Below are positions 1 to 64,000 of a stretch of 64,000 nt of DNA, piece by piece. Source of the stretch: Mumia flava (lineage in GTDB: Bacteria; Actinomycetota; Actinomycetes; Propionibacteriales; Nocardioidaceae); contig NZ_PGEZ01000001.1 in assembly GCF_002797495.1 (NCBI RefSeq), positions 930,001-994,000 of the forward strand, in the 5' to 3' direction. Numbering within the stretch: position 1 is the stretch's first letter; each line of letters starts with the position of its first letter. Made by a program: the position numbers and the translations under genes. The notes under the pieces were generated by a model, which saw nothing but the letters and a program-made list of their open reading frames with translations, made no database searches and had not been told where the DNA came from.

Positions 1-1
1 G

Positions 2-295
2 CTCGCGCCGACCCGTACGACCGTCGTCTCGGCCGCCCTGCTCGACGACGCGCTCAGCGGGCACGCCATCCCCGAGCTGAGCGCGCTGCTGCGCAGCCTC
101 GGGGGACCCGGCTTGTCCGAGCGGCTCGCCGCGCTCCTCACGGTCGGCAGCTCGTCGGGCCTCGGGCTCGCGCTCGGCGCCGCCCTCGCCCTCGACCGGC
201 CCCGGCACACCGACACCTCCCGCCACGCCGACACGTCCCACCTCGACACGTCCCACCTCGACACGTCCCACCTCGACACCGGAGGACAGCGATGA
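2..295 (+). CDS. DUF2877 protein, C-terminal part (AllH/YlbF-like oxamate carbamoyltransferase subunit)
   Basis: This is the 3' end of a gene that begins before the window; about 97 residues are visible. The GSSSGLGLALG stretch (about residues 53-63 of the visible part) is the Gly/Ser-rich motif near the C-terminus of DUF2877 proteins. The stop overlaps the next ATG (ATGA, 292-295), so it is translationally coupled to FdrA. DUF2877, FdrA and DUF1116 are the three subunits reported as oxamate carbamoyltransferase (allH, allF, allG) in E. coli allantoin catabolism; the role here is inferred from that set. Oddly, the last 25 residues are a His/Asp/Thr-rich tail with three exact DTSHL repeats that does not look like part of the fold. 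Confidence 0.75.
   Translation, partial: LAPTRTTVVSAALLDDALSGHAIPELSALLRSLGGPGLSERLAALLTVGSSSGLGLALGAALALDRPRHTDTSRHADTSHLDTSHLDTSHLDTGGQR
230..274 (+). repeat. Three perfect 15-bp tandem repeats in the DUF2877 tail
   Basis: The unit gacacgtcccacctc is repeated exactly three times, in frame, coding DTSHL x3. Degenerate units precede it (DTSRHADTS). It is probably a replication-slippage tract that varies in length between strains. Confidence 0.85.
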
Positions 296-1794
296 CCGAC
301 CACGTGACGATCCGCAGCGGCGACTACGCCGACTCGGTGACGCTGCTCGCCGTCAGCAAGACCGTGGCGGCGACGCCCGGCATCCGCGACGCGCAGGTCG
401 CGATGGCGACCGCACTCAATCTCGAGACGCTGGCCGCGATGGGATTCGACGTGCCGCCCGAGGCGGGGAGCAACGACATGGTTGTCGCGCTGCGCCTCGA
501 CGGGGCGGAGCACGACGCCGACAGGCTCGACGAGGCACTCGCCGCGGTCGACGCCGCGCTGGCAGCCGCCAGCAAGCCCCGCGGTGGCGGCGACACCACG
601 CGCGCCCCGGCCCGTACGACCGCTGCCGCACTGCGCGAGTCCGAGCCCGGCGCGCTCGTGCTCGTCTCGGTCCCCGGCGCCTCCGCGCTGCTCGAGGCCA
701 TGGACGCCGTGGACGCCGGTCACGACGTGATGGTGTTCAGCGACAACGTGCCGCTCGACCAGGAGGTCGCTCTCAAGGCCGCGGCGGCGCGGCGCGACGT
801 CCTCGTGATGGGACCCGACTGCGGTACGGCCGTCGTCGGCGGGGTCGGGCTCGGCTTCGCCAACACGGTCCGCCCCGGTCCGGTCGGGATCGTCGCCGCG
901 TCCGGCACGGGCACGCAGCAGGTGATGTGCCTGCTCGACCAGGCGGGGGTGGGGATCAGCGACGCGCTCGGCGTCGGGGGTCGCGACCTGTCGGCCGCCG
1001 TCGGCGCGGCGTCGACCAGGACCGCGCTCGCTCGGCTGGACGCCGACGCCGCCACCGAACGGATCGTCGTGATCTCCAAGCCGCCGGCGCCCGAGGTCGC
1101 CGAGGCCGTCGAGAAGGCGTCGCAGGGCCTGTCCACCCCGACCCGGCTCGCGCTGCTCGGTCCCGGCACCGATCTCACCACCCAGACCGAGGCGGTGCTG
1201 TCCGACCTCGGGGTCGCCGTACCGCCGTGGCGGACCTGGGGAGCCACGGACACGACGGTGACCGGCGACGCGCTGCGCGGCCTGTTCGTCGGCGGCACGA
1301 TGTGCGACGAGGCGATGCTGATCGCGACGGACGCGCTCGGGCCGGTCCGCAGCAACATCCCGCTGTCCGACGACCTCGCCCTGCCCGACGGCCTGCACGC
1401 CGACGGGCACGTGATGATCGACTTCGGCGACGACGGCCTCACCCAGGGGCGGGCGCACCCGATGATCGACCCGACCCTGCGGCTCGCCCACCTCGCGGAG
1501 GTCGCGGACGACCGTACGACCGGGGTCGTCCTGCTCGACGTCGTCCTCGGCCACGGCGCGGAGCCTGATCCGGCGGGCGGGCTCGCCCCGGCCGTCCGTG
1601 CGGCCCGCGCGGCCGCCGAGGCCGACGGCCGGACCCTTCCCGTCGTGGTCTCCCTCGTCGGGACCGACGCCGACCCGCAGGGGCTCGAGTCCCAGGCGGC
1701 GGCCCTCGCCGATGCCGGCGCCCACGTCTTCTCGTCCAACGCCCAGGCGACCCGGCACGCGGTCGCCCTCGTCACCAGCGGAGGTGCCCGATGA
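292..1794 (+). CDS. fdrA: FdrA-type acyl-CoA synthetase-like subunit (AllF, oxamate carbamoyltransferase)
   Basis: A 500-residue protein of the FdrA family, related to succinyl-CoA synthetase alpha (E. coli FdrA is about 555). Visible family motifs are MGPDCGTA (173-180), the Gly-rich ASGTGTQQ loop (203-210) and GVGGRDLS (227-234). In E. coli, FdrA with the DUF1116 and DUF2877 proteins was reported to make oxamate carbamoyltransferase (oxalurate + phosphate to oxamate + carbamoyl phosphate), the last stage of allantoin breakdown. The ATG overlaps the previous stop, and its own stop overlaps the next ATG, so the three genes are one coupled operon. No carbamate kinase or allantoin gene is visible; they could lie upstream of the window. 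Confidence 0.85.
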   Translation: MTDHVTIRSGDYADSVTLLAVSKTVAATPGIRDAQVAMATALNLETLAAMGFDVPPEAGSNDMVVALRLDGAEHDADRLDEALAAVDAALAAASKPRGGGDTTRAPARTTAAALRESEPGALVLVSVPGASALLEAMDAVDAGHDVMVFSDNVPLDQEVALKAAAARRDVLVMGPDCGTAVVGGVGLGFANTVRPGPVGIVAASGTGTQQVMCLLDQAGVGISDALGVGGRDLSAAVGAASTRTALARLDADAATERIVVISKPPAPEVAEAVEKASQGLSTPTRLALLGPGTDLTTQTEAVLSDLGVAVPPWRTWGATDTTVTGDALRGLFVGGTMCDEAMLIATDALGPVRSNIPLSDDLALPDGLHADGHVMIDFGDDGLTQGRAHPMIDPTLRLAHLAEVADDRTTGVVLLDVVLGHGAEPDPAGGLAPAVRAARAAAEADGRTLPVVVSLVGTDADPQGLESQAAALADAGAHVFSSNAQATRHAVALVTSGGAR

Positions 1795-3188
1795 CCGCCG
1801 AGACCGCCGTCGTCAGTGTCGGAGCCGATCTGTTCGCCGATGCGGTCGCCGACCAGGCTGTCGACGTGCAGCGCGTCGACTGGCAGCCGCCGATGGCCGG
1901 GACCGCCGACGACCTCGCCGTCGTCGCCGCCGACCCGCTGCGCGCCGACGCGAACGCACGTGCCGTCGAGGCCTACCTCGGCGTGACGGCCCAGCTCGTC
2001 GACGTGCTGCCGGCGCACGAGGCTCTCGGTCTGGAGCGGGGTGACTTCCTGCACGCAGGTCCCCCGGTCACGTGGGAGCGTGCGTCCGGACCGATGCGCG
2101 GTGCGCTGATGGGCGCAGCGGCGCTCGAGGGTCTCGTCGACGACCCCGACCAGGCGCCGGCCCTGTTCGAGTCGGGCGCGGGCTACTCGCTCGCGCCGTG
2201 CCACAGCCGCAGCGCCGTCGGGCCGATGGCAGGCGTCGTGTCGCCGTCCATGTGGATGTTCGTCCTGGAGGACGCGACCAGCGGCGCCCGGACGTACTGC
2301 TCGCTGAACGAAGGACTCGGGAAGGTCCTGCGGTACGGCGCGTACGGCCCGGAGGTCCTCGACCGACTGCGCTGGATGTCGGCGGTCCTCGGTCCGGTCC
2401 TCCAGCAGGCGGTCCGCGAGGCCGGTCCCGTCGACGTCACGGCGCTGCTGTCGCAGATGCTGCAGATGGGCGACGAGGCGCACAACCGCAACCGTGCCGG
2501 CACGCTCATGCTGATGCGCGACCTCGTCCCCGCGATGATCCGCTCGACCTCGCGCGCAGCCGACGTCGCCGACGCCGTCGCGTTCATCGGGGGCAACGAC
2601 CACTTCTTCCTCAACCTCGCGATGCCCGCCTGCAAGCTCGCGCTCGACGCGGCCCGTGGGATCGAGGGCTCGACGATGGTGGTCGCGATGGCACGCAACG
2701 GGACCGACTTCGGGATCCAGGTCTCCGGCACCGGCGACCGGTGGTTCACCGGACCCGCGCAGGTCGCGGACGGCCTGTACCTCGGCTCGTACGGCCCGGA
2801 CGACGCGAACCCGGACATCGGCGACTCGGCCATCACCGAGACCGCAGGGATCGGCGGGTTCGCGATGGCGACGGCGCCGGCGATCGTCCGACTGGTCGGC
2901 GGGTCGGTGCCCGACGCGTTCGCCGCCACCCGGCGGATGGGCGAGATCACTCTCGCCTCGAACCCGCGCTGGCAGATCCCCGTGATGGAGTTCGCCGGCA
3001 CGCCGACCGGGATCGACGTCTCCCGGGTGTGTCGCACCGGCATCCTGCCGCAGATCAACACCGGCATGGCGGGCGCGGTGGCAGGGACGGGCCAGGTGGG
3101 CGCGGGCCTGGTGAACCCGCCCGCGGAGATCTTCCCCGCGGCCCTCGCAGCCCTCGCGGACGCAACCCGCTCGCGCGCCGGCGCCTGA
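1791..3188 (+). CDS. DUF1116 protein (AllG/YlbE-like oxamate carbamoyltransferase subunit)
   Basis: A 465-residue protein matching the DUF1116 (YlbE/YahG) family in length and in its conserved central part (for example LAPCHSRSAVGPMAG and GGNDHFFLNLAMP). It starts inside the FdrA stop (ATGA, 1791-1794), so the pair is coupled. The N-terminus (first 60 residues) is divergent, as usual for the family. It is the third member of the allFGH-type set and the last gene of the operon: a strong hairpin follows 24 nt after the stop. Catalysis is inferred from the E. coli work; nothing in the sequence fixes the substrate. Confidence 0.85.
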   Translation: MTAETAVVSVGADLFADAVADQAVDVQRVDWQPPMAGTADDLAVVAADPLRADANARAVEAYLGVTAQLVDVLPAHEALGLERGDFLHAGPPVTWERASGPMRGALMGAAALEGLVDDPDQAPALFESGAGYSLAPCHSRSAVGPMAGVVSPSMWMFVLEDATSGARTYCSLNEGLGKVLRYGAYGPEVLDRLRWMSAVLGPVLQQAVREAGPVDVTALLSQMLQMGDEAHNRNRAGTLMLMRDLVPAMIRSTSRAADVADAVAFIGGNDHFFLNLAMPACKLALDAARGIEGSTMVVAMARNGTDFGIQVSGTGDRWFTGPAQVADGLYLGSYGPDDANPDIGDSAITETAGIGGFAMATAPAIVRLVGGSVPDAFAATRRMGEITLASNPRWQIPVMEFAGTPTGIDVSRVCRTGILPQINTGMAGAVAGTGQVGAGLVNPPAEIFPAALAALADATRSRAGA

Positions 3189-3211
3189 CCGCGGCACGGC
3201 GAACCGATCGC

Positions 3212-3253
3212 CGGTGGAGCCGGTCGACACCGTGGCATCGACCGGCTCCACCG
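3212..3253 (+). terminator. Hairpin terminator after the allFGH-like operon
   Basis: Perfect 16-bp inverted repeat (3212-3227 and 3238-3253) with a 10-nt loop, 24 nt after the DUF1116 stop. There is no T-tract, which is normal for actinobacterial hairpin terminators. Confidence 0.8.
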
Positions 3254-3260
3254 CCGAACC

Positions 3261-3351
3261 GCCCGCCACCTGGCTGGGACGACCCCCACCTGACTGGGGA
3301 AACCATCAACGCCCGGTGCGCGACTCCGTAGCCGGCTACGCAGACCGGCAA
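3261..3351 (-). repeat. 3'-end hairpin repeat, subfamily A, copy 1
   Basis: A 91-bp element repeated almost exactly at 3405-3495 (two differences seen). Read on the minus strand it contains GTCTGCGTAGCC, then the palindrome GTAGCCGGCTAC, then GGTTTCCCCAG. The 369-bp gap between the convergent genes (3189-3557) holds only the terminator and the two repeat copies; I see no gene in it. Confidence 0.85.
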
Positions 3352-3404
3352 CGCGCGTCGTACCGACCGCGCCACGACCGGAGCAGTCTCACCACCGACG
3401 AACA

Positions 3405-3495
3405 GCCCGCCACCTGGCTGGGACGACCCACACCTGGCTGGGGAAACCATCAACGCCCGGTGCGCGACTCCGTAGCCGGCTACGCAGACCGGCAA
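3405..3495 (-). repeat. 3'-end hairpin repeat, subfamily A, copy 2
   Basis: Second copy, 144 bp from the first, in the same orientation. It starts about 62 nt after the stop of the PHP gene when read in that gene's direction. Related copies are at 38856-38971 and 40184-40255. Confidence 0.85.
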
Positions 3496-3557
3496 GCCGA
3501 GGGAGAAGGCGGCCGGCGAACGCGGTCGTGCGGTGCGGTGGCGAAGGCGCGGTGGCG

Positions 3558-4400
3558 TCAGACGGGGAGCGGGACGAGGTCGCCGAGCAGCCGGACGTAC
3601 TGGCCCGGCGCGGTCGTGTTGACCCCGAGGTCGTAGCCGACCTTGCCGGTGCCGTGGTAGTCGCTCGACCCGGTGTACGGGAGGTCGAGGTCGGCGGCCA
3701 CACCCCGCAGCCAGCTCCGGGCGACGGTGTCGTGGTCGTTGTGATCGACCTCGATCCCGGCCAGACCAGCGTCGGTGAGCAGCGCGAACGCGTCGGCGTC
3801 CAGGATCGTGCGGCTCTGTCGGCTCGCCGGGTGCGCGACCACGGGCCGCCCTCCCGCCTCGACGAGGAGCGCGATCATCTGCTCGAGGTCCGCGGCGTAC
3901 CGGTCGACGTACGCAGGGCGCCCCGGCATCAGGTAGCGCGCGAACGCCTCGTCGCGATTCTCGACGACCCCCTGGGCGATCATCGCGTCGGCGATGTGCG
4001 GACGTCCGGTGGCTGCCGCATCCCCGGACACGGCGAGCACGTCGGCCTCCGTGACGTCGATCCCGAGGCCACGCAGCGCCTCCAGCGTGCGTGGGAGCCG
4101 TTGCCGCCGACCGTCCAGCACGGCTTCCAGCTCGGACAGCAGCGCCGGATGCGTCGGGTCGGGCTCGTAGCCGAGCAGGTGCACGCTGCGTCCCCGGAAT
4201 CGGCACGAGATCTCGAGTCCGCGCACCAGCGTGATCCCGACCCGATCAGCCGCCTCCTGCGCCTCGCCCCACCCGGTCATCGCGTCGTGATCGGTCAGTG
4301 CGACCACGTCCAGCCCCGCCGCCGCAGCGGCCTGGACGAGCTGAGCCGGGGTATCGGTGCCGTCGGACCGGGTGGAGTGGGTGTGGAGGTCGATCAGCAC
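3558..4400 (-). CDS. PHP-domain phosphoesterase (YciV / RNase AM-like)
   Basis: A 280-residue PHP-superfamily metal-dependent phosphoesterase. The N-terminal DLHTHST (4-10) and TDHD (36-39) motifs, the GLEIS segment, the AHPA segment and the late GSSDYHG motif supply the expected metal ligands. Length and motif order fit the E. coli YciV type (3',5'-nucleoside bisphosphate phosphatase / 5'-3' RNase) rather than the PHP domain of DNA polymerase. The start is GTG at 4400 (VLIDLHTHS), the usual position right before the first motif, and it fits a leaderless mRNA from the TAGGCT box at 4412-4407. It lies directly downstream of the PEP-mutase-like gene on the same strand. Confidence 0.85.
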   Translation of the reverse strand: MLIDLHTHSTRSDGTDTPAQLVQAAAAAGLDVVALTDHDAMTGWGEAQEAADRVGITLVRGLEISCRFRGRSVHLLGYEPDPTHPALLSELEAVLDGRRQRLPRTLEALRGLGIDVTEADVLAVSGDAAATGRPHIADAMIAQGVVENRDEAFARYLMPGRPAYVDRYAADLEQMIALLVEAGGRPVVAHPASRQSRTILDADAFALLTDAGLAGIEVDHNDHDTVARSWLRGVAADLDLPYTGSSDYHGTGKVGYDLGVNTTAPGQYVRLLGDLVPLPV

Positions 4401-4406
4401 CCACCC

Positions 4407-4412
4407 AGCCTA
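4407..4412 (-). promoter_or_regulatory. -10 box of the PHP gene, fused to the upstream TAG stop
   Basis: TAGGCT, then 6 nt, then the GTG start at 4400. The TAG (4412-4410) is the stop codon of the PEP-mutase-like gene. Confidence 0.7.
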
Positions 4413-5231
4413 GCGATCCGGCGGGCCGAGCTCCTGCTGGAGCGTGCCGTACGGGATCGCCCCCTCGACGAACGAGAACGTCCCGCGCTCGAGCATCTCG
4501 AGCCCCGCCTCACGGACCACGGTGAGCGCGGCGCGGGCCAGCGCACCGCCGATGCTGATCCGTGCCGCGCCGACGTCGTACAGTGCCGCCGCCGTGTGGA
4601 CGGTGGGGGTCAGGCCGTTGACGACGTTGAGCGGCGCGGGGATCTCCTCGGCAAGGGCCCGGATCGCGTCCAGGTCGTCCACGCCCGGGACGAAGACGCA
4701 ATCCGCGCCTGCCGCGGCGTACGCCCGCCCGCGCTCGATCGCGACGTCGAGCGCCATGCCCGGGTCGTCGCCGGAGAGGTACGCGTCGGTGCGGGCGTTG
4801 AGCACCAGCTGCGCGGACGGCGCGACCGCCCGCGCCGCAGCGACCCGCTCGACGGACTCCTCCAGCGGCAGGAGCCCGTCCGCCACCGCGTCCTCGAGGT
4901 TGATCCCCACGCCGCCGAGGTCGAGGACGCCGCGGACCGTCGTGACGACGTCCCCCTCGGTGTCTCCGTATCCCGACTCGACGTCGACGCTGACCGGGAC
5001 ACCGACCGACGCCACGACCGGCTCGACCGCGCGGAGCATGGCGTCCCGGGACAAGCTGGCGTCGGGATGGCCGGCCGCGAACGCGATCCCTGCGCTCGTG
5101 GTCGCGATCGCCTCGAAGCCGGCGAGCTCGAGCATCCGCGCCGACCCGGCGTCCCAGGCGTTCGGGAGGATGAACCCGGGTCGGCGGCGGTGGAGCGCGA
5201 GGAACCGCTCGGCAGGACTCGGAGCACTCAT
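4410..5231 (-). CDS. Isocitrate lyase / PEP mutase family protein
   Basis: A 273-residue TIM-barrel enzyme of the isocitrate lyase/PEP mutase superfamily. It has the N-terminal ILPNAWDAGSA segment, a Gly-rich DVESGYGD metal-site region, NLED, and LNARTDAYL. These match the uncharacterised oxaloacetate-decarboxylase/2-methylisocitrate-lyase-like group that cleaves or forms C-C or P-C bonds in 2-oxo acids; the substrate is unknown. I chose the ATG at 5231 (MSAPSPAERF), which has GGCGGC just upstream and matches where homologues start; an in-frame extension to 5303 would add only Arg-rich sequence. The stop is TAG and doubles as a promoter element for the PHP gene. Confidence 0.8.
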   Translation of the reverse strand: MSAPSPAERFLALHRRRPGFILPNAWDAGSARMLELAGFEAIATTSAGIAFAAGHPDASLSRDAMLRAVEPVVASVGVPVSVDVESGYGDTEGDVVTTVRGVLDLGGVGINLEDAVADGLLPLEESVERVAAARAVAPSAQLVLNARTDAYLSGDDPGMALDVAIERGRAYAAAGADCVFVPGVDDLDAIRALAEEIPAPLNVVNGLTPTVHTAAALYDVGAARISIGGALARAALTVVREAGLEMLERGTFSFVEGAIPYGTLQQELGPPDR

Positions 5232-5306
5232 GCCGCCGACCGTACGCCCGGCCACTGACAACGCCCTCGCGGGACGCACTCGTGCTCGCGACCTCCGCCG
5301 CACGCA

Positions 5307-5343
5307 CGAGCGCGCCCGTGGGAGGATCCCACGGGCGCGCTCG
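5307..5343 (-). terminator. Hairpin terminator after the MFS efflux gene
   Basis: Perfect 17-bp stem (5307-5323 with 5327-5343) and a 3-nt loop, 36 nt after the MFS stop in that gene's direction. Confidence 0.85.
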
Positions 5344-5379
5344 CCCTGTCGGCCGTACGGCCTGGTCAGCCCCGACGCG

Positions 5380-6972
5380 TCAGTGCATCATCACCGGCGC
5401 GGCCTCGGCGCTCTCGTCGTCGCCCGAGCGCTCGATCCGCCTGCGCGGCAGGAAGAACGCCGGGATGAGGGTGATCGCCACGAGCACCGTGGCCACGACG
5501 AACGCCACCCCGAACGCATCGGAAGCCTCGGCGAAGCCCTGGTCGAGCACCCCCAGCTGGTTCAGGAGGTCGGCGAGCGGCGGGGCGTACCAGCTGCCCA
5601 TCGCGGCCTCGGCCAGCGTCATGCCCTGCGCCTCGTCCGGCAGGCCCTGCGGCACCAGCGAGCTCAGCAGGGTGCCACCGGTCAGCTGGTTGGTCAGGAC
5701 GACGGAGAACACCGCGGTGCCGATCGACGCCGCCACCTGCTGCGCGATGTTCATCAGGGTCGAGCCGCGCGCGATCGTGTGGTCGCGCAGCGTCGCGAGC
5801 GCAGCCGTCATCGTCGGCATCATCGTGGCGCCCATGCCGAGGCCCATCACGAAGAGCGCCCCGCAGATCAGCCAGTACGAGGTGTCGGCACCGATCTGGG
5901 TGAAGAAGCCCATCCCGATCGTGATCAGCACCAGACCGCTCATCACGATCTTGCCGGGACCGATCCGGTCGACGAGGGTGCCCGCGATCGGCATCGTGAT
6001 CATCGCCCCGAGCCCCTGCGGAGCCACCAGCAGGCCCGCCATGAGCGTGGACTCGCCGCGCACCTGGAGGAAGTACTGGGGGAAGAGGATGCTCGCGCCG
6101 AAGAACGCGATCGCGAACATCATCATCACGATCACGGCCACGGTGATGTTGCGCTCCTTGAACAGCCGCAGGTCGACCAGCGGGTGCTCGGGGCGGAAGG
6201 CGTGGAACGCGAACGCGGTGATGAGGACGGCGCCGATCACGGTGAAGACGATGACCTTGGTCGCCCAGAACGTGCCCTCCTCCGGGATCGAGGAGACGCC
6301 GTAGAGGAGCGCGGCGAGACCGGGCGACAGCAGCAGCATGCCGGTCCAGTCGAACGACTCCGACGGGGTCGGGGCGTCCTTCGGCAGCACACGCCACGCG
6401 TAGACCAGCGCAACGATGCCGATCGGCAGGTTGATCAGGAAGATCCAGTGCCAGGAGAAGTTGTCGATCAGGATGCCGCCGAGGATCGGACCGCCGATCG
6501 GCCCGAGCAGCATCGGGATGCCGAGCACGGCCATCAGCCGGCCGATCCGGTGCGGGCCGGCCGCACGCGTCATGATCGTCATGCCGAGCGGCATCAGCAT
6601 GCCGCCGCCGAGGCCCTGCAGCGCACGGAACGCTACGAGCTGGCCGAGGTCGGCGGCGACGGCGCACAGCAGCGAGCCGATCGTGAAGAGCCCGACCGCG
6701 AGCATGTAGAGGCGCTTGGTGCCGAACCGGTCGGCGGCCCAGCCGGTCAGCGGGATCACGGTCGCGAGCGCGAGCGTGTACGCGGTCATGGTCCAGGCGG
6801 TCTCGGCCGGCGAGGCCGAGAACTCCTCCTGGAACGTGGGCAGTGCGACGGTGACGACCGTGATGTCGAGGATCGACATGATCGCGCCGAGCACGACGAC
6901 TCCGGCGATCTTCAGCACGCCGGCGTCGAGCTTGTCGTCCGCGGGCGCGGGCGACCTGGGTGTTTCAGTCAT
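5380..6972 (-). CDS. DHA2-family MFS drug efflux transporter (EmrB/QacA type)
   Basis: A 530-residue integral membrane protein with about 14 hydrophobic helices, the length and helix number of the DHA2 (14-TMS) family. The motif A region between helices 2 and 3 is visible as GWAADRFGTKRL, and the antiporter-type segment FRALQGLGGGMLMPLG follows. It should export hydrophobic or cationic compounds with proton antiport; the substrate cannot be read from sequence. It starts at 6972 and shares one base with the stop of the MarR gene (TGATG), so the two form one operon, and it is very likely controlled by that regulator. A strong terminator follows. Confidence 0.9.
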   Translation of the reverse strand: MTETPRSPAPADDKLDAGVLKIAGVVVLGAIMSILDITVVTVALPTFQEEFSASPAETAWTMTAYTLALATVIPLTGWAADRFGTKRLYMLAVGLFTIGSLLCAVAADLGQLVAFRALQGLGGGMLMPLGMTIMTRAAGPHRIGRLMAVLGIPMLLGPIGGPILGGILIDNFSWHWIFLINLPIGIVALVYAWRVLPKDAPTPSESFDWTGMLLLSPGLAALLYGVSSIPEEGTFWATKVIVFTVIGAVLITAFAFHAFRPEHPLVDLRLFKERNITVAVIVMMMFAIAFFGASILFPQYFLQVRGESTLMAGLLVAPQGLGAMITMPIAGTLVDRIGPGKIVMSGLVLITIGMGFFTQIGADTSYWLICGALFVMGLGMGATMMPTMTAALATLRDHTIARGSTLMNIAQQVAASIGTAVFSVVLTNQLTGGTLLSSLVPQGLPDEAQGMTLAEAAMGSWYAPPLADLLNQLGVLDQGFAEASDAFGVAFVVATVLVAITLIPAFFLPRRRIERSGDDESAEAAPVMMH

Positions 6973-7433
6973 CAGTGGTCCTCACCGGTGGTGGGGTCGG
7001 TGGCCGCGAGCGCGGCCTGAAGGGCACGAAAGAGGACACTACGGTCCTCGTCCGACAGTTCGCGAGCGAATTCTTCGAGCGCGGCACGCTTGGCGTGCAG
7101 GTGCTCGGCGACGAGGTCACGTCCGTCGTCGGTGAGCGTCACGAGGCGCGTCCTGCGGTCGCGCTCGCACTCCTCACGCGTGACCAGGCACGCGCTGACC
7201 AGCTGGTCGACGTTGCGCCCGGCGGCGGCGACCGACATCCGCAGCGCCTCGGCGATCGTCCCGATGCTGCAGGCGTCGCGGCCCGACAGGGCGATCAGCG
7301 TGCGCGCCTGCGAGGGCGTGAGCTGACGCTCGGCGAAGGCGTCGACGCCGCTGTGCTCGGCCCGGCCGGCGATGCGCACGAAGAGCGCTTCGAGCACGCC
7401 GACGAGCTCGCGCGGAGTCGGAGATTCGGTCAC
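6972..7433 (-). CDS. MarR-family transcriptional regulator
   Basis: A 153-residue winged-helix regulator. The helix-turn-helix lies in about residues 52-85 (SIGTIAEALRMSVAAAGRNVDQL) and the wing carries the typical basic DRRTRLVTLTDDG (about 92-104). It is co-transcribed with the MFS efflux pump immediately downstream, the usual arrangement of a local, ligand-released repressor. It starts with GTG at 7433, consistent with leaderless transcription from TAGTAT at 7445-7440. An inverted repeat at 7453-7465 beside that box is a likely autoregulatory operator. Confidence 0.9.
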   Translation of the reverse strand: MTESPTPRELVGVLEALFVRIAGRAEHSGVDAFAERQLTPSQARTLIALSGRDACSIGTIAEALRMSVAAAGRNVDQLVSACLVTREECERDRRTRLVTLTDDGRDLVAEHLHAKRAALEEFARELSDEDRSVLFRALQAALAATDPTTGEDH

Positions 7434-7439
7434 CGCAAA

Positions 7440-7445
7440 ATACTA
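7440..7445 (-). promoter_or_regulatory. -10 box of marR-MFS operon (leaderless)
   Basis: TAGTAT followed by 6 nt and the GTG start at 7433. Confidence 0.65.
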
Positions 7446-7452
7446 ACGCCTA

Positions 7453-7465
7453 CGCAAATATTGCG
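7453..7465. promoter_or_regulatory. Candidate MarR operator
   Basis: CGCAA-ATA-TTGCG, a 5-bp inverted repeat in an AT-rich patch (rare in this genome), 7 bp upstream of the -10 box, where a repressor would block the -35 region. Confidence 0.5.
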
Positions 7466-7510
7466 CGAACGAGAATGTTGTGACGGTGATCACATCACGA
7501 GGGCCGGGCA

Positions 7511-9181
7511 TCAGGGCACGTCACCGGCCGCGCGCTCCGCACGCAGCCGCTCGGCGAGATCGTAGGCCTCCTGGACCGATCCGAGCAGCACCTCCGACTC
7601 GCCGATCACTCGGCCGCGCAGGCCGCCGAGCTCGCCGCCGGCACGGGCGAACCGCGTCCGCAGCTCGTCGGGGACCCCGCACACCACGACCTCGATCCCC
7701 TGCTCGTGCCAGCGCTCCAGGACCCGGTCGAAGGACTTCAGGAAGGTGGACGACGGGATCCCCGCCGACCCGCGCAAGGAGATCACCAGTCCGGCGTCGC
7801 GCGTTCCCGAGGTGTCCGGCCACGACTCCTCCACCCGGTTGACCTCGGCGAAGAACCCGTTTCCTACGTAGTGCAGGACGGTCGTGCGCCCGCTCGGGAG
7901 CGTCGCCGGCGGATCGGCGACCCGCCACTGGCCGTCACCTGCGGGAACCAGCGCCAGCAGCCGGCCCCGCCTCGCCGACTGCACCGCGTACAGCACGATC
8001 GACAGTCCCGCACCGACGAAGATCGCCACCTGGAGCGGCAGCTGCGTCGTGGCCGCGAACGTGGCCGCCATCGCCGCGGTGGAGAGCCACGAGGTCCGGA
8101 CCACGAGGCGGACGTCGCGCCGGCGTCCGGCCACCAGCTCCCCGCCGATCACGAGCAGCAGCCCGCCGATCACCGCCATCGGGATGCCCCCGGCGAGCGG
8201 CCCGAGAGCGAGCACGAGCACGATCAGCCAGAGCCCGGCGAAGATGCCCGCCCAACGGGTCTGCGCACCACCGCTGATCGCCACACCTGTGCGCGACAGC
8301 GAACCACCCGTCGGGAGCGCGCCGAAGAAGCCACCCGCGGCGTTCGCCAGACCCTGCGCCGTGAAGTCGCGCGACACGTCGCCTCGCGACCCGTCCGGGT
8401 TGGGCATCGCGGCGCCGATCCCCGCCGCCTGCGCGAGCGCGACCAGAGCGATCGCGAGGCTGCCCGCCGCGAGCTCCGGCATCGCGGCGAGGTCCGGCGA
8501 CGTGAAGGGCGGCAGCGACCTCGGGATCGCCCCGATGTCGTCGACCGTCTCTGTGTCGACGCCGAGACCCGCGACGACGAGCGTCACGACGAGGAGCGAG
8601 ACCAGGGTCGCGGTGGTACGGAGCCGGGGGACCCGCAGCATCGCGCCCCAGGCCACCACCGTTGCCGCCGCCACGGCCGCCGTCGGCGCGTCCCAGTCGC
8701 CGACGTGCGCCAGCGCCTCGACGATCTTCCCGACGGTGTTGCCGGACTGCGGCGCGTAGCCGGTCGCGTCCTCGACGACCCCGGCGATGATCTGGACCGC
8801 GATCCCGAGGGTGAAGCCGGTCATCACCGCCGTCGAGACGAACGACATCACCGAACCGAGCCGCAGCACACCGAGCAGGACCATCCACAGCCCGACCATG
8901 ACCGTCAGTGCCGCCACCGCGCCCAGGTCGGCAGGATCGAGCCCGGCGTCGGTGAGCACGCTGCGCGCCGACAACGCGATCGCGCTGGTCAGCGTCGTGA
9001 CCATGAGCACGGTCCGCGCGAAGACGGACCCGATGATCGTCGGGACCGCTCCGGACCAGAGCCCCATCGGTGCCGAGAAGCCGCCGATCGTGGCGTAGGC
9101 CATGCCCTCCGGAATCGAGAACAGCCCGGTCACGAAGCCCGACACGACGTCACGACGCGTCGGGCGGGGCACGCGTGGCAT
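7511..9181 (-). CDS. SulP-family inorganic anion transporter with STAS domain
   Basis: A 556-residue SulP transporter. The N-terminal SIPEGMAYATIGG motif (about 22-34) is the SulP signature around helix 1. Ten or more hydrophobic helices follow to about residue 405. A C-terminal cytoplasmic STAS domain (about 430-545) contains the strand VVVCGVPDELRTRF. Members carry sulfate, bicarbonate or related anions; which one is not predictable here, and there are no sulfate-assimilation or carbonic-anhydrase genes beside it. ATG 9181 has GGGAGG 8 nt upstream. It appears monocistronic. Confidence 0.88.
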   Translation of the reverse strand: MPRVPRPTRRDVVSGFVTGLFSIPEGMAYATIGGFSAPMGLWSGAVPTIIGSVFARTVLMVTTLTSAIALSARSVLTDAGLDPADLGAVAALTVMVGLWMVLLGVLRLGSVMSFVSTAVMTGFTLGIAVQIIAGVVEDATGYAPQSGNTVGKIVEALAHVGDWDAPTAAVAAATVVAWGAMLRVPRLRTTATLVSLLVVTLVVAGLGVDTETVDDIGAIPRSLPPFTSPDLAAMPELAAGSLAIALVALAQAAGIGAAMPNPDGSRGDVSRDFTAQGLANAAGGFFGALPTGGSLSRTGVAISGGAQTRWAGIFAGLWLIVLVLALGPLAGGIPMAVIGGLLLVIGGELVAGRRRDVRLVVRTSWLSTAAMAATFAATTQLPLQVAIFVGAGLSIVLYAVQSARRGRLLALVPAGDGQWRVADPPATLPSGRTTVLHYVGNGFFAEVNRVEESWPDTSGTRDAGLVISLRGSAGIPSSTFLKSFDRVLERWHEQGIEVVVCGVPDELRTRFARAGGELGGLRGRVIGESEVLLGSVQEAYDLAERLRAERAAGDVP

Positions 9182-9318
9182 CGGTCGTTCCTCCCGTCAC
9201 CGGACCCGTCCCCCTGCACCCTGCCGTACGCGCCCCCCGTCCGCGATTCGGGCGGTCGGGGGAAGAAACGCGGTCCGAGAACCTCCCCGGAACGCCCGGA
9301 TCGGGGTCGGGCGGCGGG

Positions 9319-9852
9319 TCAGGCGCCGGCGGGGCCGGACCAGTTCTTGTCCGGCTGCGGGACCGGGCGGCCGGGCTGCTCGCCGCCGCGCGCGGTCAGG
9401 TAGTTCTCCTTCGGCACCATCACCTTGCGGCGGAAGATGCAGACGACCTTCCCGTCCTGGTTGTAGCCGATCGTCTCGACGTGCACGACGCCCCGGTCGT
9501 CCTTGCTCGTGCTCTCCCACTTGTCGAGCACGGTGGTCTCGCCGTAGAGCGTGTCGCCGTGGAAGGTCGGCGCGACGTGCCGCAGCGACTCGATCTCGAG
9601 GTTGGCGATCGCCTTGCCGGAGATGTCCGGGACGCTCATCCCGAGCAGGATCGAGTAGACGTAGTTGCCGACGACGACGTTCTTGCCGAACTGCGTCGTC
9701 TCCTCCGCGTAGTGCACGTCCAGGTGCAGCGGGTGGTGGTTCATCGTCAGCAGGCAGAACAGGTGGTCGTCGTACTCGGTGACCGTCTTCCCGGGCCAGT
9801 GCTTGTAGGTGGCTCCGACCTCGAACTCCTCGTACGAGCGACCGAACTGCAT
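9319..9852 (-). CDS. MaoC-family dehydratase (mesaconyl-CoA hydratase-like)
   Basis: A 177-residue hot-dog-fold enzyme. It resembles MaoC proteins of the mesaconyl-CoA hydratase type in length and in HPLHLDVHYAEET, the region that carries the catalytic Asp/His of the hydratase-2 motif. It could hydrate mesaconyl-CoA to methylmalyl-CoA. An acyl-CoA dehydrogenase and a CoA-ester lyase of the matching type lie 14 kb away (23.7-25.9 kb), so participation in an ethylmalonyl-CoA-like route is plausible but inferred. ATG 9852 is chosen because GGAGGAG lies 6 nt upstream; the in-frame start at 9888 lacks this. Confidence 0.8.
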   Translation of the reverse strand: MQFGRSYEEFEVGATYKHWPGKTVTEYDDHLFCLLTMNHHPLHLDVHYAEETTQFGKNVVVGNYVYSILLGMSVPDISGKAIANLEIESLRHVAPTFHGDTLYGETTVLDKWESTSKDDRGVVHVETIGYNQDGKVVCIFRRKVMVPKENYLTARGGEQPGRPVPQPDKNWSGPAGA

Positions 9853-9905
9853 GACGACTCCTCCAGGATGTGACTCACCAGTAACCACATCATGGCGGAC
9901 CTCCG

Positions 9906-9930
9906 GGGCGCCCCGGCACCCGGGGCGCCC
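9906..9930 (-). terminator. Hairpin terminator after the alkylsulfatase gene
   Basis: Perfect 11-bp GC stem (9906-9916 with 9920-9930), 3-nt loop, 16 nt past the stop of the minus-strand sulfatase gene. Confidence 0.75.
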
Positions 9931-9946
9931 GACGCGACCGCCGGGG

Positions 9947-11839
9947 TCAGGGCGTCACGATCGCGAAGTCCGGGTCGCCCGGGTCCAGCACGGCGGCCAG
10001 CCGGCCGAGCACCGAGGCATCGCCGGAGACCGCGATGCCCGCGGCCTCCAGCTCGTCACGCCCGCCGACCCCGCCCGCGATCGCAGGGAGCGTCCGTCGC
10101 GTCGTCGTCAGGGTCGCGTCGGCCTCGCCGTGCTGGGCTGCGGCCGAGTAGGTCAGCACCCCGTTCGCGAGCCACAGCCGGAAACGCTCGTCGGTGTCGG
10201 TGAGCACGACGTCGATCGAGAGCCGCTCGTCCCACGCGCGAGGGCCGTCGACCTGGACGGCGAGCGCGTCGAACAGCATCCGCGGCGTGAGGTTCGCGAC
10301 GACGTCGGCCGATCCCGTCGCGGTGGGCGTGCCGAACGAGCCGGACCGCAGCTCGGTCGCGCCGGAGAGGTAGAAGTTGCGCCAGGGCCCGTTCTCCGCG
10401 CCGTACCCGAGCTGCTCGTAGGTGTCGGCGAGCAGGCTCCGCGCGGCCGCGTGCTGCGGCTCGGCGAAGACCACGTGCCCGACCACCTCGGCGACCCAGC
10501 GCAGGTCACCCTCGTCGTAGGAGGCTCGCGCCTTCTCGACGACGGCGTCGGCGCCACCCATGAACGCCACGTAGCGGGTGGCCTGCTCGACCGGGGTGTG
10601 CTGCCACAGGTGGGCGGGGTTGCCGTCGAACCAGCCCATGTAGCGCTGGTAGATCGCCTTCACGTTGTGGCTCACCGAGCCGTAGTAGCCGCGTGCGCTC
10701 CAGGCGTTCTCCAGCGCCGGCGGAAGCTGGATCTGCTCGGCGATCTCGGAGCCGACCAGACCCTGGTTGAGCATCCGCAGCGTCTGGTCGTGCACGTACG
10801 CGTACAGGTCCCGCTGCGTCGACAGGAACGCGACGACCCGGTCCGCCCCCCAGGTCGGCCAGTGGTGCGAGGCGAAGACCACCTCGGCCTCGCCGCCGAA
10901 CAGGTCGATCGTCTCCGTCAGGTAGCCCGCCCAGCCGTGCGGGTCCCGCACCACGGCTCCCCGCAGGGTCAGCAGGTTGTGGAACGTGTGGGTCGCGTCC
11001 TCGGCCGAGCACAGCGCTCTGTGGTCCGGGAAGTAGAACAGCATCTCGGACGGCGCCTCGGTGTCCGGGGCCATCTGGAAGACGATCCTGACCCCGTCGA
11101 CGACCTCCTCCTGACCGGTGGTCGTGATCTCGACCGTCGGCGGGATCAGGGTGATCGTGCCGGTCGAGGTGGTCTGGCCGAGCCCCGCGCCGACCTGCCC
11201 CCGCGGGCCGCGCGCCAGCGAAGCCCCGTACATGTAGCCGGCCCGTCGCGACATCGCCGTGCCGGCGAACACGTTCTCCGAGATCGCGTGCTCCACGAAC
11301 CCGTCCGGGGCGAGCACCGGCACGCGGCCGCTGTCGACGTCCTCCTGCGACACCACGCCGCGGACGCCGCCGAAGTGGTCGACGTGGCTGTGCGTGTAGA
11401 TCACCCCGGTGACCGGGCGGTCGCCGCGGTGCTCGCGGTACAGCGCCAGCGCAGCCGCGGCCGTCTCGGTCGAGATCAGCGGATCGATCACGATGACGCC
11501 GGACTCGCCCTCGATGAAGGAGATGTTCGACAGGTCCAGGCCCCGGACCTGGTAGATCCCCTCGACCACCTCGTACAGGCCCTGCATCGAGACCAGGGAC
11601 GACTGGCGCCACAGGCTCGGGTTGACGGTGTCGGGTGCGTCGCCCTCGATGAAGGAGTAGGAGTCGTTGTCCCAGACGACCCGCCCGTCGTCGGCCGTGA
11701 CGACGCACGGGTCCATCCGTGCGATCAGGCCGCGCTCGGAGTCGTCGACGTCCTGGGTGTCGGAGAAGGGCAGCGTCGCCTCGACCTGCCGCTGCTGCTC
11801 GGCGATGAACGGCGCAGCGGGGTTCGCGTTCTCTGTCAT
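9947..11839 (-). CDS. Alkyl/aryl sulfatase, SdsA1-like metallo-beta-lactamase family
   Basis: A 630-residue enzyme with the SdsA/BDS1 architecture: an N-terminal metallo-beta-lactamase domain with the zinc motif THSHVDHFGG (149-158) and later CSAEDATHTFHN and ASHHWPTWG zinc-ligand segments, a central helical dimerisation domain (about 330-490), and a C-terminal SCP2-like domain (about 510-630) that binds hydrophobic chains. The predicted reaction is hydrolysis of alkyl sulfate esters (SDS-like) to alcohol and sulfate. No signal peptide is visible. ATG 11839 (MTENANPAAPF) is preceded by CAGGCT plus 6 nt, a leaderless arrangement; a longer in-frame extension upstream is out of keeping with the family. 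Confidence 0.88.
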   Translation of the reverse strand: MTENANPAAPFIAEQQRQVEATLPFSDTQDVDDSERGLIARMDPCVVTADDGRVVWDNDSYSFIEGDAPDTVNPSLWRQSSLVSMQGLYEVVEGIYQVRGLDLSNISFIEGESGVIVIDPLISTETAAAALALYREHRGDRPVTGVIYTHSHVDHFGGVRGVVSQEDVDSGRVPVLAPDGFVEHAISENVFAGTAMSRRAGYMYGASLARGPRGQVGAGLGQTTSTGTITLIPPTVEITTTGQEEVVDGVRIVFQMAPDTEAPSEMLFYFPDHRALCSAEDATHTFHNLLTLRGAVVRDPHGWAGYLTETIDLFGGEAEVVFASHHWPTWGADRVVAFLSTQRDLYAYVHDQTLRMLNQGLVGSEIAEQIQLPPALENAWSARGYYGSVSHNVKAIYQRYMGWFDGNPAHLWQHTPVEQATRYVAFMGGADAVVEKARASYDEGDLRWVAEVVGHVVFAEPQHAAARSLLADTYEQLGYGAENGPWRNFYLSGATELRSGSFGTPTATGSADVVANLTPRMLFDALAVQVDGPRAWDERLSIDVVLTDTDERFRLWLANGVLTYSAAAQHGEADATLTTTRRTLPAIAGGVGGRDELEAAGIAVSGDASVLGRLAAVLDPGDPDFAIVTP

Positions 11840-11845
11840 GGGCCC

Positions 11846-11851
11846 AGCCTG
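11846..11851 (-). promoter_or_regulatory. -10 box of the alkylsulfatase gene (leaderless)
   Basis: CAGGCT, 6-nt spacer, ATG at 11839. The first base departs from TANNNT. Confidence 0.5.
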
Positions 11852-11859
11852 ACAGGGAT

Positions 11860-13080
11860 TCAGGGCTCGGGCTGGTCCGCCGCGGGATCCCGGCCCGCCC
11901 GTTCGCGCTCCCCGAGCACGCCGGCCAGGAACGGCAGCACGGCGACCGTCAGCGCGCCCCCGGTGACCAGGATCGACGCCGCCGTCTTCGACATCGCGTC
12001 CGACTCCACCGCCACCGTCGTCACCGCCACGATCACCGGCAGGCCGGTCGCGCCGTAGAGGCCGACCTGGAGGCTCTGGGACGGCGTGAAACGCCGGAGA
12101 CCGGTCTCCGGGTCCCGGTCTGTCCACGCGTCGATCAGCACCGGGACCCCGCGGACCAGCAGGATCCCGAGCACGAAGACGACCAGCACGCCGGGCGCGC
12201 TGACGACCTCGTCCATGTCGATGTCCATGCCCGAGGTGATGAAGAACAGCGGGATCAGCAGGCCGAACGCCAGCCCTTCCAGCTTGGTCTCCAACCGCTC
12301 GTCGCCGCTGGGGAAGATCTGGCGCAGCACGAAGCCGGCGGCGAACGCGCCGAGGATCGAGTCGAGGTGGAACGCAGCCGCCAGCGTGCCCAGCGTGAAC
12401 AGCAGCAGCACGGTGAAGCGTACGGTCGTCTGGGCCGTGGTCTCCGACCCGGCGCGCACGATGTCGACGACCCGGCTCGCCCGGTCGCGTGCACGCGCCG
12501 GCAGCAGCGCCGCCGCCACCGCGATCGCGAGGAAGATCGACAGGGCCACGATCGAACCGACCGGCCCGGTGGCACTGAGCAGGACGGCCATCGCGATGAC
12601 GGGTCCCACCTCGCCGTACGCACCGTGGTTGAGCACCGTCCGGCCGACGGCGGTCTCCATCAGGTTGCTGTCCTTGAGGATCGGGATCAACGTCCCCAGA
12701 GCCGTGGAGGTGAGCGCGATCGCGACGGCCACCTCACTGGTCACGATGCCGGCCGCGTCGAGCACGAAGACGACCGCGAACGCCATCGCCAGGCAGCTCA
12801 GCCAGGTGACGAGCGCCCGCCGTCCGCCGCGTCCGGTCACCTCGCCGAGCTCGATCTCGTAGCCCGCCAGGAGGAAGAGCATCCCGAGCCCGAAGTCGTG
12901 CAGCAGCGCGATCGTCTCGTCGGAGCCGGCCAGGTCGAGGGCGTGCGGGCCGATCAGGATGCCGGCGCCGAGCAGCAGCACGACCTCGGGCAGGCGACGC
13001 TTCGGCACGAGACCCGCGAGGACCGGGGCGAGGACGGCGCACAGGAAGATCCAGAACAGCGACGTCACGGTCTCGTGCAT
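11860..13080 (-). CDS. CPA2-family monovalent cation/proton antiporter (Kef-type)
   Basis: A 406-residue membrane protein with about 12 helices and the CPA2 pattern: LPEVVLLLGAGILIGP in helix 2, FLLAGYEIEL, and an ALTSTALGTLIPIL segment. It lacks the C-terminal TrkA-N (NAD-binding) domain of full-length KefB/KefC, so it is a transport-domain-only version. It should exchange K+ or Na+ for H+ across the membrane. ATG 13080 is 6 nt after TAGTCT (13092-13087), whose TAG is the stop of the upstream phosphatase gene; transcription is probably leaderless. Confidence 0.85.
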   Translation of the reverse strand: MHETVTSLFWIFLCAVLAPVLAGLVPKRRLPEVVLLLGAGILIGPHALDLAGSDETIALLHDFGLGMLFLLAGYEIELGEVTGRGGRRALVTWLSCLAMAFAVVFVLDAAGIVTSEVAVAIALTSTALGTLIPILKDSNLMETAVGRTVLNHGAYGEVGPVIAMAVLLSATGPVGSIVALSIFLAIAVAAALLPARARDRASRVVDIVRAGSETTAQTTVRFTVLLLFTLGTLAAAFHLDSILGAFAAGFVLRQIFPSGDERLETKLEGLAFGLLIPLFFITSGMDIDMDEVVSAPGVLVVFVLGILLVRGVPVLIDAWTDRDPETGLRRFTPSQSLQVGLYGATGLPVIVAVTTVAVESDAMSKTAASILVTGGALTVAVLPFLAGVLGERERAGRDPAADQPEP

Positions 13081-13086
13081 GATCGA

Positions 13087-13092
13087 AGACTA
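13087..13092 (-). promoter_or_regulatory. -10 box of the antiporter gene, fused to the upstream TAG stop
   Basis: TAGTCT, 6-nt spacer, ATG at 13080. TAG (13092-13090) ends the histidine phosphatase gene. Confidence 0.65.
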
Positions 13093-13641
13093 GGCGTTCC
13101 ACCTCTCGACCACGGGGTCCGTGTCATGCTCCCAGCCGAGTACGGAGATGGTCGCGGTGTCGAGCGCGAGGCTCCGCCCGAAGGCGACCGGCTCCCCCAG
13201 CCACCGGGCGGCGAGCGCCCGCAACGCGTGCCCGTGGCCGAACGCGAGCACGGGCCCGTCGGCCGCGCGCGCCCGGTCGACGACGCGGTCGAGCCGAGCG
13301 GCGACGTCGTCGGGGCGTTCGCCGCCGGGGGCGCCGCGGGCCCAGATCGTCCAGCCCGGCTCGCGCTCGCGGATCTCCGTGGTCGTGAGGCCCTCGTAGT
13401 CGCCGTAGTCCCACTCCGCCAGATCGTCGTCCACCACGGCGTCGTCGAACCCCGCGAGCTCGGCCGTACGGCGGGCTCGGATCCGTGGGCTGGCGAGCAC
13501 GAGCGCGAACGACTGCTCGGCCAGCCTCGGCGCGACCGCGCGCGCCTGCGCCTCGCCGTCGGGCAGCAGCGGCAGGTCCGTGCGCCCGGTGTGCCGGCCG
13601 TTGCGGGCCCACTCGGTCGCGCCGTGCCGGACCAGCCACAT
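13090..13641 (-). CDS. Histidine phosphatase (phosphoglycerate mutase-like)
   Basis: A 183-residue branch-1 histidine phosphatase. The RHG motif (VRHGATEW) starts at residue 4, the second conserved acid lies in AEWDYGDYEG, and the late catalytic His is in FGHGHALR. The substrate is unknown (small phosphomonoesters). I prefer ATG 13641 (MWLVRHGATEW) because GGAGGGGG lies 7 nt upstream; GTG 13665, overlapping the previous stop as GTGA, is an alternative that adds 8 residues. It is downstream of and probably co-transcribed with the DUF2332 gene. Confidence 0.85.
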   Translation of the reverse strand: MWLVRHGATEWARNGRHTGRTDLPLLPDGEAQARAVAPRLAEQSFALVLASPRIRARRTAELAGFDDAVVDDDLAEWDYGDYEGLTTTEIREREPGWTIWARGAPGGERPDDVAARLDRVVDRARAADGPVLAFGHGHALRALAARWLGEPVAFGRSLALDTATISVLGWEHDTDPVVERWNA

Positions 13642-13661
13642 CCTGACCCCCTCCATCGCCC

Positions 13662-14726
13662 TCACCCCGTCCAGGTCACCGGCAGGCCGTGCGGAGGTGC
13701 GGTGCCGATCCGGGTCTCCTCGCCGAACGGCCAGGTGGTCAGGAGCACCGGGTACGGGCCGACGGACCCGGGGACGTCAGGCTCGAGCGTGATCCGCGCG
13801 AAGGGGGTGTCGGGCGTGCCGGCCGCGCCCAGCTCGGCGACCCGGGCGTCGATCCGGGCGAGCTCGGCCTCGCCGACGTACTGCCGGAAGACCGAGTGCC
13901 ACACCACCGTCGCGATCCCGGGCACCGGCTCGATCTCGTCCAGACCGTCGGCCGCGCCGACGGTCAGCATCGTCCGCTCCGTCGCGTCCGCCACCGCGAG
14001 CGCCGCACGCAGGCGCTCCAGCCGTACGACCTGGTCCGGCCAGGTGTACGACTCGAGCGTGAGCCGGTCCGCAGGATCGCCTGCGTCCAGCGGATCGAGG
14101 TCGATCCCGATCCGCTCGACGACCTGCAGCGGCGCGTCACCTGGAGGGTTCGGGCCGCGCCACGCGTCGTCGAGGACGACCGACGCTCCCTTCGCACCCC
14201 AGCGGCCCGAGGGCGAGCCGTAGGCGAACCGGTCCGCGCAGAGGTTGAGACCGGCGCTCGCCCCGACCTCGACCAGCCGGACCGGCGTGCTGAAGCGGTC
14301 GGCGACGCGCAGGAGCCCTCCGAGCAGCGCCGCCGCCCGCCCGACCTCGTTCGTCTGCGGCGGCTGCGCCAGCTCGGCGTGCAGCGCCGCGGCGTCGGCC
14401 TCGAGTCGCTCACGGACGACCGGCCAGGCCTTCTCGAGCTCCCAGGTGCCGCCCACGCTCGGGTAGAACGGGACGAGCTCGGGGGCCCGGCCGTCGAGGA
14501 CGCGGCGGTGGAGCGACCCGGCCAGCCGAAGAGCGATCGCGCTCGGCGGAGCCGCTGCGACCTCCCCGAGCACCCGCAGCGTGACGCCGCCGGCCGCGAT
14601 GTCGGCCGCCATCGCGTCGAACAGCGCGCCGTACATCGGCGACCCGATCGCCTCGCACGTCCGGGCCTGCGCGGTGAAGGCCTCGGCGGCGCGCGACCCG
14701 GTCGCGCTCGGGGCCGCGCGAGTCAT
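13662..14726 (-). CDS. DUF2332 family protein
   Basis: A 354-residue actinobacterial DUF2332 protein. The LVEVGASAGLNL segment (about residues 155-166) is a Gly-rich SAM-binding-like motif, and WHSVFRQY is another conserved family patch, so a methyltransferase-like fold is possible, but no activity is established to my knowledge. ATG 14726 overlaps the stop of the upstream general-stress gene (ATGA, 14723-14726), showing translational coupling; the downstream phosphatase is equally tightly packed. Confidence 0.8.
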   Translation of the reverse strand: MTRAAPSATGSRAAEAFTAQARTCEAIGSPMYGALFDAMAADIAAGGVTLRVLGEVAAAPPSAIALRLAGSLHRRVLDGRAPELVPFYPSVGGTWELEKAWPVVRERLEADAAALHAELAQPPQTNEVGRAAALLGGLLRVADRFSTPVRLVEVGASAGLNLCADRFAYGSPSGRWGAKGASVVLDDAWRGPNPPGDAPLQVVERIGIDLDPLDAGDPADRLTLESYTWPDQVVRLERLRAALAVADATERTMLTVGAADGLDEIEPVPGIATVVWHSVFRQYVGEAELARIDARVAELGAAGTPDTPFARITLEPDVPGSVGPYPVLLTTWPFGEETRIGTAPPHGLPVTWTG

Positions 14727-15268
14727 GCGGTCGGGGGCTGCGGGGGCTCGCCGTACGGAGGCTGAGGCGTCGGCGGCTGCTGCTGCATGGCGGGGTGGAT
14801 CAGCCCGGCCAGCGTCTTCTGCGCCTCGGCGAGCATCCGGTGCTCGACCAGCAGCTCGTAGCGCGACGCGATCACCTGCGCGACCGAGGTGAAGTCGCGC
14901 TGACCGCGCGTGAAGGCGTACCCGACCAGCCCCCACACCAGCCCGAAGCCCAGGCCGATCAGCATGGCCGACAGCACGATCTGGAACCAGTTGCCCGGCT
15001 CGGCGAAGATGCCGACGATCAGACCGAGCAGCAGACCGAACCAGGCGCCGCTCGCCGCGCCGTACCCGGCAGCCTTGCCCGTGGTCATCCGGCCGGTGAC
15101 CCGCTCGATCTGCTTGAGGTCGGTGCCGACGATCAGGCAGTTCTCCACCGGGAACCGCTCGTCGGACAGGTAGTCGACCGCCCGCTGCGCCTCGCGGTAG
15201 TCGTCGAAGTACGCCAGGTGCTGCGGGTACTCCAAGGTGAACGCGGAGCGTCCCTGCTGAACAGCCAT
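14723..15268 (-). CDS. General stress protein 17M-like membrane protein
   Basis: A 181-residue protein: an N-terminal soluble domain with the YFDDYREAQRAVDYLSD pattern of the GSP17M/YflT group, a Gly-rich membrane hairpin (about residues 68-120, two helices), and a Pro/Gln-rich C-terminal tail. These are common in actinobacteria and their function is unclear; a stress or envelope role is only suggested by the domain name. ATG 15268 has GAGGAGG 7 nt upstream. First gene of a three-gene operon with DUF2332 and the phosphatase. Confidence 0.78.
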   Translation of the reverse strand: MAVQQGRSAFTLEYPQHLAYFDDYREAQRAVDYLSDERFPVENCLIVGTDLKQIERVTGRMTTGKAAGYGAASGAWFGLLLGLIVGIFAEPGNWFQIVLSAMLIGLGFGLVWGLVGYAFTRGQRDFTSVAQVIASRYELLVEHRMLAEAQKTLAGLIHPAMQQQPPTPQPPYGEPPQPPTA

Positions 15269-15299
15269 CGAATCGTCCTCCTCGTCGGGTTCAGTCCCC

Positions 15300-15305
15300 A
15301 GCGTA
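15300..15305 (-). promoter_or_regulatory. -10 box for the general stress protein operon
   Basis: TACGCT on the minus strand, giving a leader of about 25 nt that contains the GAGGAGG ribosome binding site. Confidence 0.5.
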
Positions 15306-15420
15306 GTGACGCGCCCGGACGGGCGTCGCTCGACGTGCAGGCACCCTCAGGCTTCGACAGACTGACCGGGGACCTTCCCCGGCGCCGTCCGACGACGCCT
15401 GCCTGCAGCGAGGAGCCTCG

Positions 15421-16668
15421 ATGCCAGAGGAGACCGTGCTCGTGGTCAACGCGGGCTCGTCGTCACTGAAGTACGAGCTGCGTGACGCGCGGACCCGCCG
15501 CCGGCTCGCGAAGGGTCTCGTCGACCGGATCGGGCGCGGCGGCACCCACCACCTGCACCGCGGCGAGGACGACGCCGTGACCGACACGACGCTGGGCGAC
15601 GCCGACCACGGCGACGCGGTCGCAGCGATGCTCACCGCGCTGGACGCCTCACCCCCCGGTCTGGACCAGGTCCTCGGAGTCGGCCACCGGGTCGTGCACG
15701 GCGGCACCGAGTTCACCGAGCCCACGCTGGTCGACGACGACGTGCTCGCGCGCCTCGACGACCTCGGCTCGCTCGCACCGCTGCACAACCCGGTCGCGAC
15801 GCGGTGCATCCGGCTCGTCCGGGACCGTACGGGCGCACTGCCCCAGGTGGCCGTGTTCGACACCGCCTTCCACGCCACCCTGCCGGACGTCGCGTACTCC
15901 TTCGCGCTCCCGGACGACGTGACGCGGCGGTGGGGGCTGCGGCGGTACGGCTTCCACGGGACGAGCGTCGAGTACGTGACCGGAGCGGCCGCGCGGCTCC
16001 TCGGCGTCGACGTCGACTCCGTGAACCTGATCGTGTGCCACCTCGGCAACGGAGCCTCGGTGACCGCCGTCCGCGCGGGCCACAGCGTCGACACGTCGAT
16101 GGGCTTCACCCCGCTGTCCGGTCTCGTCATGGGAACGCGCTCCGGTGACGTCGACGCCTCGGTGGTCCTGCGCCTCGAGCAGGAGGCCGGGATGACCCCG
16201 GACGAGGTGGCCGAGCTCCTCGAGCGGCGCAGCGGGCTGCTCGGACTCACCGGCGACCCCGACATGTTGGCGAACCGCGAGCGGGCCGACGCCGGAGATC
16301 CGGACGCGCAGCGCGCCGTCGCCCTCGTCGCCTACCGGATCTGCCACTACGTCGGCGCCTACCTGCCGGTCGTCCCCGGCCTGCACGGTCTCGTGTTCAC
16401 CGGCGGAATCGGCGAGCACGACTCCGCGCTGCGGGCCGAGGTCTGCCGGATCCTGGCCCACCTCGGCATGCCTGTCGACCCGGCGCTCAACGCCGCGTCC
16501 GCGCCCGAGCGCGGGATGCGGGTCGGCGCCGGCCCGATCGACGTCCTCGTCGTCCCGACCGACGAGGAGGCGGAGATCGCCGAGCACACGGTCGCGCTGA
16601 TCCGTACGGGCGCCCGTGCACAGCACCAGCCGCAGACGACACTCCAGAACCACCAGGAGCAGCCATGA
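15421..16668 (+). CDS. ackA: Acetate kinase
   Basis: A 415-residue acetokinase. Motifs: LVVNAGSSSLKYEL at the N-terminus (phosphate-1), YGFHGTSVEYV, HLGNGASV (phosphate-2), DTSMGFTPLSGLVMGTRSGD, and FTGGIGEHD (adenosine site). It interconverts acetyl phosphate + ADP and acetate + ATP. The ATG has GAGGAG 6 nt upstream. Its stop overlaps the start of phosphoketolase (16665-16668), so acetyl phosphate made by that enzyme is cashed in for ATP by this one. No phosphotransacetylase gene is beside it. Confidence 0.96.
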   Translation: MPEETVLVVNAGSSSLKYELRDARTRRRLAKGLVDRIGRGGTHHLHRGEDDAVTDTTLGDADHGDAVAAMLTALDASPPGLDQVLGVGHRVVHGGTEFTEPTLVDDDVLARLDDLGSLAPLHNPVATRCIRLVRDRTGALPQVAVFDTAFHATLPDVAYSFALPDDVTRRWGLRRYGFHGTSVEYVTGAAARLLGVDVDSVNLIVCHLGNGASVTAVRAGHSVDTSMGFTPLSGLVMGTRSGDVDASVVLRLEQEAGMTPDEVAELLERRSGLLGLTGDPDMLANRERADAGDPDAQRAVALVAYRICHYVGAYLPVVPGLHGLVFTGGIGEHDSALRAEVCRILAHLGMPVDPALNAASAPERGMRVGAGPIDVLVVPTDEEAEIAEHTVALIRTGARAQHQPQTTLQNHQEQP

Positions 16669-19046
16669 CAGACACCGACGCGCTGGCCAGCCTCACCGAC
16701 GACGACGTGCGCGCACTCGACGCGTGGTTCCGGGCGGCCAACTATCTGACGGTCGCGCAGATCTACCTCCAGGACAACGTCCTGCTCGAGCGCCCGCTGA
16801 CGCCCGACGACATCAAGCCCCGGCTGCTCGGCCACTGGGGCACCGGTCCGGGCCAGGCCCTCGTCTACGCCCACATGAACCGGCTGATCCGGCTGACCGG
16901 GCAGCAGGCGATCTACCTCTCCGGTCCCGGTCACGGCGGACCGACGCTCGTCGGCGCCGGCTGGCTCGAGGACACCTACAGCGAGGTCTACCCCGACGTC
17001 ACCCGCGACGGGGCGGGGATGAAGCGGCTGTGCCGGCAGTTCTCCAGCCCGGGCGGCATCCCCAGCCACGTCTCGGTCACCACGCCGGGGTCGATCCACG
17101 AGGGCGGCGAGCTCGGGTACGCGCTGGTGCACGCGTTCGGCTCGGTCTTCGACAACCCGGACCTGCTGTCGGTCTGCGTCGTCGGCGACGGGGAGGCGGA
17201 GACCGGACCGCTCGAGGGGTCGTGGAAGGGCATCTCGTTCCTCAACCCCGAGCGCGACGGCGCGGTGCTGCCGATCCTGCACCTCAACGGCGCGAAGATC
17301 GCCAGCCCGACCGTCCTCGCACGCAAGTCGCCCGAGGACGTCCGTGCGCTGTTCACCGGGCACGGCTACGACGTGATCGAGGTCGAAGGCGACGACCTTC
17401 CCGGCATGCACCACCGCTTCGCGGCCGGTCTCGCCGAGGCGTACGGCAAGATCCGCGCGATCCAGACCGCGGCGCGCGACGGCTCGTGGGACGGCGCGAT
17501 GCCGCGCTGGCCGATGATCGTGCTCCGCAGCCCGAAGGGGTGGACCGGTCCGAAGACCGTCGACGGCGTCCAGGTCGAGGGCACCTGGCGCGCCCACCAG
17601 GTGCCGCTGTCCGGGGTCAAGGAGAACGCCGACCACCTGCGCCAGCTCGAGGAGTGGATGCGGTCCTACGACCCCGACGAGCTGTTCCCCGACGGCATCC
17701 CGAACGCCGACATCGACGCGAACAACCCGGCCGGCGAGCTGCGGATGAGCGCCAACCCGGCAGCGAACGGCGGCGTCCTGACCGAGGACCTTCGGATCCG
17801 ACCGTTCCGCGACTACGCACTCGACGTCACCTCGCCCGCGTCCACACGGGTCGAGGGGATGCGGCAGCTCGGCGCGATGCTCGCCGACTTCTACCGCGAC
17901 AACCCCGAGACGTTCCGGCTGTTCTGCCCCGACGAGACCAACTCCAACCGCCTCGGTGCGGTCTTCGACGTCTCCGACCGGATGTCGGCCGAGGTCGTCA
18001 CCGACGAGGACGTCAAGCTGTCGAAGGACGGCCGGGTGATGGAGGTGCTCAGCGAGCACAACTGCCAGGGCTGGCTCGAGGCCTACACGCTGACCGGCCG
18101 CCACGGCATGTTCGCGACGTACGAGGCGTTCGCGATGGTCAGCGCCTCGATGACCGTGCAGCACGCCAAGTGGCTCGAGGAGGCGAACCACCTGCCGTGG
18201 CGCGCGAAGATCCCGAGCCTCAACATCCTGCTCACGTCGACCACGTGGCGCAACGACCACAACGGCTTCTCCCACCAGGGGCCCGGCCTGATCAACGTGG
18301 TGCTCAACATGCGCTCGGCCGTGGCGCGCGTCTACCTGCCGCCGGACGCGAACTGCATGCTGTCGGTCGCCGACCACTGCTTCCGGTCGCGCAACTACGT
18401 CAACCTGCTCGTGATGGACAAGCAGCCGCACCTCCAGTACCTCACGATGGACGAGGCCGTCGAGCACTGCACGAAGGGCGCCGGGATCTGGGAGTGGGCC
18501 GGCAACGAGACCGGCACCGACGGCAAGCCCGACATCGTGCTCGCGTGCGCCGGCGACGTGGTGACCGCCGAGACGGTTGCGGCGGCCGAGCTGCTGAAGG
18601 AGTGGGTGCCGGACCTCTCCGTACGCGTGGTGAACGTCGTCGACCTGATGACGCTGCCGCGGCAGAAGGACCACCCGCACGGGATGTCCGAGGCGGACTT
18701 CCGCGGCCTCTTCACCGACGACGTCGACGTCGTCTTCGCCTTCCACGGCTACCACGGCGCGATCCACAAGCTCGTGCACGGACGTCCGAAGGCCGACCGG
18801 TTCCACGTCCGCGGGTTCATCGAGCAGGGCACCACGACGACTCCGTTCGACATGACGGTGCTGAACGAGGCGTCGCGCTACCACCTGGCCGTCGACGCCC
18901 TGAACAACACCGACGCGACGCCGGCGAACGCTCAGGAGCTGCGCGAGCACTGCGCCCAGATGCTCGAGAAGCACCACGCGTACGTCCGCGAGCACCTCCA
19001 GGACATGCCCGAGGTGCGCGACTGGGTGCTCGGACAGCAGTCGTGA
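16665..19046 (+). CDS. xfp: Xylulose-5-phosphate/fructose-6-phosphate phosphoketolase
   Basis: A 793-residue thiamine-diphosphate enzyme of full family length. GHWGTGPGQ near the N-terminus, SGPGHGGP, and the ThDP/Mg2+ motif starting VVGDGEAETGP are intact, as is the FHGYHG segment near the C-terminus. It cleaves xylulose-5-P (or fructose-6-P) with phosphate to acetyl-P plus glyceraldehyde-3-P (or erythrose-4-P). It is translationally coupled to ackA, forming a two-gene bypass from pentose phosphate to acetate with one ATP. GC-rich codons match the rest of the window, so there is no sign of recent transfer. Confidence 0.96.
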   Translation: MTDTDALASLTDDDVRALDAWFRAANYLTVAQIYLQDNVLLERPLTPDDIKPRLLGHWGTGPGQALVYAHMNRLIRLTGQQAIYLSGPGHGGPTLVGAGWLEDTYSEVYPDVTRDGAGMKRLCRQFSSPGGIPSHVSVTTPGSIHEGGELGYALVHAFGSVFDNPDLLSVCVVGDGEAETGPLEGSWKGISFLNPERDGAVLPILHLNGAKIASPTVLARKSPEDVRALFTGHGYDVIEVEGDDLPGMHHRFAAGLAEAYGKIRAIQTAARDGSWDGAMPRWPMIVLRSPKGWTGPKTVDGVQVEGTWRAHQVPLSGVKENADHLRQLEEWMRSYDPDELFPDGIPNADIDANNPAGELRMSANPAANGGVLTEDLRIRPFRDYALDVTSPASTRVEGMRQLGAMLADFYRDNPETFRLFCPDETNSNRLGAVFDVSDRMSAEVVTDEDVKLSKDGRVMEVLSEHNCQGWLEAYTLTGRHGMFATYEAFAMVSASMTVQHAKWLEEANHLPWRAKIPSLNILLTSTTWRNDHNGFSHQGPGLINVVLNMRSAVARVYLPPDANCMLSVADHCFRSRNYVNLLVMDKQPHLQYLTMDEAVEHCTKGAGIWEWAGNETGTDGKPDIVLACAGDVVTAETVAAAELLKEWVPDLSVRVVNVVDLMTLPRQKDHPHGMSEADFRGLFTDDVDVVFAFHGYHGAIHKLVHGRPKADRFHVRGFIEQGTTTTPFDMTVLNEASRYHLAVDALNNTDATPANAQELREHCAQMLEKHHAYVREHLQDMPEVRDWVLGQQS

Positions 19047-19122
19047 GCACCCGTACGGCCCTCCTCGAGCGGTGGAGACGGAGGCCACGGTCGCGTGTGA
19101 CGTGGGTGTAACACGGTCCACG

Positions 19123-19128
19123 TAGCCT
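19123..19128 (+). promoter_or_regulatory. -10 box of the gene at 19135 (leaderless)
   Basis: TAGCCT, 6-nt spacer, ATG at 19135. Confidence 0.6.
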
Positions 19129-19134
19129 CCCCGC

Positions 19135-19524
19135 ATGGATGCGCAGGCACGGCACAGCGTCGAGGCCTTCATCGCCGCGTGTCGAGACCGGCGGGTGTCG
19201 ACGACGCCCGTCTACAAGCGGGTCACGACCACGTCCTCGGGGCGGCTGCTGGCCTGGACCGCGTCGAAGCGACCGATCACCGAGGGGTGGGTGCTGCCAG
19301 AGCCCGTCGCGGTCGAGGACGCCACCCACGCCGTCGTCCTCCCGGTGGGGCTCGTCTACGGGGCGATGGTCGTACGGCGCAAGGTGCCGCACGCGCAGCG
19401 CAAGGGCGGGCCCTCGTGGGAGAACGTCTACGTGCTGCTGGACGAGTTCTGGCGGCCGGCGTCGCCGCACGACCACGGCCTGACGCAGGCGATGTACGAC
19501 TACTTCATCGCCAGCACCCGCTGA
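19135..19524 (+). CDS. Conserved hypothetical protein, 129 residues
   Basis: A small soluble protein I do not recognise. It has no signal peptide or membrane helix. The C-terminal half is rich in aromatic residues (WENVYVLLDEFWRP, MYDYF). The reading frame has normal codon usage, a leaderless -10 box 6 nt before its ATG, and no overlap with neighbours, so it is likely a real gene. It lies between xfp and a convergent flippase-like gene and seems independently transcribed. Confidence 0.65.
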   Translation: MDAQARHSVEAFIAACRDRRVSTTPVYKRVTTTSSGRLLAWTASKRPITEGWVLPEPVAVEDATHAVVLPVGLVYGAMVVRRKVPHAQRKGGPSWENVYVLLDEFWRPASPHDHGLTQAMYDYFIASTR

Positions 19525-19530
19525 CCCCCC

Positions 19531-19566
19531 GCTGCTCGAGGCGCGAGCGCAGCGAGCGATCGAGAG
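19531..19566 (+). repeat. Dispersed GC-rich repeat (family C), single copy
   Basis: About 35 bp, identical except for two bases to the reverse complement of 26950-26984. The core is a GAGCG-c-AGCGAGCG-type near-palindrome. It lies between convergent genes. Confidence 0.7.
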
Positions 19567-19579
19567 CCCCTCCCCGGTC

Positions 19580-19595
19580 GAGCCTTTCGAGGCTC
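19580..19595 (-). terminator. Short hairpin at the end of the flippase-like gene
   Basis: GAGCCT-ttcg-AGGCTC, a 6-bp stem with a 4-nt loop, overlapping the end of the minus-strand gene's stop codon. Weak on its own. Confidence 0.35.
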
Positions 19596-20625
19596 ACGCC
19601 GCCTTCGGCACCGCGATCCGCCACCCCGCCCACGCGAACAGCCCGAGCGGGATCGGCAGCCAGAACGAGAACAGCCGGTAGAGGAGCGTGCCGATCAGGG
19701 CGGTGTCGGCGGGGACCCCGATCACCACGAGCAGCGTCGTCAGCCCGGCATCGACCAGCCCGACCCCGCCCGGCGTGATCGGGATGATCGCGAACGTCTG
19801 CGCCACCACGTACGCGAGCAGCACCTCGGCGGGGCGGGCGTGGGCGCCGAACGCGACGAGCGCGGCGACGAGGGCGGCGAAGTCGCACATCCGGTTGGCT
19901 GCAGCGGCGACCACCGCACGCCACCAGCGGCCGGTGAACGCGACGGCGATCCGGTCGCGCTCGGCGAGCAGCCCGTCGGCCACCCGCTGCGGCGTGATCG
20001 CAGCGGTGAACACCTGTCCCACCCGGCCGATCCCCCGCCCGAACGCCGCCACCACCCGCGGCCACGTGAGCGCGGTGAAGCCGACGGCGACGATCACGAC
20101 CGCCAGGATCAGCGACACCACCAGGCCGAGCTGGAGCTGGTCCGCGGGCGGCGGCCCGATGATCAGCGCCGGGATGGTCAGGACCGGGAGAAGGAGCAGG
20201 ACCGCCGACGACAGGAGGTTCGAGGCGGTCAGACCCGACGCGACCGCGCCACCGGGCTGGCCTGCGGCGATCAGGACCTTCCCTTGCACCACGGCGCCGG
20301 TCGCGGCGCCGCCGGGGATCACCTTGCTCGCGGCGTTGCCGGCGAGCTGTCCCGTCGCGGCGACGCCCCAGCCCAGACGCGGGTGCGGAGCGGTCTCCGA
20401 CGGAGCGAGCGCGATCCGCGTCAGCCACCACAGGGCAGCGAAGCTGAGCAGCTCCAGCACCGCGAGGATGACGAACCACTGCGGCTCGACGGTCGCCAAC
20501 CGTGGCCACGCCCCGAACATCGTGAGCAGGCCCGGCGCGACCACGTACAGCCCGATCGCCGTGATGGCCAGCCACACCGTGCGCGCGCCCCAGCGTCGCA
20601 CCAGCCCCCGGAACGTGATCGCCAT
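19594..20625 (-). CDS. Lysylphosphatidylglycerol synthetase-like / flippase-like membrane protein (UPF0104)
   Basis: A 343-residue integral membrane protein with about eight helices, matching the LPG-synthase N-terminal transmembrane (YbhN/UPF0104) family. GNAASKVIPGGAATGA (about 95-110) and PITPGGVGLVDAG near the C-terminus are the characteristic Gly/Pro-rich conserved segments. There is no soluble aminoacyl-transferase domain, so it is not a full MprF; flipping or moving a lipid is the usual guess. ATG 20625 has GGGGAGG 5 nt upstream, which decides against the longer frame. Confidence 0.8.
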   Translation of the reverse strand: MAITFRGLVRRWGARTVWLAITAIGLYVVAPGLLTMFGAWPRLATVEPQWFVILAVLELLSFAALWWLTRIALAPSETAPHPRLGWGVAATGQLAGNAASKVIPGGAATGAVVQGKVLIAAGQPGGAVASGLTASNLLSSAVLLLLPVLTIPALIIGPPPADQLQLGLVVSLILAVVIVAVGFTALTWPRVVAAFGRGIGRVGQVFTAAITPQRVADGLLAERDRIAVAFTGRWWRAVVAAAANRMCDFAALVAALVAFGAHARPAEVLLAYVVAQTFAIIPITPGGVGLVDAGLTTLLVVIGVPADTALIGTLLYRLFSFWLPIPLGLFAWAGWRIAVPKAA

Positions 20626-20739
20626 GCCACCTCCCCGCTCCGGATCCGGCCGATGTCTGCCTCGGTCGACCACGATGTCATCGCGCGGTCCCCCGGGAGC
20701 ACGATGTCATGAACCGGGGTCGCCTGCGATCGCGTGTCC

Positions 20740-22854
20740 TCAGACCCGCCGGTGGACGAGCAGCGGCAGGACGTGGCTCGCGCCGGCGTCGCGCAGCGCG
20801 GCGGCTGCCACGGTGATCGGCCACTGGCTCGCCGTGGCGTCCACGACGAGCAGCACGCACCGGCCGGACACGCGCTGCGTGTCCTGGACGGTGATCGAGT
20901 CACGCCACGCGGCGGCCTCGTCCGCCGACGACATCTCCCGTACGTCGGCCGGCGGTGCCCCGACCTCCAGCGCCGACCGGTCGAGCCTGCCGACCTCGGC
21001 CAGGTGGTCCGCGACGCTGCCGACCAGCACCGGATTCCCGGCCGCAGGCAGCCCGACGACGACGTCAGGCCGCGCCGGCCACGACGAACGCCAACGGGCC
21101 AGCACGCCGACGCACGCGTCCAGCACCTCCTGCGGCGCCGGGGCATCCCGCTCGAACATCGTGGAGACCGCCTCGCGCCACTCGGGGGCATCGGCGTGGA
21201 CGAGGACCCGGCCGGGCTCGGCCGAACGGTCCGGGCCGATCCGGCCGCGCGTCCCGAAAGCACCGCCCGGCCACATCTTGCGCGGCTCGAGCACATGGTC
21301 CTCCCCGCGCAGGCACCGCGCGACCGCCGCGACGGTCTCAGGTGCCGGCGCGGCCTCCAGGCCCTCGGGGAGCCGCCCCACGCAGACGGAGCAACGGCCG
21401 CACTCGGTGGCGTGCGGGTCGTCCAGGGACTCACCGAGCAGCTGCATGAGGCAGCGCGCACCATCGGTGTAGGCCCGCATGATGTCCGCCTCCCGACGCC
21501 GCTGCGCCACCACGCCGTCGTAGTGCTCGGCGTCGTACGTCCACTCCCGCCCGGTCGCGAGCCAGCCCCGCTCGACCCGCTCGACCACGCCGTCGACCGC
21601 GAGCTGCTTGAGCATCAGCTCGACGCGCCCGCGGCGCAGCCCCGTCTCGGCCTCGAGCGCCGGGACGCTCGCGGGTGCGTCGGCATCGAAGCTCCCGAGA
21701 CCGGCGAGGAGCCGGTGGACCTGCTCGGGCACCGGGATCGTCGCGGTGGCGAAGTAGTCCCACACGCCCGCGTCCGCGCCGGACGGGAGCAGGACGGCGT
21801 GCGCGTGGTCGATCGCGCGGCCGGCGCGTCCGACCTGCTGGTAGTAGGGCACCGGCGACGGCGGCGCGCCGACGTGCACGACGAAGCCCAGGTCAGGCTT
21901 GTCGTAGCCCATCCCGAGCGCCGAGGTCGCGACCAGCGCCTTGACCTCGTTGTCCCGCAGCGCGTCCTCGAGCCGGTGCCGCTCGTCGGCGGCGAGCGCC
22001 CCGGTGTAGGCCGCCACGGGCACCGCGTCGCCGTGGACCGCCCGGATCGCACTCGTCAGCCGCTGCGCGTCGGCGACCGTCAGCGTGTACACGATCCCGG
22101 AGCCGTCGAGCCGCGGGAGGTGGTCGACCACCCACGCGTACCGCTCGAGCGGGGAGAGCTTGTCCACCACGGACAGCGCCAGGCTGGACCGGGCGAGCGG
22201 GCCGCGGAGCACGAGGGTCTGCTCACCGAGCTGGTGCGCGACGTCGGCGGTGACCCGCTCGTTCGCCGTCGCGGTGGTGGCGAGCACCGGCGTGTCCGGA
22301 TCCAGCGAGGTCAGCACGTCGGAGACCCGCCGGTAGTCGGGGCGGAAGTCGTGGCCCCAGTCGGAGACCGCGTGCGCCTCGTCGATCACGAGCAGACCGA
22401 TGCGACCCGCGAGGGCGTCGAGCACGCGCCGCCCGAACCCCGGGTTCGCCAGGCGCTCCGGCGAGACCAGCAGCACGTCGACCGAACCCGCACGCAGCGA
22501 GTCCTCGATCGACCCCCACTCCTCGATGTTGGACGAGTTGAGCGTGGCTGCGCGCAGCCCGGCTCGACCAGCAGCGGCGACCTGGTCGCGCATCAGGGAC
22601 AGCAGCGGCGACACCACGAGCGTGACGCCGGCGCCCTCGGCCCGACGGATCGCCGTCGCCGCCCAGTACACCGCCGACTTGCCCCACCCGGTCGCCTGCA
22701 CGACCAGCACCCGGGCCCCGGGCTCGACCAGGCCGGCGACCGCCCGCTCCTGGTCGGGACGCAATCGCGCGCCGTCCCCCGCGAGCGCTCGTACGACACC
22801 TCCCGCGACGTCGGCACGGGCGGCGGACAGGGGTGATTCGGTGGAGGTCGTCAT
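20740..22854 (-). CDS. recQ: RecQ-family DNA helicase with C-terminal phosphoribosyltransferase-like domain
   Basis: A 704-residue helicase. Motif 0 region LRPDQERAV, Walker A QATGWGKS, DEAH motif VIDEAHAVSDWGHDFRPDY, and motif VI QVGRAGR are intact. A zinc-binding ECGRCSVC cluster and a winged-helix region follow (about 395-500). Instead of an HRDC domain, the last 140 residues resemble a type I phosphoribosyltransferase: PDVVVGLPAAGNPVLV and VLLVVDATASQWP in the PRPP-loop position. It unwinds 3'-tailed DNA in repair; the tail's role is unknown. ATG 22854 is 7 nt after TAGGGT (leaderless). Confidence 0.9.
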   Translation of the reverse strand: MTTSTESPLSAARADVAGGVVRALAGDGARLRPDQERAVAGLVEPGARVLVVQATGWGKSAVYWAATAIRRAEGAGVTLVVSPLLSLMRDQVAAAGRAGLRAATLNSSNIEEWGSIEDSLRAGSVDVLLVSPERLANPGFGRRVLDALAGRIGLLVIDEAHAVSDWGHDFRPDYRRVSDVLTSLDPDTPVLATTATANERVTADVAHQLGEQTLVLRGPLARSSLALSVVDKLSPLERYAWVVDHLPRLDGSGIVYTLTVADAQRLTSAIRAVHGDAVPVAAYTGALAADERHRLEDALRDNEVKALVATSALGMGYDKPDLGFVVHVGAPPSPVPYYQQVGRAGRAIDHAHAVLLPSGADAGVWDYFATATIPVPEQVHRLLAGLGSFDADAPASVPALEAETGLRRGRVELMLKQLAVDGVVERVERGWLATGREWTYDAEHYDGVVAQRRREADIMRAYTDGARCLMQLLGESLDDPHATECGRCSVCVGRLPEGLEAAPAPETVAAVARCLRGEDHVLEPRKMWPGGAFGTRGRIGPDRSAEPGRVLVHADAPEWREAVSTMFERDAPAPQEVLDACVGVLARWRSSWPARPDVVVGLPAAGNPVLVGSVADHLAEVGRLDRSALEVGAPPADVREMSSADEAAAWRDSITVQDTQRVSGRCVLLVVDATASQWPITVAAAALRDAGASHVLPLLVHRRV

Positions 22855-22861
22855 CGTCGCT

Positions 22862-22867
22862 ACCCTA
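22862..22867 (-). promoter_or_regulatory. -10 box of recQ (leaderless), part of a symmetric divergent promoter
   Basis: TAGGGT on the minus strand, 7-nt spacer, ATG at 22854. On the plus strand 22861-22866 reads TACCCT, so one 7-bp sequence can serve both directions. Confidence 0.6.
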
Positions 22868-22913
22868 GGCGCCGCCCCCGACACCGTCGCACCACGATCC
22901 ACAGGGAGATCCC

Positions 22914-23324
22914 GTGACCGCCGACCAGGTCGTTGCCGTCGTCGCCGCCGGGTTCGCGCTGCTCGGCACGGTCTTCGTGCTGATCGGGCTCCTCCGCCGC
23001 CGGATGACGCGAGCCTGGCAACCCACCCGCGGAACCGTCGTCACGAGGGACGGCAGCGTCCACGGCCTGCCGTCCGGGTACCCGACGGTCCAGTGGCAGG
23101 ACACCGCCGGCCGCACGCACCGACGGACGTCGATCGTGCGTCAGTCGTTCCCGCCGCGGCTCGGCACGACCGTGCCCGTCCTGTACGACCCCGACCGCCC
23201 GGACCGGGGCGTGATGGACACCGCGGTGCAGCGAGGGACGGTCTTCGTCGCGGTCGGCGCGGGGCTGCTCGTGATCGCGCTGCTGCTCGGTGCGCTCGCG
23301 ACGTACGTCGCCGTCGCCCTCTGA
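22914..23324 (+). CDS. DUF3592 membrane protein
   Basis: A 136-residue protein with the DUF3592 layout: an N-terminal helix (about 7-26), an extracytoplasmic beta-rich domain (PTVQWQDTAGRTHRR, VLYDPDRPDRG) and a C-terminal helix (about 110-133). The function is unknown. The start is GTG at 22914 with AGGGAG 6 nt upstream. It is divergent from recQ and probably transcribed from TACCCT at 22861-22866, giving a leader of about 40 nt. It is convergent with the acyl-CoA dehydrogenase, from which it is separated by 357 bp containing two copies of a hairpin repeat and nothing else recognisable. Confidence 0.8.
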   Translation: MTADQVVAVVAAGFALLGTVFVLIGLLRRRMTRAWQPTRGTVVTRDGSVHGLPSGYPTVQWQDTAGRTHRRTSIVRQSFPPRLGTTVPVLYDPDRPDRGVMDTAVQRGTVFVAVGAGLLVIALLLGALATYVAVAL

Positions 23325-23380
23325 GCCGCACCGTACGGTCGTGCGGTCGGTCCCCGGTCGGTCGATCGGTCGTTCAGGCT

Positions 23381-23488
23381 CCGCACGTTTGCGTTGCCGG
23401 CAACGACAACTGGTTCCGGGCACCGAGAATGCGCGCGCGTCTGCGGTGCCACGAACCGCCTTCCGTTGCCGGCAACCGAAACGTGCGG
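23381..23488. repeat. 3'-end hairpin repeat, subfamily B, copy 1
   Basis: A 108-bp imperfect palindrome. The ends CCGCACGTTT and AAACGTGCGG are perfectly inverted. Inside them on each side is the self-palindromic GTTGCCGGCAAC. The inner arms GGTTCCGGGCACCG and CGGTGCCACGAACC pair at 12 of 14 positions. Confidence 0.85.
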
Positions 23489-23574
23489 CTGGTCAGAGCG
23501 AGCTCGACCGACCGCGCGCGGCAACAACCCGTCGCGCCGACAACCCGGGATGCGTCCAGCCAGGATGCCGCCGA

Positions 23575-23676
23575 GTTTGCGTTGCCGGCAACGACAACTG
23601 GTTCCGGGCACCGAGAAAGCGCGCACGTCTGCGGTGCCACGAACCGCCTTCCGTTGCCGGCAACGCAAAACGTGCG
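23575..23676. repeat. 3'-end hairpin repeat, subfamily B, copy 2
   Basis: A second copy, offset 188 bp, differing from copy 1 at only about two positions over the central 86 bp. It ends 5 nt from the stop codon of the acyl-CoA dehydrogenase. Confidence 0.85.
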
Positions 23677-23681
23677 GGCGA

Positions 23682-24878
23682 TCAGAGCTTGTAGTCCTTC
23701 AGCAGGCTGCGCCCGATGATCATCTTCTGGATGTCCGACGTGCCCTCGCCGATCAGCATGAACGCCGCCTCGCGGTAGAGCCGCTCGATCTCGTACTCCT
23801 TGGAGTACCCGTACCCGCCGTGGATCCGGAACGACGCCTCGACGACCTCGTTGCAGTACTCCGAGGCGAGCATCTTCGCCATCCCGGCCTCGACGTCGTT
23901 GCGCTCCCCGGCGTCCTTCTTGCGGGCGGCCCGGACGACCATCGCGTGCGCCGTCTCGACCTTCGTGGCCATCTCCGCGATCCGGAAGAGGATCGCCTGG
24001 TGCTGCGCGATCGGCTTGCCGAAGGTCTCGCGCTGCTGGGCGTAGGCGATCCCGAGCTCGAAGGCGCGGTTCGCGATGCCGACGGCCCGGGCACCGACGT
24101 TCACGCGACCGACCTCGACGCCGTCCATCATCTGGTAGAAGCCCTGGCCGGGCTCGCCGCCGAGGATCTGGTCCGCCGAGATCACATGCCCCTCGAGGAT
24201 CATCTCGGTGGTGTCGATCCCCTTGTAGCCCATCTTGTCGATCTTGCCGGGCACCGTGATGCCCTGCGCCGTCTCGCCGAAGCCGGGCTCCTTCTCGATC
24301 AGGAACGTCGTCATGTTCCGGTAGACCGAGTCCGCGCCCTCGTCGGTCTTGCACAGCACCGCGACGAGGTTCGAGGAGCCACCGTTGGTCAGCCACATCT
24401 TCTGGCCGGTGATGCTGTAGGAGCCATCGTCCTGCTTGGTCGCCTTCGTCGACACCGCCGAGACGTCCGAGCCCAGCGCCGGCTCCGACATCGAGAACGC
24501 GCCACGCACCTCGCCGGTCGCCATCCGCGGCAGGTACTTCTGCTTCTGCTCCTCGGTGCCGTGCTGCATCAGCATGTACGCGACGATGAAGTGCGTGTTG
24601 ATGACGCCCGAGACGCTCATCCAGCCGCGCGCGATCTCCTCCACGCACAAGGCGTACGTCAGCAGCGACTCGCCGAGGCCGCCGTACTCCTCGGGGATCA
24701 TCAGCCCGAAGATGCCGAGCTCCTTGAGGCCCTCGACGATCTGCGTCGGGTACTCGTCGGCGTGCTCGAGGTCGGTCGCGACCGGGATGATCTCCTTCTC
24801 CACGAACTCGCGGACGACCTTGAGGATCTCCTCCTGGTCCTCGGTGAGGCCTTCAGTGGTGACGAGGCGGCGGGCCAT
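23682..24878 (-). CDS. Acyl-CoA dehydrogenase (methylsuccinyl-CoA dehydrogenase-like)
   Basis: A 398-residue FAD acyl-CoA dehydrogenase. The flavin-binding FSMSEPALGSDVS, WLTNGG, QRETFGKPIAQHQ and IHGGYGYSKEYEIER signatures are all present. From memory it closely resembles the dehydrogenase beside crotonyl-CoA carboxylase/reductase genes in Streptomyces, taken to be methylsuccinyl-CoA dehydrogenase; that assignment is inference. It follows a CoA-ester lyase gene in the same orientation (78-bp gap), the expected partner two steps later in the ethylmalonyl-CoA pathway. ccr and the two mutases are not in the window. Confidence 0.85.
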   Translation of the reverse strand: MARRLVTTEGLTEDQEEILKVVREFVEKEIIPVATDLEHADEYPTQIVEGLKELGIFGLMIPEEYGGLGESLLTYALCVEEIARGWMSVSGVINTHFIVAYMLMQHGTEEQKQKYLPRMATGEVRGAFSMSEPALGSDVSAVSTKATKQDDGSYSITGQKMWLTNGGSSNLVAVLCKTDEGADSVYRNMTTFLIEKEPGFGETAQGITVPGKIDKMGYKGIDTTEMILEGHVISADQILGGEPGQGFYQMMDGVEVGRVNVGARAVGIANRAFELGIAYAQQRETFGKPIAQHQAILFRIAEMATKVETAHAMVVRAARKKDAGERNDVEAGMAKMLASEYCNEVVEASFRIHGGYGYSKEYEIERLYREAAFMLIGEGTSDIQKMIIGRSLLKDYKL

Positions 24879-24956
24879 GGTGGTCTCTCTTCGGTCGTCG
24901 GGGCGGCGTTCGTACGGCGGGGTGCGGAGCCGGGCGGGCTCGCGGGGCGGCCGACC

Positions 24957-25940
24957 TCAGTCGGTCGGCGGCTCCCAGGTCGAGGAGCGCTGCATGCCGG
25001 CTGCTCGGCCCTTGGCCGAGATCACCAGCGCCATCTTGCGCGACGCCTCGTCGATCATCTCGTCGCCGAGCATCGCCGAGCCCTTCTTGCCCCCGGCCTC
25101 GGAGGTGAACCAGTCGTAGGCGTCGAGGATGTTCTCGGCGTGGTCGTAGTCCTCCTGGCGCGGGCTGTAGACCTCGTTCGCGACGTCGACCTGGCCGGGG
25201 TGCAGGACCCACTTGCCGTCGAAGCCGAGCGCGGCCGAACGCGACGCGACGCGACGGAAGCCGTCGGTGTCGCGGATCTGGAGGTACGGGCCGTCGATCG
25301 CCTGCTTGTCGTAGGCCCGGGCCGCCATCAGGATGCTCATCAGGATGTGGTGGTACGCGTCGCCGACGTCGTAGCCGGAGGGCTGCTCACCCACCACGAG
25401 GGACTTCATGTTGATGCTCGCCATGAAGTCCGCGGGGCCGAAGATGATGGTCTCGACGCGCGGCGAGGCGGCGGCGATCGCGTTGACGTTGGTCAGGCCG
25501 AGCGCGTTCTCGATCTGCGCCTCGATGCCGATCCGGCCGGCCTCGAGGCCCACCGTGGTCTCGATCTGGGTGAGCAGCAGGTCGAGCGCGACCACCTGCT
25601 CGGCAGTCTGGACCTTCGGAAGCATGATGCAGTCGAGGTTGGCTCCCGCACCCTCGACGACCTCGATCACGTCGCGGTAGGTCCACTTCGTGGTCCAGTC
25701 GTTGACGCGGACGACCCGGACCTTCTCGCCCCAGCCGCCTTCGTTCAGGGCGGCGACGATGTTCTTGCGCGCATCGGGCTTCGCCAGCGGGGCCACGGCG
25801 TCCTCGATGTCGAGGAACACCTGGTCGGCGTCGAGGCCCTTGGCCTTCTCCAGGAAGCGGGGGTTCGAGCCGGGCACGGCCAGGCAGGAGCGGCGCGAGC
25901 GCAGGGCCTTGTTCTCGGCGGAGACAGCGTCAGCAGACAC
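24957..25940 (-). CDS. HpcH/HpaI-family CoA-ester lyase (malyl-/citramalyl-CoA lyase-like)
   Basis: A 327-residue TIM-barrel lyase of the CitE/Mcl type. CLAVPGSNPRFLEKA near the N-terminus binds CoA in relatives; FLDIEDAVAP carries the Mg2+-binding acid; LPKVQT and IEAQIENALGL carry further ligands. The likely reaction is reversible cleavage of malyl-CoA or methylmalyl-CoA to glyoxylate plus acetyl- or propionyl-CoA. GTG 25940 has GAGGTG upstream. It is first gene of an operon with the acyl-CoA dehydrogenase, preceded by a perfect 9-bp inverted repeat likely to be an operator. Confidence 0.87.
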   Translation of the reverse strand: MSADAVSAENKALRSRRSCLAVPGSNPRFLEKAKGLDADQVFLDIEDAVAPLAKPDARKNIVAALNEGGWGEKVRVVRVNDWTTKWTYRDVIEVVEGAGANLDCIMLPKVQTAEQVVALDLLLTQIETTVGLEAGRIGIEAQIENALGLTNVNAIAAASPRVETIIFGPADFMASINMKSLVVGEQPSGYDVGDAYHHILMSILMAARAYDKQAIDGPYLQIRDTDGFRRVASRSAALGFDGKWVLHPGQVDVANEVYSPRQEDYDHAENILDAYDWFTSEAGGKKGSAMLGDEMIDEASRKMALVISAKGRAAGMQRSSTWEPPTD

Positions 25941-25988
25941 GGGACACCTCGGGTCTCAGGGTCAGGGCGGTGCTGACGATACCCATCG

Positions 25989-26014
25989 GACTTGTTAACG
26001 CCTAGTAACAAGTC
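25989..26014. promoter_or_regulatory. Candidate operator upstream of the CoA-lyase / acyl-CoA dehydrogenase operon
   Basis: Perfect inverted repeat GACTTGTTA-n8-TAACAAGTC (25989-25997 and 26006-26014), about 49 bp before the GTG start. It is unusually AT-rich for this genome. The geometry suits a dimeric TetR- or GntR-type regulator. Confidence 0.6.
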
Positions 26015-26052
26015 GGGAAGTGTGACCCGCGTAACGCGCGCGCCCACGCCGA

Positions 26053-26931
26053 TCACTCGGCGAGCGGGACCTCCTCGGGCCGCGGTCGGCCGCGGACCAC
26101 CACCACCGCCAGTCCGGCGAGGATCAGCGCGAGCCCCGCGTACACCCCGACCGCCGGGGCCTGACCGAGCAGCACCGCCGCGAGCAGGGCGGCGCCGGGG
26201 ACCTCGAGCAGCAGGATCAGCGAGACCACGACCGGGCTGTAGACCGCGAGCAGGTGGTTCAGCACCGAGTGGCCGAGCAGCTGCGCCGTGATCGTGACGC
26301 CGACGATGCCGGCCCACGCCGCGCTGTCGAACCCGACCAGGTCGACCCCGAGCACCAGCGCCGTGACCAGGAGGATGACCGCGCAGATCCCGTACGCCAG
26401 CGTGGTGTAGGTGGTGGTCGTCAGGCGCGCGCGGGCGCTGCCGCCGGCGACCGTGTAGACCGCGGCCGCGAACCCGCCGACCAGCGCCAGCAGGTCCCCC
26501 CGGACCGCGTCCGCCGACAGGGTCAGGTCGACGCCGGTGATCACCACGACGCCGGCGATCGCGATCAGCAGACCCACCACGACGGGGACGGGTACGTGCT
26601 CCCCGCGCAGCCTCCCGATCAGCGCCACCCAGGCGACCTGCATCGAGACCAGGGCGATCGCCGCCGCCACCGAGGTGAGCTTCAGCGCGCTGACCCAGGT
26701 CGCGAAGTGCAGCGCGAGCGCGGCGCCGGAGACCAGGCACGTACGGAGGTCGGATCGCGTGAGGCCGCGGAGCTCGTCGCGACGGCGCGCGGCCGCGACC
26801 GGGACGAGCACCGCCTCGGCGAACGCGTTGCGCCAGAACGCGATCGCGAGCGCCGGCGCGTTCGTACCCGCCATCAGCGGACCCGAGAGCGAGACCCCGA
26901 GGACGCCGACGACGGCGAGCAGGACGTTCAC
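26053..26931 (-). CDS. EamA/DMT-family transporter
   Basis: A 292-residue membrane protein with ten hydrophobic helices and the duplicated five-helix EamA arrangement (halves about 1-140 and 145-285). It should export a small metabolite such as an amino acid; the substrate is unknown. The reading frame continues a long way upstream, but that part is Arg-rich noise antisense to other genes. GTG 26931 is supported by the start of hydrophobicity and by CAGACT 6 nt upstream (leaderless). Confidence 0.85.
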   Translation of the reverse strand: MNVLLAVVGVLGVSLSGPLMAGTNAPALAIAFWRNAFAEAVLVPVAAARRRDELRGLTRSDLRTCLVSGAALALHFATWVSALKLTSVAAAIALVSMQVAWVALIGRLRGEHVPVPVVVGLLIAIAGVVVITGVDLTLSADAVRGDLLALVGGFAAAVYTVAGGSARARLTTTTYTTLAYGICAVILLVTALVLGVDLVGFDSAAWAGIVGVTITAQLLGHSVLNHLLAVYSPVVVSLILLLEVPGAALLAAVLLGQAPAVGVYAGLALILAGLAVVVVRGRPRPEEVPLAE

Positions 26932-26937
26932 CGCGTC

Positions 26938-26943
26938 AGTCTG
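26938..26943 (-). promoter_or_regulatory. -10 box of the EamA transporter gene (leaderless)
   Basis: CAGACT, 6-nt spacer, GTG at 26931. The same hexamer and spacing occur before the enoyl-CoA hydratase gene at 38015. Confidence 0.5.
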
Positions 26944-26947
26944 CCAG

Positions 26948-27153
26948 GGTCTCGATCGCTCGCTCCGCTCGCGCCTCGACCAGCGTCCCCGCTCGACGAG
27001 GCGCAGCGAAGCGGCGCGCCCCCGCTCGTCGAGGAAGCGAAGCGACGTCCCCCCGCTCGACGAGGCGAAGCGAAGCGACGTCCCCCGCTCGACGAGGCGA
27101 AGCGAAGCGACGTCCCCCCGCTCGACGAGGCGGAGCGAAGCGACGATCGAGAC
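26948..27153. repeat. Tandem array of five 31-33 bp GC-rich units capped by a family C repeat
   Basis: Units begin with GCTCGACGAG (or GCTCGTCGAG) at 26991, 27024, 27055, 27087 and 27120, and each runs into a GCGAAGCGAAGCGACG-like stretch and a C-run. The left end (26948-26984) matches the single-copy element at 19531-19566; the right end finishes with GATCGAGAC, the inverse of the left-end GTCTCGATC. The 255-bp gap between the divergent EamA and 27187 genes holds only this array and their promoters. Confidence 0.8.
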
Positions 27154-27173
27154 GCGCTGACCACGATCCGCCC

Positions 27174-27179
27174 TATGCT
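27174..27179 (+). promoter_or_regulatory. -10 box of the gene at 27187 (leaderless)
   Basis: TATGCT, 7-nt spacer, ATG at 27187. Confidence 0.6.
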
Positions 27180-27186
27180 GGCGCGC

Positions 27187-27738
27187 ATGGACGAGCCGGA
27201 TCCGCAGGTCGCCAGCGACGAGTTCGACGCGCTCTACCGCCAGGCGTTCGTGGCCGAGGTGGCGAAGAAGGCCGGCCTTCTCTGGGTGATCTACGCGGAC
27301 CGCTGGCACCCCGTCTGGCACGTCTGGCACGAGGGCTCGGTGTGCGTGGTCGCCGGCGGGGACGAGCAGCCGCTCCCCCAGATCCGTGAGCAGGACGAGG
27401 TCGTCCTCGACCTCCGCGCGAAGTCGACCCGCGCGGCGGTGGCGAAGGTGCGCGCGAGCGTGGAGGTCCTCGGACCGGACCACGACGACCACGACGCCGT
27501 CGTCGAGGCGCTGACGGCCGGCCGGCTCAACCTGTTCGACGGTGAGCAGGCTCCGCAACGCTGGGCGCGCGAGTGCACCATCGTCCGCTTCACCCCGACC
27601 GACCTGATCGCGGCACCGGGCCACCTCGACGAGTCGGCCCAGCGCGAGCAGCCGATCCCCTCCCCCGCGGTCACCGCCGACTCCCGCCCGTTCTCCCTGC
27701 ACCGGCAGCGGAGGATCCCGAGGTTGAGCACGGACTAG
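27187..27738 (+). CDS. Conserved hypothetical protein, 183 residues
   Basis: A soluble, acidic protein that I cannot assign. The N-terminal half has an aromatic cluster (LLWVIYADRWHPVWHVWH) and an Asp/Arg-rich middle; the C-terminal 35 residues look disordered. ATG 27187 follows a leaderless TATGCT box. An in-frame extension of over 300 residues upstream runs through the tandem array and antisense to EamA and is rejected. Its TAG stop is the start of the -10 box of the oxidoreductase gene 10 nt further on, so the two genes are tightly linked but separately promoted. Confidence 0.7.
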   Translation: MDEPDPQVASDEFDALYRQAFVAEVAKKAGLLWVIYADRWHPVWHVWHEGSVCVVAGGDEQPLPQIREQDEVVLDLRAKSTRAAVAKVRASVEVLGPDHDDHDAVVEALTAGRLNLFDGEQAPQRWARECTIVRFTPTDLIAAPGHLDESAQREQPIPSPAVTADSRPFSLHRQRRIPRLSTD

Positions 27739-27741
27739 CCT
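27736..27741 (+). promoter_or_regulatory. -10 box of the molybdopterin oxidoreductase gene, fused to the upstream TAG stop
   Basis: TAGCCT, 6-nt spacer, GTG at 27748. The TAG (27736-27738) ends the upstream gene. GGAGGA abuts the GTG, too close to act as a normal ribosome binding site. Confidence 0.65.
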
Positions 27742-27747
27742 GGAGGA

Positions 27748-30045
27748 GTGACGAGCAGCACTCCTTCCACGCCCGACGGGTCCCCCGGGGACGACCGGCA
27801 CCTCGAGATCGGGCACCCGAAGTCCGCGGCCGCCGGGGTCACCGGTGTCCGGGTCGCCGTCAGCCGCGCGGTGAGCTCCATGGGCCCGAGGCGCAGCTGG
27901 AAGGCGCTGCGCGGCCTCAACCAGAAGGACGGGTTCGACTGCCCGAGCTGCGCCTGGCCGGACCCGGACCACCGCGCCGCCGCCGAGTTCTGCGAGAACG
28001 GCGCGAAGGCGACCGCCGAGGAGGGCACCCGCGCGCGGGCGACCCCGGAGCTGTTCGCCCGTCACTCGATCGCCGACCTCGACGCCCACGACGAGCTCTG
28101 GCTGGGGCAGCAGGGTCGCCTCACCACGCCGATGGTCAAGCGCCCGGATGCGACGCACTACGAGCCGATCGGCTGGAACGACGCGTTCGATCTGGTCGCC
28201 GACCACCTGAACGCCCTCGACGATCCCGACCAGGCCGCGTTCTACACCTCGGGCCGGACCTCCAACGAGGCGGCGTTCGCCTACCAGCTCTTCGCCCGCG
28301 CGTACGGGACGAACAACCTGCCCGACTGCTCGAACATGTGCCACGAGTCGACGGGTGTCGCCCTGGCCGAGACGATCGGGATCGGCAAGGGCAGCGTGAG
28401 CCTGCGCGACCTGTACGACGCCGACCTGATCGTGGTCGCCGGCCAGAACCCGGGGACGAACCACCCGCGCATGCTCAGCGCGCTGGAGACCGCCAAGCGG
28501 CGCGGCGCCCGGATCATCAGCATCAACCCGCTGCGGGAGACGGGACTGGTGAACTTCCGCAACCCGCAGAAGCCGCGGGGCGTCGTCGGCCGAGGGACCG
28601 ATCTCGCCGACCTGCACCTGCCCGTACGGACCAACGGAGACCTGGCGCTGTTCCAGGCGATCGGGTCGCTGCTGGTCGGCTGGGACGCGATCGACCACGC
28701 CTTCGTCGCGCAGCACACGGTCGGGTACGACGCGTGGGCCGCGCACGTGAGCGCCGTGGACTGGGACGTGGTGCGCGCCGCGACCGGCCTGACCCGCGAG
28801 CAGATCACCGAGGCCGCCGCGATGCTGCGCGACTCGAGCGCCACGATCTGGTGCTGGGCGATGGGCCTGACGCAGCACCGCAACGCCGTCGCGACGATCA
28901 AGGAGGTCGTCAACCTGGCGCTCGTCCGCGGCGACATCGGCAGGCGCGGCGCGGGCCTGTGCCCGGTGCGCGGCCACTCGAACGTCCAGGGCGACCGGTC
29001 GATGGGGATCTGGGAGAAGCCCCCGGCAGCGTTCCTGGACCGGCTGGGCGACCACTTCGGGTTCGAGCCGCCGCGGGAGCACGGGTACGACACGGTCGAC
29101 GCGATCCGCGCGATGCGCGACGGGCGTGTCCGGGTGTTCTTCGCGCTCGGCGGCAACTTCGTCCAGGCCGCCCCGGACACCGAGGTCACCGCGGACGCGT
29201 TGCGCGGGTGCGACCTGACCGTGCACGTGTCCACCAAGCTCAACCGCTCGCACCTGGTCTGCGGACGGACCGCGCTGATCCTCCCGACGCTCGGGCGGAC
29301 CGAGGTCGACCGGCAGGCCTCCGGCGAGCAGTTCGTGACCGTCGAGGACTCGATGTCGGTCGTGCACGCGTCACGGGGGCGCCTCGAGCCGGCCTCCGAG
29401 CACCTGCTCTCGGAGACCGCCATCGTCACCGGCGTGGCCGAGGCGACCCTCCGAGAGACGGACGGCACGAGCCGGTTCGGCATCGGCTGGGCCGCGATGC
29501 GTGACGACTACCGCGAGGTCCGCGGACACATCGCCGCGGTGGTGCCGGGGTGCGCCGGCTACGAGGCGAACACCGACCGGCCCGGCGGCTTCGTGATGCC
29601 CCACCCGCCGCGGGACTCGCGGGAGTTCCCGACCCCCGAGGGCGCCGGTGTCCTGACCGTCTCGCCGATCGAGGTGCTGCACGTCCCGGACGGCCACCTC
29701 CTGCTCCAGACGCTCCGCAGCCACGACCAGTTCAACACCACGATCTACGGTCTGTCGGACCGCTACCGCGGGATCGAGGGCGGGCGCCACGTGGTGTTCG
29801 TCCACCACGACGACGTCGCCACGCTCGGTCTCGACGACGGTGCGGTCGTCGACCTGGTCTCGGTGGGCCCCGACGGGCGGGAGCGCCGCGCCGGCGGCTT
29901 CCGCGTCGTCGAGTACGAGCTCCCGCGCGGCACCGCCGCCGCGTACTACCCGGAGACGAATCCCCTGGTCGCGCTCGACTCGGTCGCCCTCGGTTCGAAC
30001 ACCCCGACGTCGAAGTCGGTCGTGGTCCGTCTCGAGCCGCGGTGA
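27748..30045 (+). CDS. FdhF/YdeP-type molybdopterin-dependent oxidoreductase
   Basis: A 765-residue enzyme of the DMSO-reductase superfamily, FdhF/YdeP subgroup. FDCPSCAWPDP near residue 70 gives a cysteine pair in place of the usual four-Cys [4Fe-4S] motif. The molybdopterin-binding YTSGRTSNEAAFAYQ, CSNMCHES (Cys at the Mo-ligand region) and GQNPGTNHPR segments and a C-terminal dinucleotide-binding domain (from about 640) follow. The substrate is unknown; YdeP in E. coli is linked to acid resistance, other relatives to formate. No electron-transfer subunit or cofactor-insertion (FdhD) gene is adjacent. Start GTG 27748 is probably leaderless. Confidence 0.85.
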   Translation: MTSSTPSTPDGSPGDDRHLEIGHPKSAAAGVTGVRVAVSRAVSSMGPRRSWKALRGLNQKDGFDCPSCAWPDPDHRAAAEFCENGAKATAEEGTRARATPELFARHSIADLDAHDELWLGQQGRLTTPMVKRPDATHYEPIGWNDAFDLVADHLNALDDPDQAAFYTSGRTSNEAAFAYQLFARAYGTNNLPDCSNMCHESTGVALAETIGIGKGSVSLRDLYDADLIVVAGQNPGTNHPRMLSALETAKRRGARIISINPLRETGLVNFRNPQKPRGVVGRGTDLADLHLPVRTNGDLALFQAIGSLLVGWDAIDHAFVAQHTVGYDAWAAHVSAVDWDVVRAATGLTREQITEAAAMLRDSSATIWCWAMGLTQHRNAVATIKEVVNLALVRGDIGRRGAGLCPVRGHSNVQGDRSMGIWEKPPAAFLDRLGDHFGFEPPREHGYDTVDAIRAMRDGRVRVFFALGGNFVQAAPDTEVTADALRGCDLTVHVSTKLNRSHLVCGRTALILPTLGRTEVDRQASGEQFVTVEDSMSVVHASRGRLEPASEHLLSETAIVTGVAEATLRETDGTSRFGIGWAAMRDDYREVRGHIAAVVPGCAGYEANTDRPGGFVMPHPPRDSREFPTPEGAGVLTVSPIEVLHVPDGHLLLQTLRSHDQFNTTIYGLSDRYRGIEGGRHVVFVHHDDVATLGLDDGAVVDLVSVGPDGRERRAGGFRVVEYELPRGTAAAYYPETNPLVALDSVALGSNTPTSKSVVVRLEPR

Positions 30046-30107
30046 GGTCGCGATTTCCTTCGAGGGTCAATTTCTGGGACCGTGCCTGCGGCGACCCTTT
30101 GTCCGGG

Positions 30108-30113
30108 TACGAT
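30108..30113 (+). promoter_or_regulatory. Possible -10 box of the secreted-protein gene
   Basis: TACGAT, giving a leader of about 30 nt containing CAGGAGG. I see no clear -35 box. Confidence 0.4.
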
Positions 30114-30149
30114 CCTCTCGCTGATATCCCCTCGTACAGGAGGCCCTTC

Positions 30150-30881
30150 GTGAGGACCCTCGCCAAGCGCGCGGCCGCAGTGCTCTCCGGCACTGCGCTC
30201 GTCGTCTCGGGCGCGCTCGTCGCCGCGTCCGCCCCGGCTTCGGCCGCCCCGACCGCCGACCGTCCGGTCGACGTCACCAAGATCCGTGCAACCAACGGCA
30301 TCGCCACCTACAAGTCGACCTCGATCAACATCGCCGCTGCCCGCAGCGTGCTGTCGAACGTGTCGTACTACTCGATGAAGGCCGGCGTCTACAAGGGCAC
30401 GCGGCGTCTCGGCACGGTGACGCTCTACTCGTCGTCCGGCCGCGGCTACCTGAGCTTCCCCACCCGTTGGGGTCGCGGCACCTTCCGGATCAAGAACGTC
30501 CGGATCAGCGGCAACTTCGACTCGACCGGCAACTACGAGCGGTTCAACTACGTCGACACCGCGCCCGGTGGCTACTTCACCGTCAAGTCCGGCATCCGCG
30601 CCTCCGGCGGCATCAAGTACCGCTACGGGTCGACCAAGAAGGTCGCCCGGATGAAGCTCACGAAGTTCGGCACGAACGGCAAGTGGGGCGCGTACAAGAA
30701 GAAGAAGGTCGTCCTCCAGTACAAGAAGGGCGGCTGGAAGAAGGTCAAGAAGCTCAGGACCAACAAGAAGGGCAAGGTCCGCTACTCCTTCCGCATGGCG
30801 AAGCGCCACAAGTACCGCTTCGTCGTGAAGCCGGCAGCGACCGTCGCGGGCGGGAAGTTCCCGACCTCCGGCAAGGTCTGA
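30150..30881 (+). CDS. Secreted Lys-rich protein of unknown function
   Basis: A 243-residue protein with a clear Sec signal peptide: a basic start (MRTLAKRAAA), a hydrophobic core (VLSGTALVVSGALVAASA) and an ASAA cleavage site near residue 33. The mature part is very basic, with many Tyr and Lys residues; residues about 185-215 are runs such as YKKKKVVLQYKKGGWKKV. It looks like a beta-rich exported or wall-associated protein. The start is GTG 30150 with CAGGAGG 6 nt upstream. A strong terminator follows, so it is monocistronic. Not recognised from any named family. Confidence 0.75.
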   Translation: MRTLAKRAAAVLSGTALVVSGALVAASAPASAAPTADRPVDVTKIRATNGIATYKSTSINIAAARSVLSNVSYYSMKAGVYKGTRRLGTVTLYSSSGRGYLSFPTRWGRGTFRIKNVRISGNFDSTGNYERFNYVDTAPGGYFTVKSGIRASGGIKYRYGSTKKVARMKLTKFGTNGKWGAYKKKKVVLQYKKGGWKKVKKLRTNKKGKVRYSFRMAKRHKYRFVVKPAATVAGGKFPTSGKV

Positions 30882-30899
30882 GCCAGCCCGGTTCACGAC

Positions 30900-30930
30900 A
30901 GCCCCGTCCCGCCTCGCGCGGGGCGGGGCT
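30900..30930 (+). terminator. Hairpin terminator after the secreted-protein gene
   Basis: 13-bp stem (30900-30912 with 30918-30930, one G-U pair), 5-nt loop, followed by tcgtcgt; 18 nt after the stop. Confidence 0.85.
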
Positions 30931-31024
30931 TCGTCGTGATCCCGTCGACCACCGCCGCGGGCGGAGCACGGCCGACCCTCCGGCAGGTCTGAGCGGCCTC
31001 CCCGGCTTCGCGACGGATCGCGGC

Positions 31025-31030
31025 TACCCT
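31025..31030 (+). promoter_or_regulatory. -10 box of the MgtE-N/CBS gene (leaderless)
   Basis: TACCCT, 6-nt spacer, GTG at 31037. Confidence 0.65.
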
Positions 31031-31036
31031 GAGCGC

Positions 31037-32326
31037 GTGACGTCGACGAGTCGGATCTTCCTCGCGCGACTGGCCGGTCACGCGGTCTTCGACCCGGCCG
31101 GCGACCAGGTGGGCAAGCTGCGCGACGTCGTGGTGACGCTGCGGGGAGCGGGCAGCCGTCCGCGCGTCCTCGGGCTGGTCGTCGAGATCCTCGGACGTCG
31201 ACGGGTGTTCCTGCCGATGACCCGGGTGACCTCGCTCGAGGGCGGCCAGGTGATCACCACCGGCCTGCTGAACCTCCGACGCTTCGAGCAGCGGTCGACC
31301 GAGACGCTGGTCTTCGGGGAGCTGTTCGACCGCCGCGTCCACCTTCCGGCCGACGGCAAGGAGGCTGCCGTCTACGACGTCGCGATGGCTGAGGACCGCC
31401 GCCACGACTGGTACCTGAGCGCGGTCGCGCTGCGCGAGCGCGGCAAGGGACTGCGGCGGCGCGGCCACAGCGTGGTCGTGGAGTGGGCGGACGTCGCCGA
31501 CCTCTCCGGTGAGCAGCCCGACCAGGGCGCCACCCACCTGCTCGCGACCATGGACACGATGCGTCCGGCCGACCTCGCGAACGCCCTGCGCGACCTCCCG
31601 ATCCAGCGGCGGACCCAGATCGCCGCCGAGCTCGACGACGAACGCCTCGCGGACGTGCTGGAGGAGATGCCCGAGGCGGCCCAGGTCGAGATCCTGGGGA
31701 CGCTCGACCCGGAGCGCGCCGCCGACGTGCTCGAGGAGATGTCCGCCGACGACGCGGCGGACGTGATCGCAGAGCTGCCCACCGCCACCGCCGAGGCCCT
31801 GCTCGCGCTGATGGAGCCCGACGAGGCCGAGGACGTCCGCCGCCTGATGGTCTACGAGGAGGGCACCGCCGGCGGCCTGATGACCTCGGACGCGGTGATC
31901 CTGCCGCCGGACGCGACCCTCGCCGAGGCGCTGGCGCTGATCCGCGACCCGGAGCTCTCGCCGTCGCTCGCCGCGAACGTGTACGTGTGCCGGCCGCCCC
32001 TGGAGACCCCCACGGGTCGCTTCCTCGGGGTCGCCCACTTCCAGCACCTGCTCCGGGAGCCGCCGTCGTCGCTGGTCGGGTCCATCGCGGTGAACGACAT
32101 CGAGTGGCCACGACCGGAGACGACGCTGCCCGAGCTCGCCAGGATCCTCGCGGCTTACAACCTCGTCGCGTGTCCCGTCGTCGACGACTCCAACCACCTC
32201 GTCGGAGCCGTCACCGTCGACGACCTCCTCGACGAGATGCTGCCCGAGGGGTGGCGCGACGAGGACCGCCGCACCGAGGACGACCTCGACGTGCACCCGG
32301 CCGAAGGACACGAGGAGGCGTCGTGA
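31037..32326 (+). CDS. PRC-barrel / MgtE N-domain / CBS-domain protein without membrane part
   Basis: A 429-residue soluble protein. The first 140 residues are PRC-barrel-like (FDPAGDQVGKLRDVVV). Residues about 165-280 are the MgtE N-terminal superhelical domain with its repeated LADVLEEMP / AADVLEEMS units, and about 290-410 are a CBS pair. In real MgtE Mg2+ channels these cytoplasmic parts precede five membrane helices, which are absent here. The stop overlaps the GTG of a DUF1003 membrane protein, so that protein is the obvious partner. M. tuberculosis has the same kind of gene (Rv1232c, from memory) near mrp. A Mg2+- or nucleotide-sensing role is inferred. Confidence 0.85.
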   Translation: MTSTSRIFLARLAGHAVFDPAGDQVGKLRDVVVTLRGAGSRPRVLGLVVEILGRRRVFLPMTRVTSLEGGQVITTGLLNLRRFEQRSTETLVFGELFDRRVHLPADGKEAAVYDVAMAEDRRHDWYLSAVALRERGKGLRRRGHSVVVEWADVADLSGEQPDQGATHLLATMDTMRPADLANALRDLPIQRRTQIAAELDDERLADVLEEMPEAAQVEILGTLDPERAADVLEEMSADDAADVIAELPTATAEALLALMEPDEAEDVRRLMVYEEGTAGGLMTSDAVILPPDATLAEALALIRDPELSPSLAANVYVCRPPLETPTGRFLGVAHFQHLLREPPSSLVGSIAVNDIEWPRPETTLPELARILAAYNLVACPVVDDSNHLVGAVTVDDLLDEMLPEGWRDEDRRTEDDLDVHPAEGHEEAS

Positions 32327-32844
32327 GCGAGCAGACCGAGCGGGTCCGTCTCGATCAGCCCCGCGAGCAGCGCCGGTGGACGCGTCGGCGCCGACGCGTC
32401 GACCCCGAGACGTTCGGCAAGTTCGCCGAGGGCTTCGCCCGGTTCATGGGGACGGCCACCTTCATCGCCTGGATGACGGTCTTCATCATCGTCTGGGTGC
32501 TCTGGAACACGCTTCTCCCGGAGGACCTGCGCTTCGACGCCTACCCCTTCATCTTCCTGACGCTCATCCTGTCGCTGCAAGCCTCGTACGCCGCGCCGCT
32601 GATCCTGCTCGCCCAGAACCGGCAGGAGGCACGCGACCGGGTGACGCAGGAGCAGGATCGCGACGCGAACGCCCGGGCGCACGCCGACATGCAGTTCCTC
32701 GCTCGCGAGGTCGCGAGCCTCCGGCTGGCGCTCGGCGAGGTCGCCACCCGCGACTTCCTGCGCTCCGAGCTGCGCAGCGTGGTGGCGGATCTCGACGAGC
32801 GGCGCGAGGACGGCGACGGATCACGCCGGTCGGCGAGCGGCTGA
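32323..32844 (+). CDS. DUF1003 membrane protein
   Basis: A 173-residue protein with the DUF1003 pattern: a basic N-terminus (RRWTRRRRR), two membrane helices (about 48-65 and 78-98) enclosing VLWNTLLPEDLRFDAYPF, the motif SYAAPLILLAQNRQ, and a C-terminal coiled-coil-like helix. The function is unknown. The start is GTG 32323, overlapping the upstream stop as GTGA, so its synthesis is coupled to the MgtE-N/CBS protein and the two probably form a complex. Confidence 0.85.
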   Translation: MSEQTERVRLDQPREQRRWTRRRRRVDPETFGKFAEGFARFMGTATFIAWMTVFIIVWVLWNTLLPEDLRFDAYPFIFLTLILSLQASYAAPLILLAQNRQEARDRVTQEQDRDANARAHADMQFLAREVASLRLALGEVATRDFLRSELRSVVADLDERREDGDGSRRSASG

Positions 32845-32891
32845 GGTGTCCGCGCTCCGACCCGCGTCTGGGGCGGTGTAGGTCGCGCGCG

Positions 32892-32897
32892 TAGCAT
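32892..32897 (+). promoter_or_regulatory. -10 box of mrp (leaderless)
   Basis: TAGCAT, 7-nt spacer, ATG at 32905. Confidence 0.6.
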
Positions 32898-32904
32898 CGA
32901 AGCC

Positions 32905-34053
32905 ATGCCCGCACAGACGACCCAGGTGAACCCCGACGCCGTCCAGGCCGCGCTGGCGACCGTCAACGACCCCGAGATCCGCCGTCCGATCACCGAGATC
33001 GGGATGGTCGACTCGGTCGACATCGACTCCGGGCACGTGACGGTCCACCTGCTGCTGACGGTGGCCGGCTGCCCGCTCAAGGACACGCTGACGCGGGACG
33101 TGACCGCCGCTGTGACCAAGGTCGACGGCGTCAGCGACGTCACCGTCGACATGGGCGTGATGAACGACGAGCAGCGCCAGCAGCTCCAGGAGACCCTGCG
33201 GGGCGGCCAGTCGCAGCGTGAGATCCCGTTCGCCAAGCCCGGCTCGCTCACCAAGGTGTACGCGATCGCCTCGGGCAAGGGCGGGGTCGGCAAGTCGTCG
33301 GTGACGGTCAACCTCGCAGCCGCGATGGCAGCGCAGGGGCTGGCCGTCGGCATCGTCGACGCCGACATCTACGGTCACTCGATCCCGGACATGCTCGGTG
33401 TGGGCGATGCCCGCCCCACGCAGGTCGAGGACATGATCATGCCGGTCCCGGTCCGCGGGATGCAGGTGATGAGCATCGGGATGCTCAAGCCGCGCAAGGA
33501 CCAGGTCGTCGCGTGGCGCGGGCCCATGCTCGACCGGGCACTGGTGCAGATGCTCTCCGACGTCTACTGGGGCGACCTCGACGCGCTCTTGCTCGACCTC
33601 CCGCCGGGGACCGGCGACATGGCGATCAGCCTCGGACAGCACCTCCCGAACTCCGAGGTCGTGGTGGTGACCACACCGCAGGAGGCAGCCGCGACGGTGG
33701 CCGAGCGCGCCGGCACGATGGCCTCGATGATGCACCAGCGCGTCGTCGGCGTGATCGAGAACATGTCCTGGCTCGAGCTGCCGACCGGCGACCGGATGGA
33801 GGTCTTCGGCTCGGGCGGCGGCGAGAAGGTGGCGAGCACGCTCAGCGAGCGGTTCGGGTACGACGTGCCGCTGCTGGGCCAGGTGCCGCTCGACCAGCAG
33901 ATGCGTGTCGGTGGGGACACCGGCGTCCCGATCGTGGACGAGGCCCCGGACGGTGCCGCCGGGAAGGCGTTGCGCCAGGTGGCGTCGACCCTGTCGGGCC
34001 GGGCGCGGGGTCTGGCGGGCATGCAGCTCGGGTTGTCCCCCACGGGGCGCTAG
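32905..34053 (+). CDS. mrp: Mrp/ApbC-type iron-sulfur cluster carrier ATPase
   Basis: A 382-residue protein with a MIP18/DUF59 domain (about 12-90) and a P-loop NTPase domain. The deviant Walker A GKGGVGKS is at 124-131, switch I contains VDADIYGHS, and the LLLDLPPGTGD Walker B region follows. The CxxC of many Mrp proteins in the C-terminal half is not evident (ENMSWLELPTGD stands at the usual SxMxxxxCxxC place), a common actinobacterial variant. It carries or assembles Fe-S clusters. Its TAG stop is part of the tatB promoter. The mrp-tatB-rseA-sigE association is also seen in mycobacteria. Confidence 0.92.
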   Translation: MPAQTTQVNPDAVQAALATVNDPEIRRPITEIGMVDSVDIDSGHVTVHLLLTVAGCPLKDTLTRDVTAAVTKVDGVSDVTVDMGVMNDEQRQQLQETLRGGQSQREIPFAKPGSLTKVYAIASGKGGVGKSSVTVNLAAAMAAQGLAVGIVDADIYGHSIPDMLGVGDARPTQVEDMIMPVPVRGMQVMSIGMLKPRKDQVVAWRGPMLDRALVQMLSDVYWGDLDALLLDLPPGTGDMAISLGQHLPNSEVVVVTTPQEAAATVAERAGTMASMMHQRVVGVIENMSWLELPTGDRMEVFGSGGGEKVASTLSERFGYDVPLLGQVPLDQQMRVGGDTGVPIVDEAPDGAAGKALRQVASTLSGRARGLAGMQLGLSPTGR

Positions 34054-34056
34054 GCT
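34051..34056 (+). promoter_or_regulatory. -10 box of tatB, fused to the mrp TAG stop
   Basis: TAGGCT, 6-nt spacer, GTG at 34063. TAG (34051-34053) is the stop codon of mrp. Confidence 0.7.
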
Positions 34057-34062
34057 GACGCC

Positions 34063-34383
34063 GTGTTCGACATCGGGCCGGCCGAGATCGCCGTCATCGT
34101 GATCGTCGCGATCCTCGTGTTCGGTCCCGACAAGTTGCCCGAGTTCGCGCGGCAGGCGGGTCGGATGCTCCGCACGGTGCGTCAGATGGCGGACAACGCG
34201 AAGTCGGATCTCAGCCGCGAGTTCGGCGACGACTACACCAGCCTGCGCGACGACCTGCGCGGACTCGACCCCCGTCGGATGCTCGAGGACGACGAGGACG
34301 ACGACCTTCCGCGTCGGAGCACGAAGAAGCCGAAGCCGCTGGAGTCCGGCGAGCCGGCACCGTTCGACGTCGACGCGACCTGA
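34063..34383 (+). CDS. tatB: Sec-independent protein translocase subunit TatB
   Basis: A 106-residue protein with the TatA/B layout: a short periplasmic start (MFDIGPAEI), one membrane helix (about 9-22), the hinge FGPDKLPE, an amphipathic helix (about 28-60) and a charged tail. The Glu at residue 8 and the adjacency to sigE/rseA point to TatB rather than TatA (Rv1224 is tatB in the same setting). It recognises twin-arginine preproteins with TatC, which is not in the window. GTG start, probably leaderless. It converges on the anti-sigma gene with only 7 bp between stops. Confidence 0.9.
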   Translation: MFDIGPAEIAVIVIVAILVFGPDKLPEFARQAGRMLRTVRQMADNAKSDLSREFGDDYTSLRDDLRGLDPRRMLEDDEDDDLPRRSTKKPKPLESGEPAPFDVDAT

Positions 34384-34390
34384 CCGAGCG

Positions 34391-35818
34391 TCAGCCCGCT
34401 GGGGTGTCGCCGGGCGACGCCCAGCTGCTCAAGCGCACCAAACCCGACCGCACCCGGTGCCAGGCGTCCGTTCGAGAGGCCGCGGTGCCGGGGAGGTCGT
34501 GGACCACGGACTCGATCTGCGCCGCCTCGCCGTCGGTGACCGCCGTGAAGACGATCCCGTCGGCGCTCCAGGTGGCGACCGTCGGGCTGCCGTCACGCAG
34601 CCACACCCGACGTCCCCCGAGCTCGGACCGGGTGAACGACGGATCCGGGCGGCTCATCAACGCGCCGTTCTGCTCGTACAGCGTCATCGTGGTCGCGCCG
34701 TCGCTGTAGGTGAGTGCGATCGCCCGTTCACCGTCGACGGCGACCCACTCGGCGCCGACCCGCGCGAAACCGGACCCCAGGACGTCGTGGCAGGGCCAGC
34801 CTCCGTCGGAGAGGTCCTGCATCGTCAGGGAGTCGATCGCGGCGTCGACCGGCGTCGCGACCGGGTCCGCCGTGTCGTCGGTGGGCGCGCCCGTGTCGGG
34901 CTCGGACGGGTCGGCGTCGCCGACGCTGGTGTCGCGCGCGTCGGCGTCGCCCGTCGCCCCGACGGCCTCGGGGCCGATGCCTCCGGCCGCCGACGGGCCT
35001 TCCGGGGCATCCCGTGGGGCCGCGGCCTCCCGGGACAGCGGAGAGCCCAGCAGGCCGATGGCGGCGCCCGACCGGCTCGTGGTGTCGGTCGCGACCGCGC
35101 CGGAGAACCGCACGATGCGCTGGAGCGCACCCGTGGCACGGTCGATCTCGAAGGTCGCCTCGCGCACGCCGTCGGCCGACGCGACCACACGGATCCGATC
35201 GGATCCGGCGGTCTCCACCACGGAGAGGTCGTAGTTGCGGGCCAGCAGCCGGACGCTGACGCTCGAGCCGAGCGCCCGGGACAGGACCTCGCTCGCCCGG
35301 AGGGCATCGGTGTGGGTCGGCGCGGCCGGACGCCGTGCCACGACGGCGACCGGGACGCTTCCGTGCACGGTCGTCGCGGTGGTGCGGACCAGGGCGACCG
35401 GGTCGGCCTGGCCGCGGAACTGGGCGATGAAGCGGTCGACCGGCGGCAAGGTCGAAGCACCGGACGCGGTCGGGACGCCGCCCAGCGCGTACGCGAGCCC
35501 GGCCAGCGCGACAGAGGCGCCGGTCAGCGCGACCCCGCCGCGAGCCAGGCCGTGGCCGAGGATCGCGCGGATCCGGCTCTCGGATGCGCCGGCGTCCCGT
35601 TCGGTCAGGCGGTCGGGGTCGGCGAGCGCGACCAGCAGGGCGGACCGCGGGGCCGGTGAAGGGCCCAGACCGGTCATCCGACGCTTGAGGGCGCGCCGCT
35701 CCTGCACGAGCTCGCGGCACGTCGGGCACTCGCCCAGGTGGTCGGAGACACGAGCGGCCTCGTCGTCGGGCAGCTGCCCGTCGACGAAGGCGTCGACCCG
35801 GTCCCCGAGGTGTGCCAT
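34391..35818 (-). CDS. rseA: Anti-sigma factor with zinc-finger domain fused to an RseB-like sensor domain
   Basis: A 475-residue protein. Residues 1-45 are a ZAS zinc anti-sigma domain: H27-x3-C31-x2-C34 in DHLGECPTCREL. A single membrane helix lies around 87-108. The extracytoplasmic part (about 120-260) resembles MucB/RseB, and after an acidic Ala/Asp/Pro linker (about 275-345) there is a second globular domain to the end. The mycobacterial RseA is only about 150 residues, so this is a much enlarged version. It overlaps the sigE stop by one base, so the two are made together; it should hold SigE inactive until an envelope signal arrives. ATG 35818 is chosen where the ZAS domain begins. Confidence 0.85.
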   Translation of the reverse strand: MAHLGDRVDAFVDGQLPDDEAARVSDHLGECPTCRELVQERRALKRRMTGLGPSPAPRSALLVALADPDRLTERDAGASESRIRAILGHGLARGGVALTGASVALAGLAYALGGVPTASGASTLPPVDRFIAQFRGQADPVALVRTTATTVHGSVPVAVVARRPAAPTHTDALRASEVLSRALGSSVSVRLLARNYDLSVVETAGSDRIRVVASADGVREATFEIDRATGALQRIVRFSGAVATDTTSRSGAAIGLLGSPLSREAAAPRDAPEGPSAAGGIGPEAVGATGDADARDTSVGDADPSEPDTGAPTDDTADPVATPVDAAIDSLTMQDLSDGGWPCHDVLGSGFARVGAEWVAVDGERAIALTYSDGATTMTLYEQNGALMSRPDPSFTRSELGGRRVWLRDGSPTVATWSADGIVFTAVTDGEAAQIESVVHDLPGTAASRTDAWHRVRSGLVRLSSWASPGDTPAG

Positions 35819-36408
35819 CAGCTGGTGCTCACCGCCGGATCCATCGGCCCGGCGAAACGGGTCCGTGCGCCACCCGGCGCACGGTGCTCGAGCGCCGCAC
35901 GCAGATGCTTGCGACCCCGGTGGATGCGGGAGCGGACGGTGCCGATCTTCACCCCGAGGACGTCGGCGATCTCCTCGTAGGACAGACCCTCGATGTCGCA
36001 CAGCACGACGGCGACGCGGAACTCCTCGGGGAGCGCCGTCAGGGCCTGCTCAACGTCCGCGTCGAGGTTGGCGTCCTGCCAGACCCGCTCGGGCGAGATC
36101 TCGCGCGACACGAGGCGCTCCTCGGCGCCCTCGGCGAACGGGTGGAACCGCAGCTTGGACTTGCGACGGACGCGGTCGAGGAAGAGGTTCGTGGTGATGC
36201 GGTGGATCCAGCCCTCGAACGAGCCGGGCTGGAAGGAGTCGAGCGATCGGAAGACGCGGATGAAGACCTCCTGGGTGAGGTCCTCGGCGTCCTGCTGGTT
36301 TCCCGTGAGTCGGTACGCGAGACGGTAGACACGCGCGGAGTGCTGCTCCACGATGTCCTCCCACGACCCGACGGCCGGGTTGGTGACGGGCTGAGCCGTG
36401 CTCCCCAT
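35818..36408 (-). CDS. sigE: ECF RNA polymerase sigma factor SigE
   Basis: A 196-residue ECF sigma factor. Region 2 covers about 18-88 ([29 protein letters not shown]) and region 4 about 120-175 ([21 protein letters not shown], then the helix-turn-helix with [15 protein letters not shown]). It directs transcription of envelope-stress genes. It is co-transcribed with its zinc anti-sigma factor and preceded by a GGAAC-n17-CGTT promoter of its own type, so it activates itself. ATG 36408 has GGAGGGG 7 nt upstream. Neighbours match M. tuberculosis sigE (Rv1221). Confidence 0.94.
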
Positions 36409-36461
36409 GTCTTCCCCTCCTGTCGTGGCCGGAAACCGATCGTCTCGTTCTTGCCTGAGAC

Positions 36462-36487
36462 AACGATGAGACGGCGCTGGGCGTTCC
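36462..36487 (-). promoter_or_regulatory. ECF (SigE-type) promoter of sigE
   Basis: Read on the minus strand: GGAAC (36487-36483), 17 bp, CGTT (36465-36462), the canonical sigma-E consensus with ideal spacing. The leader to the sigE ATG would be about 48 nt and contains the GGAGGGG site. Confidence 0.85.
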
Positions 36488-36583
36488 CCATGACGCGACT
36501 GTGAGCCGGATCACATCGGATCGGGGAACTTCCCGGACCGTACGCCACCGGCCGCAATCGCCAGGATGGCCGGTGCGATGCCC

Positions 36584-36589
36584 TAGGCT
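36584..36589 (+). promoter_or_regulatory. -10 box of the O-methyltransferase gene
   Basis: TAGGCT, predicting a start of transcription near 36596 and a leader of about 37 nt with GAGAGGAG at 36619-36626. Confidence 0.6.
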
Positions 36590-36632
36590 GAGCGCAGACC
36601 GCCGGGAGACCGGCCCGCGAGAGGAGCCCACC

Positions 36633-37274
36633 ATCGCCACCGCGATCACGACGCAGAGCTGGCTGTACGCCGAGGAGTTCGTCGTCGAGGACGAGCACCT
36701 GCAGGCGGCCCGCGCCCGCGCCGAGGAGGTCGGGGTGGCGCCGATCGGCCCCGGCGGAGGCGCTGCGTTGCGGCTGCTCGCGTCGGTCGCCCGCGCCGGC
36801 GCCGTCGTCGAGGTCGGGACCGGCACCGGTGTCTCGGGGTTGTGGCTGCTGCGCGGGATGCGCGCCGACGGCGTGCTGACCTCGGTCGACCGCGAGGCCG
36901 AGCACCAACGACTCGCACGGGCGTCGTTCACCGAGGCCGGCATCGCCTCGAACCGGTTCCGGCTGATCTCCGGGTCCGCGCTCGAGGTCCTTCCCCGGCT
37001 CGCGGACGGCGGCTACGACCTGGTCTTCGTCGACGGCGACAAGCGCGACTACCCGCTGTTCGTCGAGGAGGCGGTCCGCCTCCTGCGGCCAGGCGGCGTC
37101 CTGGCCTTCGACAACGCCCTGTGGCACGACCGGGTCGCCGACGCCGCCCGTCGCGACGAGGACACCGTTGCGGTCCGCGATCTCGGCCGAGCCCTGCTCG
37201 AGGACGAGCGTTTCGTTCCGGCGCTGCTGCCGGTCGGCGACGGACTGCTGGTCGCCCGCCTCTCCGACGCCTGA
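36633..37274 (+). CDS. O-methyltransferase (Rv1220c-like), apparently with an ATC start
   Basis: About 213 residues, class I SAM methyltransferase. VVEVGTGTGVSGLWLL is motif I, LTSVDREAEHQRLA is motif II, and YDLVFVDGDKRDYP carries the metal-binding acid. It is divergent from sigE, as Rv1220c is in M. tuberculosis. The start is a puzzle: no ATG, GTG or TTG lies in frame between the promoter and the conserved SWLYAEEF. A GAGAGGAG site is placed 6 nt before ATC at 36633. The only upstream in-frame starts, GTG 36573 and GTG 36501, lie before the predicted transcript start. CTG 36660 would truncate the conserved start. Confidence 0.8.
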   Translation: MATAITTQSWLYAEEFVVEDEHLQAARARAEEVGVAPIGPGGGAALRLLASVARAGAVVEVGTGTGVSGLWLLRGMRADGVLTSVDREAEHQRLARASFTEAGIASNRFRLISGSALEVLPRLADGGYDLVFVDGDKRDYPLFVEEAVRLLRPGGVLAFDNALWHDRVADAARRDEDTVAVRDLGRALLEDERFVPALLPVGDGLLVARLSDA

Positions 37275-37362
37275 CGGCGAGTCATCCCTGGCGCGCTCGC
37301 GAGTCACCGTCGGCGCGATCGGGGATCACGGCGCGTGACCGTACGCGCGCGTCCGCGCACGA

Positions 37363-37396
37363 CGACGTCCTGTCGGCCCCCGCCGACAGGACGTCG
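37363..37396. terminator. Bidirectional hairpin terminator
   Basis: Perfect 15-bp stem (37363-37377 with 37382-37396) and a 4-nt loop between the convergent O-methyltransferase and YdhR-like genes, 6 nt from the latter's stop. Confidence 0.85.
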
Positions 37397-37402
37397 CGCT
37401 GC

Positions 37403-37753
37403 TCAGCCGTACGCCGGCGTCGCGTGGAACCCTGCGGCCCCCTCGGCGACGGCGACGACCTCGCACTCCTCGATGAGCTCGGGAGCCGCCCCGATGATCG
37501 TCGACCCCGGCGCGTCCGCCGCGGTCGCCGAGAACGACTCCTGGAACGCCGCACGTGCGGCGTCGTCCTCGAACACGTACACGCCCTCGAACCAAGCACC
37601 GGGCTTGGCCCGCCAGGTCTTGTACGCCAGCCCGGGCATCCCTGCGAACCGCTCCCACGAGCTGTCGCGGACGTACGACCTGAGCCGCTCCAGCGTGTCG
37701 TCGGGCGCGTCGCGCAACGACCAGCGGACGGTCAGCCCGGGCTGAGACGTCAT
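37403..37753 (-). CDS. YdhR-like putative monooxygenase (dimeric alpha-beta barrel)
   Basis: A 116-residue protein resembling E. coli YdhR: a ferredoxin-like barrel with the GLAYKTWRAKPGAWFEGVY segment and FEDDAARAAFQESF. Activity is unproven; relatives are proposed to act on aromatic compounds. ATG 37753 lies 1 nt after the DUF3117 stop on the same strand, so the two are co-transcribed and coupled. An in-frame extension to 37828 is antisense-overlapping DUF3117 and rejected. Confidence 0.75.
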   Translation of the reverse strand: MTSQPGLTVRWSLRDAPDDTLERLRSYVRDSSWERFAGMPGLAYKTWRAKPGAWFEGVYVFEDDAARAAFQESFSATAADAPGSTIIGAAPELIEECEVVAVAEGAAGFHATPAYG

Positions 37754-37754
37754 G

Positions 37755-37916
37755 TCAGACGGCCTTGAGGGCGTCACCGAGCTCAGTGGCCTCGTCGTTG
37801 GTGAGCTCCACGACGAGGCGACCGCCACCTTCGAGCGGGACCCGCATCACGATGCAACGTCCCTCCTTGGTGACCTCCATCGGGCCGTCCCCGGTCCGAG
37901 GCTTCATGGCCGCCAT
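37755..37916 (-). CDS. DUF3117 protein (Rv1211-like), 53 residues
   Basis: A small gene, too short for most ORF filters. It translates as MAAMKPRTGDGPMEVTKEG, then RCIVMRVPLEGGGRLVVEL and a Glu/Asp-rich end, which is the nearly invariant actinobacterial DUF3117 protein. The start at 37916 is preceded by GAGAGGGG. The function is unknown. The linkage to tag and a DivIVA-like gene a few kb away repeats the Rv1209-Rv1211 order. Confidence 0.92.
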   Translation of the reverse strand: MAAMKPRTGDGPMEVTKEGRCIVMRVPLEGGGRLVVELTNDEATELGDALKAV

Positions 37917-38002
37917 GCGTTCCCCTCTCGTCCGTGCGCACCGCGGGGCGCGTGCACTCCGGGCTCCATTATCGCCTACGGCCGGGCCGAGGGTGAATGC
38001 GG

Positions 38003-38008
38003 CAGACT
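38003..38008 (+). promoter_or_regulatory. -10 box of the enoyl-CoA hydratase gene (leaderless)
   Basis: CAGACT, 6-nt spacer, ATG at 38015. Confidence 0.5.
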
Positions 38009-38014
38009 GCCCTC

Positions 38015-38812
38015 ATGACCGAATCCCATGTGCCGGTGATGCTCGAGACCTCCGAGGGCGTCGCCACGATCACCTTCAACCGCCCTGAGGCCCTGAACAG
38101 CTTCGACGACCCGACCAAGGTCCTGCTCCGCGACCACCTGCGTGCCGTGGCGTCCGACGAGTCGGTCCGGTGCGTCGTGCTCACGGGTGCAGGCCGGGCC
38201 TTCGGCGCAGGACAGGACGTCAAGGCCCTGCTCGCGGAGCACGAGGGCGACGCCCCGTCGCTCGGCAACACCGTCGTGGAGCACTACAACCCGATGGTCG
38301 AGGCGATCACGACCATGCCGAAGCCGGTGATCGCCGCCGTCAACGGGATCGCCGCCGGCGCCGCAGCCTCGCTCGCGTTCGCCTCGGACCTGCGCATCGT
38401 CGCCGAGTCGGCCGGGTTCAACCTCGCGTTCTCCGGGATCGCACTGTCGGCCGACACCGGGGCTTCGTGGACCTTGCCGCGGTTGGTCGGCATGACGAGG
38501 GCGATGGACCTGCTCATGCTCCCGCGTACGGTCTCCGCCGCCGAGTCGCTCGAGCTGGGCATCGCGACCCGCGTCGTCGCGGACGACGAGTTCGGCCAGG
38601 TCGTCGGCGACATCGCCCGGCGCCTCGCCGACGGGCCGACCCTGTCGTTCGCGTCGCTCAAGCGTGCCGTCGCGTTCTCCTCGACCCACACGCTGAGCGA
38701 GTCGGTGGCGAACGAGGCGCGGCTGATGGCTCTGACCGGCGCGTCTGCGGACCACAGGGCCGCGGTGCAGGCGTTCGTCGCCAAGGAGAAGCCGACCTTC
38801 GTCGGACGGTGA
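38015..38812 (+). CDS. Enoyl-CoA hydratase/isomerase
   Basis: A 265-residue crotonase-fold enzyme. The CoA/oxyanion-hole segments are TGAGRAFGAGQDVKAL (about 64-79) and AAVNGIAAGAAASLAFASD (about 111-129). At the second catalytic Glu position the sequence reads SADTGASWTLPRLVG, with Asp where many hydratases have Glu, as in PaaG-type isomerases. It probably hydrates or isomerises an unsaturated acyl-CoA; there are no beta-oxidation neighbours. ATG 38015 is preferred over 37997 because of the -10 box placed 6 nt before it. Confidence 0.85.
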   Translation: MTESHVPVMLETSEGVATITFNRPEALNSFDDPTKVLLRDHLRAVASDESVRCVVLTGAGRAFGAGQDVKALLAEHEGDAPSLGNTVVEHYNPMVEAITTMPKPVIAAVNGIAAGAAASLAFASDLRIVAESAGFNLAFSGIALSADTGASWTLPRLVGMTRAMDLLMLPRTVSAAESLELGIATRVVADDEFGQVVGDIARRLADGPTLSFASLKRAVAFSSTHTLSESVANEARLMALTGASADHRAAVQAFVAKEKPTFVGR

Positions 38813-38855
38813 CCGCGGCGGCGCGGCCGACCTGACGGCCTGCGGGTGCGCGGGA

Positions 38856-38971
38856 GTCTGCGTAGCCAATTGGGGGTTCTCCGCAGCCAACCTGGGAGTC
38901 TGCGTAGCCAACTGGGGAAGCCCCCACTGGGCCCGGGAGGTTTCCCCAGCCCGGTGCGGGTCTGCGTAGCC
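38856..38971 (+). repeat. 3'-end hairpin repeat, subfamily A, copy 3 (three 12-mers)
   Basis: GTCTGCGTAGCC occurs at 38856-38867, 38898-38909 and 38960-38971. From 38892 on, the sequence aligns with the other copies through AACTGGGGAAG and GGTTTCCCCAGCC. It begins 43 nt after the enoyl-CoA hydratase stop, in the gene's orientation. The rest of the 236-bp convergent gap shows nothing else I recognise. Confidence 0.8.
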
Positions 38972-39048
38972 CAGCCGCGCCGAGCACCTGCGGGCGCAGC
39001 CGCGCCGAGCGGCCCGCGAGCGCAGCCGCATCGATCCGCCTGTCGGGC

Positions 39049-40044
39049 TCAACGCCGGGCGGCTCCGCCAGCCACGGCGAGCACGAACGTGCGTCGTGAC
39101 CGCTCGATCGCTGCCCTGATCCGAGCGGCGGTACGCACCGCTGCGGGCTCCCGGAGCTCGCGCCAGATCCAGCGCGAGACCCCGTAGTCCAGATCGCGGA
39201 TCCGGTCCTCGCGCTCCTTCTCGTCGGTCAGGACCTGGCCGACGTCGGTGCTGTACGGGTTGCGGCGGCCGTACTTCACCAGCCCGTCGAACTCCCCGAC
39301 GTGACGCACGCCGACCCAGTCGAAGTCCACCCGGGCGAGGGCACCGGTCTCGAGCGTCAAGGTCCGCTGCAGATCGGGTCGCGGCACCCCGTGCTTGAAG
39401 AACAAGAACAGCGAACGCGCCTCGCCCGGCGACTCGCACCGCCCATCCGCGATCTCGACGGCGGTTCGGAAGGTCGCGAGGTCGGGCCACCGGAGGTATC
39501 GCGCGTCGACGAGCGCGGCGAGATCGTCCTTCGCGATGTGCTCTGACGCCAGCAGGTTCGACACCTGGACCGTCGCGGCCTCCACCCCCACGTCCGCGCC
39601 GATCTCGATGCAGGTCCGCGTCGGGCCGGTCACGAGGCGGCCGTCGATCCGGGTCAGGTCCTCGGGCAGGATCCCACCCCTCCGGTAGCGCACGCCGGCC
39701 TCGCGGCGCCCCGACAACGTGCCGAGGCGCGTCACGTTGACCTCGCTCAGGTCGAGTCCGAAGTCCGGGTCGCGCCGCAGCACCGCAGCCGATACCCCGC
39801 AGGCAGCAACCGAGTCGCCCAGCTTGTCGAGCACGGCACGCACCGCGACCGCGTGGCGGTCCCGGGGGTCCAGCCGGTCGTAGGTCGCTGCAGGCGCATA
39901 GGTGCCGTACCGGATCTTGCGCAGATGGCCGCGGCGCACCGCCGACGCGATCGTCCGGTCGCGGATCCCCATCCGAACGAGCTGTCCGCGCGTGACGTAC
40001 CCGCCCTGCACACCTGCGATGGCCTCGATCTCGTCCACGACCAT
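39049..40044 (-). CDS. AbiEi-type winged-helix protein with C-terminal DUF559/VSR-like nuclease domain
   Basis: A 331-residue protein. The N-terminal 50 residues match the AbiEi antitoxin winged helix (GGYVTRGQLVRMGIRDRTIA). A middle region has GPTRTCIEIGADVG. The last 95 residues resemble DUF559/VSR-type endonucleases: VDFDW (239-243), then E251-x-D253-G-x-x-K257, a PD-(D/E)xK-like set, and EKEREDRIRDLDY. No toxin gene (AbiEii) is beside it. The role is unknown; defence or DNA processing is inferred. Start ATG 40044 fits where the helix-turn-helix begins; 40119 is an alternative. It is bracketed by inverted copies of the subfamily A repeat. Confidence 0.75.
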   Translation of the reverse strand: MVVDEIEAIAGVQGGYVTRGQLVRMGIRDRTIASAVRRGHLRKIRYGTYAPAATYDRLDPRDRHAVAVRAVLDKLGDSVAACGVSAAVLRRDPDFGLDLSEVNVTRLGTLSGRREAGVRYRRGGILPEDLTRIDGRLVTGPTRTCIEIGADVGVEAATVQVSNLLASEHIAKDDLAALVDARYLRWPDLATFRTAVEIADGRCESPGEARSLFLFFKHGVPRPDLQRTLTLETGALARVDFDWVGVRHVGEFDGLVKYGRRNPYSTDVGQVLTDEKEREDRIRDLDYGVSRWIWRELREPAAVRTAARIRAAIERSRRTFVLAVAGGAARR

Positions 40045-40183
40045 CACCGTGGTGCGTCGTCGCGCCCGGCGCGGCAGCCGTACCGCGCCTGGGCACTCGC
40101 GAGCCCTGGGGAGAATCACCGGCGGTACGGCTCCCGCAGGCGCTGGCGTCGCGCGCCGTCCGCTCGCGCATGCCTCGACCTGG

Positions 40184-40255
40184 CTGGGAATTCCGGCACC
40201 TGGCTGGCGAAACCACCGTTGCCAGGTGCGGAACTTCCCAGTTGGCTACGCAGAC
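40184..40255 (-). repeat. 3'-end hairpin repeat, subfamily A, copy 4
   Basis: A near-perfect 21-bp stem (40184-40204 with 40221-40241, one shifted base) around a 16-nt loop, followed by GGCTACGCAGAC (40244-40255, the 12-mer on the minus strand). It begins 38 nt after the M14 peptidase stop in that gene's direction. Aligns with copy 3 over about 69 bp. Confidence 0.85.
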
Positions 40256-40292
40256 TGCCAGCTGCGGACGCGGACCGCCGGGCCGAGGGACG

Positions 40293-41126
40293 TCAGCGGG
40301 TAGCGCGCAGGGCGCGGAGCACGCCGCGGGGACCGGTCGTGCGCAGGTAGCGCTTGGACGGGTGCCGTCCGAGCTCCACCGTGACGAGCGCACCGTCGAT
40401 CCGGTGGTTGAACCACTGGGACATCGTGCCGTGGCACCCCGACCCGCAGGAGAACTCCTTGCGGGGCAGCTTGAGGAAGCGTGCGAGTCGGCGCGCGAGC
40501 TTGCGGTTGCCGGTGCCCGAGGTGTCGATCCCGTAGAGCGGCTGATGGAACGAGACCACCTGGTCGGGGTCGGTCCGCCGCAGGAAGCGGATGAGCGCCC
40601 GGGTCTCGGGTTCGGACTTGGGTCGCGGTCCCGACCAGGTGCTGGTGCCCCTCGGCGTCCGCACCCACGCGTACGGGAAGTTGCGGTTCAGGTCGACCCC
40701 GCGGGCGTTGCCGCGAGTCCGGGCGCGGACACCGTCCGGGTTCGCGGTCGGGATCAGCCACAGGTCGACCCCGTCGATCGGTCGTCCGTCGCGCAAGGCC
40801 TTGACGATCACCCGGGTCTTGCGCTCGTCCCCGTGCATCGCGGCCATCACGACGGCCGTGCGGCGGGCTCCGGGGTCGCCGACACGGTACGCGACGATCG
40901 GGCGGTCACGTCGGGTGCGACCGATCACCCTCCGCTCGAGGACCGCCGGGCGCCGCGCCGCGCCTGCCGTACGGGCGGCCGCGGGCACGACCGACCGCGC
41001 ACCGGTCGTGCCCAGGGACAGTGCTGGGCCCTCCGCGGGAACCGCAGGAGCGGCCTCCACCGGCACCAGCAGCGCCGGCGCAGCAACCATGACCAGCAGG
41101 CGGGACGCCCATCGTGAGACCGACAT
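40293..41126 (-). CDS. Secreted M14-family zinc carboxypeptidase-like protein
   Basis: A 277-residue protein with an N-terminal signal peptide (MSVSRWASRLLVMVAAPALL..., cleavage about residue 26). The zinc motif HGDE is in AAMHGDERKT, the substrate-binding segment is VDLNRNFPYAW, and an H in VSFHQPL is the third zinc ligand. The general-base Glu is likely the one in VTVELGRHP. These are features of murein-peptide amidase-like (MpaA/gamma-D-glutamyl) M14 enzymes, so it may trim peptidoglycan peptides. It is the last gene of a run of minus-strand genes; a hairpin repeat follows its stop. Confidence 0.85.
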   Translation of the reverse strand: MSVSRWASRLLVMVAAPALLVPVEAAPAVPAEGPALSLGTTGARSVVPAAARTAGAARRPAVLERRVIGRTRRDRPIVAYRVGDPGARRTAVVMAAMHGDERKTRVIVKALRDGRPIDGVDLWLIPTANPDGVRARTRGNARGVDLNRNFPYAWVRTPRGTSTWSGPRPKSEPETRALIRFLRRTDPDQVVSFHQPLYGIDTSGTGNRKLARRLARFLKLPRKEFSCGSGCHGTMSQWFNHRIDGALVTVELGRHPSKRYLRTTGPRGVLRALRATR

Positions 41127-41141
41127 GAGGTCGATCGTCGC

Positions 41142-41717
41142 TCACGACTCGCTCGTCCGCACGTGGCAGTCCTCGAGGTGGTCGTCGACCATCCCGGTCG
41201 CCTGCATCAGGGCGTACGCGGTGGTGGGGCCCACGAAGACGAATCCGTGGCGCTTGAGCTCGGCCGCCATCGCCTTCGACTCCGCCGTGACGGCGGGAAC
41301 GTCCGCGGTCGAGCGTGGACGCGGTCGGGGGCCCGGCGCGAAGGACCACACCAGGTCAGCGAAGCCGCCGTCGAGCCGCAGGACCGCACCTGCGTTGGCG
41401 ATCGTGGCCTCGATCTTCGTCCGGTTGCGGATGATCCCGACGTCCTCCAGCAACGTCGCGACCTTCGCGCCGTCGAAGCTCGCCACCGTGGCGGGCTCGA
41501 AGTCCGCGAACACCTCCCGGAACCGGTCCCGCTTGCGCAGGACCGTCGCCCAGGCGAGGCCCGACTGGAACGCCTCGAGCGTCAACCGCTCGAACAGTCC
41601 GCGCTCGTCGGAGACTCGGCGCCCCCACTCGACGTCGTGGTAGACCTGCATCGTCTCCGACGAGACCGCCCATCCGCAGCGCGCGAGGCCGTCCTCCCCG
41701 ACGACGACTCCGCTCAT
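41142..41717 (-). CDS. tag: DNA-3-methyladenine glycosylase I
   Basis: A 191-residue Tag glycosylase. CGWA near the N-terminus and the late His/Cys (MVDDHLEDCHV) form the family's zinc site, and YHDVEWGRRVSDERGLFERL with LEAFQSGLAW make up the base-binding region. It excises 3-methyladenine from alkylated DNA. Its start overlaps the stop of the DivIVA-like gene (41714-41717), and the same pair exists as Rv1209-Rv1210 in M. tuberculosis. Confidence 0.94.
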   Translation of the reverse strand: MSGVVVGEDGLARCGWAVSSETMQVYHDVEWGRRVSDERGLFERLTLEAFQSGLAWATVLRKRDRFREVFADFEPATVASFDGAKVATLLEDVGIIRNRTKIEATIANAGAVLRLDGGFADLVWSFAPGPRPRPRSTADVPAVTAESKAMAAELKRHGFVFVGPTTAYALMQATGMVDDHLEDCHVRTSES

Positions 41718-42079
41718 CGCGCGCTCGGATCGCCTGCGGCCCCCGTGTCGACCGGCGGAGCCGCACGCTCCCCCGGGCCCGCGGGAGGCGAGCTGTCCGC
41801 GTCACCGTCGTGCTCGGCGCTCCCCGTGGGGGCCTCCCGCTCCCGCGCGTCGGCCTCCAGGCGCGCGAGCAGACCGTCCACCTCGTCGCGGGCGTAGCCG
41901 CGCCACGCCCAGCTGAAGCGCACGGCGGCGAGGTCGTCGGCCCGCAGCGGACGATCCGTCGGAACCATCAGGTCGCGCCGCGAGTCGGCCGGCCCGCCGA
42001 GGGCACCGAACGAGGTCGCGAGCACCGTCACGGCGGCGCCCGCAGCGAGGGCGCCGATCACCACGAGGATCCAGAACAT
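41714..42079 (-). CDS. Small membrane-anchored DivIVA-domain-like protein (Rv1209-like)
   Basis: A 121-residue protein with an N-terminal membrane helix (FWILVVIGALAAGAAVTVLA), then LRADDLAAVRFSWAWRGYARDEVDGLLARLE, the short DivIVA-type FxxxxRGYxxxEVDxFL motif, and a disordered acidic tail. It probably joins polar or septal complexes, but this is inferred. ATG 42079 is 6 nt after CACGAT, possibly leaderless. Coupled to tag. Confidence 0.8.
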   Translation of the reverse strand: MFWILVVIGALAAGAAVTVLATSFGALGGPADSRRDLMVPTDRPLRADDLAAVRFSWAWRGYARDEVDGLLARLEADAREREAPTGSAEHDGDADSSPPAGPGERAAPPVDTGAAGDPSAR

Positions 42080-42116
42080 GGCCCGATCGTGCCACGGCCC
42101 GCCGACATCGCGGGCC

Positions 42117-42752
42117 TCAGGCGTCGACGGACCGCTGTGCGGGACGTGCGAAGGCGACCACCTGATCGATGAACGCGCCGTAGACCTCGCGCGCCTTCTG
42201 CGAGTCACGGTCGACCAGCCACGCCATCACCACGCCGTCGTTGGTCGCCACGAGCATGCGCGACAGCAGGTCCAGGGACACCGTCCACTCGATCTCGCAG
42301 ACCGTGGCGACCCGCTCGAAGACGGCGCGGGCGGTCTGGCGGTACGTCTCGTACTGCCACGCCGCGAAGTCGGCGAACGCGGGGTTGCGGAGGGCGTGCT
42401 GGGTGACCTCGAAGGTGAGCAGGTGCGCCTCGGGGTCGGCCTCGACGGTGGCCCAGGTCTGCTCCAGCGCGCGCTCGAGCATCGAGACCACGTCGGGCGG
42501 CTCGGACTGCTCGACCTCCTCCAGCGTCGTGACGTACGAGGTGGCGAGCCGCTGGATCATCGCCCGCAGCAGCTCGTCCATCGACGAGAAGACGTAGTGG
42601 ACGATCCCCGGAGTCGCCCCCGCCTCCGCAGCGACCGTGCGGGTGCTGACCGCCCCGACGCCCTCACGCTTGGCAACCGACAACGCTGCCTCGATCAGCT
42701 GCTCACGACGCTGCTCCGCCGAGATCCGCACTCGTGTGCTCCGCCCTGTCAC
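42117..42752 (-). CDS. TetR-family transcriptional regulator
   Basis: A 211-residue TetR repressor. The helix-turn-helix is at about 30-52 (GVGAVSTRTVAAEAGATPGIVHYVF), followed by an all-helical ligand-binding domain with TetR_C-type features (HLLTFEVTQHALRNPAFADFAAWQY). The target is unknown; the adjacent divergent gap is small and both neighbours lie on the same strand, so it may act on distant genes or itself. GTG start at 42752. M. tuberculosis has folP2 and gpgS about here instead. Confidence 0.85.
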   Translation of the reverse strand: MTGRSTRVRISAEQRREQLIEAALSVAKREGVGAVSTRTVAAEAGATPGIVHYVFSSMDELLRAMIQRLATSYVTTLEEVEQSEPPDVVSMLERALEQTWATVEADPEAHLLTFEVTQHALRNPAFADFAAWQYETYRQTARAVFERVATVCEIEWTVSLDLLSRMLVATNDGVVMAWLVDRDSQKAREVYGAFIDQVVAFARPAQRSVDA

Positions 42753-42812
42753 TCCTGGCCCGATGCTGCGCCGACGGCACAGTGGTCACCCTGATTGTGC
42801 CAAACGTTGCGG

Positions 42813-43610
42813 TCACGAGGCCGCCGACGTGCGGAACGCGGACACCACCTCGTCGAGATCGTCGGTCACCTGGAGGCGCTCGACGTCCTCGGGGGCGATC
42901 ATGCCGGCCTCCAGCGCCGAGGAGGACAACCAGTCGATCAGCCCCTGCCAGTAGGTGGTCCCGACCAGCACGACCGGGAACGACGTCACCTTCCGCGTCT
43001 GGGCCAGCGTCAGAGCCTCGAACAGCTCGTCGAGCGTCCCGAACCCACCGGGAAGGACGACGAACCCCTGGGCGTACTTCACGAACATCGTCTTGCGTGC
43101 GAAGAAGTAGCGGAAGTGCACGCCGAGGTCGACCCAGCGGTTCATCCGCTCCTCGAACGGCAGCTCGATCCCGAGCCCGACCGACATCCCGCCCGCCTCG
43201 CACGCACCGCGGTTCGCCGCCTCCATCACGCCAGGTCCGCCCCCGGTGATCACGGCGAGACCCGCCTCGGCGAGCCGTCGTCCGATCTCGCGCGCCTGGT
43301 CGTACTCCGGAGCCTCCGGCCGGGTCCGGGCCGACCCGAAGACGCTGACGGCGGGACCCAGCTCCGCCAGCGCACCGAACCCCTCGACGAACTCGGCGGT
43401 GATCCGCATGACCCGCCAGGGATCGGTGTGCACCCAGTCGGCCCGGCCGCTGGAGTCCAGCAGCCGCTGGTCGGTCGTGGTGCCGATGATCCCCTCGCGG
43501 CGTCGCAGCACGGGACCGGTGATCTGCTCCGGCCCGGGCGTGCCGTCGAGGCCCACGTCGGGATCGTCGGCGTACCAGTCGCGGTCGGAGTACCAGCGCG
43601 GATCGTCCAT
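42813..43610 (-). CDS. LOG-family Rossmann protein (Rv1205-like)
   Basis: A 265-residue member of the TIGR00730/LOG family with the hallmark GGGPGVMEAANRGA and PGGFGTLDELFE motifs. Family members are cytokinin-nucleoside 5'-monophosphate phosphoribohydrolases (LOG) or related nucleotide hydrolases; M. tuberculosis Rv1205 is such an enzyme. A 70-residue N-terminal extension precedes the Rossmann fold. ATG 43610 is 6 nt after TAGGCT (leaderless). Confidence 0.9.
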   Translation of the reverse strand: MDDPRWYSDRDWYADDPDVGLDGTPGPEQITGPVLRRREGIIGTTTDQRLLDSSGRADWVHTDPWRVMRITAEFVEGFGALAELGPAVSVFGSARTRPEAPEYDQAREIGRRLAEAGLAVITGGGPGVMEAANRGACEAGGMSVGLGIELPFEERMNRWVDLGVHFRYFFARKTMFVKYAQGFVVLPGGFGTLDELFEALTLAQTRKVTSFPVVLVGTTYWQGLIDWLSSSALEAGMIAPEDVERLQVTDDLDEVVSAFRTSAAS

Positions 43611-43616
43611 GCCGCC

Positions 43617-43622
43617 AGCCTA
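43617..43622 (-). promoter_or_regulatory. -10 box of the LOG-family gene (leaderless)
   Basis: TAGGCT, 6-nt spacer, ATG at 43610. Confidence 0.65.
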
Positions 43623-43664
43623 GGTCAGCGGTCCCGGGCTCCGGAGCACACGGAGCCCGACGGG

Positions 43665-44741
43665 TCAGGCCGTCGGTGCGCCCCGGAGCCACCCGTGCAG
43701 CGCACGCTCCACGTCCCGCAGGTGCGCGAGCGGCACGTGCTCGTCCTGCTTGTGGGCGAGCAGCGGATCTCCGGGACCGTAGTTCACCGCGGGGATGCCG
43801 AGACGGGTGAACTGCGCGACGTCGGTCCATCCGAACTTCGGGCGCGGCTCGGCGCCGATCGCCGCGACGAAGTCCGCCGCGGCCGGGCGGTCCAGCCCGG
43901 GCATCGCTCCCGGCGCCGAGTCGGTCACCGCGATCTCGTAGCCGTCGAAGACCTCGCGCAGGTGGGCCAGCGCCTCGTCCTCCGTACGGTCCGGGGCGAA
44001 GCGGAAGTTCACCGTCAGGGTCGCGGCGTCGGGGACGACGTTGCCGGCCACGCCACCGGAGACCGCGACGGCGTTCAGGCCCTCGTGGTACTCCAGGCCG
44101 TCGATCACCGGACGCCGCGGCTCGTACGACGCCAGTGTCCGCAGCGCGGGCTCGAGCCCGTGGATCGCGTTGACGCCCATCCACGACCGGGCCGAGTGCG
44201 CGCGCTCGCCGCGGGTGGTGAGGTCGATCCGGATCGTCCCCTGGCACCCGGCCTCGACCCCGGCGACCGACGGCTCCATCAGGATCGCGAAGTCGCCGTC
44301 GAGCAGCTCGGGCCGCTCCCGGGCGAGACGGCCGAGCCCGTTCGCGGAGGCCTCGACCTCCTCGGCCTCGTAGAAGACGTAGGTGACGTCGCGGACCGGG
44401 TCGGCGATGCCGGCCGCTGCCCGCAGCGCGACCGCGACACCGCCCTTCATGTCGCAGGAACCGCATCCCCACAGGTCGTCGCCGACGATGCGGGACGGGA
44501 GGTTGTCGTTGATCGGGACCGTGTCGAGGTGCCCCGCGACCACGACCCGCTCCGGGCGGCCCAGATCGGTGCGGGCGACCAGCGTGTGCCCGTCGCGCAC
44601 GACCGACAGGTGCGGCGCGGCCCGGAGGACACGCTCGACCGCGTCGGCGATCCGCTGCTCGGCCCGACTCACGGACTCGATGTCGACGAGCGCCGCCGTC
44701 AGCGCCACGACGTCGGAGTCCACCGGCAGGTCGCCGCTCAC
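43665..44741 (-). CDS. dapE: Succinyl-diaminopimelate desuccinylase
   Basis: A 358-residue M20 metallopeptidase-fold enzyme. [10 protein letters not shown] gives the first metal ligand, [10 protein letters not shown] the bridging Asp, and FYEAEEVEA the general-base and ligand Glu pair; the dimerisation domain (about 165-285) includes [10 protein letters not shown]. It removes succinate from N-succinyl-LL-DAP in lysine/peptidoglycan synthesis. GTG 44741 overlaps the VOC gene's stop (GTGA), so it is coupled to it. dapD is divergent 0.8 kb away and dapC 4 kb away, covering three consecutive steps. Confidence 0.93.
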
Positions 44742-45550
44742 GACGCGGCCTCCGCTGCGGGCGGCGGTGCGCTCTCGTCGACGAACACCACGAACTCGTT
44801 GCCCTCGGGGTCGGCCATCACGGTCCAGTCGATCTCGTCGTCGGGGCGGCGCAGGACGGTGGCGCCGCGGCGCACCAGCTCGTCGACGCCGCTCTGAGAG
44901 TCCACGGTGAGGTCCGGGTGGATGCGGTTCTTGACCGTCTTCGGCTCCGGGACGTCGCCGAAGACCCAGCACGCGAACGGCGCGCCGGGCATCGGCTCGA
45001 TCGCGCTCGCACCCTCCTCGTGGACGGCCTCGACCCCCAGAACACCGGCCCACCAGTCGGCGATCCGTCGCGCGTCCGCGGCGTCGACGACCACCTCGTA
45101 CAGCCGGTAGCCGTCCCGCTCCGCCTCGCCACCGGTCGTACGCTCACCGTCCCACCAGGCGTCGTCGCGCTCGAAGACGCACAGCTCGCCGCCCTCGGGG
45201 TCGGCCATCACCGTCCAGCCCTGCGGCTCCCGCGCGGGCAGGACCCGAGCGCCCAGCCGCTCGTACTCCGCCACCGAGACGGCGTGCACGTCGAGGTGCA
45301 CCCGCTGCTTGACGGTGCGCGGCTCCGGCACCTCGTTGATCCAGACCGTGTGCTCGGGCGTCGCGCCGCGCAGCAGAGCCTGGCCGTCGTCGCGCACCTG
45401 GGCGGTCAAACCGAGGGCAGCCGCCCAGAACGGCGCCATCGCGCGGGCGTCCGTGACGTCGATGCAGAGGGACTGGAAACGGGCGACGGCCGCTGTATCC
45501 TCGGGCGCCGGCTGCTCGTCCACCCTGTCCTCGTGCTGCTGGGGCGTCAT
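44738..45550 (-). CDS. Two-domain VOC (glyoxalase/bleomycin-resistance-like) protein
   Basis: A 270-residue protein made of two VOC modules (about 23-130 and 145-262). Each ends with the same signature [16 protein letters not shown] / [16 protein letters not shown], and each has an [16 protein letters not shown]-like segment, a clear internal duplication. The activity is unknown; this type is widespread in actinobacteria. The stop overlaps the dapE GTG. ATG 45550 is 7 nt after TATCGT, so the mRNA is probably leaderless and the operon is VOC-dapE. The promoter overlaps that of dapD. Confidence 0.83.
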
Positions 45551-45557
45551 GGCCGCC

Positions 45558-45567
45558 ACGATAGCGT
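45558..45567. promoter_or_regulatory. Overlapping divergent -10 boxes of VOC-dapE and dapD
   Basis: Minus strand TATCGT (45563-45558) is 7 nt before the VOC ATG; plus strand TAGCGT (45562-45567) is 6 nt before the dapD ATG. The boxes share 2 bp and the whole gap is 23 bp (45551-45573), so both genes should be leaderless. Confidence 0.7.
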
Positions 45568-45573
45568 TGAGCC

Positions 45574-46509
45574 ATGACCACCTCGCAGCAGACCGCATGG
45601 GCGTACGGCCTGGCCACGCTCACCGAGGACGGGACCGTCCTCGACGTCTGGTACCCCTCCCCGGTGCTCGGCGCGTACGACCAGAGCCCCGAGCCGACCG
45701 GCCTGACCGCGCTGGAGGGCGACGACCCCGTCCGCAACGTCCGTCGCGCGGCGGTGCGCACCGAGATCACCGACCTGAGCGCGGCGCCGACCGACGCGTA
45801 CGACGCCTACCTGCGGCTGCACCTGCTCTCGCACCGGCTGGTGCGCCCGCACGGTCAGAGCCTCGACGGTCTCTTCGGCCTGCTGACGAACGTCGTGTGG
45901 ACCTCGATCGGTCCGTGCTCGGTCGACGGGTTCGAGCAGACCCGGCTGCGTGCCCGCGCGGCCGGGCTGGCGGTGTCGGTGACGAGCATCGACAAGTTCC
46001 CGCGGATGACCGACTACGTGATCCCCTCGGGCGTACGGATCGGTGACGCCGACCGGGTCCGCCTCGGCGCGCACCTCGCGGAGGGCACGACGGTCATGCA
46101 CGAGGGCTTCGTGAACTTCAACGCCGGCACGCTCGGGCATGCGATGATCGAGGGCAGGATCAGCGCCGGGGTCGTCGTCGGCGACGGCTCCGACGTGGGC
46201 GGCGGCGCCTCGATCATGGGGACGCTGTCCGGCGGCGGCAAGGAGACGATCAGCATCGGCGAGAACTGCCTCGTCGGCGCGAACGCCGGGATCGGGATCT
46301 CGCTGGGCGACGACTGCGTGGTCGCTGCCGGCTGCTACGTGACCGCCGGCTCGAAGGTGACGCTGCCCGACGGCACGGTGGTCAAGGCCGCCGAGCTCTC
46401 CGGGCGCGACCACCTGACGTTCTGGACCAACTCCGAGACCGGCACGCTCGAGGCGCGACCGCGCAGCGGCGCGACCGTCGAGCTCAACGCTGCCCTGCAC
46501 GCGAATTGA
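45574..46509 (+). CDS. dapD: Tetrahydrodipicolinate N-succinyltransferase
   Basis: A 311-residue DapD of the actinobacterial type. The C-terminal two-thirds is a left-handed beta-helix of hexapeptide repeats (for example [49 protein letters not shown]). It transfers succinyl from succinyl-CoA to tetrahydrodipicolinate, the committed step of the succinylase branch. Divergent from VOC-dapE across a 23-bp promoter. Its stop is overlapped by the TTG start of the next gene, so the wall-linked protein downstream is co-expressed. Confidence 0.94.
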
Positions 46510-47486
46510 CCACGACACGCCCCGGCGACCGCCGCCGGCACGGGTGGGGCTGGCTCGCCGCCCTGGTCGCGCTCGCGGTGGTCGCGGGGGCGGCCGTGTT
46601 CCTGCTGCGCAGCGAGCACTCACCGATCGTGCTGTCCGAGCGCTGCACGGTCGACGTCGGCGACACCTACGCCCAGCTCGACCTGGAGCAGGCCGAGCAC
46701 GCGACGCTGATGGCCGCGATCGCGGCGCGGCGCGGCCTGCCGGCCCGCGCGGTCACGATCGCGGTCGCCACCGCGTACCAGGAGTCGAAGCTCCGCAACA
46801 TCGACTACGGCGACCGTGACTCGCTCGGGCTGTTCCAGCAGCGGCCGTCGCAGGGCTGGGGCAGCCCCGAGCAGATCATGCGACCCCGGTACGCGATCAA
46901 CCGCTTCTACGCGGCGCTCGAGCAGGTCGACGGCTACCGCGCGATGAACGTCACCGAGGCCGCGCAGGCGGTCCAGCGCTCGGCGTACCCCGGGGCGTAC
47001 GCCGACCACGAGGCGTACGGCCGAGCGGTGGCCTCGGCCGCGACCGGCAACTCGGCGAACGCGCTGACGTGCCGGATCCGGGTGCCGGAGGCGGGTTCGG
47101 ACGAGCTGCGGCCGAGCGGGCTGACGGCGACGGCGGCGGGCGTACGCAAGGACGTCCGCAGCGCGTTCGGACGCGTGCCGCAGGGCGGGTACGCACCGGG
47201 CGGCATCTCGACGGGCCACTCGGCGGGCTCGAAGCACTACGACGGCAAGGCGATCGACTACTTCTTCCGCCCGGTCACCGAGACCTCGCAGGTCGCCGGC
47301 TGGACCCTCGCGCACTACCTCGTCGCCAACGCCTCGCGGCTCGGGGTCGCCACCGTGATCTACGACGGCCGCATCTGGACCGCCCGGCGCTCGGCACAGG
47401 GGTGGCGCGAGTACGCGGTCCCCGACCGTGACGGCGACCCGGACGTCCTCGCGCACCGCGACCACGTCCACGTCGACGTCGTCTGA
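46506..47486 (+). CDS. Membrane-anchored lysozyme-like protein with C-terminal VldE-like domain
   Basis: A 326-residue protein. An N-terminal membrane anchor (about 12-34, [20 protein letters not shown]) is followed by a goose-lysozyme/SLT-like segment ([19 protein letters not shown]-type pattern, then [14 protein letters not shown]), and a C-terminal domain (about 205-326) with [20 protein letters not shown] and [10 protein letters not shown]. Often mislabelled heavy-metal transporter. The metal/peptidoglycan-type His-Asp pattern suggests a wall enzyme or binding protein. The start is TTG at 46506, overlapping the dapD stop as TTGA; I see no better start. Confidence 0.75.
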
Positions 47487-47522
47487 GCCGGCCGCTGCAG
47501 GGGCGCCGGTGCCCGAACCGGC

Positions 47523-47584
47523 CCGTACGGACGTGCCTGCGCACGAGCCGCCGACCGGTACACAACGCAGGCACGTCCGTACGG
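47523..47584 (+). terminator. Long inverted repeat after the lysozyme-like gene
   Basis: Two perfect 19-bp arms (47523-47541 and 47566-47584) around a 24-nt loop, 36 nt after the stop. Each arm contains CCGTACGG. Confidence 0.75.
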
Positions 47585-47612
47585 CGGGCCGGCCGGGGGT
47601 CGGGAACGACGA

Positions 47613-47642
47613 CGGGCCCGCACCCCTCGAGGTGCGGGCCCG
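47613..47642 (-). terminator. Hairpin terminator after the Pro-rich membrane protein gene
   Basis: Perfect 12-bp stem (47613-47624 with 47631-47642), 6-nt loop, 24 nt after that gene's stop. With the preceding repeat it insulates two convergent genes. Confidence 0.85.
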
Positions 47643-47666
47643 CGTCCGTACGGGGCGGTCGGCGGA

Positions 47667-48623
47667 TCAGGCCACCGGCTGACCCGTCAGCGCCTTGAAG
47701 CTGTAGCCCGTCGCGATGACGGTCAGCGGGATGGTCACGAGCAGGCCGATGCCGCAGAGGCAGACACCGACGATGTTGATGCCGATCAGCGCGAGCGCGA
47801 GCAGCAGGACGACGCCGAAGTTGCTCCCGACCAGGCGGAAGCTGGCCTGGAGCGCGTCCCACGGGCCCATCCCGCGGTCGATCACGAACCACAGCGTGTA
47901 CCACGCGAAGAACGTGAAGATGATGCCCGGCAGGTAGCACAGGGCGTAGCCGATGGCGCTCAGCACCCCGAGCATCAGCAGCGTCAGGATGACCGTGCCG
48001 GCACGGTCGCCCCAGTTGAAGAAGTCGCCGAAGGACGGCTTCGATCCGGTCGTCTCCTGGAGCGCGCCACGGGTCTGCGCGGCCTGCATGAGGTAGGAGA
48101 CGATCACGCTGACGATCAGGACGACGACGCCGACGAACGTGATGCCGGTCGAGTAGCTGAACGAGGTGTCGCCCACCTCGGCGTTGTCCCAGTTCGCGGC
48201 GACGCTGATCCCCTGGAGGGCAACCAGGATCAGCCAGAACACCAGGGTGACGCCCACCCAGGTGCCCCAGTTGCCCTTGAACTTGTCCCAGCCGTACGAG
48301 ATCGCGGTGCCGACGCTCAGTCCCGGCCCGCTCGGCGGCTGGCCGTAACCACCACCCGGCGGGGGCGGCGGAGGCGGCGGCGGGTAGCCGCCACCCGGCG
48401 GAGGACCGTATCCACCACCGCCGCCGGGCGGCGGGGGCGGCGGAGGCGGGTAGCCACCACCCGGCGGCTGTCCACCCGGAGGCGGTGGCGGCTGCCCACC
48501 CGGCGGAGGCGGCGGGGGCGGCGGAGGCTGTCCACCCGGAGGAGGCGGCGGCTGCCCACCCGGCGGGGGCGGCGGCGGGTTGCCCCCCGGCTGGTTCGGG
48601 GGCGGCTGCTGGGGATCGCTCAT
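47667..48623 (-). CDS. Membrane protein with Pro/Gly-rich N-terminal half
   Basis: A 318-residue protein. The first about 105 residues are runs of PPPPPGG units with Gly/Tyr, intrinsically disordered. The rest has about five membrane helices and resembles the DUF975/glycerophosphoryl-diester-phosphodiesterase membrane-domain type (SYGWDKFKGNWGTWVGV, QAAQTRGALQ, LPGIIFTFFAWYTLWFV). The function is unknown. ATG 48623 has AGGAGG 10 nt upstream; a -10 box TAACCT lies at 48679-48674. The low-complexity tract may be hard to assemble and vary in length. Confidence 0.8.
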   Translation of the reverse strand: MSDPQQPPPNQPGGNPPPPPPGGQPPPPPGGQPPPPPPPPPGGQPPPPPGGQPPGGGYPPPPPPPPGGGGGYGPPPGGGYPPPPPPPPPGGGYGQPPSGPGLSVGTAISYGWDKFKGNWGTWVGVTLVFWLILVALQGISVAANWDNAEVGDTSFSYSTGITFVGVVVLIVSVIVSYLMQAAQTRGALQETTGSKPSFGDFFNWGDRAGTVILTLLMLGVLSAIGYALCYLPGIIFTFFAWYTLWFVIDRGMGPWDALQASFRLVGSNFGVVLLLALALIGINIVGVCLCGIGLLVTIPLTVIATGYSFKALTGQPVA

Positions 48624-48673
48624 CGCTGTCGTGCCTCCTGGGCTCACAGATCAGTCCGGTTGTCTCCCGCCGC

Positions 48674-48679
48674 AGGTTA
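48674..48679 (-). promoter_or_regulatory. -10 box of the Pro-rich membrane protein gene
   Basis: TAACCT on the minus strand, giving a leader of about 44 nt with AGGAGG. Confidence 0.5.
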
Positions 48680-48752
48680 GCGCTCCCGAGGGCCTGCCGT
48701 CTCCCCTCCAGCGGGCGCGCCGCGGAATCGGGCCGACCGCCCGGGCACCAGC

Positions 48753-49922
48753 TCAGCCGGAGATGGCGGCGAGGCGCTCGACAGCGGCGTCGATGCGCTC
48801 GTCGGTGGCCGTGAACGCGACCCGCACGTGCCGCGCGCCGGCGACGCCGTAGAACTCGCCCGGCGCCACCAGGATCCCGACCTCCGCGAGCGCCGCGACG
48901 GTGTCGCGGCACGGCTCGTCGCGGGTCGCCCAGAGGTACAGCGCGCCCTCGGAGTGGTCGATCCGGAAGCCGGCCCGCTCGAGGGCCGTCCGCAGCAGGG
49001 CCCGGCGACGCCCGTACGCCGCGTGCTGGGCGTCGGCGTGGGCGTCGTCGTCGAGCGCGGCCCGGGTCGCCGCCTGGACCGGGGCGGGCACGATCAGGCC
49101 GAGGTTCTTGCGCACCGCGAGCAGCATCCGGAGCACCGTCGGGTCGCCGGCGACGAACGCGGCTCGGTAGCCGGCGAGGTTCGAACGCTTCGAGAGGGAG
49201 TGCACCGCGAGGATCCCGTCGAACGACCCGTCGTTCACGGACTCGTGCAGCACGGAGACCGGCTCCGTACCGTCCCAGGCGCACTCGAGGTAGCACTCGT
49301 CGCTGATCAGCAGGACCCCGCGGTCGCGCGCCCAGGCGACGGTCTTGCGCAGGTGGTCGACACCGAGCACGCGGCCGGTCGGGTTCGAGGGGGAGTTCAG
49401 CCACATGATCGCGGGCGCGCTCGGACCGAGCGCGACCGTGGAGTCCGACACGACCACGTCGCAGCCGGCCAGGACGGCCCCCACCTCGTACGTCGGATAG
49501 GCGACCTGCGGGATCACGACCGTGTCACCGGGCCCGAGCCCGAGGTGCAGCGCCATCGACGCGATCAGCTCCTTCGAGCCGATCGCGGGGAGCACGTGGT
49601 CGGCGTCGAGGCCGACCACGCCGTGCCGGCGGGCGAGCCAGGCAGCAGCGGCCGTACGGAGGTCCCGGGTGCCGACGGTCTGCGGGTAGCCCGGGGCGTT
49701 CGAGGCGGCCGCGAGGGCGTCGCGCGCGACCTGCGGGGTGTCGTCGACCGGTGTCCCGATCGACAGGTCGACGATCCCGTCGGGGTGCTGCTGCGCCCGG
49801 GCCTTGACGTCCGCGAGCGAGTCCCACGGGAAGTCGGGGAGACGCGAGGCGACCGCCCGGGCCTGCAAGCGCGAGACCGCGCGCCCGGTGGGCGACGCGG
49901 TCTCGACGGGCTGCTGCGACAT
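48753..49922 (-). CDS. dapC: N-succinyldiaminopimelate aminotransferase
   Basis: A 389-residue fold-type I aminotransferase of the actinobacterial DapC group. GYPQTVGTRDLR, WLNSPSNPTGRVL, ISDECYLECAWDG and the PLP-lysine motif HSLSKRSNLAGYR (Lys) are in place. It transaminates N-succinyl-2-amino-6-oxopimelate with glutamate. ATG 49922 shares one base with the stop of the ferredoxin gene (TGATG); the fdx-dapC pair is the same as Rv1177-Rv1178 in M. tuberculosis. Confidence 0.93.
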   Translation of the reverse strand: MSQQPVETASPTGRAVSRLQARAVASRLPDFPWDSLADVKARAQQHPDGIVDLSIGTPVDDTPQVARDALAAASNAPGYPQTVGTRDLRTAAAAWLARRHGVVGLDADHVLPAIGSKELIASMALHLGLGPGDTVVIPQVAYPTYEVGAVLAGCDVVVSDSTVALGPSAPAIMWLNSPSNPTGRVLGVDHLRKTVAWARDRGVLLISDECYLECAWDGTEPVSVLHESVNDGSFDGILAVHSLSKRSNLAGYRAAFVAGDPTVLRMLLAVRKNLGLIVPAPVQAATRAALDDDAHADAQHAAYGRRRALLRTALERAGFRIDHSEGALYLWATRDEPCRDTVAALAEVGILVAPGEFYGVAGARHVRVAFTATDERIDAAVERLAAISG

Positions 49923-50245
49923 CAGTCCTGGTTCTGCGGCGGGAGCTCCGCGATCATCGGGTGGTCCTTGTCGACCGGACCGAGCTTCGCGGCGCCGCCC
50001 GGCGAGCCGAGATCGTCGAAGAAGTCGACGTTCGCGGTGTAGTAGTCCTTCCACTCCTCCGGGGTGTCGTCCTCGTAGAAGATCGCCTCGACCGGGCAGA
50101 CCGGCTCGCACGCCCCGCAGTCGACGCACTCGTCGGGGTGGATGTAGAGCATCCGCTTGCCTTCGTAGATGCAGTCGACGGGGCACTCGTCGACACACGC
50201 CCGGTCCTTGAGGTCTACGCACGGCTGAGCGATGACATACGTCAC
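49922..50245 (-). CDS. fdxA: 7Fe ferredoxin
   Basis: A 107-residue ferredoxin of the FdxA/FdxC type. [21 protein letters not shown] near the N-terminus carries the cysteine set for a [3Fe-4S] cluster plus one ligand of the [4Fe-4S] cluster, and [18 protein letters not shown] supplies the second set. The acidic C-terminal 45 residues are typical. It donates electrons to oxidoreductases such as P450s. The start is GTG 50245 with AAGGAG 9 nt upstream; the AT-rich TGATACTAG at 50288-50280 is a likely -10 region. Co-transcribed with dapC. Confidence 0.93.
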
Positions 50246-50345
50246 GAGGACTACTCCTTCGATCGAAACCTTCCGGAACTAGTATCACCCCGAGGTCCGG
50301 CTCGGCGTGAACGGGTCCGGCACATGAGAGACGGACGAGGCGACG

Positions 50346-51392
50346 GTGGACGATCAGCGGCACGCACGACTGGAACGGCTTTTCGGTCGGCGGGTCACGG
50401 CACGGTCGCGGGTCCCGGGCGAGAGGGGCCCGAGCGGGGGTCCCGCCCACACCGACGTCGTCGGACGGATCGTCGCGCTCGATGCCACCACGGTGGTGAT
50501 CGAGCGCCGCGACGGGACCGAGGCCCGGCTGGTCACCGCCGACCTCGTCGCGCTCAAGGAGGTTCCCGACGGCCCTGCCCGTCGTCGGACCCGACCGGCT
50601 CGGGACCACAGTCCTGAGCAGCTCGCTCGGATCTGTACGCACGGGTGGCCGCCGCTGGTCGCCGAGCCGCTCGGCGACTGGACGTTGCGCGCCGCCGGCG
50701 GCTTCACCGGGCGCGCGAACTCCGTCGCCGTGCACGGCGACCCGGGCGTGGGGTTCACCGCGGCGCTCGCCGCCGTCGAGGACTTCTACCGCAGCCACGG
50801 ACTCCCGCCCCGCGCCCAGGTGATCGACGACACCCCCGCAGCCCGCGCGTTCGCCGAGGCCGGCTGGACCGGCATCGGGGGGACGCACGACCACGCGGTG
50901 GTCCAGGTCGCCGACGCGGCGACGGTGCTCGCCGCGGCCTCCGCGCCGGGCGCCGGCGGGCCGGACCGTACGACCGGCGCCGCACCCGAGCTCGACGGAG
51001 GCCTCGACGACGCATGGCTCGCGCTGCTCGAGCGCGACCTCGACGCGTACCCGCGCGAGGCGGTCGAGCACGTGGTCGCCTCGCCGCGCACCCTCGCACT
51101 CGCGCGGGTGGGCACCGCCGGCAGCCGTGACGGCGCCCTCGACGCGATCACCCGGATGGTGGTCACCGGAGAGTGGGCCGGTCTGTCGTGCGTGTCGGTC
51201 CGTCCCGAGGCTCGACGCAGCGGCCTGGCGTCGCTGCTGCTGGAGGAGTGCACCCGCTGGGCCGTCGAGCGCGGCGCCGACAAGGTCTACCTCCAGACCA
51301 TGCTGCACAACGCACCGGCGCTGAGCCTGTATGCGCGGTACGGGTTCGTCACCCACCACACCTACCGCTATCTCGCGCCACCGAACCGCTAG
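50346..51392 (+). CDS. GNAT-family N-acetyltransferase with N-terminal extension
   Basis: A 348-residue protein. The C-terminal part (about 250-345) is a GNAT domain with LSCVSVRPEARRSGLASLLL (acetyl-CoA-binding loop) and NAPALSLYARYGFVTHHTYRY. The N-terminal part includes a small beta domain (about 1-75) and a degenerate middle GNAT-like segment (FYRSHGLPPRAQVID). Such proteins sit beside fdxA in many actinobacteria; the substrate is unknown. Its TAG stop overlaps the TAG stop of the convergent VanW gene in a single CTAG. Confidence 0.83.
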   Translation: MDDQRHARLERLFGRRVTARSRVPGERGPSGGPAHTDVVGRIVALDATTVVIERRDGTEARLVTADLVALKEVPDGPARRRTRPARDHSPEQLARICTHGWPPLVAEPLGDWTLRAAGGFTGRANSVAVHGDPGVGFTAALAAVEDFYRSHGLPPRAQVIDDTPAARAFAEAGWTGIGGTHDHAVVQVADAATVLAAASAPGAGGPDRTTGAAPELDGGLDDAWLALLERDLDAYPREAVEHVVASPRTLALARVGTAGSRDGALDAITRMVVTGEWAGLSCVSVRPEARRSGLASLLLEECTRWAVERGADKVYLQTMLHNAPALSLYARYGFVTHHTYRYLAPPNR

Positions 51393-53140
51393 TCGCCGCC
51401 CCCCGGCGCCTTCTCGCAGCGGACCGTGTCCGCGGCGTTGTAGTGCGCGGTGATGGTCTCCTCCGCGACCACCTCGCCGCCGCGACGCAGCGTCCGGTAG
51501 ACGTCGACGTCGAAGCCGGTCACCCCCGACTGGGGCACGCACCGGTCGGACGGGTCGTAGCGGATCCCGGGGCTGCGCAGGTTGCGGCGCGCGGACAGCC
51601 CGGCGCTCACGTCGTACTGCTTCGTCCCCCACATCACGACGTTCATCGCACCCTGCCGGCTCGGCGTCGACGGCGTCACCCAGGCCTGGATCAGCACGGC
51701 GTGGTCGAGCGTGTTCTTGAACCGCAGGTCGACCGTCGGCCACGCGACGGTCGCCTCGCGCCCGGTCGGGTAGCGGCTGATGTAGAAGCTGTGGGGCTTG
51801 TGCTCGACGTCCTCCAGCCCCGCGAAGAACCCGGCGTTGTAGAGCGTCGTCGCGACCTGCGACACGCCACCGCCGAGGTCCTCCCGGAAGACACCGTTGC
51901 TGATCATGGTCCCGGTGGTGAAGCCGTTCGCGACGGTCCGCTCGCCGACGGTGTCGTTGAAGCTGAACGTGTCGCCGGGCTGGAGGATGGTGCCGTTCAC
52001 CAGCGAAGCGGCGCGGCCCTGGTTGACGTTGCGGTACTCGGCGTACGGGAAGTTCGTGGTGAAGCTGCTGATCTTCTCGTCGATCCCCCAGCCCCGCGCG
52101 TCCTTCACCGTGACGTCCGGCGGCTGCTTGGTCGGCTGGACCGAGATCCGCCGGGCCGCGCCGCGCTCGTCGAGGACCCCGACCAGGGCATCGGCCACCG
52201 CGGGTGCACCGACGCCGATCCCGGCCCTGCCTGCGACCACCTTCGGACGGCCGGAGCGGATCTCGACGGTCGCGTCGACGCCGGCGCGCCCGATCTTGCG
52301 GGTCGCGCGGGCGAGCGGCCGGGCGAGCCGGTCGGCGTTCACCTGCGGCTCGAGCGCGTCGCCGACCACCTCGTACGAGACCGCGGGGGCGAACTGCCGC
52401 GGCTTGAGGGTCGCGGTCTTCCCGCCGGCGCGGATCGTCACCGGTTGTGCGACCGCCGGCTCGGCCGTGGTGGCGACGAACTCCGAGATCGCGTCGGACT
52501 CGATCACCGGGTCGGTCACCTCGGCCGGCAGCGTCAGCGAGCTCTGGGTGCTCGGGTAGGCCTCCAGCACGACCTCGCGTGTCCGCTCCTGGTCCACCTC
52601 GCGACCCGACTTGGGCTGGGTCACGACCGGACGCGTCCCGCGGTAGGCGATCCGGCCCTCGACCACGTCCCGGTCGACCGCGTCGGCGATCTCGGCGATC
52701 TGCGCGTCCAGCGCGGCATCGTCGACCTCGACCGCGGCCGGGTAGGTCGCCGAGCCGAGAAGCAGCCGGATCATCGTGAGCGGGTTCCAGACCGAGCCGG
52801 CGCCGGTCTGGTCGACCGAGGCCTCGACGTCGAGCTCGAACCCGACCTCCTCGGGCGTGAACTCGTAGGTCTGCGCATCGAGGGTGAGGCGTACGGGGTC
52901 GTCGAGCCCGCCCTCCAGCTCGCTGGTCAGGGTCCGGCGTGCCTCAGCGGTCGTCTGGAAGCCCACGTCGACGCCGGCGATCCGGGCGTTCACCGGAAGC
53001 CGGTCGTCGAGCACGAAGTGCAGCGCGACGTAGCCGCCGAGCACGACCAGACCCAGGGCGAGCAGCAGGAGCACCGCGACCAGGTTGCCGCGCGACCGGT
53101 CGCGCTCGCTCACGGTCGGCGTCTGCATCGTCGGCAGCAC
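51389..53140 (-). CDS. VanW-family protein with membrane anchor and peptidoglycan-binding-like domains
   Basis: A 583-residue protein: an N-terminal membrane helix (about 18-42), two repeats of the YkuD-associated/PG_binding_4 type (about 50-300), and a VanW domain (about 345-480) with the conserved SSFTTNFPYAEYRNVN, FSFNDTVGERT and GGGVSQVATTLYNA motifs. It is an extracytoplasmic wall-associated protein, role unknown. I choose GTG 53140 since GAGGA lies 7 nt upstream; GTG 53146 and ATG 53122 are alternatives. Ends inside the GNAT gene's stop. Confidence 0.87.
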   Translation of the reverse strand: MLPTMQTPTVSERDRSRGNLVAVLLLLALGLVVLGGYVALHFVLDDRLPVNARIAGVDVGFQTTAEARRTLTSELEGGLDDPVRLTLDAQTYEFTPEEVGFELDVEASVDQTGAGSVWNPLTMIRLLLGSATYPAAVEVDDAALDAQIAEIADAVDRDVVEGRIAYRGTRPVVTQPKSGREVDQERTREVVLEAYPSTQSSLTLPAEVTDPVIESDAISEFVATTAEPAVAQPVTIRAGGKTATLKPRQFAPAVSYEVVGDALEPQVNADRLARPLARATRKIGRAGVDATVEIRSGRPKVVAGRAGIGVGAPAVADALVGVLDERGAARRISVQPTKQPPDVTVKDARGWGIDEKISSFTTNFPYAEYRNVNQGRAASLVNGTILQPGDTFSFNDTVGERTVANGFTTGTMISNGVFREDLGGGVSQVATTLYNAGFFAGLEDVEHKPHSFYISRYPTGREATVAWPTVDLRFKNTLDHAVLIQAWVTPSTPSRQGAMNVVMWGTKQYDVSAGLSARRNLRSPGIRYDPSDRCVPQSGVTGFDVDVYRTLRRGGEVVAEETITAHYNAADTVRCEKAPGGGD

Positions 53141-53203
53141 GGGCACTTCCTCAGGTGATGATGGACCAGGTGGTCGGTCGTGGAGCCTCGGTCCGTCGGT
53201 GGC

Positions 53204-53782
53204 TCAGGCCTGCCGGAGCGCGGACCGCCCGGAGTTCTTCTCCGACTCGGGCGACCGCACCAGCGAGCCGTAGTGCGAACGGTAGTAGAGCAGCGGCCGC
53301 TCCGAGGCCGACTCGCCGCGACTCGCCGTCGCGGCGACCACCTCGCCGACGACGATCGTGTGGTCACCGCCGTCGTAGGTCTGCCAGGTCCGGCACTCCA
53401 GCCAGGCGATCGCACGGTCGAGCAGGGCCGCCCCGGTCGCTGCCCCACGGTGGTGCGGGACCTCGTCGAGCTGTCCCTCGAGCGGGCGCCCGCGCTGCGC
53501 CAGCCAGGTGCCGTCGTCCTGCCCGTCCTCGGACAGGATCGAGACGCCCCAGGTGCCCGACGAGAGCACCGCATCGTGGAAGCGGTTGCGGTGGTCAACG
53601 ACCAGGAGCACGAGCGGCGGATCCAGCGAGACCGAGCAGAATGCGCTCGCCGTCATCGCGTGATCGACGCCGTCGGCGACCGTCGTCGCCACCGTCACAC
53701 CGCTGGCGAAGCGGCCGAGCGCGTCACGGAAGGCGCGGTCGGTCTCGGGGTCCAGCCGGTGGCTCTGCGGCGAATCGCTCAC
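53204..53782 (-). CDS. Flavin reductase family protein
   Basis: A 192-residue split-barrel flavin reductase. FRDALGRFASGVTVATT is the FMN-binding start, followed by MTASAFCSVSLDPPLVLLVV, VSILSEDGQ and the C-terminal PLLYYRSHYG. It reduces FMN/FAD with NAD(P)H for a partner monooxygenase, which is not evident nearby. GTG 53782 is 7 nt after TAGGCT (leaderless). Confidence 0.87.
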   Translation of the reverse strand: MSDSPQSHRLDPETDRAFRDALGRFASGVTVATTVADGVDHAMTASAFCSVSLDPPLVLLVVDHRNRFHDAVLSSGTWGVSILSEDGQDDGTWLAQRGRPLEGQLDEVPHHRGAATGAALLDRAIAWLECRTWQTYDGGDHTIVVGEVVAATASRGESASERPLLYYRSHYGSLVRSPESEKNSGRSALRQA

Positions 53783-53789
53783 GCGTCCC

Positions 53790-53795
53790 AGCCTA
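53790..53795 (-). promoter_or_regulatory. -10 box of the flavin reductase gene (leaderless)
   Basis: TAGGCT, 7-nt spacer, GTG at 53782. Confidence 0.65.
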
Positions 53796-53826
53796 CGGGC
53801 CCGTCCGCAGGCTTTCCGGGCGCGGC

Positions 53827-54240
53827 TCAGTCGGCGGTCCGCCGAGCAGCGGACCCGCTGCGTCCCGCCAGCGCCACCCCGATGCCGACCGCGACCAGCC
53901 CGCCGAGCAGGTACGCGTACCCCAGCAGGTCCGAGGCGATCAGGTAGTCGCCCTCGCCGCGCTGGCCCGTCGCGACCAGCAGGAGCAGGGCGTACGCCGC
54001 GGCGACGGCGAGCGCCGCGGTGCGCCCGCCGAGCTCCCCCGCGGCCAGCGTCACGAGCAGCGCCGTCGCCAGGGCGAGCGCCAGGCCCCAGGGCAGGGCG
54101 CCGAGGGCGTGCCGGTGGACGATCAGACCGGCCAGCGCGCAGACGAGCCCGACCAGCGCAGCGAGCAGCACCGCGCCCGCACGCAGCACCGGCCGCGCGC
54201 GGGGCGTGCGGGCGGCGTCGGAGCCACGGTCGCCGGACAC
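53827..54240 (-). CDS. DUF6113-like small membrane protein
   Basis: A 137-residue protein with four membrane helices and short charged ends. A protein of this kind follows mshB in many actinobacteria (M. tuberculosis Rv1171). The function is unknown. GTG 54240 is 6 nt after the mshB stop, so it is in one operon with mshB. Confidence 0.78.
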   Translation of the reverse strand: MSGDRGSDAARTPRARPVLRAGAVLLAALVGLVCALAGLIVHRHALGALPWGLALALATALLVTLAAGELGGRTAALAVAAAYALLLLVATGQRGEGDYLIASDLLGYAYLLGGLVAVGIGVALAGRSGSAARRTAD

Positions 54241-54246
54241 GGACGG

Positions 54247-55167
54247 TCAGTCGATCCCGGCGAAGAGGTCCCGCTCGACGCCGTCGGGGCCCGCGACGGC
54301 AGCACCCTTCGCGATCCGGAAGCACTCCGTGCCCCAGATGAAGGCGCCGAGGTTGTTCGAGAGGGCGAAGAACGGCCCGTCGACCTGGATCTGCGTCGGG
54401 TAGGCGCGCATCGCGTCGAGCTTGGCGTCGGCGAACTCCTCGGCCGTGACGACCGTCGAGATCAGCGCGTCCGGGGTCGCCATCCACGACAGGTCGCCGT
54501 CGGGGTCCATCCCCTCGAAGGTCGTCGTGTCGCCGGACGCGCGCAGCCGGCGCAGCCCTTCGCGCAGCCGCGACTCCGACTGGGCCGTCCAGTACACCTT
54601 CGCGACGTCCCAGGCCTCCCCGAGGTCGGTGCGGTACGACGCGGTCGCCGCCAGCGCCACGGCGTACGTCGCGACCCGGTGGGCCTGCACGTGGTCCGGG
54701 TGCCCGTAGCCGCCGAACTGGTCGTAGGTGACCAGGACCTGCGGGCGGACCTCGCGGATGATCGCGACCAGGTGGTCCGCGGCCTCGCGGAGGTCGGCGT
54801 GCCAGAACGCGTTCGCGGGGATGTCGGGCGCAGCGGTGGCGGCGCCCGTGGCCTCGTCCCACGCCATCCCCGAGTCGCGGTAGCGCCCCTCGCCGCCGAG
54901 CCAGCGCGCGTCGGTGACGCCGAGCGCCTTCATCGCCGCGTCCCGCTCACCGATCCGGTGGGCGCCGAGGCCGTCGTCCCGGTCCGAGGCCAGGTGCGCG
55001 AGCTCGGGAACGAGGATCTCGCCCTCCTCGCCGAGGGTGCACGTCACCAGCGTCACGCCGTCCCCGGCCGCGGCGTGCTGGGCCATCACCGCGCCCGTCC
55101 CGATCGTCTCGTCGTCGGGGTGGGCGTGGACGAGCATCAGACGGCGCTCCGGCCTCGACTCAGGCAT
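54247..55167 (-). CDS. mshB: N-acetyl-GlcN-Ins deacetylase of mycothiol biosynthesis
   Basis: A 306-residue LmbE/PIG-L-fold deacetylase. The zinc motif AHPDDE is near residue 15, and YGHPDHVQAH carries the last ligands. LGEEGE, QFGGYGHPDHV and the length fit MshB better than the mycothiol-conjugate amidase Mca. It deacetylates GlcNAc-inositol before cysteine is added by MshC. ATG 55167 follows TACCCT by 6 nt (leaderless). The gene marks the organism as a mycothiol-producing actinobacterium. Confidence 0.92.
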   Translation of the reverse strand: MPESRPERRLMLVHAHPDDETIGTGAVMAQHAAAGDGVTLVTCTLGEEGEILVPELAHLASDRDDGLGAHRIGERDAAMKALGVTDARWLGGEGRYRDSGMAWDEATGAATAAPDIPANAFWHADLREAADHLVAIIREVRPQVLVTYDQFGGYGHPDHVQAHRVATYAVALAATASYRTDLGEAWDVAKVYWTAQSESRLREGLRRLRASGDTTTFEGMDPDGDLSWMATPDALISTVVTAEEFADAKLDAMRAYPTQIQVDGPFFALSNNLGAFIWGTECFRIAKGAAVAGPDGVERDLFAGID

Positions 55168-55173
55168 GGCGCC

Positions 55174-55179
55174 AGGGTA
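55174..55179 (-). promoter_or_regulatory. -10 box of mshB (leaderless)
   Basis: TACCCT, 6-nt spacer, ATG at 55167. Confidence 0.65.
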
Positions 55180-55209
55180 CTCGCGCCGCCGCTCGTCCCC
55201 CGCTCCCCG

Positions 55210-55215
55210 TAGGCT
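55210..55215 (+). promoter_or_regulatory. -10 box of the S9 peptidase gene (leaderless)
   Basis: TAGGCT, 6-nt spacer, ATG at 55222. Confidence 0.65.
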
Positions 55216-55221
55216 TCGGGC

Positions 55222-57348
55222 ATGACTGAGCCGGCCGAGACGTCCGTGTCGTTCCCTCGCCTCCAGGCCCGCTCGCTGCGGTTCACGCTGGGCCTCCCCC
55301 GCGCGATCACCGTCGCTGCGGACGGTGAGCGGGTCTACTTCCTGCGGACCCCCGACGGCGAGACCCGGACCGGTGCCTTGTGGGTGCTCAACACCCAGAC
55401 GGGCGTCGAGCAGTGCCTCGTGGACCCGGACGTCCTGCTCGGCGACGGCGGCGAGACCCTGTCCGAGACGGAGCGGGCCCGGCGCGAGCGCAGCCGCGAG
55501 ACGGCCGCCGGGATCGTCGGCTACTCCATGGACGACGCGGCGGAGGTGGCCGCGTTCGCCCTGTCCGGGTCGGTCTGGGTGTGCCGGACCGCCAGCGGCG
55601 CGACCACGGCGCTCGACACCCCGTCGTCGGTGATCGACCCGCGGGTCGACCCCACGGGACGGCACGTCGCGTATGTCGTCGACGGCGCGCTGCGGATCGT
55701 CGGCGTCGACGGGACGCTCGACTACCCGCTGGTCGAGCCGGACGGGCCCGAGGTGTCCTGGGGACTGGCCGAGTTCGCCGCGGCCGAGGAGATGGACCGG
55801 CACCGCGGCTTCTGGTGGGCGCCGGACGGTCAGTCCCTCCTGGTCGCGCGGGTCGACGACACCCCGGTCTCGACCTGGTGGCTCGCCGACCCCGCGAACC
55901 CGGCCCAGGAGCCCACCCCGCACCGCTACCCCGCCGCCGGCACGCCGAACGCCGACGTGACGCTGTGGCGGATCGGCCTGGACGGCAGCCGCACCGAGAT
56001 CGTCTGGGACCGCGGCACGTACGAGTACCTGGCGCGGGTCTCGTGGACCGAGCACGGCGACCCGCTCGTGCAGGTGCTGTCGCGCGACCAGCGCGAGGCC
56101 GCGGTCCTCGCCGTGGAGTACGACTCCGGCGAGACCACGCTGGTCCGCGCCCAGCACGACGACGTGTGGCTGGACCTCGCTCACGGTGCACCCGCGTACG
56201 CCCCGGGCGGTCGACTGGTGACGGTCGAGGACGTGGAGGACACGAAGCGGCTCCTGCTCGACGGGAGCCCGGTCTCCCCCGACGATCTCCAGGTCCGCTC
56301 GGTGGTCTCGATCGACGCCGACTCGATCCTCGTGACCGGTTCCGTGGAGCCCACCGAGGTCCACCTGTGGAGGATCGGGATCGGCGGCGACTGCGTCCAG
56401 GTGAGCGACGCCCCCGGGACCTGGGAGGCCGCTCGTGGCGGTGGTGTCGAGGTCCGTGTGCACTCCGGGGCCGAGACGACGCTTCCCACGTACGCCGTGC
56501 ACCGCGACGGCACCGAGGTCGCCCGGCTCGCGACCCGGATGCTCGACCCGGGATTCGTGCCCGAGGTGCGCTTCCTCGATGCCGGGGACGACGCCGTCCG
56601 CACGGCCGTGCTGTTCCCCCGCGGTCACCAGCACGGCGACGTCGCGCGCCTGCCGATCGTGATGAACCCGTACGGCGGGCCGCACGCCCAACGCGTGCTG
56701 CGCTCCGCGCGGCGGTTCCTCGAGGCGCAGTGGATCGCCGACCAGGGCTTCTGCGTCGTGGTCGCCGACGGCCGGGGGACGCCGGGTCGGGGACGCGCGT
56801 GGGACCGGGCGCTGCGCGACGACTTCGCCGGTGTCACGCTCGACGACCAGGTGACCGCGCTGGACGCGGTGGTCGACAAGTACGGCTCGGACGTCGACCC
56901 CTCCCGCGTCGGGATCATGGGCTGGTCGTACGGCGGGTACCTCAGCGCGCTCGCGGTGCTGCGCCGTCCGGACGTCTTCCACGCCGCGGTCGCCGGCGCC
57001 CCGGTCACCGACTGGAGGCTGTACGACACCTGCTACACCGAGCGCTACCTCGGTCACCCCGACGAGCAGCCGGAGGTCTACGACGCGAACTCCCTGCTCG
57101 ACGGGCTGGACGACCTCGACGACGTGCCTCCGCTCATGCTCGTGCACGGCACCGTGGACGACAACGTCGTGGTCGCACACACGCTGCGGCTCAGCTCCGC
57201 GCTGCTCGCCGCGGGTCTCGGGCACGCGGTGCTCCCGCTGACCGGGGTGACGCACATGACGCCGCAGGAGGTCGTCGCCGAGAACCTCGCGATGCTGGAG
57301 GTCGACTTCCTGCGCACCGCGCTGGAGCGCCGGCGCGACGAGCGCTGA
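55222..57348 (+). CDS. S9-family peptidase (dipeptidyl-peptidase IV / prolyl oligopeptidase type)
   Basis: A 708-residue serine peptidase: an N-terminal beta-propeller (DPPIV_N, about 40-430) and a C-terminal alpha/beta-hydrolase domain. The nucleophile is Ser569 in GWSYGG; the Asp lies in HGTVDDNVV and the His in GVTHMT. EFAAAEEMDRHRGFWW matches the Glu-bearing loop that selects a free N-terminus in DPPIV. No signal peptide, so it is cytoplasmic. Divergent from mshB. Its TGA stop abuts the convergent NUDIX gene's stop (TGATCA). Confidence 0.9.
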   Translation: MTEPAETSVSFPRLQARSLRFTLGLPRAITVAADGERVYFLRTPDGETRTGALWVLNTQTGVEQCLVDPDVLLGDGGETLSETERARRERSRETAAGIVGYSMDDAAEVAAFALSGSVWVCRTASGATTALDTPSSVIDPRVDPTGRHVAYVVDGALRIVGVDGTLDYPLVEPDGPEVSWGLAEFAAAEEMDRHRGFWWAPDGQSLLVARVDDTPVSTWWLADPANPAQEPTPHRYPAAGTPNADVTLWRIGLDGSRTEIVWDRGTYEYLARVSWTEHGDPLVQVLSRDQREAAVLAVEYDSGETTLVRAQHDDVWLDLAHGAPAYAPGGRLVTVEDVEDTKRLLLDGSPVSPDDLQVRSVVSIDADSILVTGSVEPTEVHLWRIGIGGDCVQVSDAPGTWEAARGGGVEVRVHSGAETTLPTYAVHRDGTEVARLATRMLDPGFVPEVRFLDAGDDAVRTAVLFPRGHQHGDVARLPIVMNPYGGPHAQRVLRSARRFLEAQWIADQGFCVVVADGRGTPGRGRAWDRALRDDFAGVTLDDQVTALDAVVDKYGSDVDPSRVGIMGWSYGGYLSALAVLRRPDVFHAAVAGAPVTDWRLYDTCYTERYLGHPDEQPEVYDANSLLDGLDDLDDVPPLMLVHGTVDDNVVVAHTLRLSSALLAAGLGHAVLPLTGVTHMTPQEVVAENLAMLEVDFLRTALERRRDER

Positions 57349-58113
57349 TCAGCGGGGCCGCTTGATCCGCTTCGGCCCGTCGGGCAGCGGTGCCGGCGCG
57401 CGCCCTCCGGGCTGCGGTTCGTCGTCGACCATCCACGCCAGCTCGATGGCGCCGACGAGCTCGGAGAGCCGGCGTGCGGCCACCGGGTCTTCGACGTGGA
57501 CCAGCCATGCGCGGTCCTCGCTGTCGTCCTCTCCTGCGAACGACTCGCGGGCGAGCCTGACCGTGTGCCCCTCCTCGCGGAGCGTCCCAGCCACCTGCTC
57601 GGCGTCCTCGCCCTCGTCGAAGTGTGCCGCCGCGGTCGGCGCGACGACCGGTGCCGGGTCGCCGGCAGGTTCGGCCAGCACCTGCTCGAGCTCGGCCAGG
57701 AACGGCTCGTCCGCGGGCAGCCAGGCGACCTCGCGCAGCTCGTCGGCAGCGAGCCAGCGCACCGCGTCGTGCTCGGTCGGGCCGACCTCGCCGAAGACGA
57801 TCCGACCGAGGTAGACCCGCAGGACCGCGCCGTTGGGCAGCGTCGACTCCGCTGAGAGCCTGCGCCCGAGCGACGCCTCGCAGCCGAGCTCCTCGGCGAT
57901 CTCGCGGACCCCCGCCTCGATCTCGGTCTCCCCCGGATCGACCTTGCCGCCGGGGAACTCCCAGCCGCCGGCGGTCGCCGCCGGCGCGGTCCTCCGGGCG
58001 GCGAGCACACGCCCCGCCCGGATCAGCGCGACCCCGACGACGACGCGCTGCTCCCCGTCCCGGTCGGACGGGAGGGGTGCGTCCGGAGCGTCAGCCGGCC
58101 TCGGGGTCTCCAC
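57349..58113 (-). CDS. NUDIX hydrolase (MutT-like) with extra C-terminal domain
   Basis: A 254-residue protein. Residues about 22-135 are a MutT-type NUDIX domain with the box GKVDPGETEIEAGVREIAEEL (last residues REIAEEL). The C-terminal 100 residues are an uncharacterised acidic domain with EDRAWLVHVEDPVAARRLSELV. It probably hydrolyses oxidised or non-canonical nucleoside triphosphates. GTG 58113 follows TAGTCT by 8 nt. The promoter is close to that of the divergent PCD gene (31-bp gap). Confidence 0.85.
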   Translation of the reverse strand: METPRPADAPDAPLPSDRDGEQRVVVGVALIRAGRVLAARRTAPAATAGGWEFPGGKVDPGETEIEAGVREIAEELGCEASLGRRLSAESTLPNGAVLRVYLGRIVFGEVGPTEHDAVRWLAADELREVAWLPADEPFLAELEQVLAEPAGDPAPVVAPTAAAHFDEGEDAEQVAGTLREEGHTVRLARESFAGEDDSEDRAWLVHVEDPVAARRLSELVGAIELAWMVDDEPQPGGRAPAPLPDGPKRIKRPR

Positions 58114-58121
58114 AAGGCGCG

Positions 58122-58138
58122 AGACTAGCGCGTACGGT
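58122..58138. promoter_or_regulatory. Divergent -10 boxes of the NUDIX and PCD genes
   Basis: Minus strand TAGTCT (58127-58122), 8 nt before GTG 58113; plus strand TACGGT (58133-58138), 6 nt before ATG 58145. The two boxes are 5 bp apart. Confidence 0.6.
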
Positions 58139-58144
58139 GGCGAC

Positions 58145-58456
58145 ATGACTGCTGCCGACGACCTTCTGTCGGAGTCCGAGATCTCCGACGGCCTGGCCTC
58201 GCTGCCTGGATGGATCCGCGAGGGCGACACCCTGATGCGTTCCGTGCGGGCCTCGTCCTTCCTCGGCGGGATCGACCTCGTGAACGCCGTCGCGCGCGCC
58301 GCCGAGGACGCGAACCACCACCCCGACATCACGATCCGCTGGCGCGAGCTCACGTTCGCCCTGAGCACGCACTCGGCCGGTGGGCTGACCGCGAAGGATC
58401 TGGCGATGGCGTCGCGGATCGACCGGATCGTCGAGGCCGGCGAGTCGACCGACTGA
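58145..58456 (+). CDS. phhB: Pterin-4a-carbinolamine dehydratase
   Basis: A 103-residue PCD/DCoH protein. The active-site pattern is EDANHHPDITIRW (family H-H-P...W), and the C-terminal LTAKDLAMASRID is characteristic. It dehydrates 4a-hydroxytetrahydropterin; no aromatic-amino-acid hydroxylase is nearby, so it may serve molybdopterin enzymes or an orphan role. Leaderless ATG 58145. Confidence 0.9.
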   Translation: MTAADDLLSESEISDGLASLPGWIREGDTLMRSVRASSFLGGIDLVNAVARAAEDANHHPDITIRWRELTFALSTHSAGGLTAKDLAMASRIDRIVEAGESTD

Positions 58457-58458
58457 CG

Positions 58459-58480
58459 CTCGGGCCGTCAGCGGCCCGAG
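58459..58480 (+). terminator. Hairpin terminator after the PCD gene
   Basis: Perfect 9-bp stem (58459-58467 with 58472-58480) and a 4-nt loop, 2 nt after the stop. Confidence 0.75.
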
Positions 58481-58498
58481 GCGTGGGACCCTGGGGCC

Positions 58499-59761
58499 GT
58501 GTCGCACTCCGCAGAGCCGCCCGGTCCCGGGACCGCGCCCCTCGGCCACCATCACGCTCCCCCCGACCGTGGACGCCGGGGCCTCGCGCAGGTCCTCGCC
58601 GCCGTGATCGCGCTCCTCGCCGTCGGGCTCGGCGTCGCGGTGTGGATGCTGTGGCCGGACTCCGACCAGGTCGCCAGCGCCCAGAACCCGTACGGCCAGC
58701 CGGGGGTCAGCATCGTCGACGCCACGGTCACGGGCGTGGACCCGCTCGAGTGCGGAGCCGGCGGCGTCGGCCCCGACGGGCTCCCCGCGGTCGAGGGGTC
58801 GTGCGGGCAGGTGCGGTTCCAGACCGACGACGGCGAGTCGGCCGAGCTGACCGTCCAGCCCGCGCTCTACAACAACGGCATCGAGGTCGGCGACGAGATC
58901 CAGGTCATCCGGATCGCCCCGGACGGCGCCGATGCGACGTTCGAGTTCCTCGACTTCCAGCGCGGATCGCAGCTGGTGTGGCTCGGGCTGGCCTGCGCGG
59001 TCGTGATCATCGCCGTCGCTCGCTGGCGGGGGCTGTTCGCCCTGGCCGGGGTCGCGGCGACGATCGGGGCTCTGGTGGTGTTCGTGCTGCCCGCGCTGCT
59101 CGCCGGTGAGAACGCGTTGGCGGTCGCCGTCGTCGGCTCGAGCGCGATCATGCTCGTGGTCCTCTACCTGGTGCACGGCATCTCGATCCGGACGACGTCG
59201 GCCCTGCTCGGCACCCTCGCCGGCATCGCGATGACGGCCGTCCTGGGCAGCCTCACCACCGGCTGGACCCACCTGACCGGCCTCGCGTCGGAGGACGACC
59301 AGGTGCTGATGGCGGTGGCGGGCCAGGTGAGTCTGTCGGGCGTGGTGACGGCATCGATGGTCATCGCCGGGCTCGGCGTGCTCAACGACGTCACCGTGAC
59401 GCAGGCGAGCGCGGTCTGGGAGCTCCGAGCGGCCCAGCCGACGCAGTCACGGACCGGTGTGTTCGTCTCGGCGATGCGGATCGGTCGCGACCACATCGCC
59501 TCGAGCGTCTACACACTGGTCTTCGCCTACGCCGGCACCGCCATGACCGTGCTGCTCCTGATCGTCGCCTACCAGCGCGGGCTCGGCGAGATCGCGTCCA
59601 CCGAGCAGGTCGGCGCCGAGATCGCGAGGACGCTCGTCGGGCTGATCGGTCTCGTCCTCGCGGTTCCCATCACGACTGCGATCGCCACCGCCCTCGCGCC
59701 GGCGCCGGACCGTCCAGCACATGCGACCCCGGCGGAGTGGACCGAGGTCGAGCAGACCTGA
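58499..59761 (+). CDS. YibE/F-like membrane protein
   Basis: A 420-residue protein: a short cytoplasmic start, one helix (about 30-50), an extracytoplasmic domain (about 60-145, VDATVTGVDPLECGAGG) and seven or eight helices, the YibE/F family layout (DDQVLMAVAGQVSLSGVVTASM, LGVLNDVTVTQASAVWELR). The function is unknown; related Firmicute proteins are linked to export or competence. GTG 58499 follows GACCCT by 6 nt, a weak leaderless match. Separated from PCD by a terminator. Confidence 0.85.
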   Translation: MSHSAEPPGPGTAPLGHHHAPPDRGRRGLAQVLAAVIALLAVGLGVAVWMLWPDSDQVASAQNPYGQPGVSIVDATVTGVDPLECGAGGVGPDGLPAVEGSCGQVRFQTDDGESAELTVQPALYNNGIEVGDEIQVIRIAPDGADATFEFLDFQRGSQLVWLGLACAVVIIAVARWRGLFALAGVAATIGALVVFVLPALLAGENALAVAVVGSSAIMLVVLYLVHGISIRTTSALLGTLAGIAMTAVLGSLTTGWTHLTGLASEDDQVLMAVAGQVSLSGVVTASMVIAGLGVLNDVTVTQASAVWELRAAQPTQSRTGVFVSAMRIGRDHIASSVYTLVFAYAGTAMTVLLLIVAYQRGLGEIASTEQVGAEIARTLVGLIGLVLAVPITTAIATALAPAPDRPAHATPAEWTEVEQT

Positions 59762-59763
59762 GT

Positions 59764-59778
59764 CGGACCGTGGGTCCG
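59764..59778. terminator. Short hairpin between convergent YibE/F and nagA genes
   Basis: 6-bp stem (59764-59769 with 59773-59778), 3-nt loop, 2 nt after the YibE/F stop. Weak. Confidence 0.35.
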
Positions 59779-59802
59779 TCCGGAGCTTCGACCGCCGACC
59801 GC

Positions 59803-60951
59803 TCAGACGACGGCATCCCCCTCGCGGACCACGCCGACGGGCCGCAGGTCGTCGCCGAGCGCGACGAAGGACGCCGCCGCCCCGACCTCGAGCACGCCCC
59901 CGGGCAGGCCGAGCGCCGACGCCGGCGCGAGGGACGCCGCCGCGCTCGCAGCGGCCGGATCCAGACCCAGGTCGAGCACGGCACGCCGTACCGCCCGGTC
60001 CATCGTGAGAGTGGACCCCGCGATCGCACCGGAGCCGGTCAGGCGCGCGACCCCGTCGCGGACCTCGACGTCGAGGCCGCCCAGGTCGTACTGCCCGTCG
60101 GAGGCGCCCGCAGCGGCCATCGCGTCGGTCACCAGCGCGGCGGACCGGCCGGCGTCGACGAGCAGCCTCCGGGCCCACGCGTCGTGCAGGTGGACGCCGT
60201 CGAGGATCACCTCGAGGAACGCGGCGGAGTCGAGCGCCGCGACGACCGGCCCGGGGGCGCGGTGGTGCACGGGCCGCATCGCGTTGGAGGCGTGGGTCAG
60301 GATCGTCGCGCCCGCGTCGAACGCTGCACGGGCCCCCGCGTAGTCGGTGTCGGTGTGACCGACCGCGACCCGGACACCGGCCTCGGTCAGCAGCCCGATC
60401 GCCTCGGTCGCCCCGTCGAGCTCGGGCGCCAGGGTCACCATCCGCAGGTGCCCGTCGCCTGCCTCCACGAGCCGCTCGACGCTCTCGCGGGTCGGTGCGA
60501 CGAGCGCTTCGGGGTCGTGAGCGCCGCGGTGCTGCGGCGACAGGAACGGACCCTCGAGATGGATCCCGACCACAGGGCCGAGCCCGGAGGCGATCGCCGC
60601 GGCGAGGTCCCGGACCTGCTCGACGATCACGTCGACCGGCGCGGAGACCAGGCTCGCGAGCATCGCGGTGGTGCCGGACCGTCCGTGGGTGGCCGCCGCC
60701 CGCTCCGCGGCAGCACGGCCGCCGTCGAACGACGCACCGCCTCCGCCGTGGCAGTGCAGGTCGACGAACCCGGGGAGCAGCCACGCCGGCGCGCTCGGAT
60801 CGCGGTCTCCCTGCTCCACGCTGGAGACGACGCCGTCGGCGTAGGTGACCGCGACGTCCTCGACCACCTGCCCGTCGACCACGGCACGCCGGGCGGCGAC
60901 CCGTCCGCTCCGACGACCGTCACGGCGCTGACCCACGCTGAGCACTCCCAC
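59803..60951 (-). CDS. nagA: N-acetylglucosamine-6-phosphate deacetylase
   Basis: A 382-residue amidohydrolase. The metal motif is FVDLHCHGGGG, followed by HLEGPFLSPQHRGAH, VGHTDTDY, HASNAMRPVHHR and the catalytic VTDAMAAAG. It converts GlcNAc-6-P to GlcN-6-P and acetate in amino-sugar salvage. No nagB or PTS gene is beside it. GTG 60951 is 6 nt after TACGCT (leaderless); longer in-frame sequence upstream is rejected because the family starts here. Confidence 0.9.
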   Translation of the reverse strand: MGVLSVGQRRDGRRSGRVAARRAVVDGQVVEDVAVTYADGVVSSVEQGDRDPSAPAWLLPGFVDLHCHGGGGASFDGGRAAAERAAATHGRSGTTAMLASLVSAPVDVIVEQVRDLAAAIASGLGPVVGIHLEGPFLSPQHRGAHDPEALVAPTRESVERLVEAGDGHLRMVTLAPELDGATEAIGLLTEAGVRVAVGHTDTDYAGARAAFDAGATILTHASNAMRPVHHRAPGPVVAALDSAAFLEVILDGVHLHDAWARRLLVDAGRSAALVTDAMAAAGASDGQYDLGGLDVEVRDGVARLTGSGAIAGSTLTMDRAVRRAVLDLGLDPAAASAAASLAPASALGLPGGVLEVGAAASFVALGDDLRPVGVVREGDAVV

Positions 60952-60957
60952 CCCGCC

Positions 60958-60963
60958 AGCGTA
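60958..60963 (-). promoter_or_regulatory. -10 box of nagA (leaderless)
   Basis: TACGCT, 6-nt spacer, GTG at 60951. Confidence 0.65.
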
Positions 60964-61000
60964 GTGAGGCTGCCCGACCGGCCAGTGGGAGCATGGGGGC

Positions 61001-61354
61001 ATGAGCATCATCAAGATCAACGCCATCACGGTGCCGGCCGACTCCGGCGACGAGCTGGCCCACCGGTTCGCGGCCCGCGCAGGTGCGGTCGACGGGGTCG
61101 ACGGCTTCGAGGGCTTCGAGCTGCTGAAGCCGACCGACGAGCGGACCACCTGGCTCGTCGTCACCCGGTGGCGCGACGAGGAGGCGTTCGAGGCCTGGCG
61201 CACGTCGCCGGAGTTCGGTCACGGCCACCGTCAGGCCGGGGGCGGCACGTCGGGCGGTGAGGCCCACGGCGGCGCACACGGCTCGGAGCAGCGCCCGGTC
61301 TCCACGCACGCGGAGCTGTGGTCGTACGAGGTGGCGGGCGGCACCGGCGCCTGA
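61001..61354 (+). CDS. Antibiotic-biosynthesis-monooxygenase-domain protein (heme-degrading MhuD/IsdG-like)
   Basis: A 117-residue ferredoxin-like barrel protein. INAITVPADSGDELAHRFA, FEGFELLKPTDE and WLVVTRWRDEEAFEAW match the ABM/HmoA-type pattern of heme-degrading monooxygenases of actinobacteria (Rv3592/MhuD group). A Gly/His-rich insert (residues about 70-97, GHGHRQAGGGTSGGEAHGGAH) interrupts the last strands and could bind metal or heme. The heme role is inferred. Possible leaderless box GAGCAT at 60989-60994. Confidence 0.78.
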   Translation: MSIIKINAITVPADSGDELAHRFAARAGAVDGVDGFEGFELLKPTDERTTWLVVTRWRDEEAFEAWRTSPEFGHGHRQAGGGTSGGEAHGGAHGSEQRPVSTHAELWSYEVAGGTGA

Positions 61355-61355
61355 C

Positions 61356-61374
61356 GGCGCCGCGACGCGGCGTC
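61356..61374. terminator. Short hairpin between the ABM gene and the convergent ABC permease gene
   Basis: About 8-bp GC stem around a GAC loop (core CGCCGC-gac-GCGGCG), directly after the ABM stop. Weak evidence. Confidence 0.4.
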
Positions 61375-61387
61375 CGCCGCCGCGGTC

Positions 61388-62935
61388 TCACCCCTGCGCG
61401 ACCAGACGCTGGAGGATGTCCGGCCCGCGTCGGTCGAGGTGGGCGCCGCTGGTGCGGAGGGCCTGGCGGAGGACGAGGGCGCCGACGGACACTCCCACGA
61501 CGAGGGTCGCGAGGCCGGCCGCGGCCGACCCGCTCGCCCATGCGAGCAGGAAGAGCGCGACCGCCGGGAGCGAGAGCGCGAACGACGCCGCGAAGCCGAT
61601 CATCTGACCCACGATCACCCCCGATCCGCCGCCGGACGGGGTCGCGAACATGCTCTGCCCGGGAAGCGGGACCGGGTAGAGGTAGCGCACCGCCATCACG
61701 GTCGAGGTCCCGAGGGTCACGAGCATCACCCCGAGGTCGAGCCCGAGCACCGCGACCAGCAGGTCCCAGCGGCCGCTGACCGCGACCGAGGCGAGCGTGA
61801 ACGCCAGCACGACGGGCGCCGCCAGCAGGCTCGCGGAGACGACACGCCCCGTGCGGTCGGCCTGGCCGGCGAGGCCGGAGGCGACGTGCAGCCACCAGGC
61901 CGTGCTGTCGTAGGCCAGGTCGGCCGAGATCGCGAAGGCGAGCGCGAACGCCACCACCGGCCCGACCGCGAGCAGCGCGTCGTTGTCGTGGAGCCCTCCG
62001 CCGAGCACGAGGAACGGGATCGGGAGGAACGGGATGTACAGCAGCGACCCCGCGTAGCGCGGGTCGCGCTGCCAGTACGTCAAGCAGCGCGCGGCGACGA
62101 CACCGACCGGCGAGGAGGGCAGCCGGTCGAACCAGCCGTAGCCGTGTGTCCGGGTCGCGGCTGTCCGGGCGGGCGGGCTGACGAGTGCCCGCTCCATCGC
62201 CGACGCCCACACCCGCAGGCCGACGAGGAGCGTGACGACGCAGATCGCCGTACGGCCGAGCAGGCTCCACCACAACCCTTCAGCGACGTCGGCACCGAGC
62301 GCCCAGGGCGCCCCCGCCGGCGTCCAGGCGACGACGCCGGCCGTGCTCTCGAGCAAGCTACCGCTCACCCCCCGGTCGAGGATCGGGCTGATCAGCGGAA
62401 GGAGCGCGAGGGGCAGCACGACCAGCGCCGTGACGACCTCACGGAACCGCCGGCGCTCACTGAGCGGCGCCAGGACCGCGACGACGGCCCGGGCCCCGAC
62501 GACGCACAGCGCGAGCCCGAGCACACCGCCGACGAGGCCGACGAGCGCGGCGAGCGGCTCGTCCCACCACACCAGGGCACTCGCCAGCGCTGACGCCGCC
62601 GTGGTGGCTCCGGGGACGCCGACCAGGGTCGCGAGCGCCAGGCCGACCACGAGCGAGCGCGGGTCCAGACCCAGCGGCTGAAAGCGACGAGCATCGAGAG
62701 TCGAGTCCAGTCCCTGAGCGACCACCGGGATGATCCACCAGCCGAGCACCGCGGGCGCCCCGATCAGGACCAGGCCGGTCCGCGCCGCACCCGGGTCGGC
62801 GAACGAGGCCGCGACCGCGCCGGCGACCACGAGGACCACGATCCCGAGGGCCCACAGCGCGAACAGTGCGAACCCGACGACCTGCCACGGGGAGCGACGC
62901 CAACCATTGACCAGCAGCGTCAGCTTCAGCCTCAC
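61388..62935 (-). CDS. ABC transporter permease
   Basis: A 515-residue membrane protein with about 12 predicted helices and no clear family name beyond ABC-2-like exporter permease. GTG 62935 overlaps the stop of the ATPase gene (GTGA), so the two subunits are made together. Longer in-frame sequence upstream is Arg-rich and antisense-like. It probably forms an exporter with the ATPase encoded just upstream; the substrate is unknown. Confidence 0.83.
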   Translation of the reverse strand: MRLKLTLLVNGWRRSPWQVVGFALFALWALGIVVLVVAGAVAASFADPGAARTGLVLIGAPAVLGWWIIPVVAQGLDSTLDARRFQPLGLDPRSLVVGLALATLVGVPGATTAASALASALVWWDEPLAALVGLVGGVLGLALCVVGARAVVAVLAPLSERRRFREVVTALVVLPLALLPLISPILDRGVSGSLLESTAGVVAWTPAGAPWALGADVAEGLWWSLLGRTAICVVTLLVGLRVWASAMERALVSPPARTAATRTHGYGWFDRLPSSPVGVVAARCLTYWQRDPRYAGSLLYIPFLPIPFLVLGGGLHDNDALLAVGPVVAFALAFAISADLAYDSTAWWLHVASGLAGQADRTGRVVSASLLAAPVVLAFTLASVAVSGRWDLLVAVLGLDLGVMLVTLGTSTVMAVRYLYPVPLPGQSMFATPSGGGSGVIVGQMIGFAASFALSLPAVALFLLAWASGSAAAGLATLVVGVSVGALVLRQALRTSGAHLDRRGPDILQRLVAQG

Positions 62936-63741
62936 GAGGACTGCAGCCACGCCAGGTCCTCGGTCGTGGTGGCGCCGCCGACGAGGTCGACGAACCGCTC
63001 CTCCAGGCTGCCCTCGCCGCGCACCGCGTCGATCGTGCCAGCGGCGACGACGACACCCCGGGCAACCACGGCGACGTGGTCGCACATCCGCTCGACGAGG
63101 TCCATCACGTGCGACGACACGACGACCGTGCCGCCGGTCTCGACGAATCGGGTGAGGAGGCCCCGGATGCCCGCGGCGCTGACCGGGTCGACGGACTCGA
63201 ACGGCTCGTCGAGGACCAGGACCCGTGGCGCGTGCACGAGGGCGGAGGCCAGCGCGACCTTCTTGGTCATGCCGGCGGAGTAGTCGACCACGAGCTGGTC
63301 GGCCGCCTCGGCGAGTCCGAGTGCGCCGAGCAGGTCGTCGGTGCGGCTGCGCGCCGTCGCGCGGTCGAGACCGCGGAGCTCACCGGCGTAGGCGATCAGC
63401 TGCGCGCCGGTGAGCCGGTCGAACAGGCGCATCCCGTCCGGGAGGACGCCGATCTGCGGCTTGGCCCGTCGCGGGTCGGACCACACGTCGACGCCGTGCA
63501 CGGTGACGGTCCCGCGGTCGGGGCGGAGCAGACCGGTCGCCATCGACAGCATCGTCGTCTTGCCGGCGCCGTTCGGCCCGACCACGCCGTAGAACGACCC
63601 GGCGGGGACGTCGAGGCTCACCTGGGCCACGGCGAGGGTGCTGCCGAACGACCTGGTCAGGCCGCGCAACGACAGGGCTGCGGAGGGGTCGGGGACGGCT
63701 GCGTGGTCGTCCGGTTCGGTCACGACGTCGCGAGCGGGCAC
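62932..63741 (-). CDS. ABC transporter ATP-binding protein
   Basis: A 269-residue ATPase. Walker A is GPNGAGKTT, Walker B is VLVLDEPFESVDP, and the H-loop is SSHVMD. The signature motif is degenerate (YSAGMTKKVALA instead of LSGGQ), as in many ABC-2 exporter ATPases. The first 25 residues are an extra acidic tail. GTG 63741 has AAGGAG upstream. Operon with the permease. Confidence 0.9.
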   Translation of the reverse strand: MPARDVVTEPDDHAAVPDPSAALSLRGLTRSFGSTLAVAQVSLDVPAGSFYGVVGPNGAGKTTMLSMATGLLRPDRGTVTVHGVDVWSDPRRAKPQIGVLPDGMRLFDRLTGAQLIAYAGELRGLDRATARSRTDDLLGALGLAEAADQLVVDYSAGMTKKVALASALVHAPRVLVLDEPFESVDPVSAAGIRGLLTRFVETGGTVVVSSHVMDLVERMCDHVAVVARGVVVAAGTIDAVRGEGSLEERFVDLVGGATTTEDLAWLQSS

Positions 63742-63767
63742 CTCATCTCCTTCGGACGGGAGGTCCC

Positions 63768-63773
63768 ACCGTA
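63768..63773 (-). promoter_or_regulatory. -10 box of the ABC transporter operon
   Basis: TACGGT on the minus strand; predicted leader about 20 nt with AAGGAG. Confidence 0.5.
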
Positions 63774-63836
63774 CGTCGCGCCGGTGTCAGTCCCGAAGGC
63801 CGCCTGCGTCCTCGCTCCGCGGTGGGCGCACCGGCC

Positions 63837-64000
63837 TCAGGAGCGCACCTCGAGCGTGCAGCACTTGATCCCGCCGCCGGCCTTCAGCAGCTCGGAGAGG
63901 TCCAGCGGGACCGGGACGTAGCCGCGCTCCTTGAGCTGGACGTGCAGACCGGGCGCCTGGTCCGTCACGAAGACGTGCAGGCCGTCGGAGACCGCGTTCA
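63837..64000 (-). CDS. Dimethylargininase / amidinotransferase-like protein, C-terminal end
   Basis: Only the last 54 residues are in the window; the gene continues beyond 64000. The end GGGIKCCTLEVRS, preceded by LKERGYVPVPLDLSELLKA, matches the C-terminus of actinobacterial DDAH/arginine-deiminase-fold enzymes, in which this cysteine (in IKCCT) is the catalytic nucleophile. The reaction would be hydrolysis of dimethylarginine or a related guanidino compound. Confidence 0.8.
   Translation of the reverse strand, partial: NAVSDGLHVFVTDQAPGLHVQLKERGYVPVPLDLSELLKAGGGIKCCTLEVRS

Follow-up and report, generated by a model that had tools for sequence, protein, structure and literature searches.

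What are the hairpin repeats that recur between genes in this part of the Mumia flava genome, and what spreads and keeps them? REP elements and RAYT genes are the model for the spread and persistence of small palindromes in bacterial genomes. The window analysed here, a stretch of 64,000 nucleotides, contains two repeat families, A and B, which an earlier note had taken mainly for structures acting at mRNA 3' ends. They are apparently one of several families of species-specific spreading palindromes in actinobacteria, each with its own single-copy gene for a putative DNA-binding nuclease. We propose, with a probability of roughly 0.6, that A and B are miniature palindromic elements, each with a stationary, single-copy AbiEi-Vsr keeper gene that is flanked by them and drives their spread. 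The gene that lies between A copies went unnoticed in the earlier note, and we consider it the key to the whole.

The six exact copies of GTCTGCGTAGCC described before are all at their reported positions and, by gene calls, all between genes. In the whole genome the word occurs 26 times (0 for a reversed-word control). Of these copies 25 are located at element sites, and the remaining one (C1:2221586) falls within a called gene. The unit of family A is an 86-nt inverted-repeat element, longer than first described, with at least 55 placements across 39 intergenic regions; some copies stand in tandem arrays of period 62. A model search (E <= 0.001) gave 111 matches in the window genome and 0 in five congeners. 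The further copies that the earlier note had proposed looking for therefore exist in this genome and were not found in the related ones. The family A copies of the window are:

3260..3345, minus strand: family A element, 86 nt, one palindrome at 3322-3345 (model R1 match C1:933260-933345, E 2.4e-14)
3404..3489, minus strand: family A element, 86 nt (R1 match C1:933404-933489, E 1.4e-15)
38856..38867, plus strand: extra family A half-site, a partial copy downstream of the enoyl-CoA hydratase gene (exact 12-mer)
38898..38983, plus strand: family A element with half-sites at 38898 and 38960, between convergent genes (R1 match C1:968898-968983, E 2.9e-12)
40170..40255, minus strand: family A element upstream of the AbiEi-Vsr gene (R1 match C1:970170-970255, E 5.7e-14)

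Family B is opened by GTTTGCGTTGCC, and the two longer repeats previously reported to start with this word were recovered:

23387..23482, plus strand: family B element, consisting of a 24-nt palindrome, an inner hairpin and a palindrome, with the palindromes 72 nt apart; starts with GTTTGCGTTGCC
23575..23670, plus strand: second family B element, 96% identical to the first over 95 nt

The palindromes of the two families differ by the A/T swap noted before (GTAGCC/GGCTAC against GTTGCC/GGCAAC); GTAG is located inside the A palindrome and B has GTTG there. The exact combined A/B palindrome was found in 0 stretches of a genome-contig collection from which records near the window's genome may have been left out.

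The swap had been taken as a compensatory change and hence as a sign of pairing. Inverted-repeat pairing is real in 53 full-length A copies: 75.6% of cells are paired in the long hairpin, which gives the element the terminal inverted repeats of a MITE, and 77.8% in an alternative fold, against 30-45% in a slid control, a comparison tilted towards any structure derived from the very sequences it is applied to. However, the covariation scores of the same copies equal those of shuffles (0.168 against 0.166 and 0.154 against 0.152), so the arms vary independently, while the half-sites of family A are conserved. The outer arms of 32 B palindromes gave a weak signal (match 153, shuffle mean 143, maximum 162), and Rfam gave 0 matches in the window at gathering thresholds. 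The RNA-structure reading of the repeats is weak.

Placement speaks more in its favour. Convergent genes border 25 of the 39 A regions, against 10 of the 61 gene gaps in the window and 17 of 132 background intergenic regions of at least 60 nt at the same loci, a background biased low by the omission of element-bearing regions. Three other families are convergent at 8/19, 7/14 and 8/13 distinct places, and long inverted repeats could terminate transcription in both directions. The main idea of the earlier note, that transcription terminators or mRNA 3'-end structures have been dispersed by their usefulness, thus keeps its placement argument and loses covariation and Rfam. The distances given in the earlier note need correcting: each A copy was said to lie 38-62 nt past a stop codon, but the nearest copies are 68 nt (PHP), 43 nt (enoyl-CoA hydratase) and 37 nt (M14 peptidase) away and the other three 212, 85 and 147 nt. 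Terminators would leave the partner gene unexplained, family A is not found in the congeners, and in family B convergent places are a minority (5 of 14). We regard this explanation as very unlikely; that the elements favour convergent 3' ends could be a by-product. If the main proposal holds, it cautions against taking every species-specific hairpin between actinobacterial genes for a regulatory RNA.

The candidate cognate gene and a motif upstream of it are the next features:

39049..40044, minus strand: candidate cognate gene of family A, coding for a 331-aa protein, between two A copies
40105..40115, minus strand: degenerate copy of the TTGTCCACAGG motif with 2 mismatches

One A element (38898..38983) lies downstream of the gene, 65 nt from its stop, and the other (40170..40255) is 125 nt from its start. 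The A gene is flanked by A elements and the candidate partner of family B, a paralog at C1:2577063-2578181, has B elements on both sides. Residues 1-200 of the 331-aa protein are predicted to form an AbiEi-like wHTH plus NTase-like domain, an AbiEi-type antitoxin domain, and in the structure model they match both AbiEi and Rv2827c. Residues 203-318 are predicted to be a Vsr/homing-endonuclease-like nuclease domain of the PD-(D/E)XK fold with an acidic active site; the best structural match is the catalytic domain of a homing endonuclease, and the catalytic-type residues are invariant. A PDB sequence search with the protein alone gave nothing meaningful (best E 0.97). The neighbours are an enoyl-CoA hydratase and an M14 peptidase gene at the A gene, and TetR and ACPS genes at the B gene; a Pfam scan of the immediate neighbours of both found no AbiEii (DUF1814) toxin gene. 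A defence system was considered and rejected, the PADLOC matches being to AbiEi models only, as was a mobile gene carried on plasmids, with matches in 2 of 72,556 plasmid records. We saw no keeper gene with a near-identical second copy, and hence the gene does not move with its repeats; this leaves some likelihood for a purely regulatory relation between them.

The TTGTCCACAGG motif is found about 60 nt upstream of many AbiEi-Vsr genes. The copy at the window gene is weaker than in many homologs. As a promoter element the motif was discarded, since no conserved -10 region follows it.

The AbiEi-like half of the protein raises a second explanation, in which the elements are operators or binding sites of an AbiEi-type protein that regulates itself through the flanking copies and many genes through the dispersed ones, while something else spreads the repeats. 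The promoters of AbiEi antitoxins and of Rv2827c contain 23-bp inverted repeats to which the respective protein binds (PMC7319586). The structural match of the first 200 residues and the conserved half-sites between independently varying arms agree with such sites. However, most A copies sit where two genes converge and not near promoters, one is downstream of the AbiEi-Vsr gene itself, and a family that was found in none of five congeners is unlike a conserved regulon. A role in regulation also leaves the nuclease domain with its invariant catalytic-type residues unexplained. We therefore find this explanation unlikely.

The pairing of gene and repeat extends beyond the window. In the genus Mumia, a word of at least 12 nt recurs between the two 200-nt flanks of 16 out of 21 gene copies, compared with 2 of 59 genes of the window and 2 of 43 genes nearby; at a looser setting (400-nt flanks, 10-nt words) the contrast is lost (20/21 against 49/57 window genes). 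Among 80 named loci, 64 were scorable and 45 of these have matching repeats on both flanks (length-matched expectation 1.4), compared with 6 of 322 neighbour genes. A phylum-wide set that shares no gene with the other two gave 13/18 against 0/12. Most but not all gene copies are thus single, stationary and flanked by their own repeats: 19 of the 64 scorable loci lack flanking repeats, as do 7 of 11 further Kribbella gene copies. Three further paralogs of the window genome show weak or no visible amplification in the 431,709 bases covered, about 10% of the genome, with 0 matches for the L155 word, 16 against 6 for the reversed control for L146, and 15 against 5 for L152. Gene and repeat diverge together, as element words are shared in 16 of 108 protein pairs with at least 50% identity (0.76 by permutation), a coupling of which ortholog synteny could explain part. 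In five Mumia species one gene position is kept, while the palindromes are, by eye, different or only partly alike.

These data bear on a third explanation, that an unrelated transposase moves the repeats as ordinary MITEs, or that a homing-type nuclease gene once inserted into them, with the gene as a passenger. The long imperfect terminal inverted repeats and the homing-endonuclease match of the nuclease domain would fit. However, a passenger predicts neither the recurrence of the pairing across the phylum with different sequences, nor the fixed syntenic position of the gene beside differing palindromes, nor the co-occurrence of gene and repeat in Kribbella. All three count against it, and we give it hardly any credence.

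The reading in which each AbiEi-Vsr gene drives its own elements is consistent with the distribution of the repeats. In each of four families searched for on genome panels, amplification was confined to the genome that carries the cognate gene or an 85% ortholog of it. GGTTTGCCACGCTGGCG occurs 25 times in its cognate genome and 0-1 times in 13 other genomes, CTCCACCATGGGATGTCG 25 against 0-2, and CGTTTCAGGGGTCAACCCC 60 against 0-1. The CGTTTCAGGGGTCAACCCC family is abundant in only two of 9 Kribbella genomes, where the cognate protein is present at 100% and 85% identity; in the remaining ones the best homolog reaches at most 66%. In genomes G008 and G010 the CTCCACCATGGGATGTCG and CGTTTCAGGGGTCAACCCC families form doublets with spacings of 68 and 70 nt. 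In Kribbella, two related species have most of their insertion sites at different places: 25 of 32 K. kalugense sites match none of the 37 K. rubisoli sites compared. At the single site read in detail, five relatives are element-free, and a clean target-site duplication was not seen.

The system can be read as REPtron-like, built on a non-HUH nuclease. With REP/REPIN-RAYT systems it shares short intergenic palindromes in inverted doublets or tandem arrays and one stationary single-copy gene that lies beside its own repeats and diverges with them. Unlike there, the partner is an AbiEi-Vsr fusion rather than an HUH tyrosine transposase, and the host phylum is Actinomycetota. A RAYT partner was rejected, since the RAYT/Y1 transposase family PF01797 was found in 0 of six genus genomes (a control detected it in 5 of 14 known genomes), and no GTAG or related tag precedes the palindrome, by eye, in the Nocardioides (N. 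cavernae) and Kribbella (K. kalugense) elements. The other suggestion of the earlier note, a REP-like mobile repeat, thus holds in behaviour (many intergenic copies, species specificity, inverted doublets, an element-free orthologous site) and fails in the strict sense. CGTC-tagged REPs, likewise REP-like families without a RAYT, are said in PMC3733652 to have no dedicated transposase, while the window families have a candidate partner gene. The AbiE type IV toxin-antitoxin systems (AbiEi; Rv2827c) share the wHTH and NTase-like fold predicted for the first 200 residues, but here a C-terminal nuclease domain is added and no AbiEii toxin gene adjoins. Vsr/DUF559 endonucleases and EDxHD homing endonucleases (I-Bth0305I) share the predicted nuclease fold and acidic active-site-type residues, which are here fused to an AbiEi-type binder and tied to dispersed palindromes. 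Titles and abstract beginnings in the open-licence literature gave no link between DUF559 and palindromic repeats; nothing there joined AbiEi with DUF559, REPIN/RAYT with actinobacteria, or Vsr with repetitive extragenic palindromes.

Read from sequence are the repeats and their position on both sides of the gene, their species-specific amplification in the tested families, the joint occurrence of gene and repeat in Kribbella, coupled divergence, the turnover of sites and the predicted fold. From these we infer that the AbiEi-Vsr protein binds, cuts and spreads the repeats. By analogy to AbiEi antitoxins, the AbiEi part would recognise the element half-sites as DNA. The nuclease part might then nick or cut the element, possibly in an extruded or single-stranded state at a replication fork; the unit of about 86 nt would be copied into intergenic DNA by repair or by strand transfer. 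Insertions would fall mostly at gene 3' ends, where harm is least, and with gene and repeat diverging together, species would acquire their own families.

A broader view, which we hold tentatively and at a little under even odds, is that across Actinomycetota an antitoxin-derived inverted-repeat binder joined to a Vsr/homing-type nuclease drives species-specific palindromes independently of RAYTs, each gene with its own palindrome, and that expression may be tied to replication through the DnaA-box-like TTGTCCACAGG about 60 nt upstream of the start. If true, gene and repeat would have formed such a partnership a second time, in another phylum and with a non-homologous gene, and the REP-type way of life would have evolved more than once. 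A large set of orphan "AbiEi / DUF559" genes would gain a suggested function, and many naturally diverged protein-palindrome pairs would become available for working out recognition and the mode of spread.

Family A, the dispersed palindromic element that carries the 12-mer of the earlier note, has a unit of 86 nt in aligned copies: a 24-nt palindrome (GTCTSCGTAGCC/GGCTACGSAGAC), 38 nt closing on CACCTGG/CCAGGTG, and then another 24-nt palindrome, one end of which is often worn. Some copies are arranged in tandem with a 62-nt period. In 29 isolated copies conservation extends from about -9 to +84, and beyond these limits the information content is that of the background. Family B, the related element at about 23 kb, follows the same plan with a palindrome spacing of 72 nt and is weakly reached by the A model (e.g. 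E 5.5e-4). The six exact A 12-mers and the two B repeats lie where the earlier note had placed them, all of them intergenic according to gene calls from our own codon-usage caller, which stand in for a curated annotation. The 4.40-Mb genome has 26 copies of the 12-mer and 0 of its reversed control; one of the 26, at C1:2221586 (C1 is the contig in genome-wide coordinates), lies within a called gene and is not an element. Allowing up to 3 mismatches, the B 18-mer gives 93 matches, some of which are A palindromes, versus 4 for the reversed word. A genome search with a covariance model built from 14 copies recovered further A copies and brought the placements to 55 or more, spread over 39 intergenic regions; this is a lower bound, as no more than 150 of the 6,336 candidate spots received a score.

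A structured RNA acting at mRNA 3' ends had been one proposal for these elements. The inverted repeats do pair, with 75.6% and 77.8% of cells paired versus 30-45% when slid. Reading the base swap between A and B as a sign that pairing matters did not hold up: whether the element is taken as one long hairpin or as three, covariation in A equals that of shuffles, and CGTAGCC and CCCAGCC, the half-site variants, occur in free combination on the two arms. Pairing without covariation above shuffles, together with this free combination, favours half-sites recognised as DNA rather than a conserved RNA fold. The claimed distance to a stop codon stood for some copies only, the nearest lying at 68, 43 and 37 nt and the remaining three at 212, 85 and 147 nt. 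By orientation of the flanking genes, the 39 A regions are 25 convergent, 11 tandem and 3 divergent, and 14 B regions are 5, 8 and 1. Element-free regions of at least 60 nt at the same loci are convergent in 17/132 cases, a background biased low because element-bearing regions are left out, and 10/61 gaps between genes in the window are convergent. For three other families, in a count that took in part of the palindrome matches of the homolog loci L132, L170 and L183, the convergent share is 8/19 (one of these 19 inside a gene call), 7/14 and 8/13 distinct places. In 10 of the 11 tandem A regions both genes are on the contig minus strand, although the numbers are small.

The candidate partner of the elements and its nearest features are:
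39049-40044 (-), gene for an AbiEi-like domain fused to a Vsr-like nuclease, with A copies on both sides
40105-40115, degenerate upstream motif of this gene
C1:2577063-2578181, paralog with B copies on both sides, found by searching for multi-copy proteins near elements

Homologs are found in all six genomes of the genus (2 to 6 matches per genome, 28 in total including fragments), and many carry their own palindrome on both flanks. Two of the congeners correspond to the named records of Mumia xiangluensis (L195) and Mumia quercus (L213), their proteins and flanks being identical, which places the window in a Mumia (Nocardioidaceae). One homolog is syntenic in five species with conserved neighbours, while its palindromes, in flanks read by eye, range from partly alike to different. 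A flank test that counts a gene as positive when its two 200-nt flanks share a 12-nt word gave 16/21 gene copies in the genus (seven fragments or weak matches having been dropped from the 28), versus 2/59 window genes and 2/43 nearby genes; the contrast fades with wider flanks and shorter words. A named set of 80 loci (Aeromicrobium, Nocardioides, Kribbella, Pseudonocardia, Rhodococcus, Geodermatophilus and others; two repeat the genus set) left 64 scorable, 12 being without a gene call and 4 having too short a flank, and gave 45/64 versus 6/322 neighbour genes, with a length-matched expectation of 1.4. Thirty Kribbella loci, 19 scorable, gave 10/19 versus 0/30; eight of these genes were already in the named set, and 4 of the 11 new ones were positive. 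A phylum-wide set of 29 loci that overlaps none of the others gave 13/18 scorable versus 0/12. Some genes in the flank tests are mutual orthologs and so do not count as independent cases. The protein family is present in 118 of 396 sampled Actinomycetota genomes (E <= 1e-10, with no more than five candidates per genome scored), and 2 of 72,556 plasmid records carry it. TCCACAGG stands within 150 nt upstream of 42/88 of these genes versus 6/1,153 control genes, in the form TT(G/A)TCCACAGG (also TTGTCCACAGG) and usually some 60 nt ahead of the start codon; no -10 element follows it in the upstream regions of the 88 homologs. As TTGTCCACAGG it resembles an actinobacterial DnaA box.

Amplification of the element goes with the cognate gene. 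The A model, run on both strands, has 111 matches in the window genome and 0 in five congeners (E <= 0.001). Across a 14-genome panel the L132 palindrome occurs 25 times in its own genome and 0-1 times in the other 13, that of L170 25 times in Nocardioides cavernae and 0-2 times elsewhere, and that of L183 60 times in Kribbella kalugense and 0-1 times elsewhere. Searched with 1.3 kb that include the L183-family element, K. kalugense gave 71 matches, K. rubisoli 75 and seven other Kribbella genomes 3 to 11; in these seven the strongest matches are to the flanking genes and, among the matches listed, one (G015) falls on the element part. Identity to the L183 protein is 100% in K. kalugense, 85% in K. 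rubisoli and no higher than 66% in the remaining seven. Three further paralogs in the window genome count against a universal rule, as the part of that genome examined, roughly 10%, showed little or no amplification for them.

The elements also turn over. At one K. kalugense site an element lies between two convergent genes, and likewise in K. rubisoli; in five relatives (G014, G016, G018, G019, G020) the aligned gene ends are within about 20 nt, too tight for an element. In G021 the gap is 108 nt and holds a different inverted repeat, and the element palindrome was not seen in it; G015 has a broken second gene. Compared with 37 K. rubisoli sites taken from among the matches listed, a set that may be incomplete, 7 of 32 K. 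kalugense sites correspond, including the gene's own locus, and 25 do not. No clean target-site duplication was seen at the element-free site that was read. Of 108 protein pairs with 50% identity or more, 16 share at least four element 9-mers, versus 0.76 by permutation; at 75% identity or more the figure is 13/16, of which two come from one genome that was sampled twice. The test dropped five proteins (stops or too short) and included repeated pairs from doubly sampled genomes. Synteny of orthologs may contribute to this coupled divergence.

Other repeats occur in the window and elsewhere in its genome, among them a further dispersed intergenic repeat with the words GTCTCGATC, GCTCCGC and CTCGACGAGCG or CTCGACCAGCG:
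19530-19568 and 26947-26985, GTCTCGATC-type repeat, copies 92% complementary
near the A copy at C1:2333080 (locus L024, window genome), tandem runs of the GTCTCGATC-type repeat
26970-27145, intergenic, a 32/33-nt unit (CCCCGCTCGACGAGGCGAAGCGAAGCGACGT) repeated in tandem
C1:488125-488169 and C1:2245600-2245644 (window genome), period-22 runs of GGTCGCGAGTCGCCC-like words
48324-48602, coding-type direct repeats with units like GGCGGCTGTCCACCCGG
The GGTCGCGAGTCGCCC-like runs resemble repeats adjoining the paralog at C1:73253 (15 versus 5 reversed in about 10% of the genome).

A mechanism can be proposed that starts from the observed repeats, flanking, gene-repeat co-occurrence and turnover, and from a predicted fold. 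The AbiEi part would bind the element half-sites, the Vsr-like part would cut the element, and the element might then be copied by repair or strand transfer, while the 3'-end preference could arise by selection. The A and B elements and the gene behave like a REPtron (PMC8266576, PMC3116915, PMC3733652). However, the HUH/Y1 partner that defines a REPtron was found in none of the six genus genomes, and the GTAG tag, equally defining, is missing from the families read here. In the open-licence PMC literature we found no earlier report of a partnership between an AbiEi-Vsr gene and palindromes. Because enzyme and tag differ from those of REPtrons, the partnership would be a new kind of system; if the kind were defined by behaviour alone, it would count as a variant of something known.
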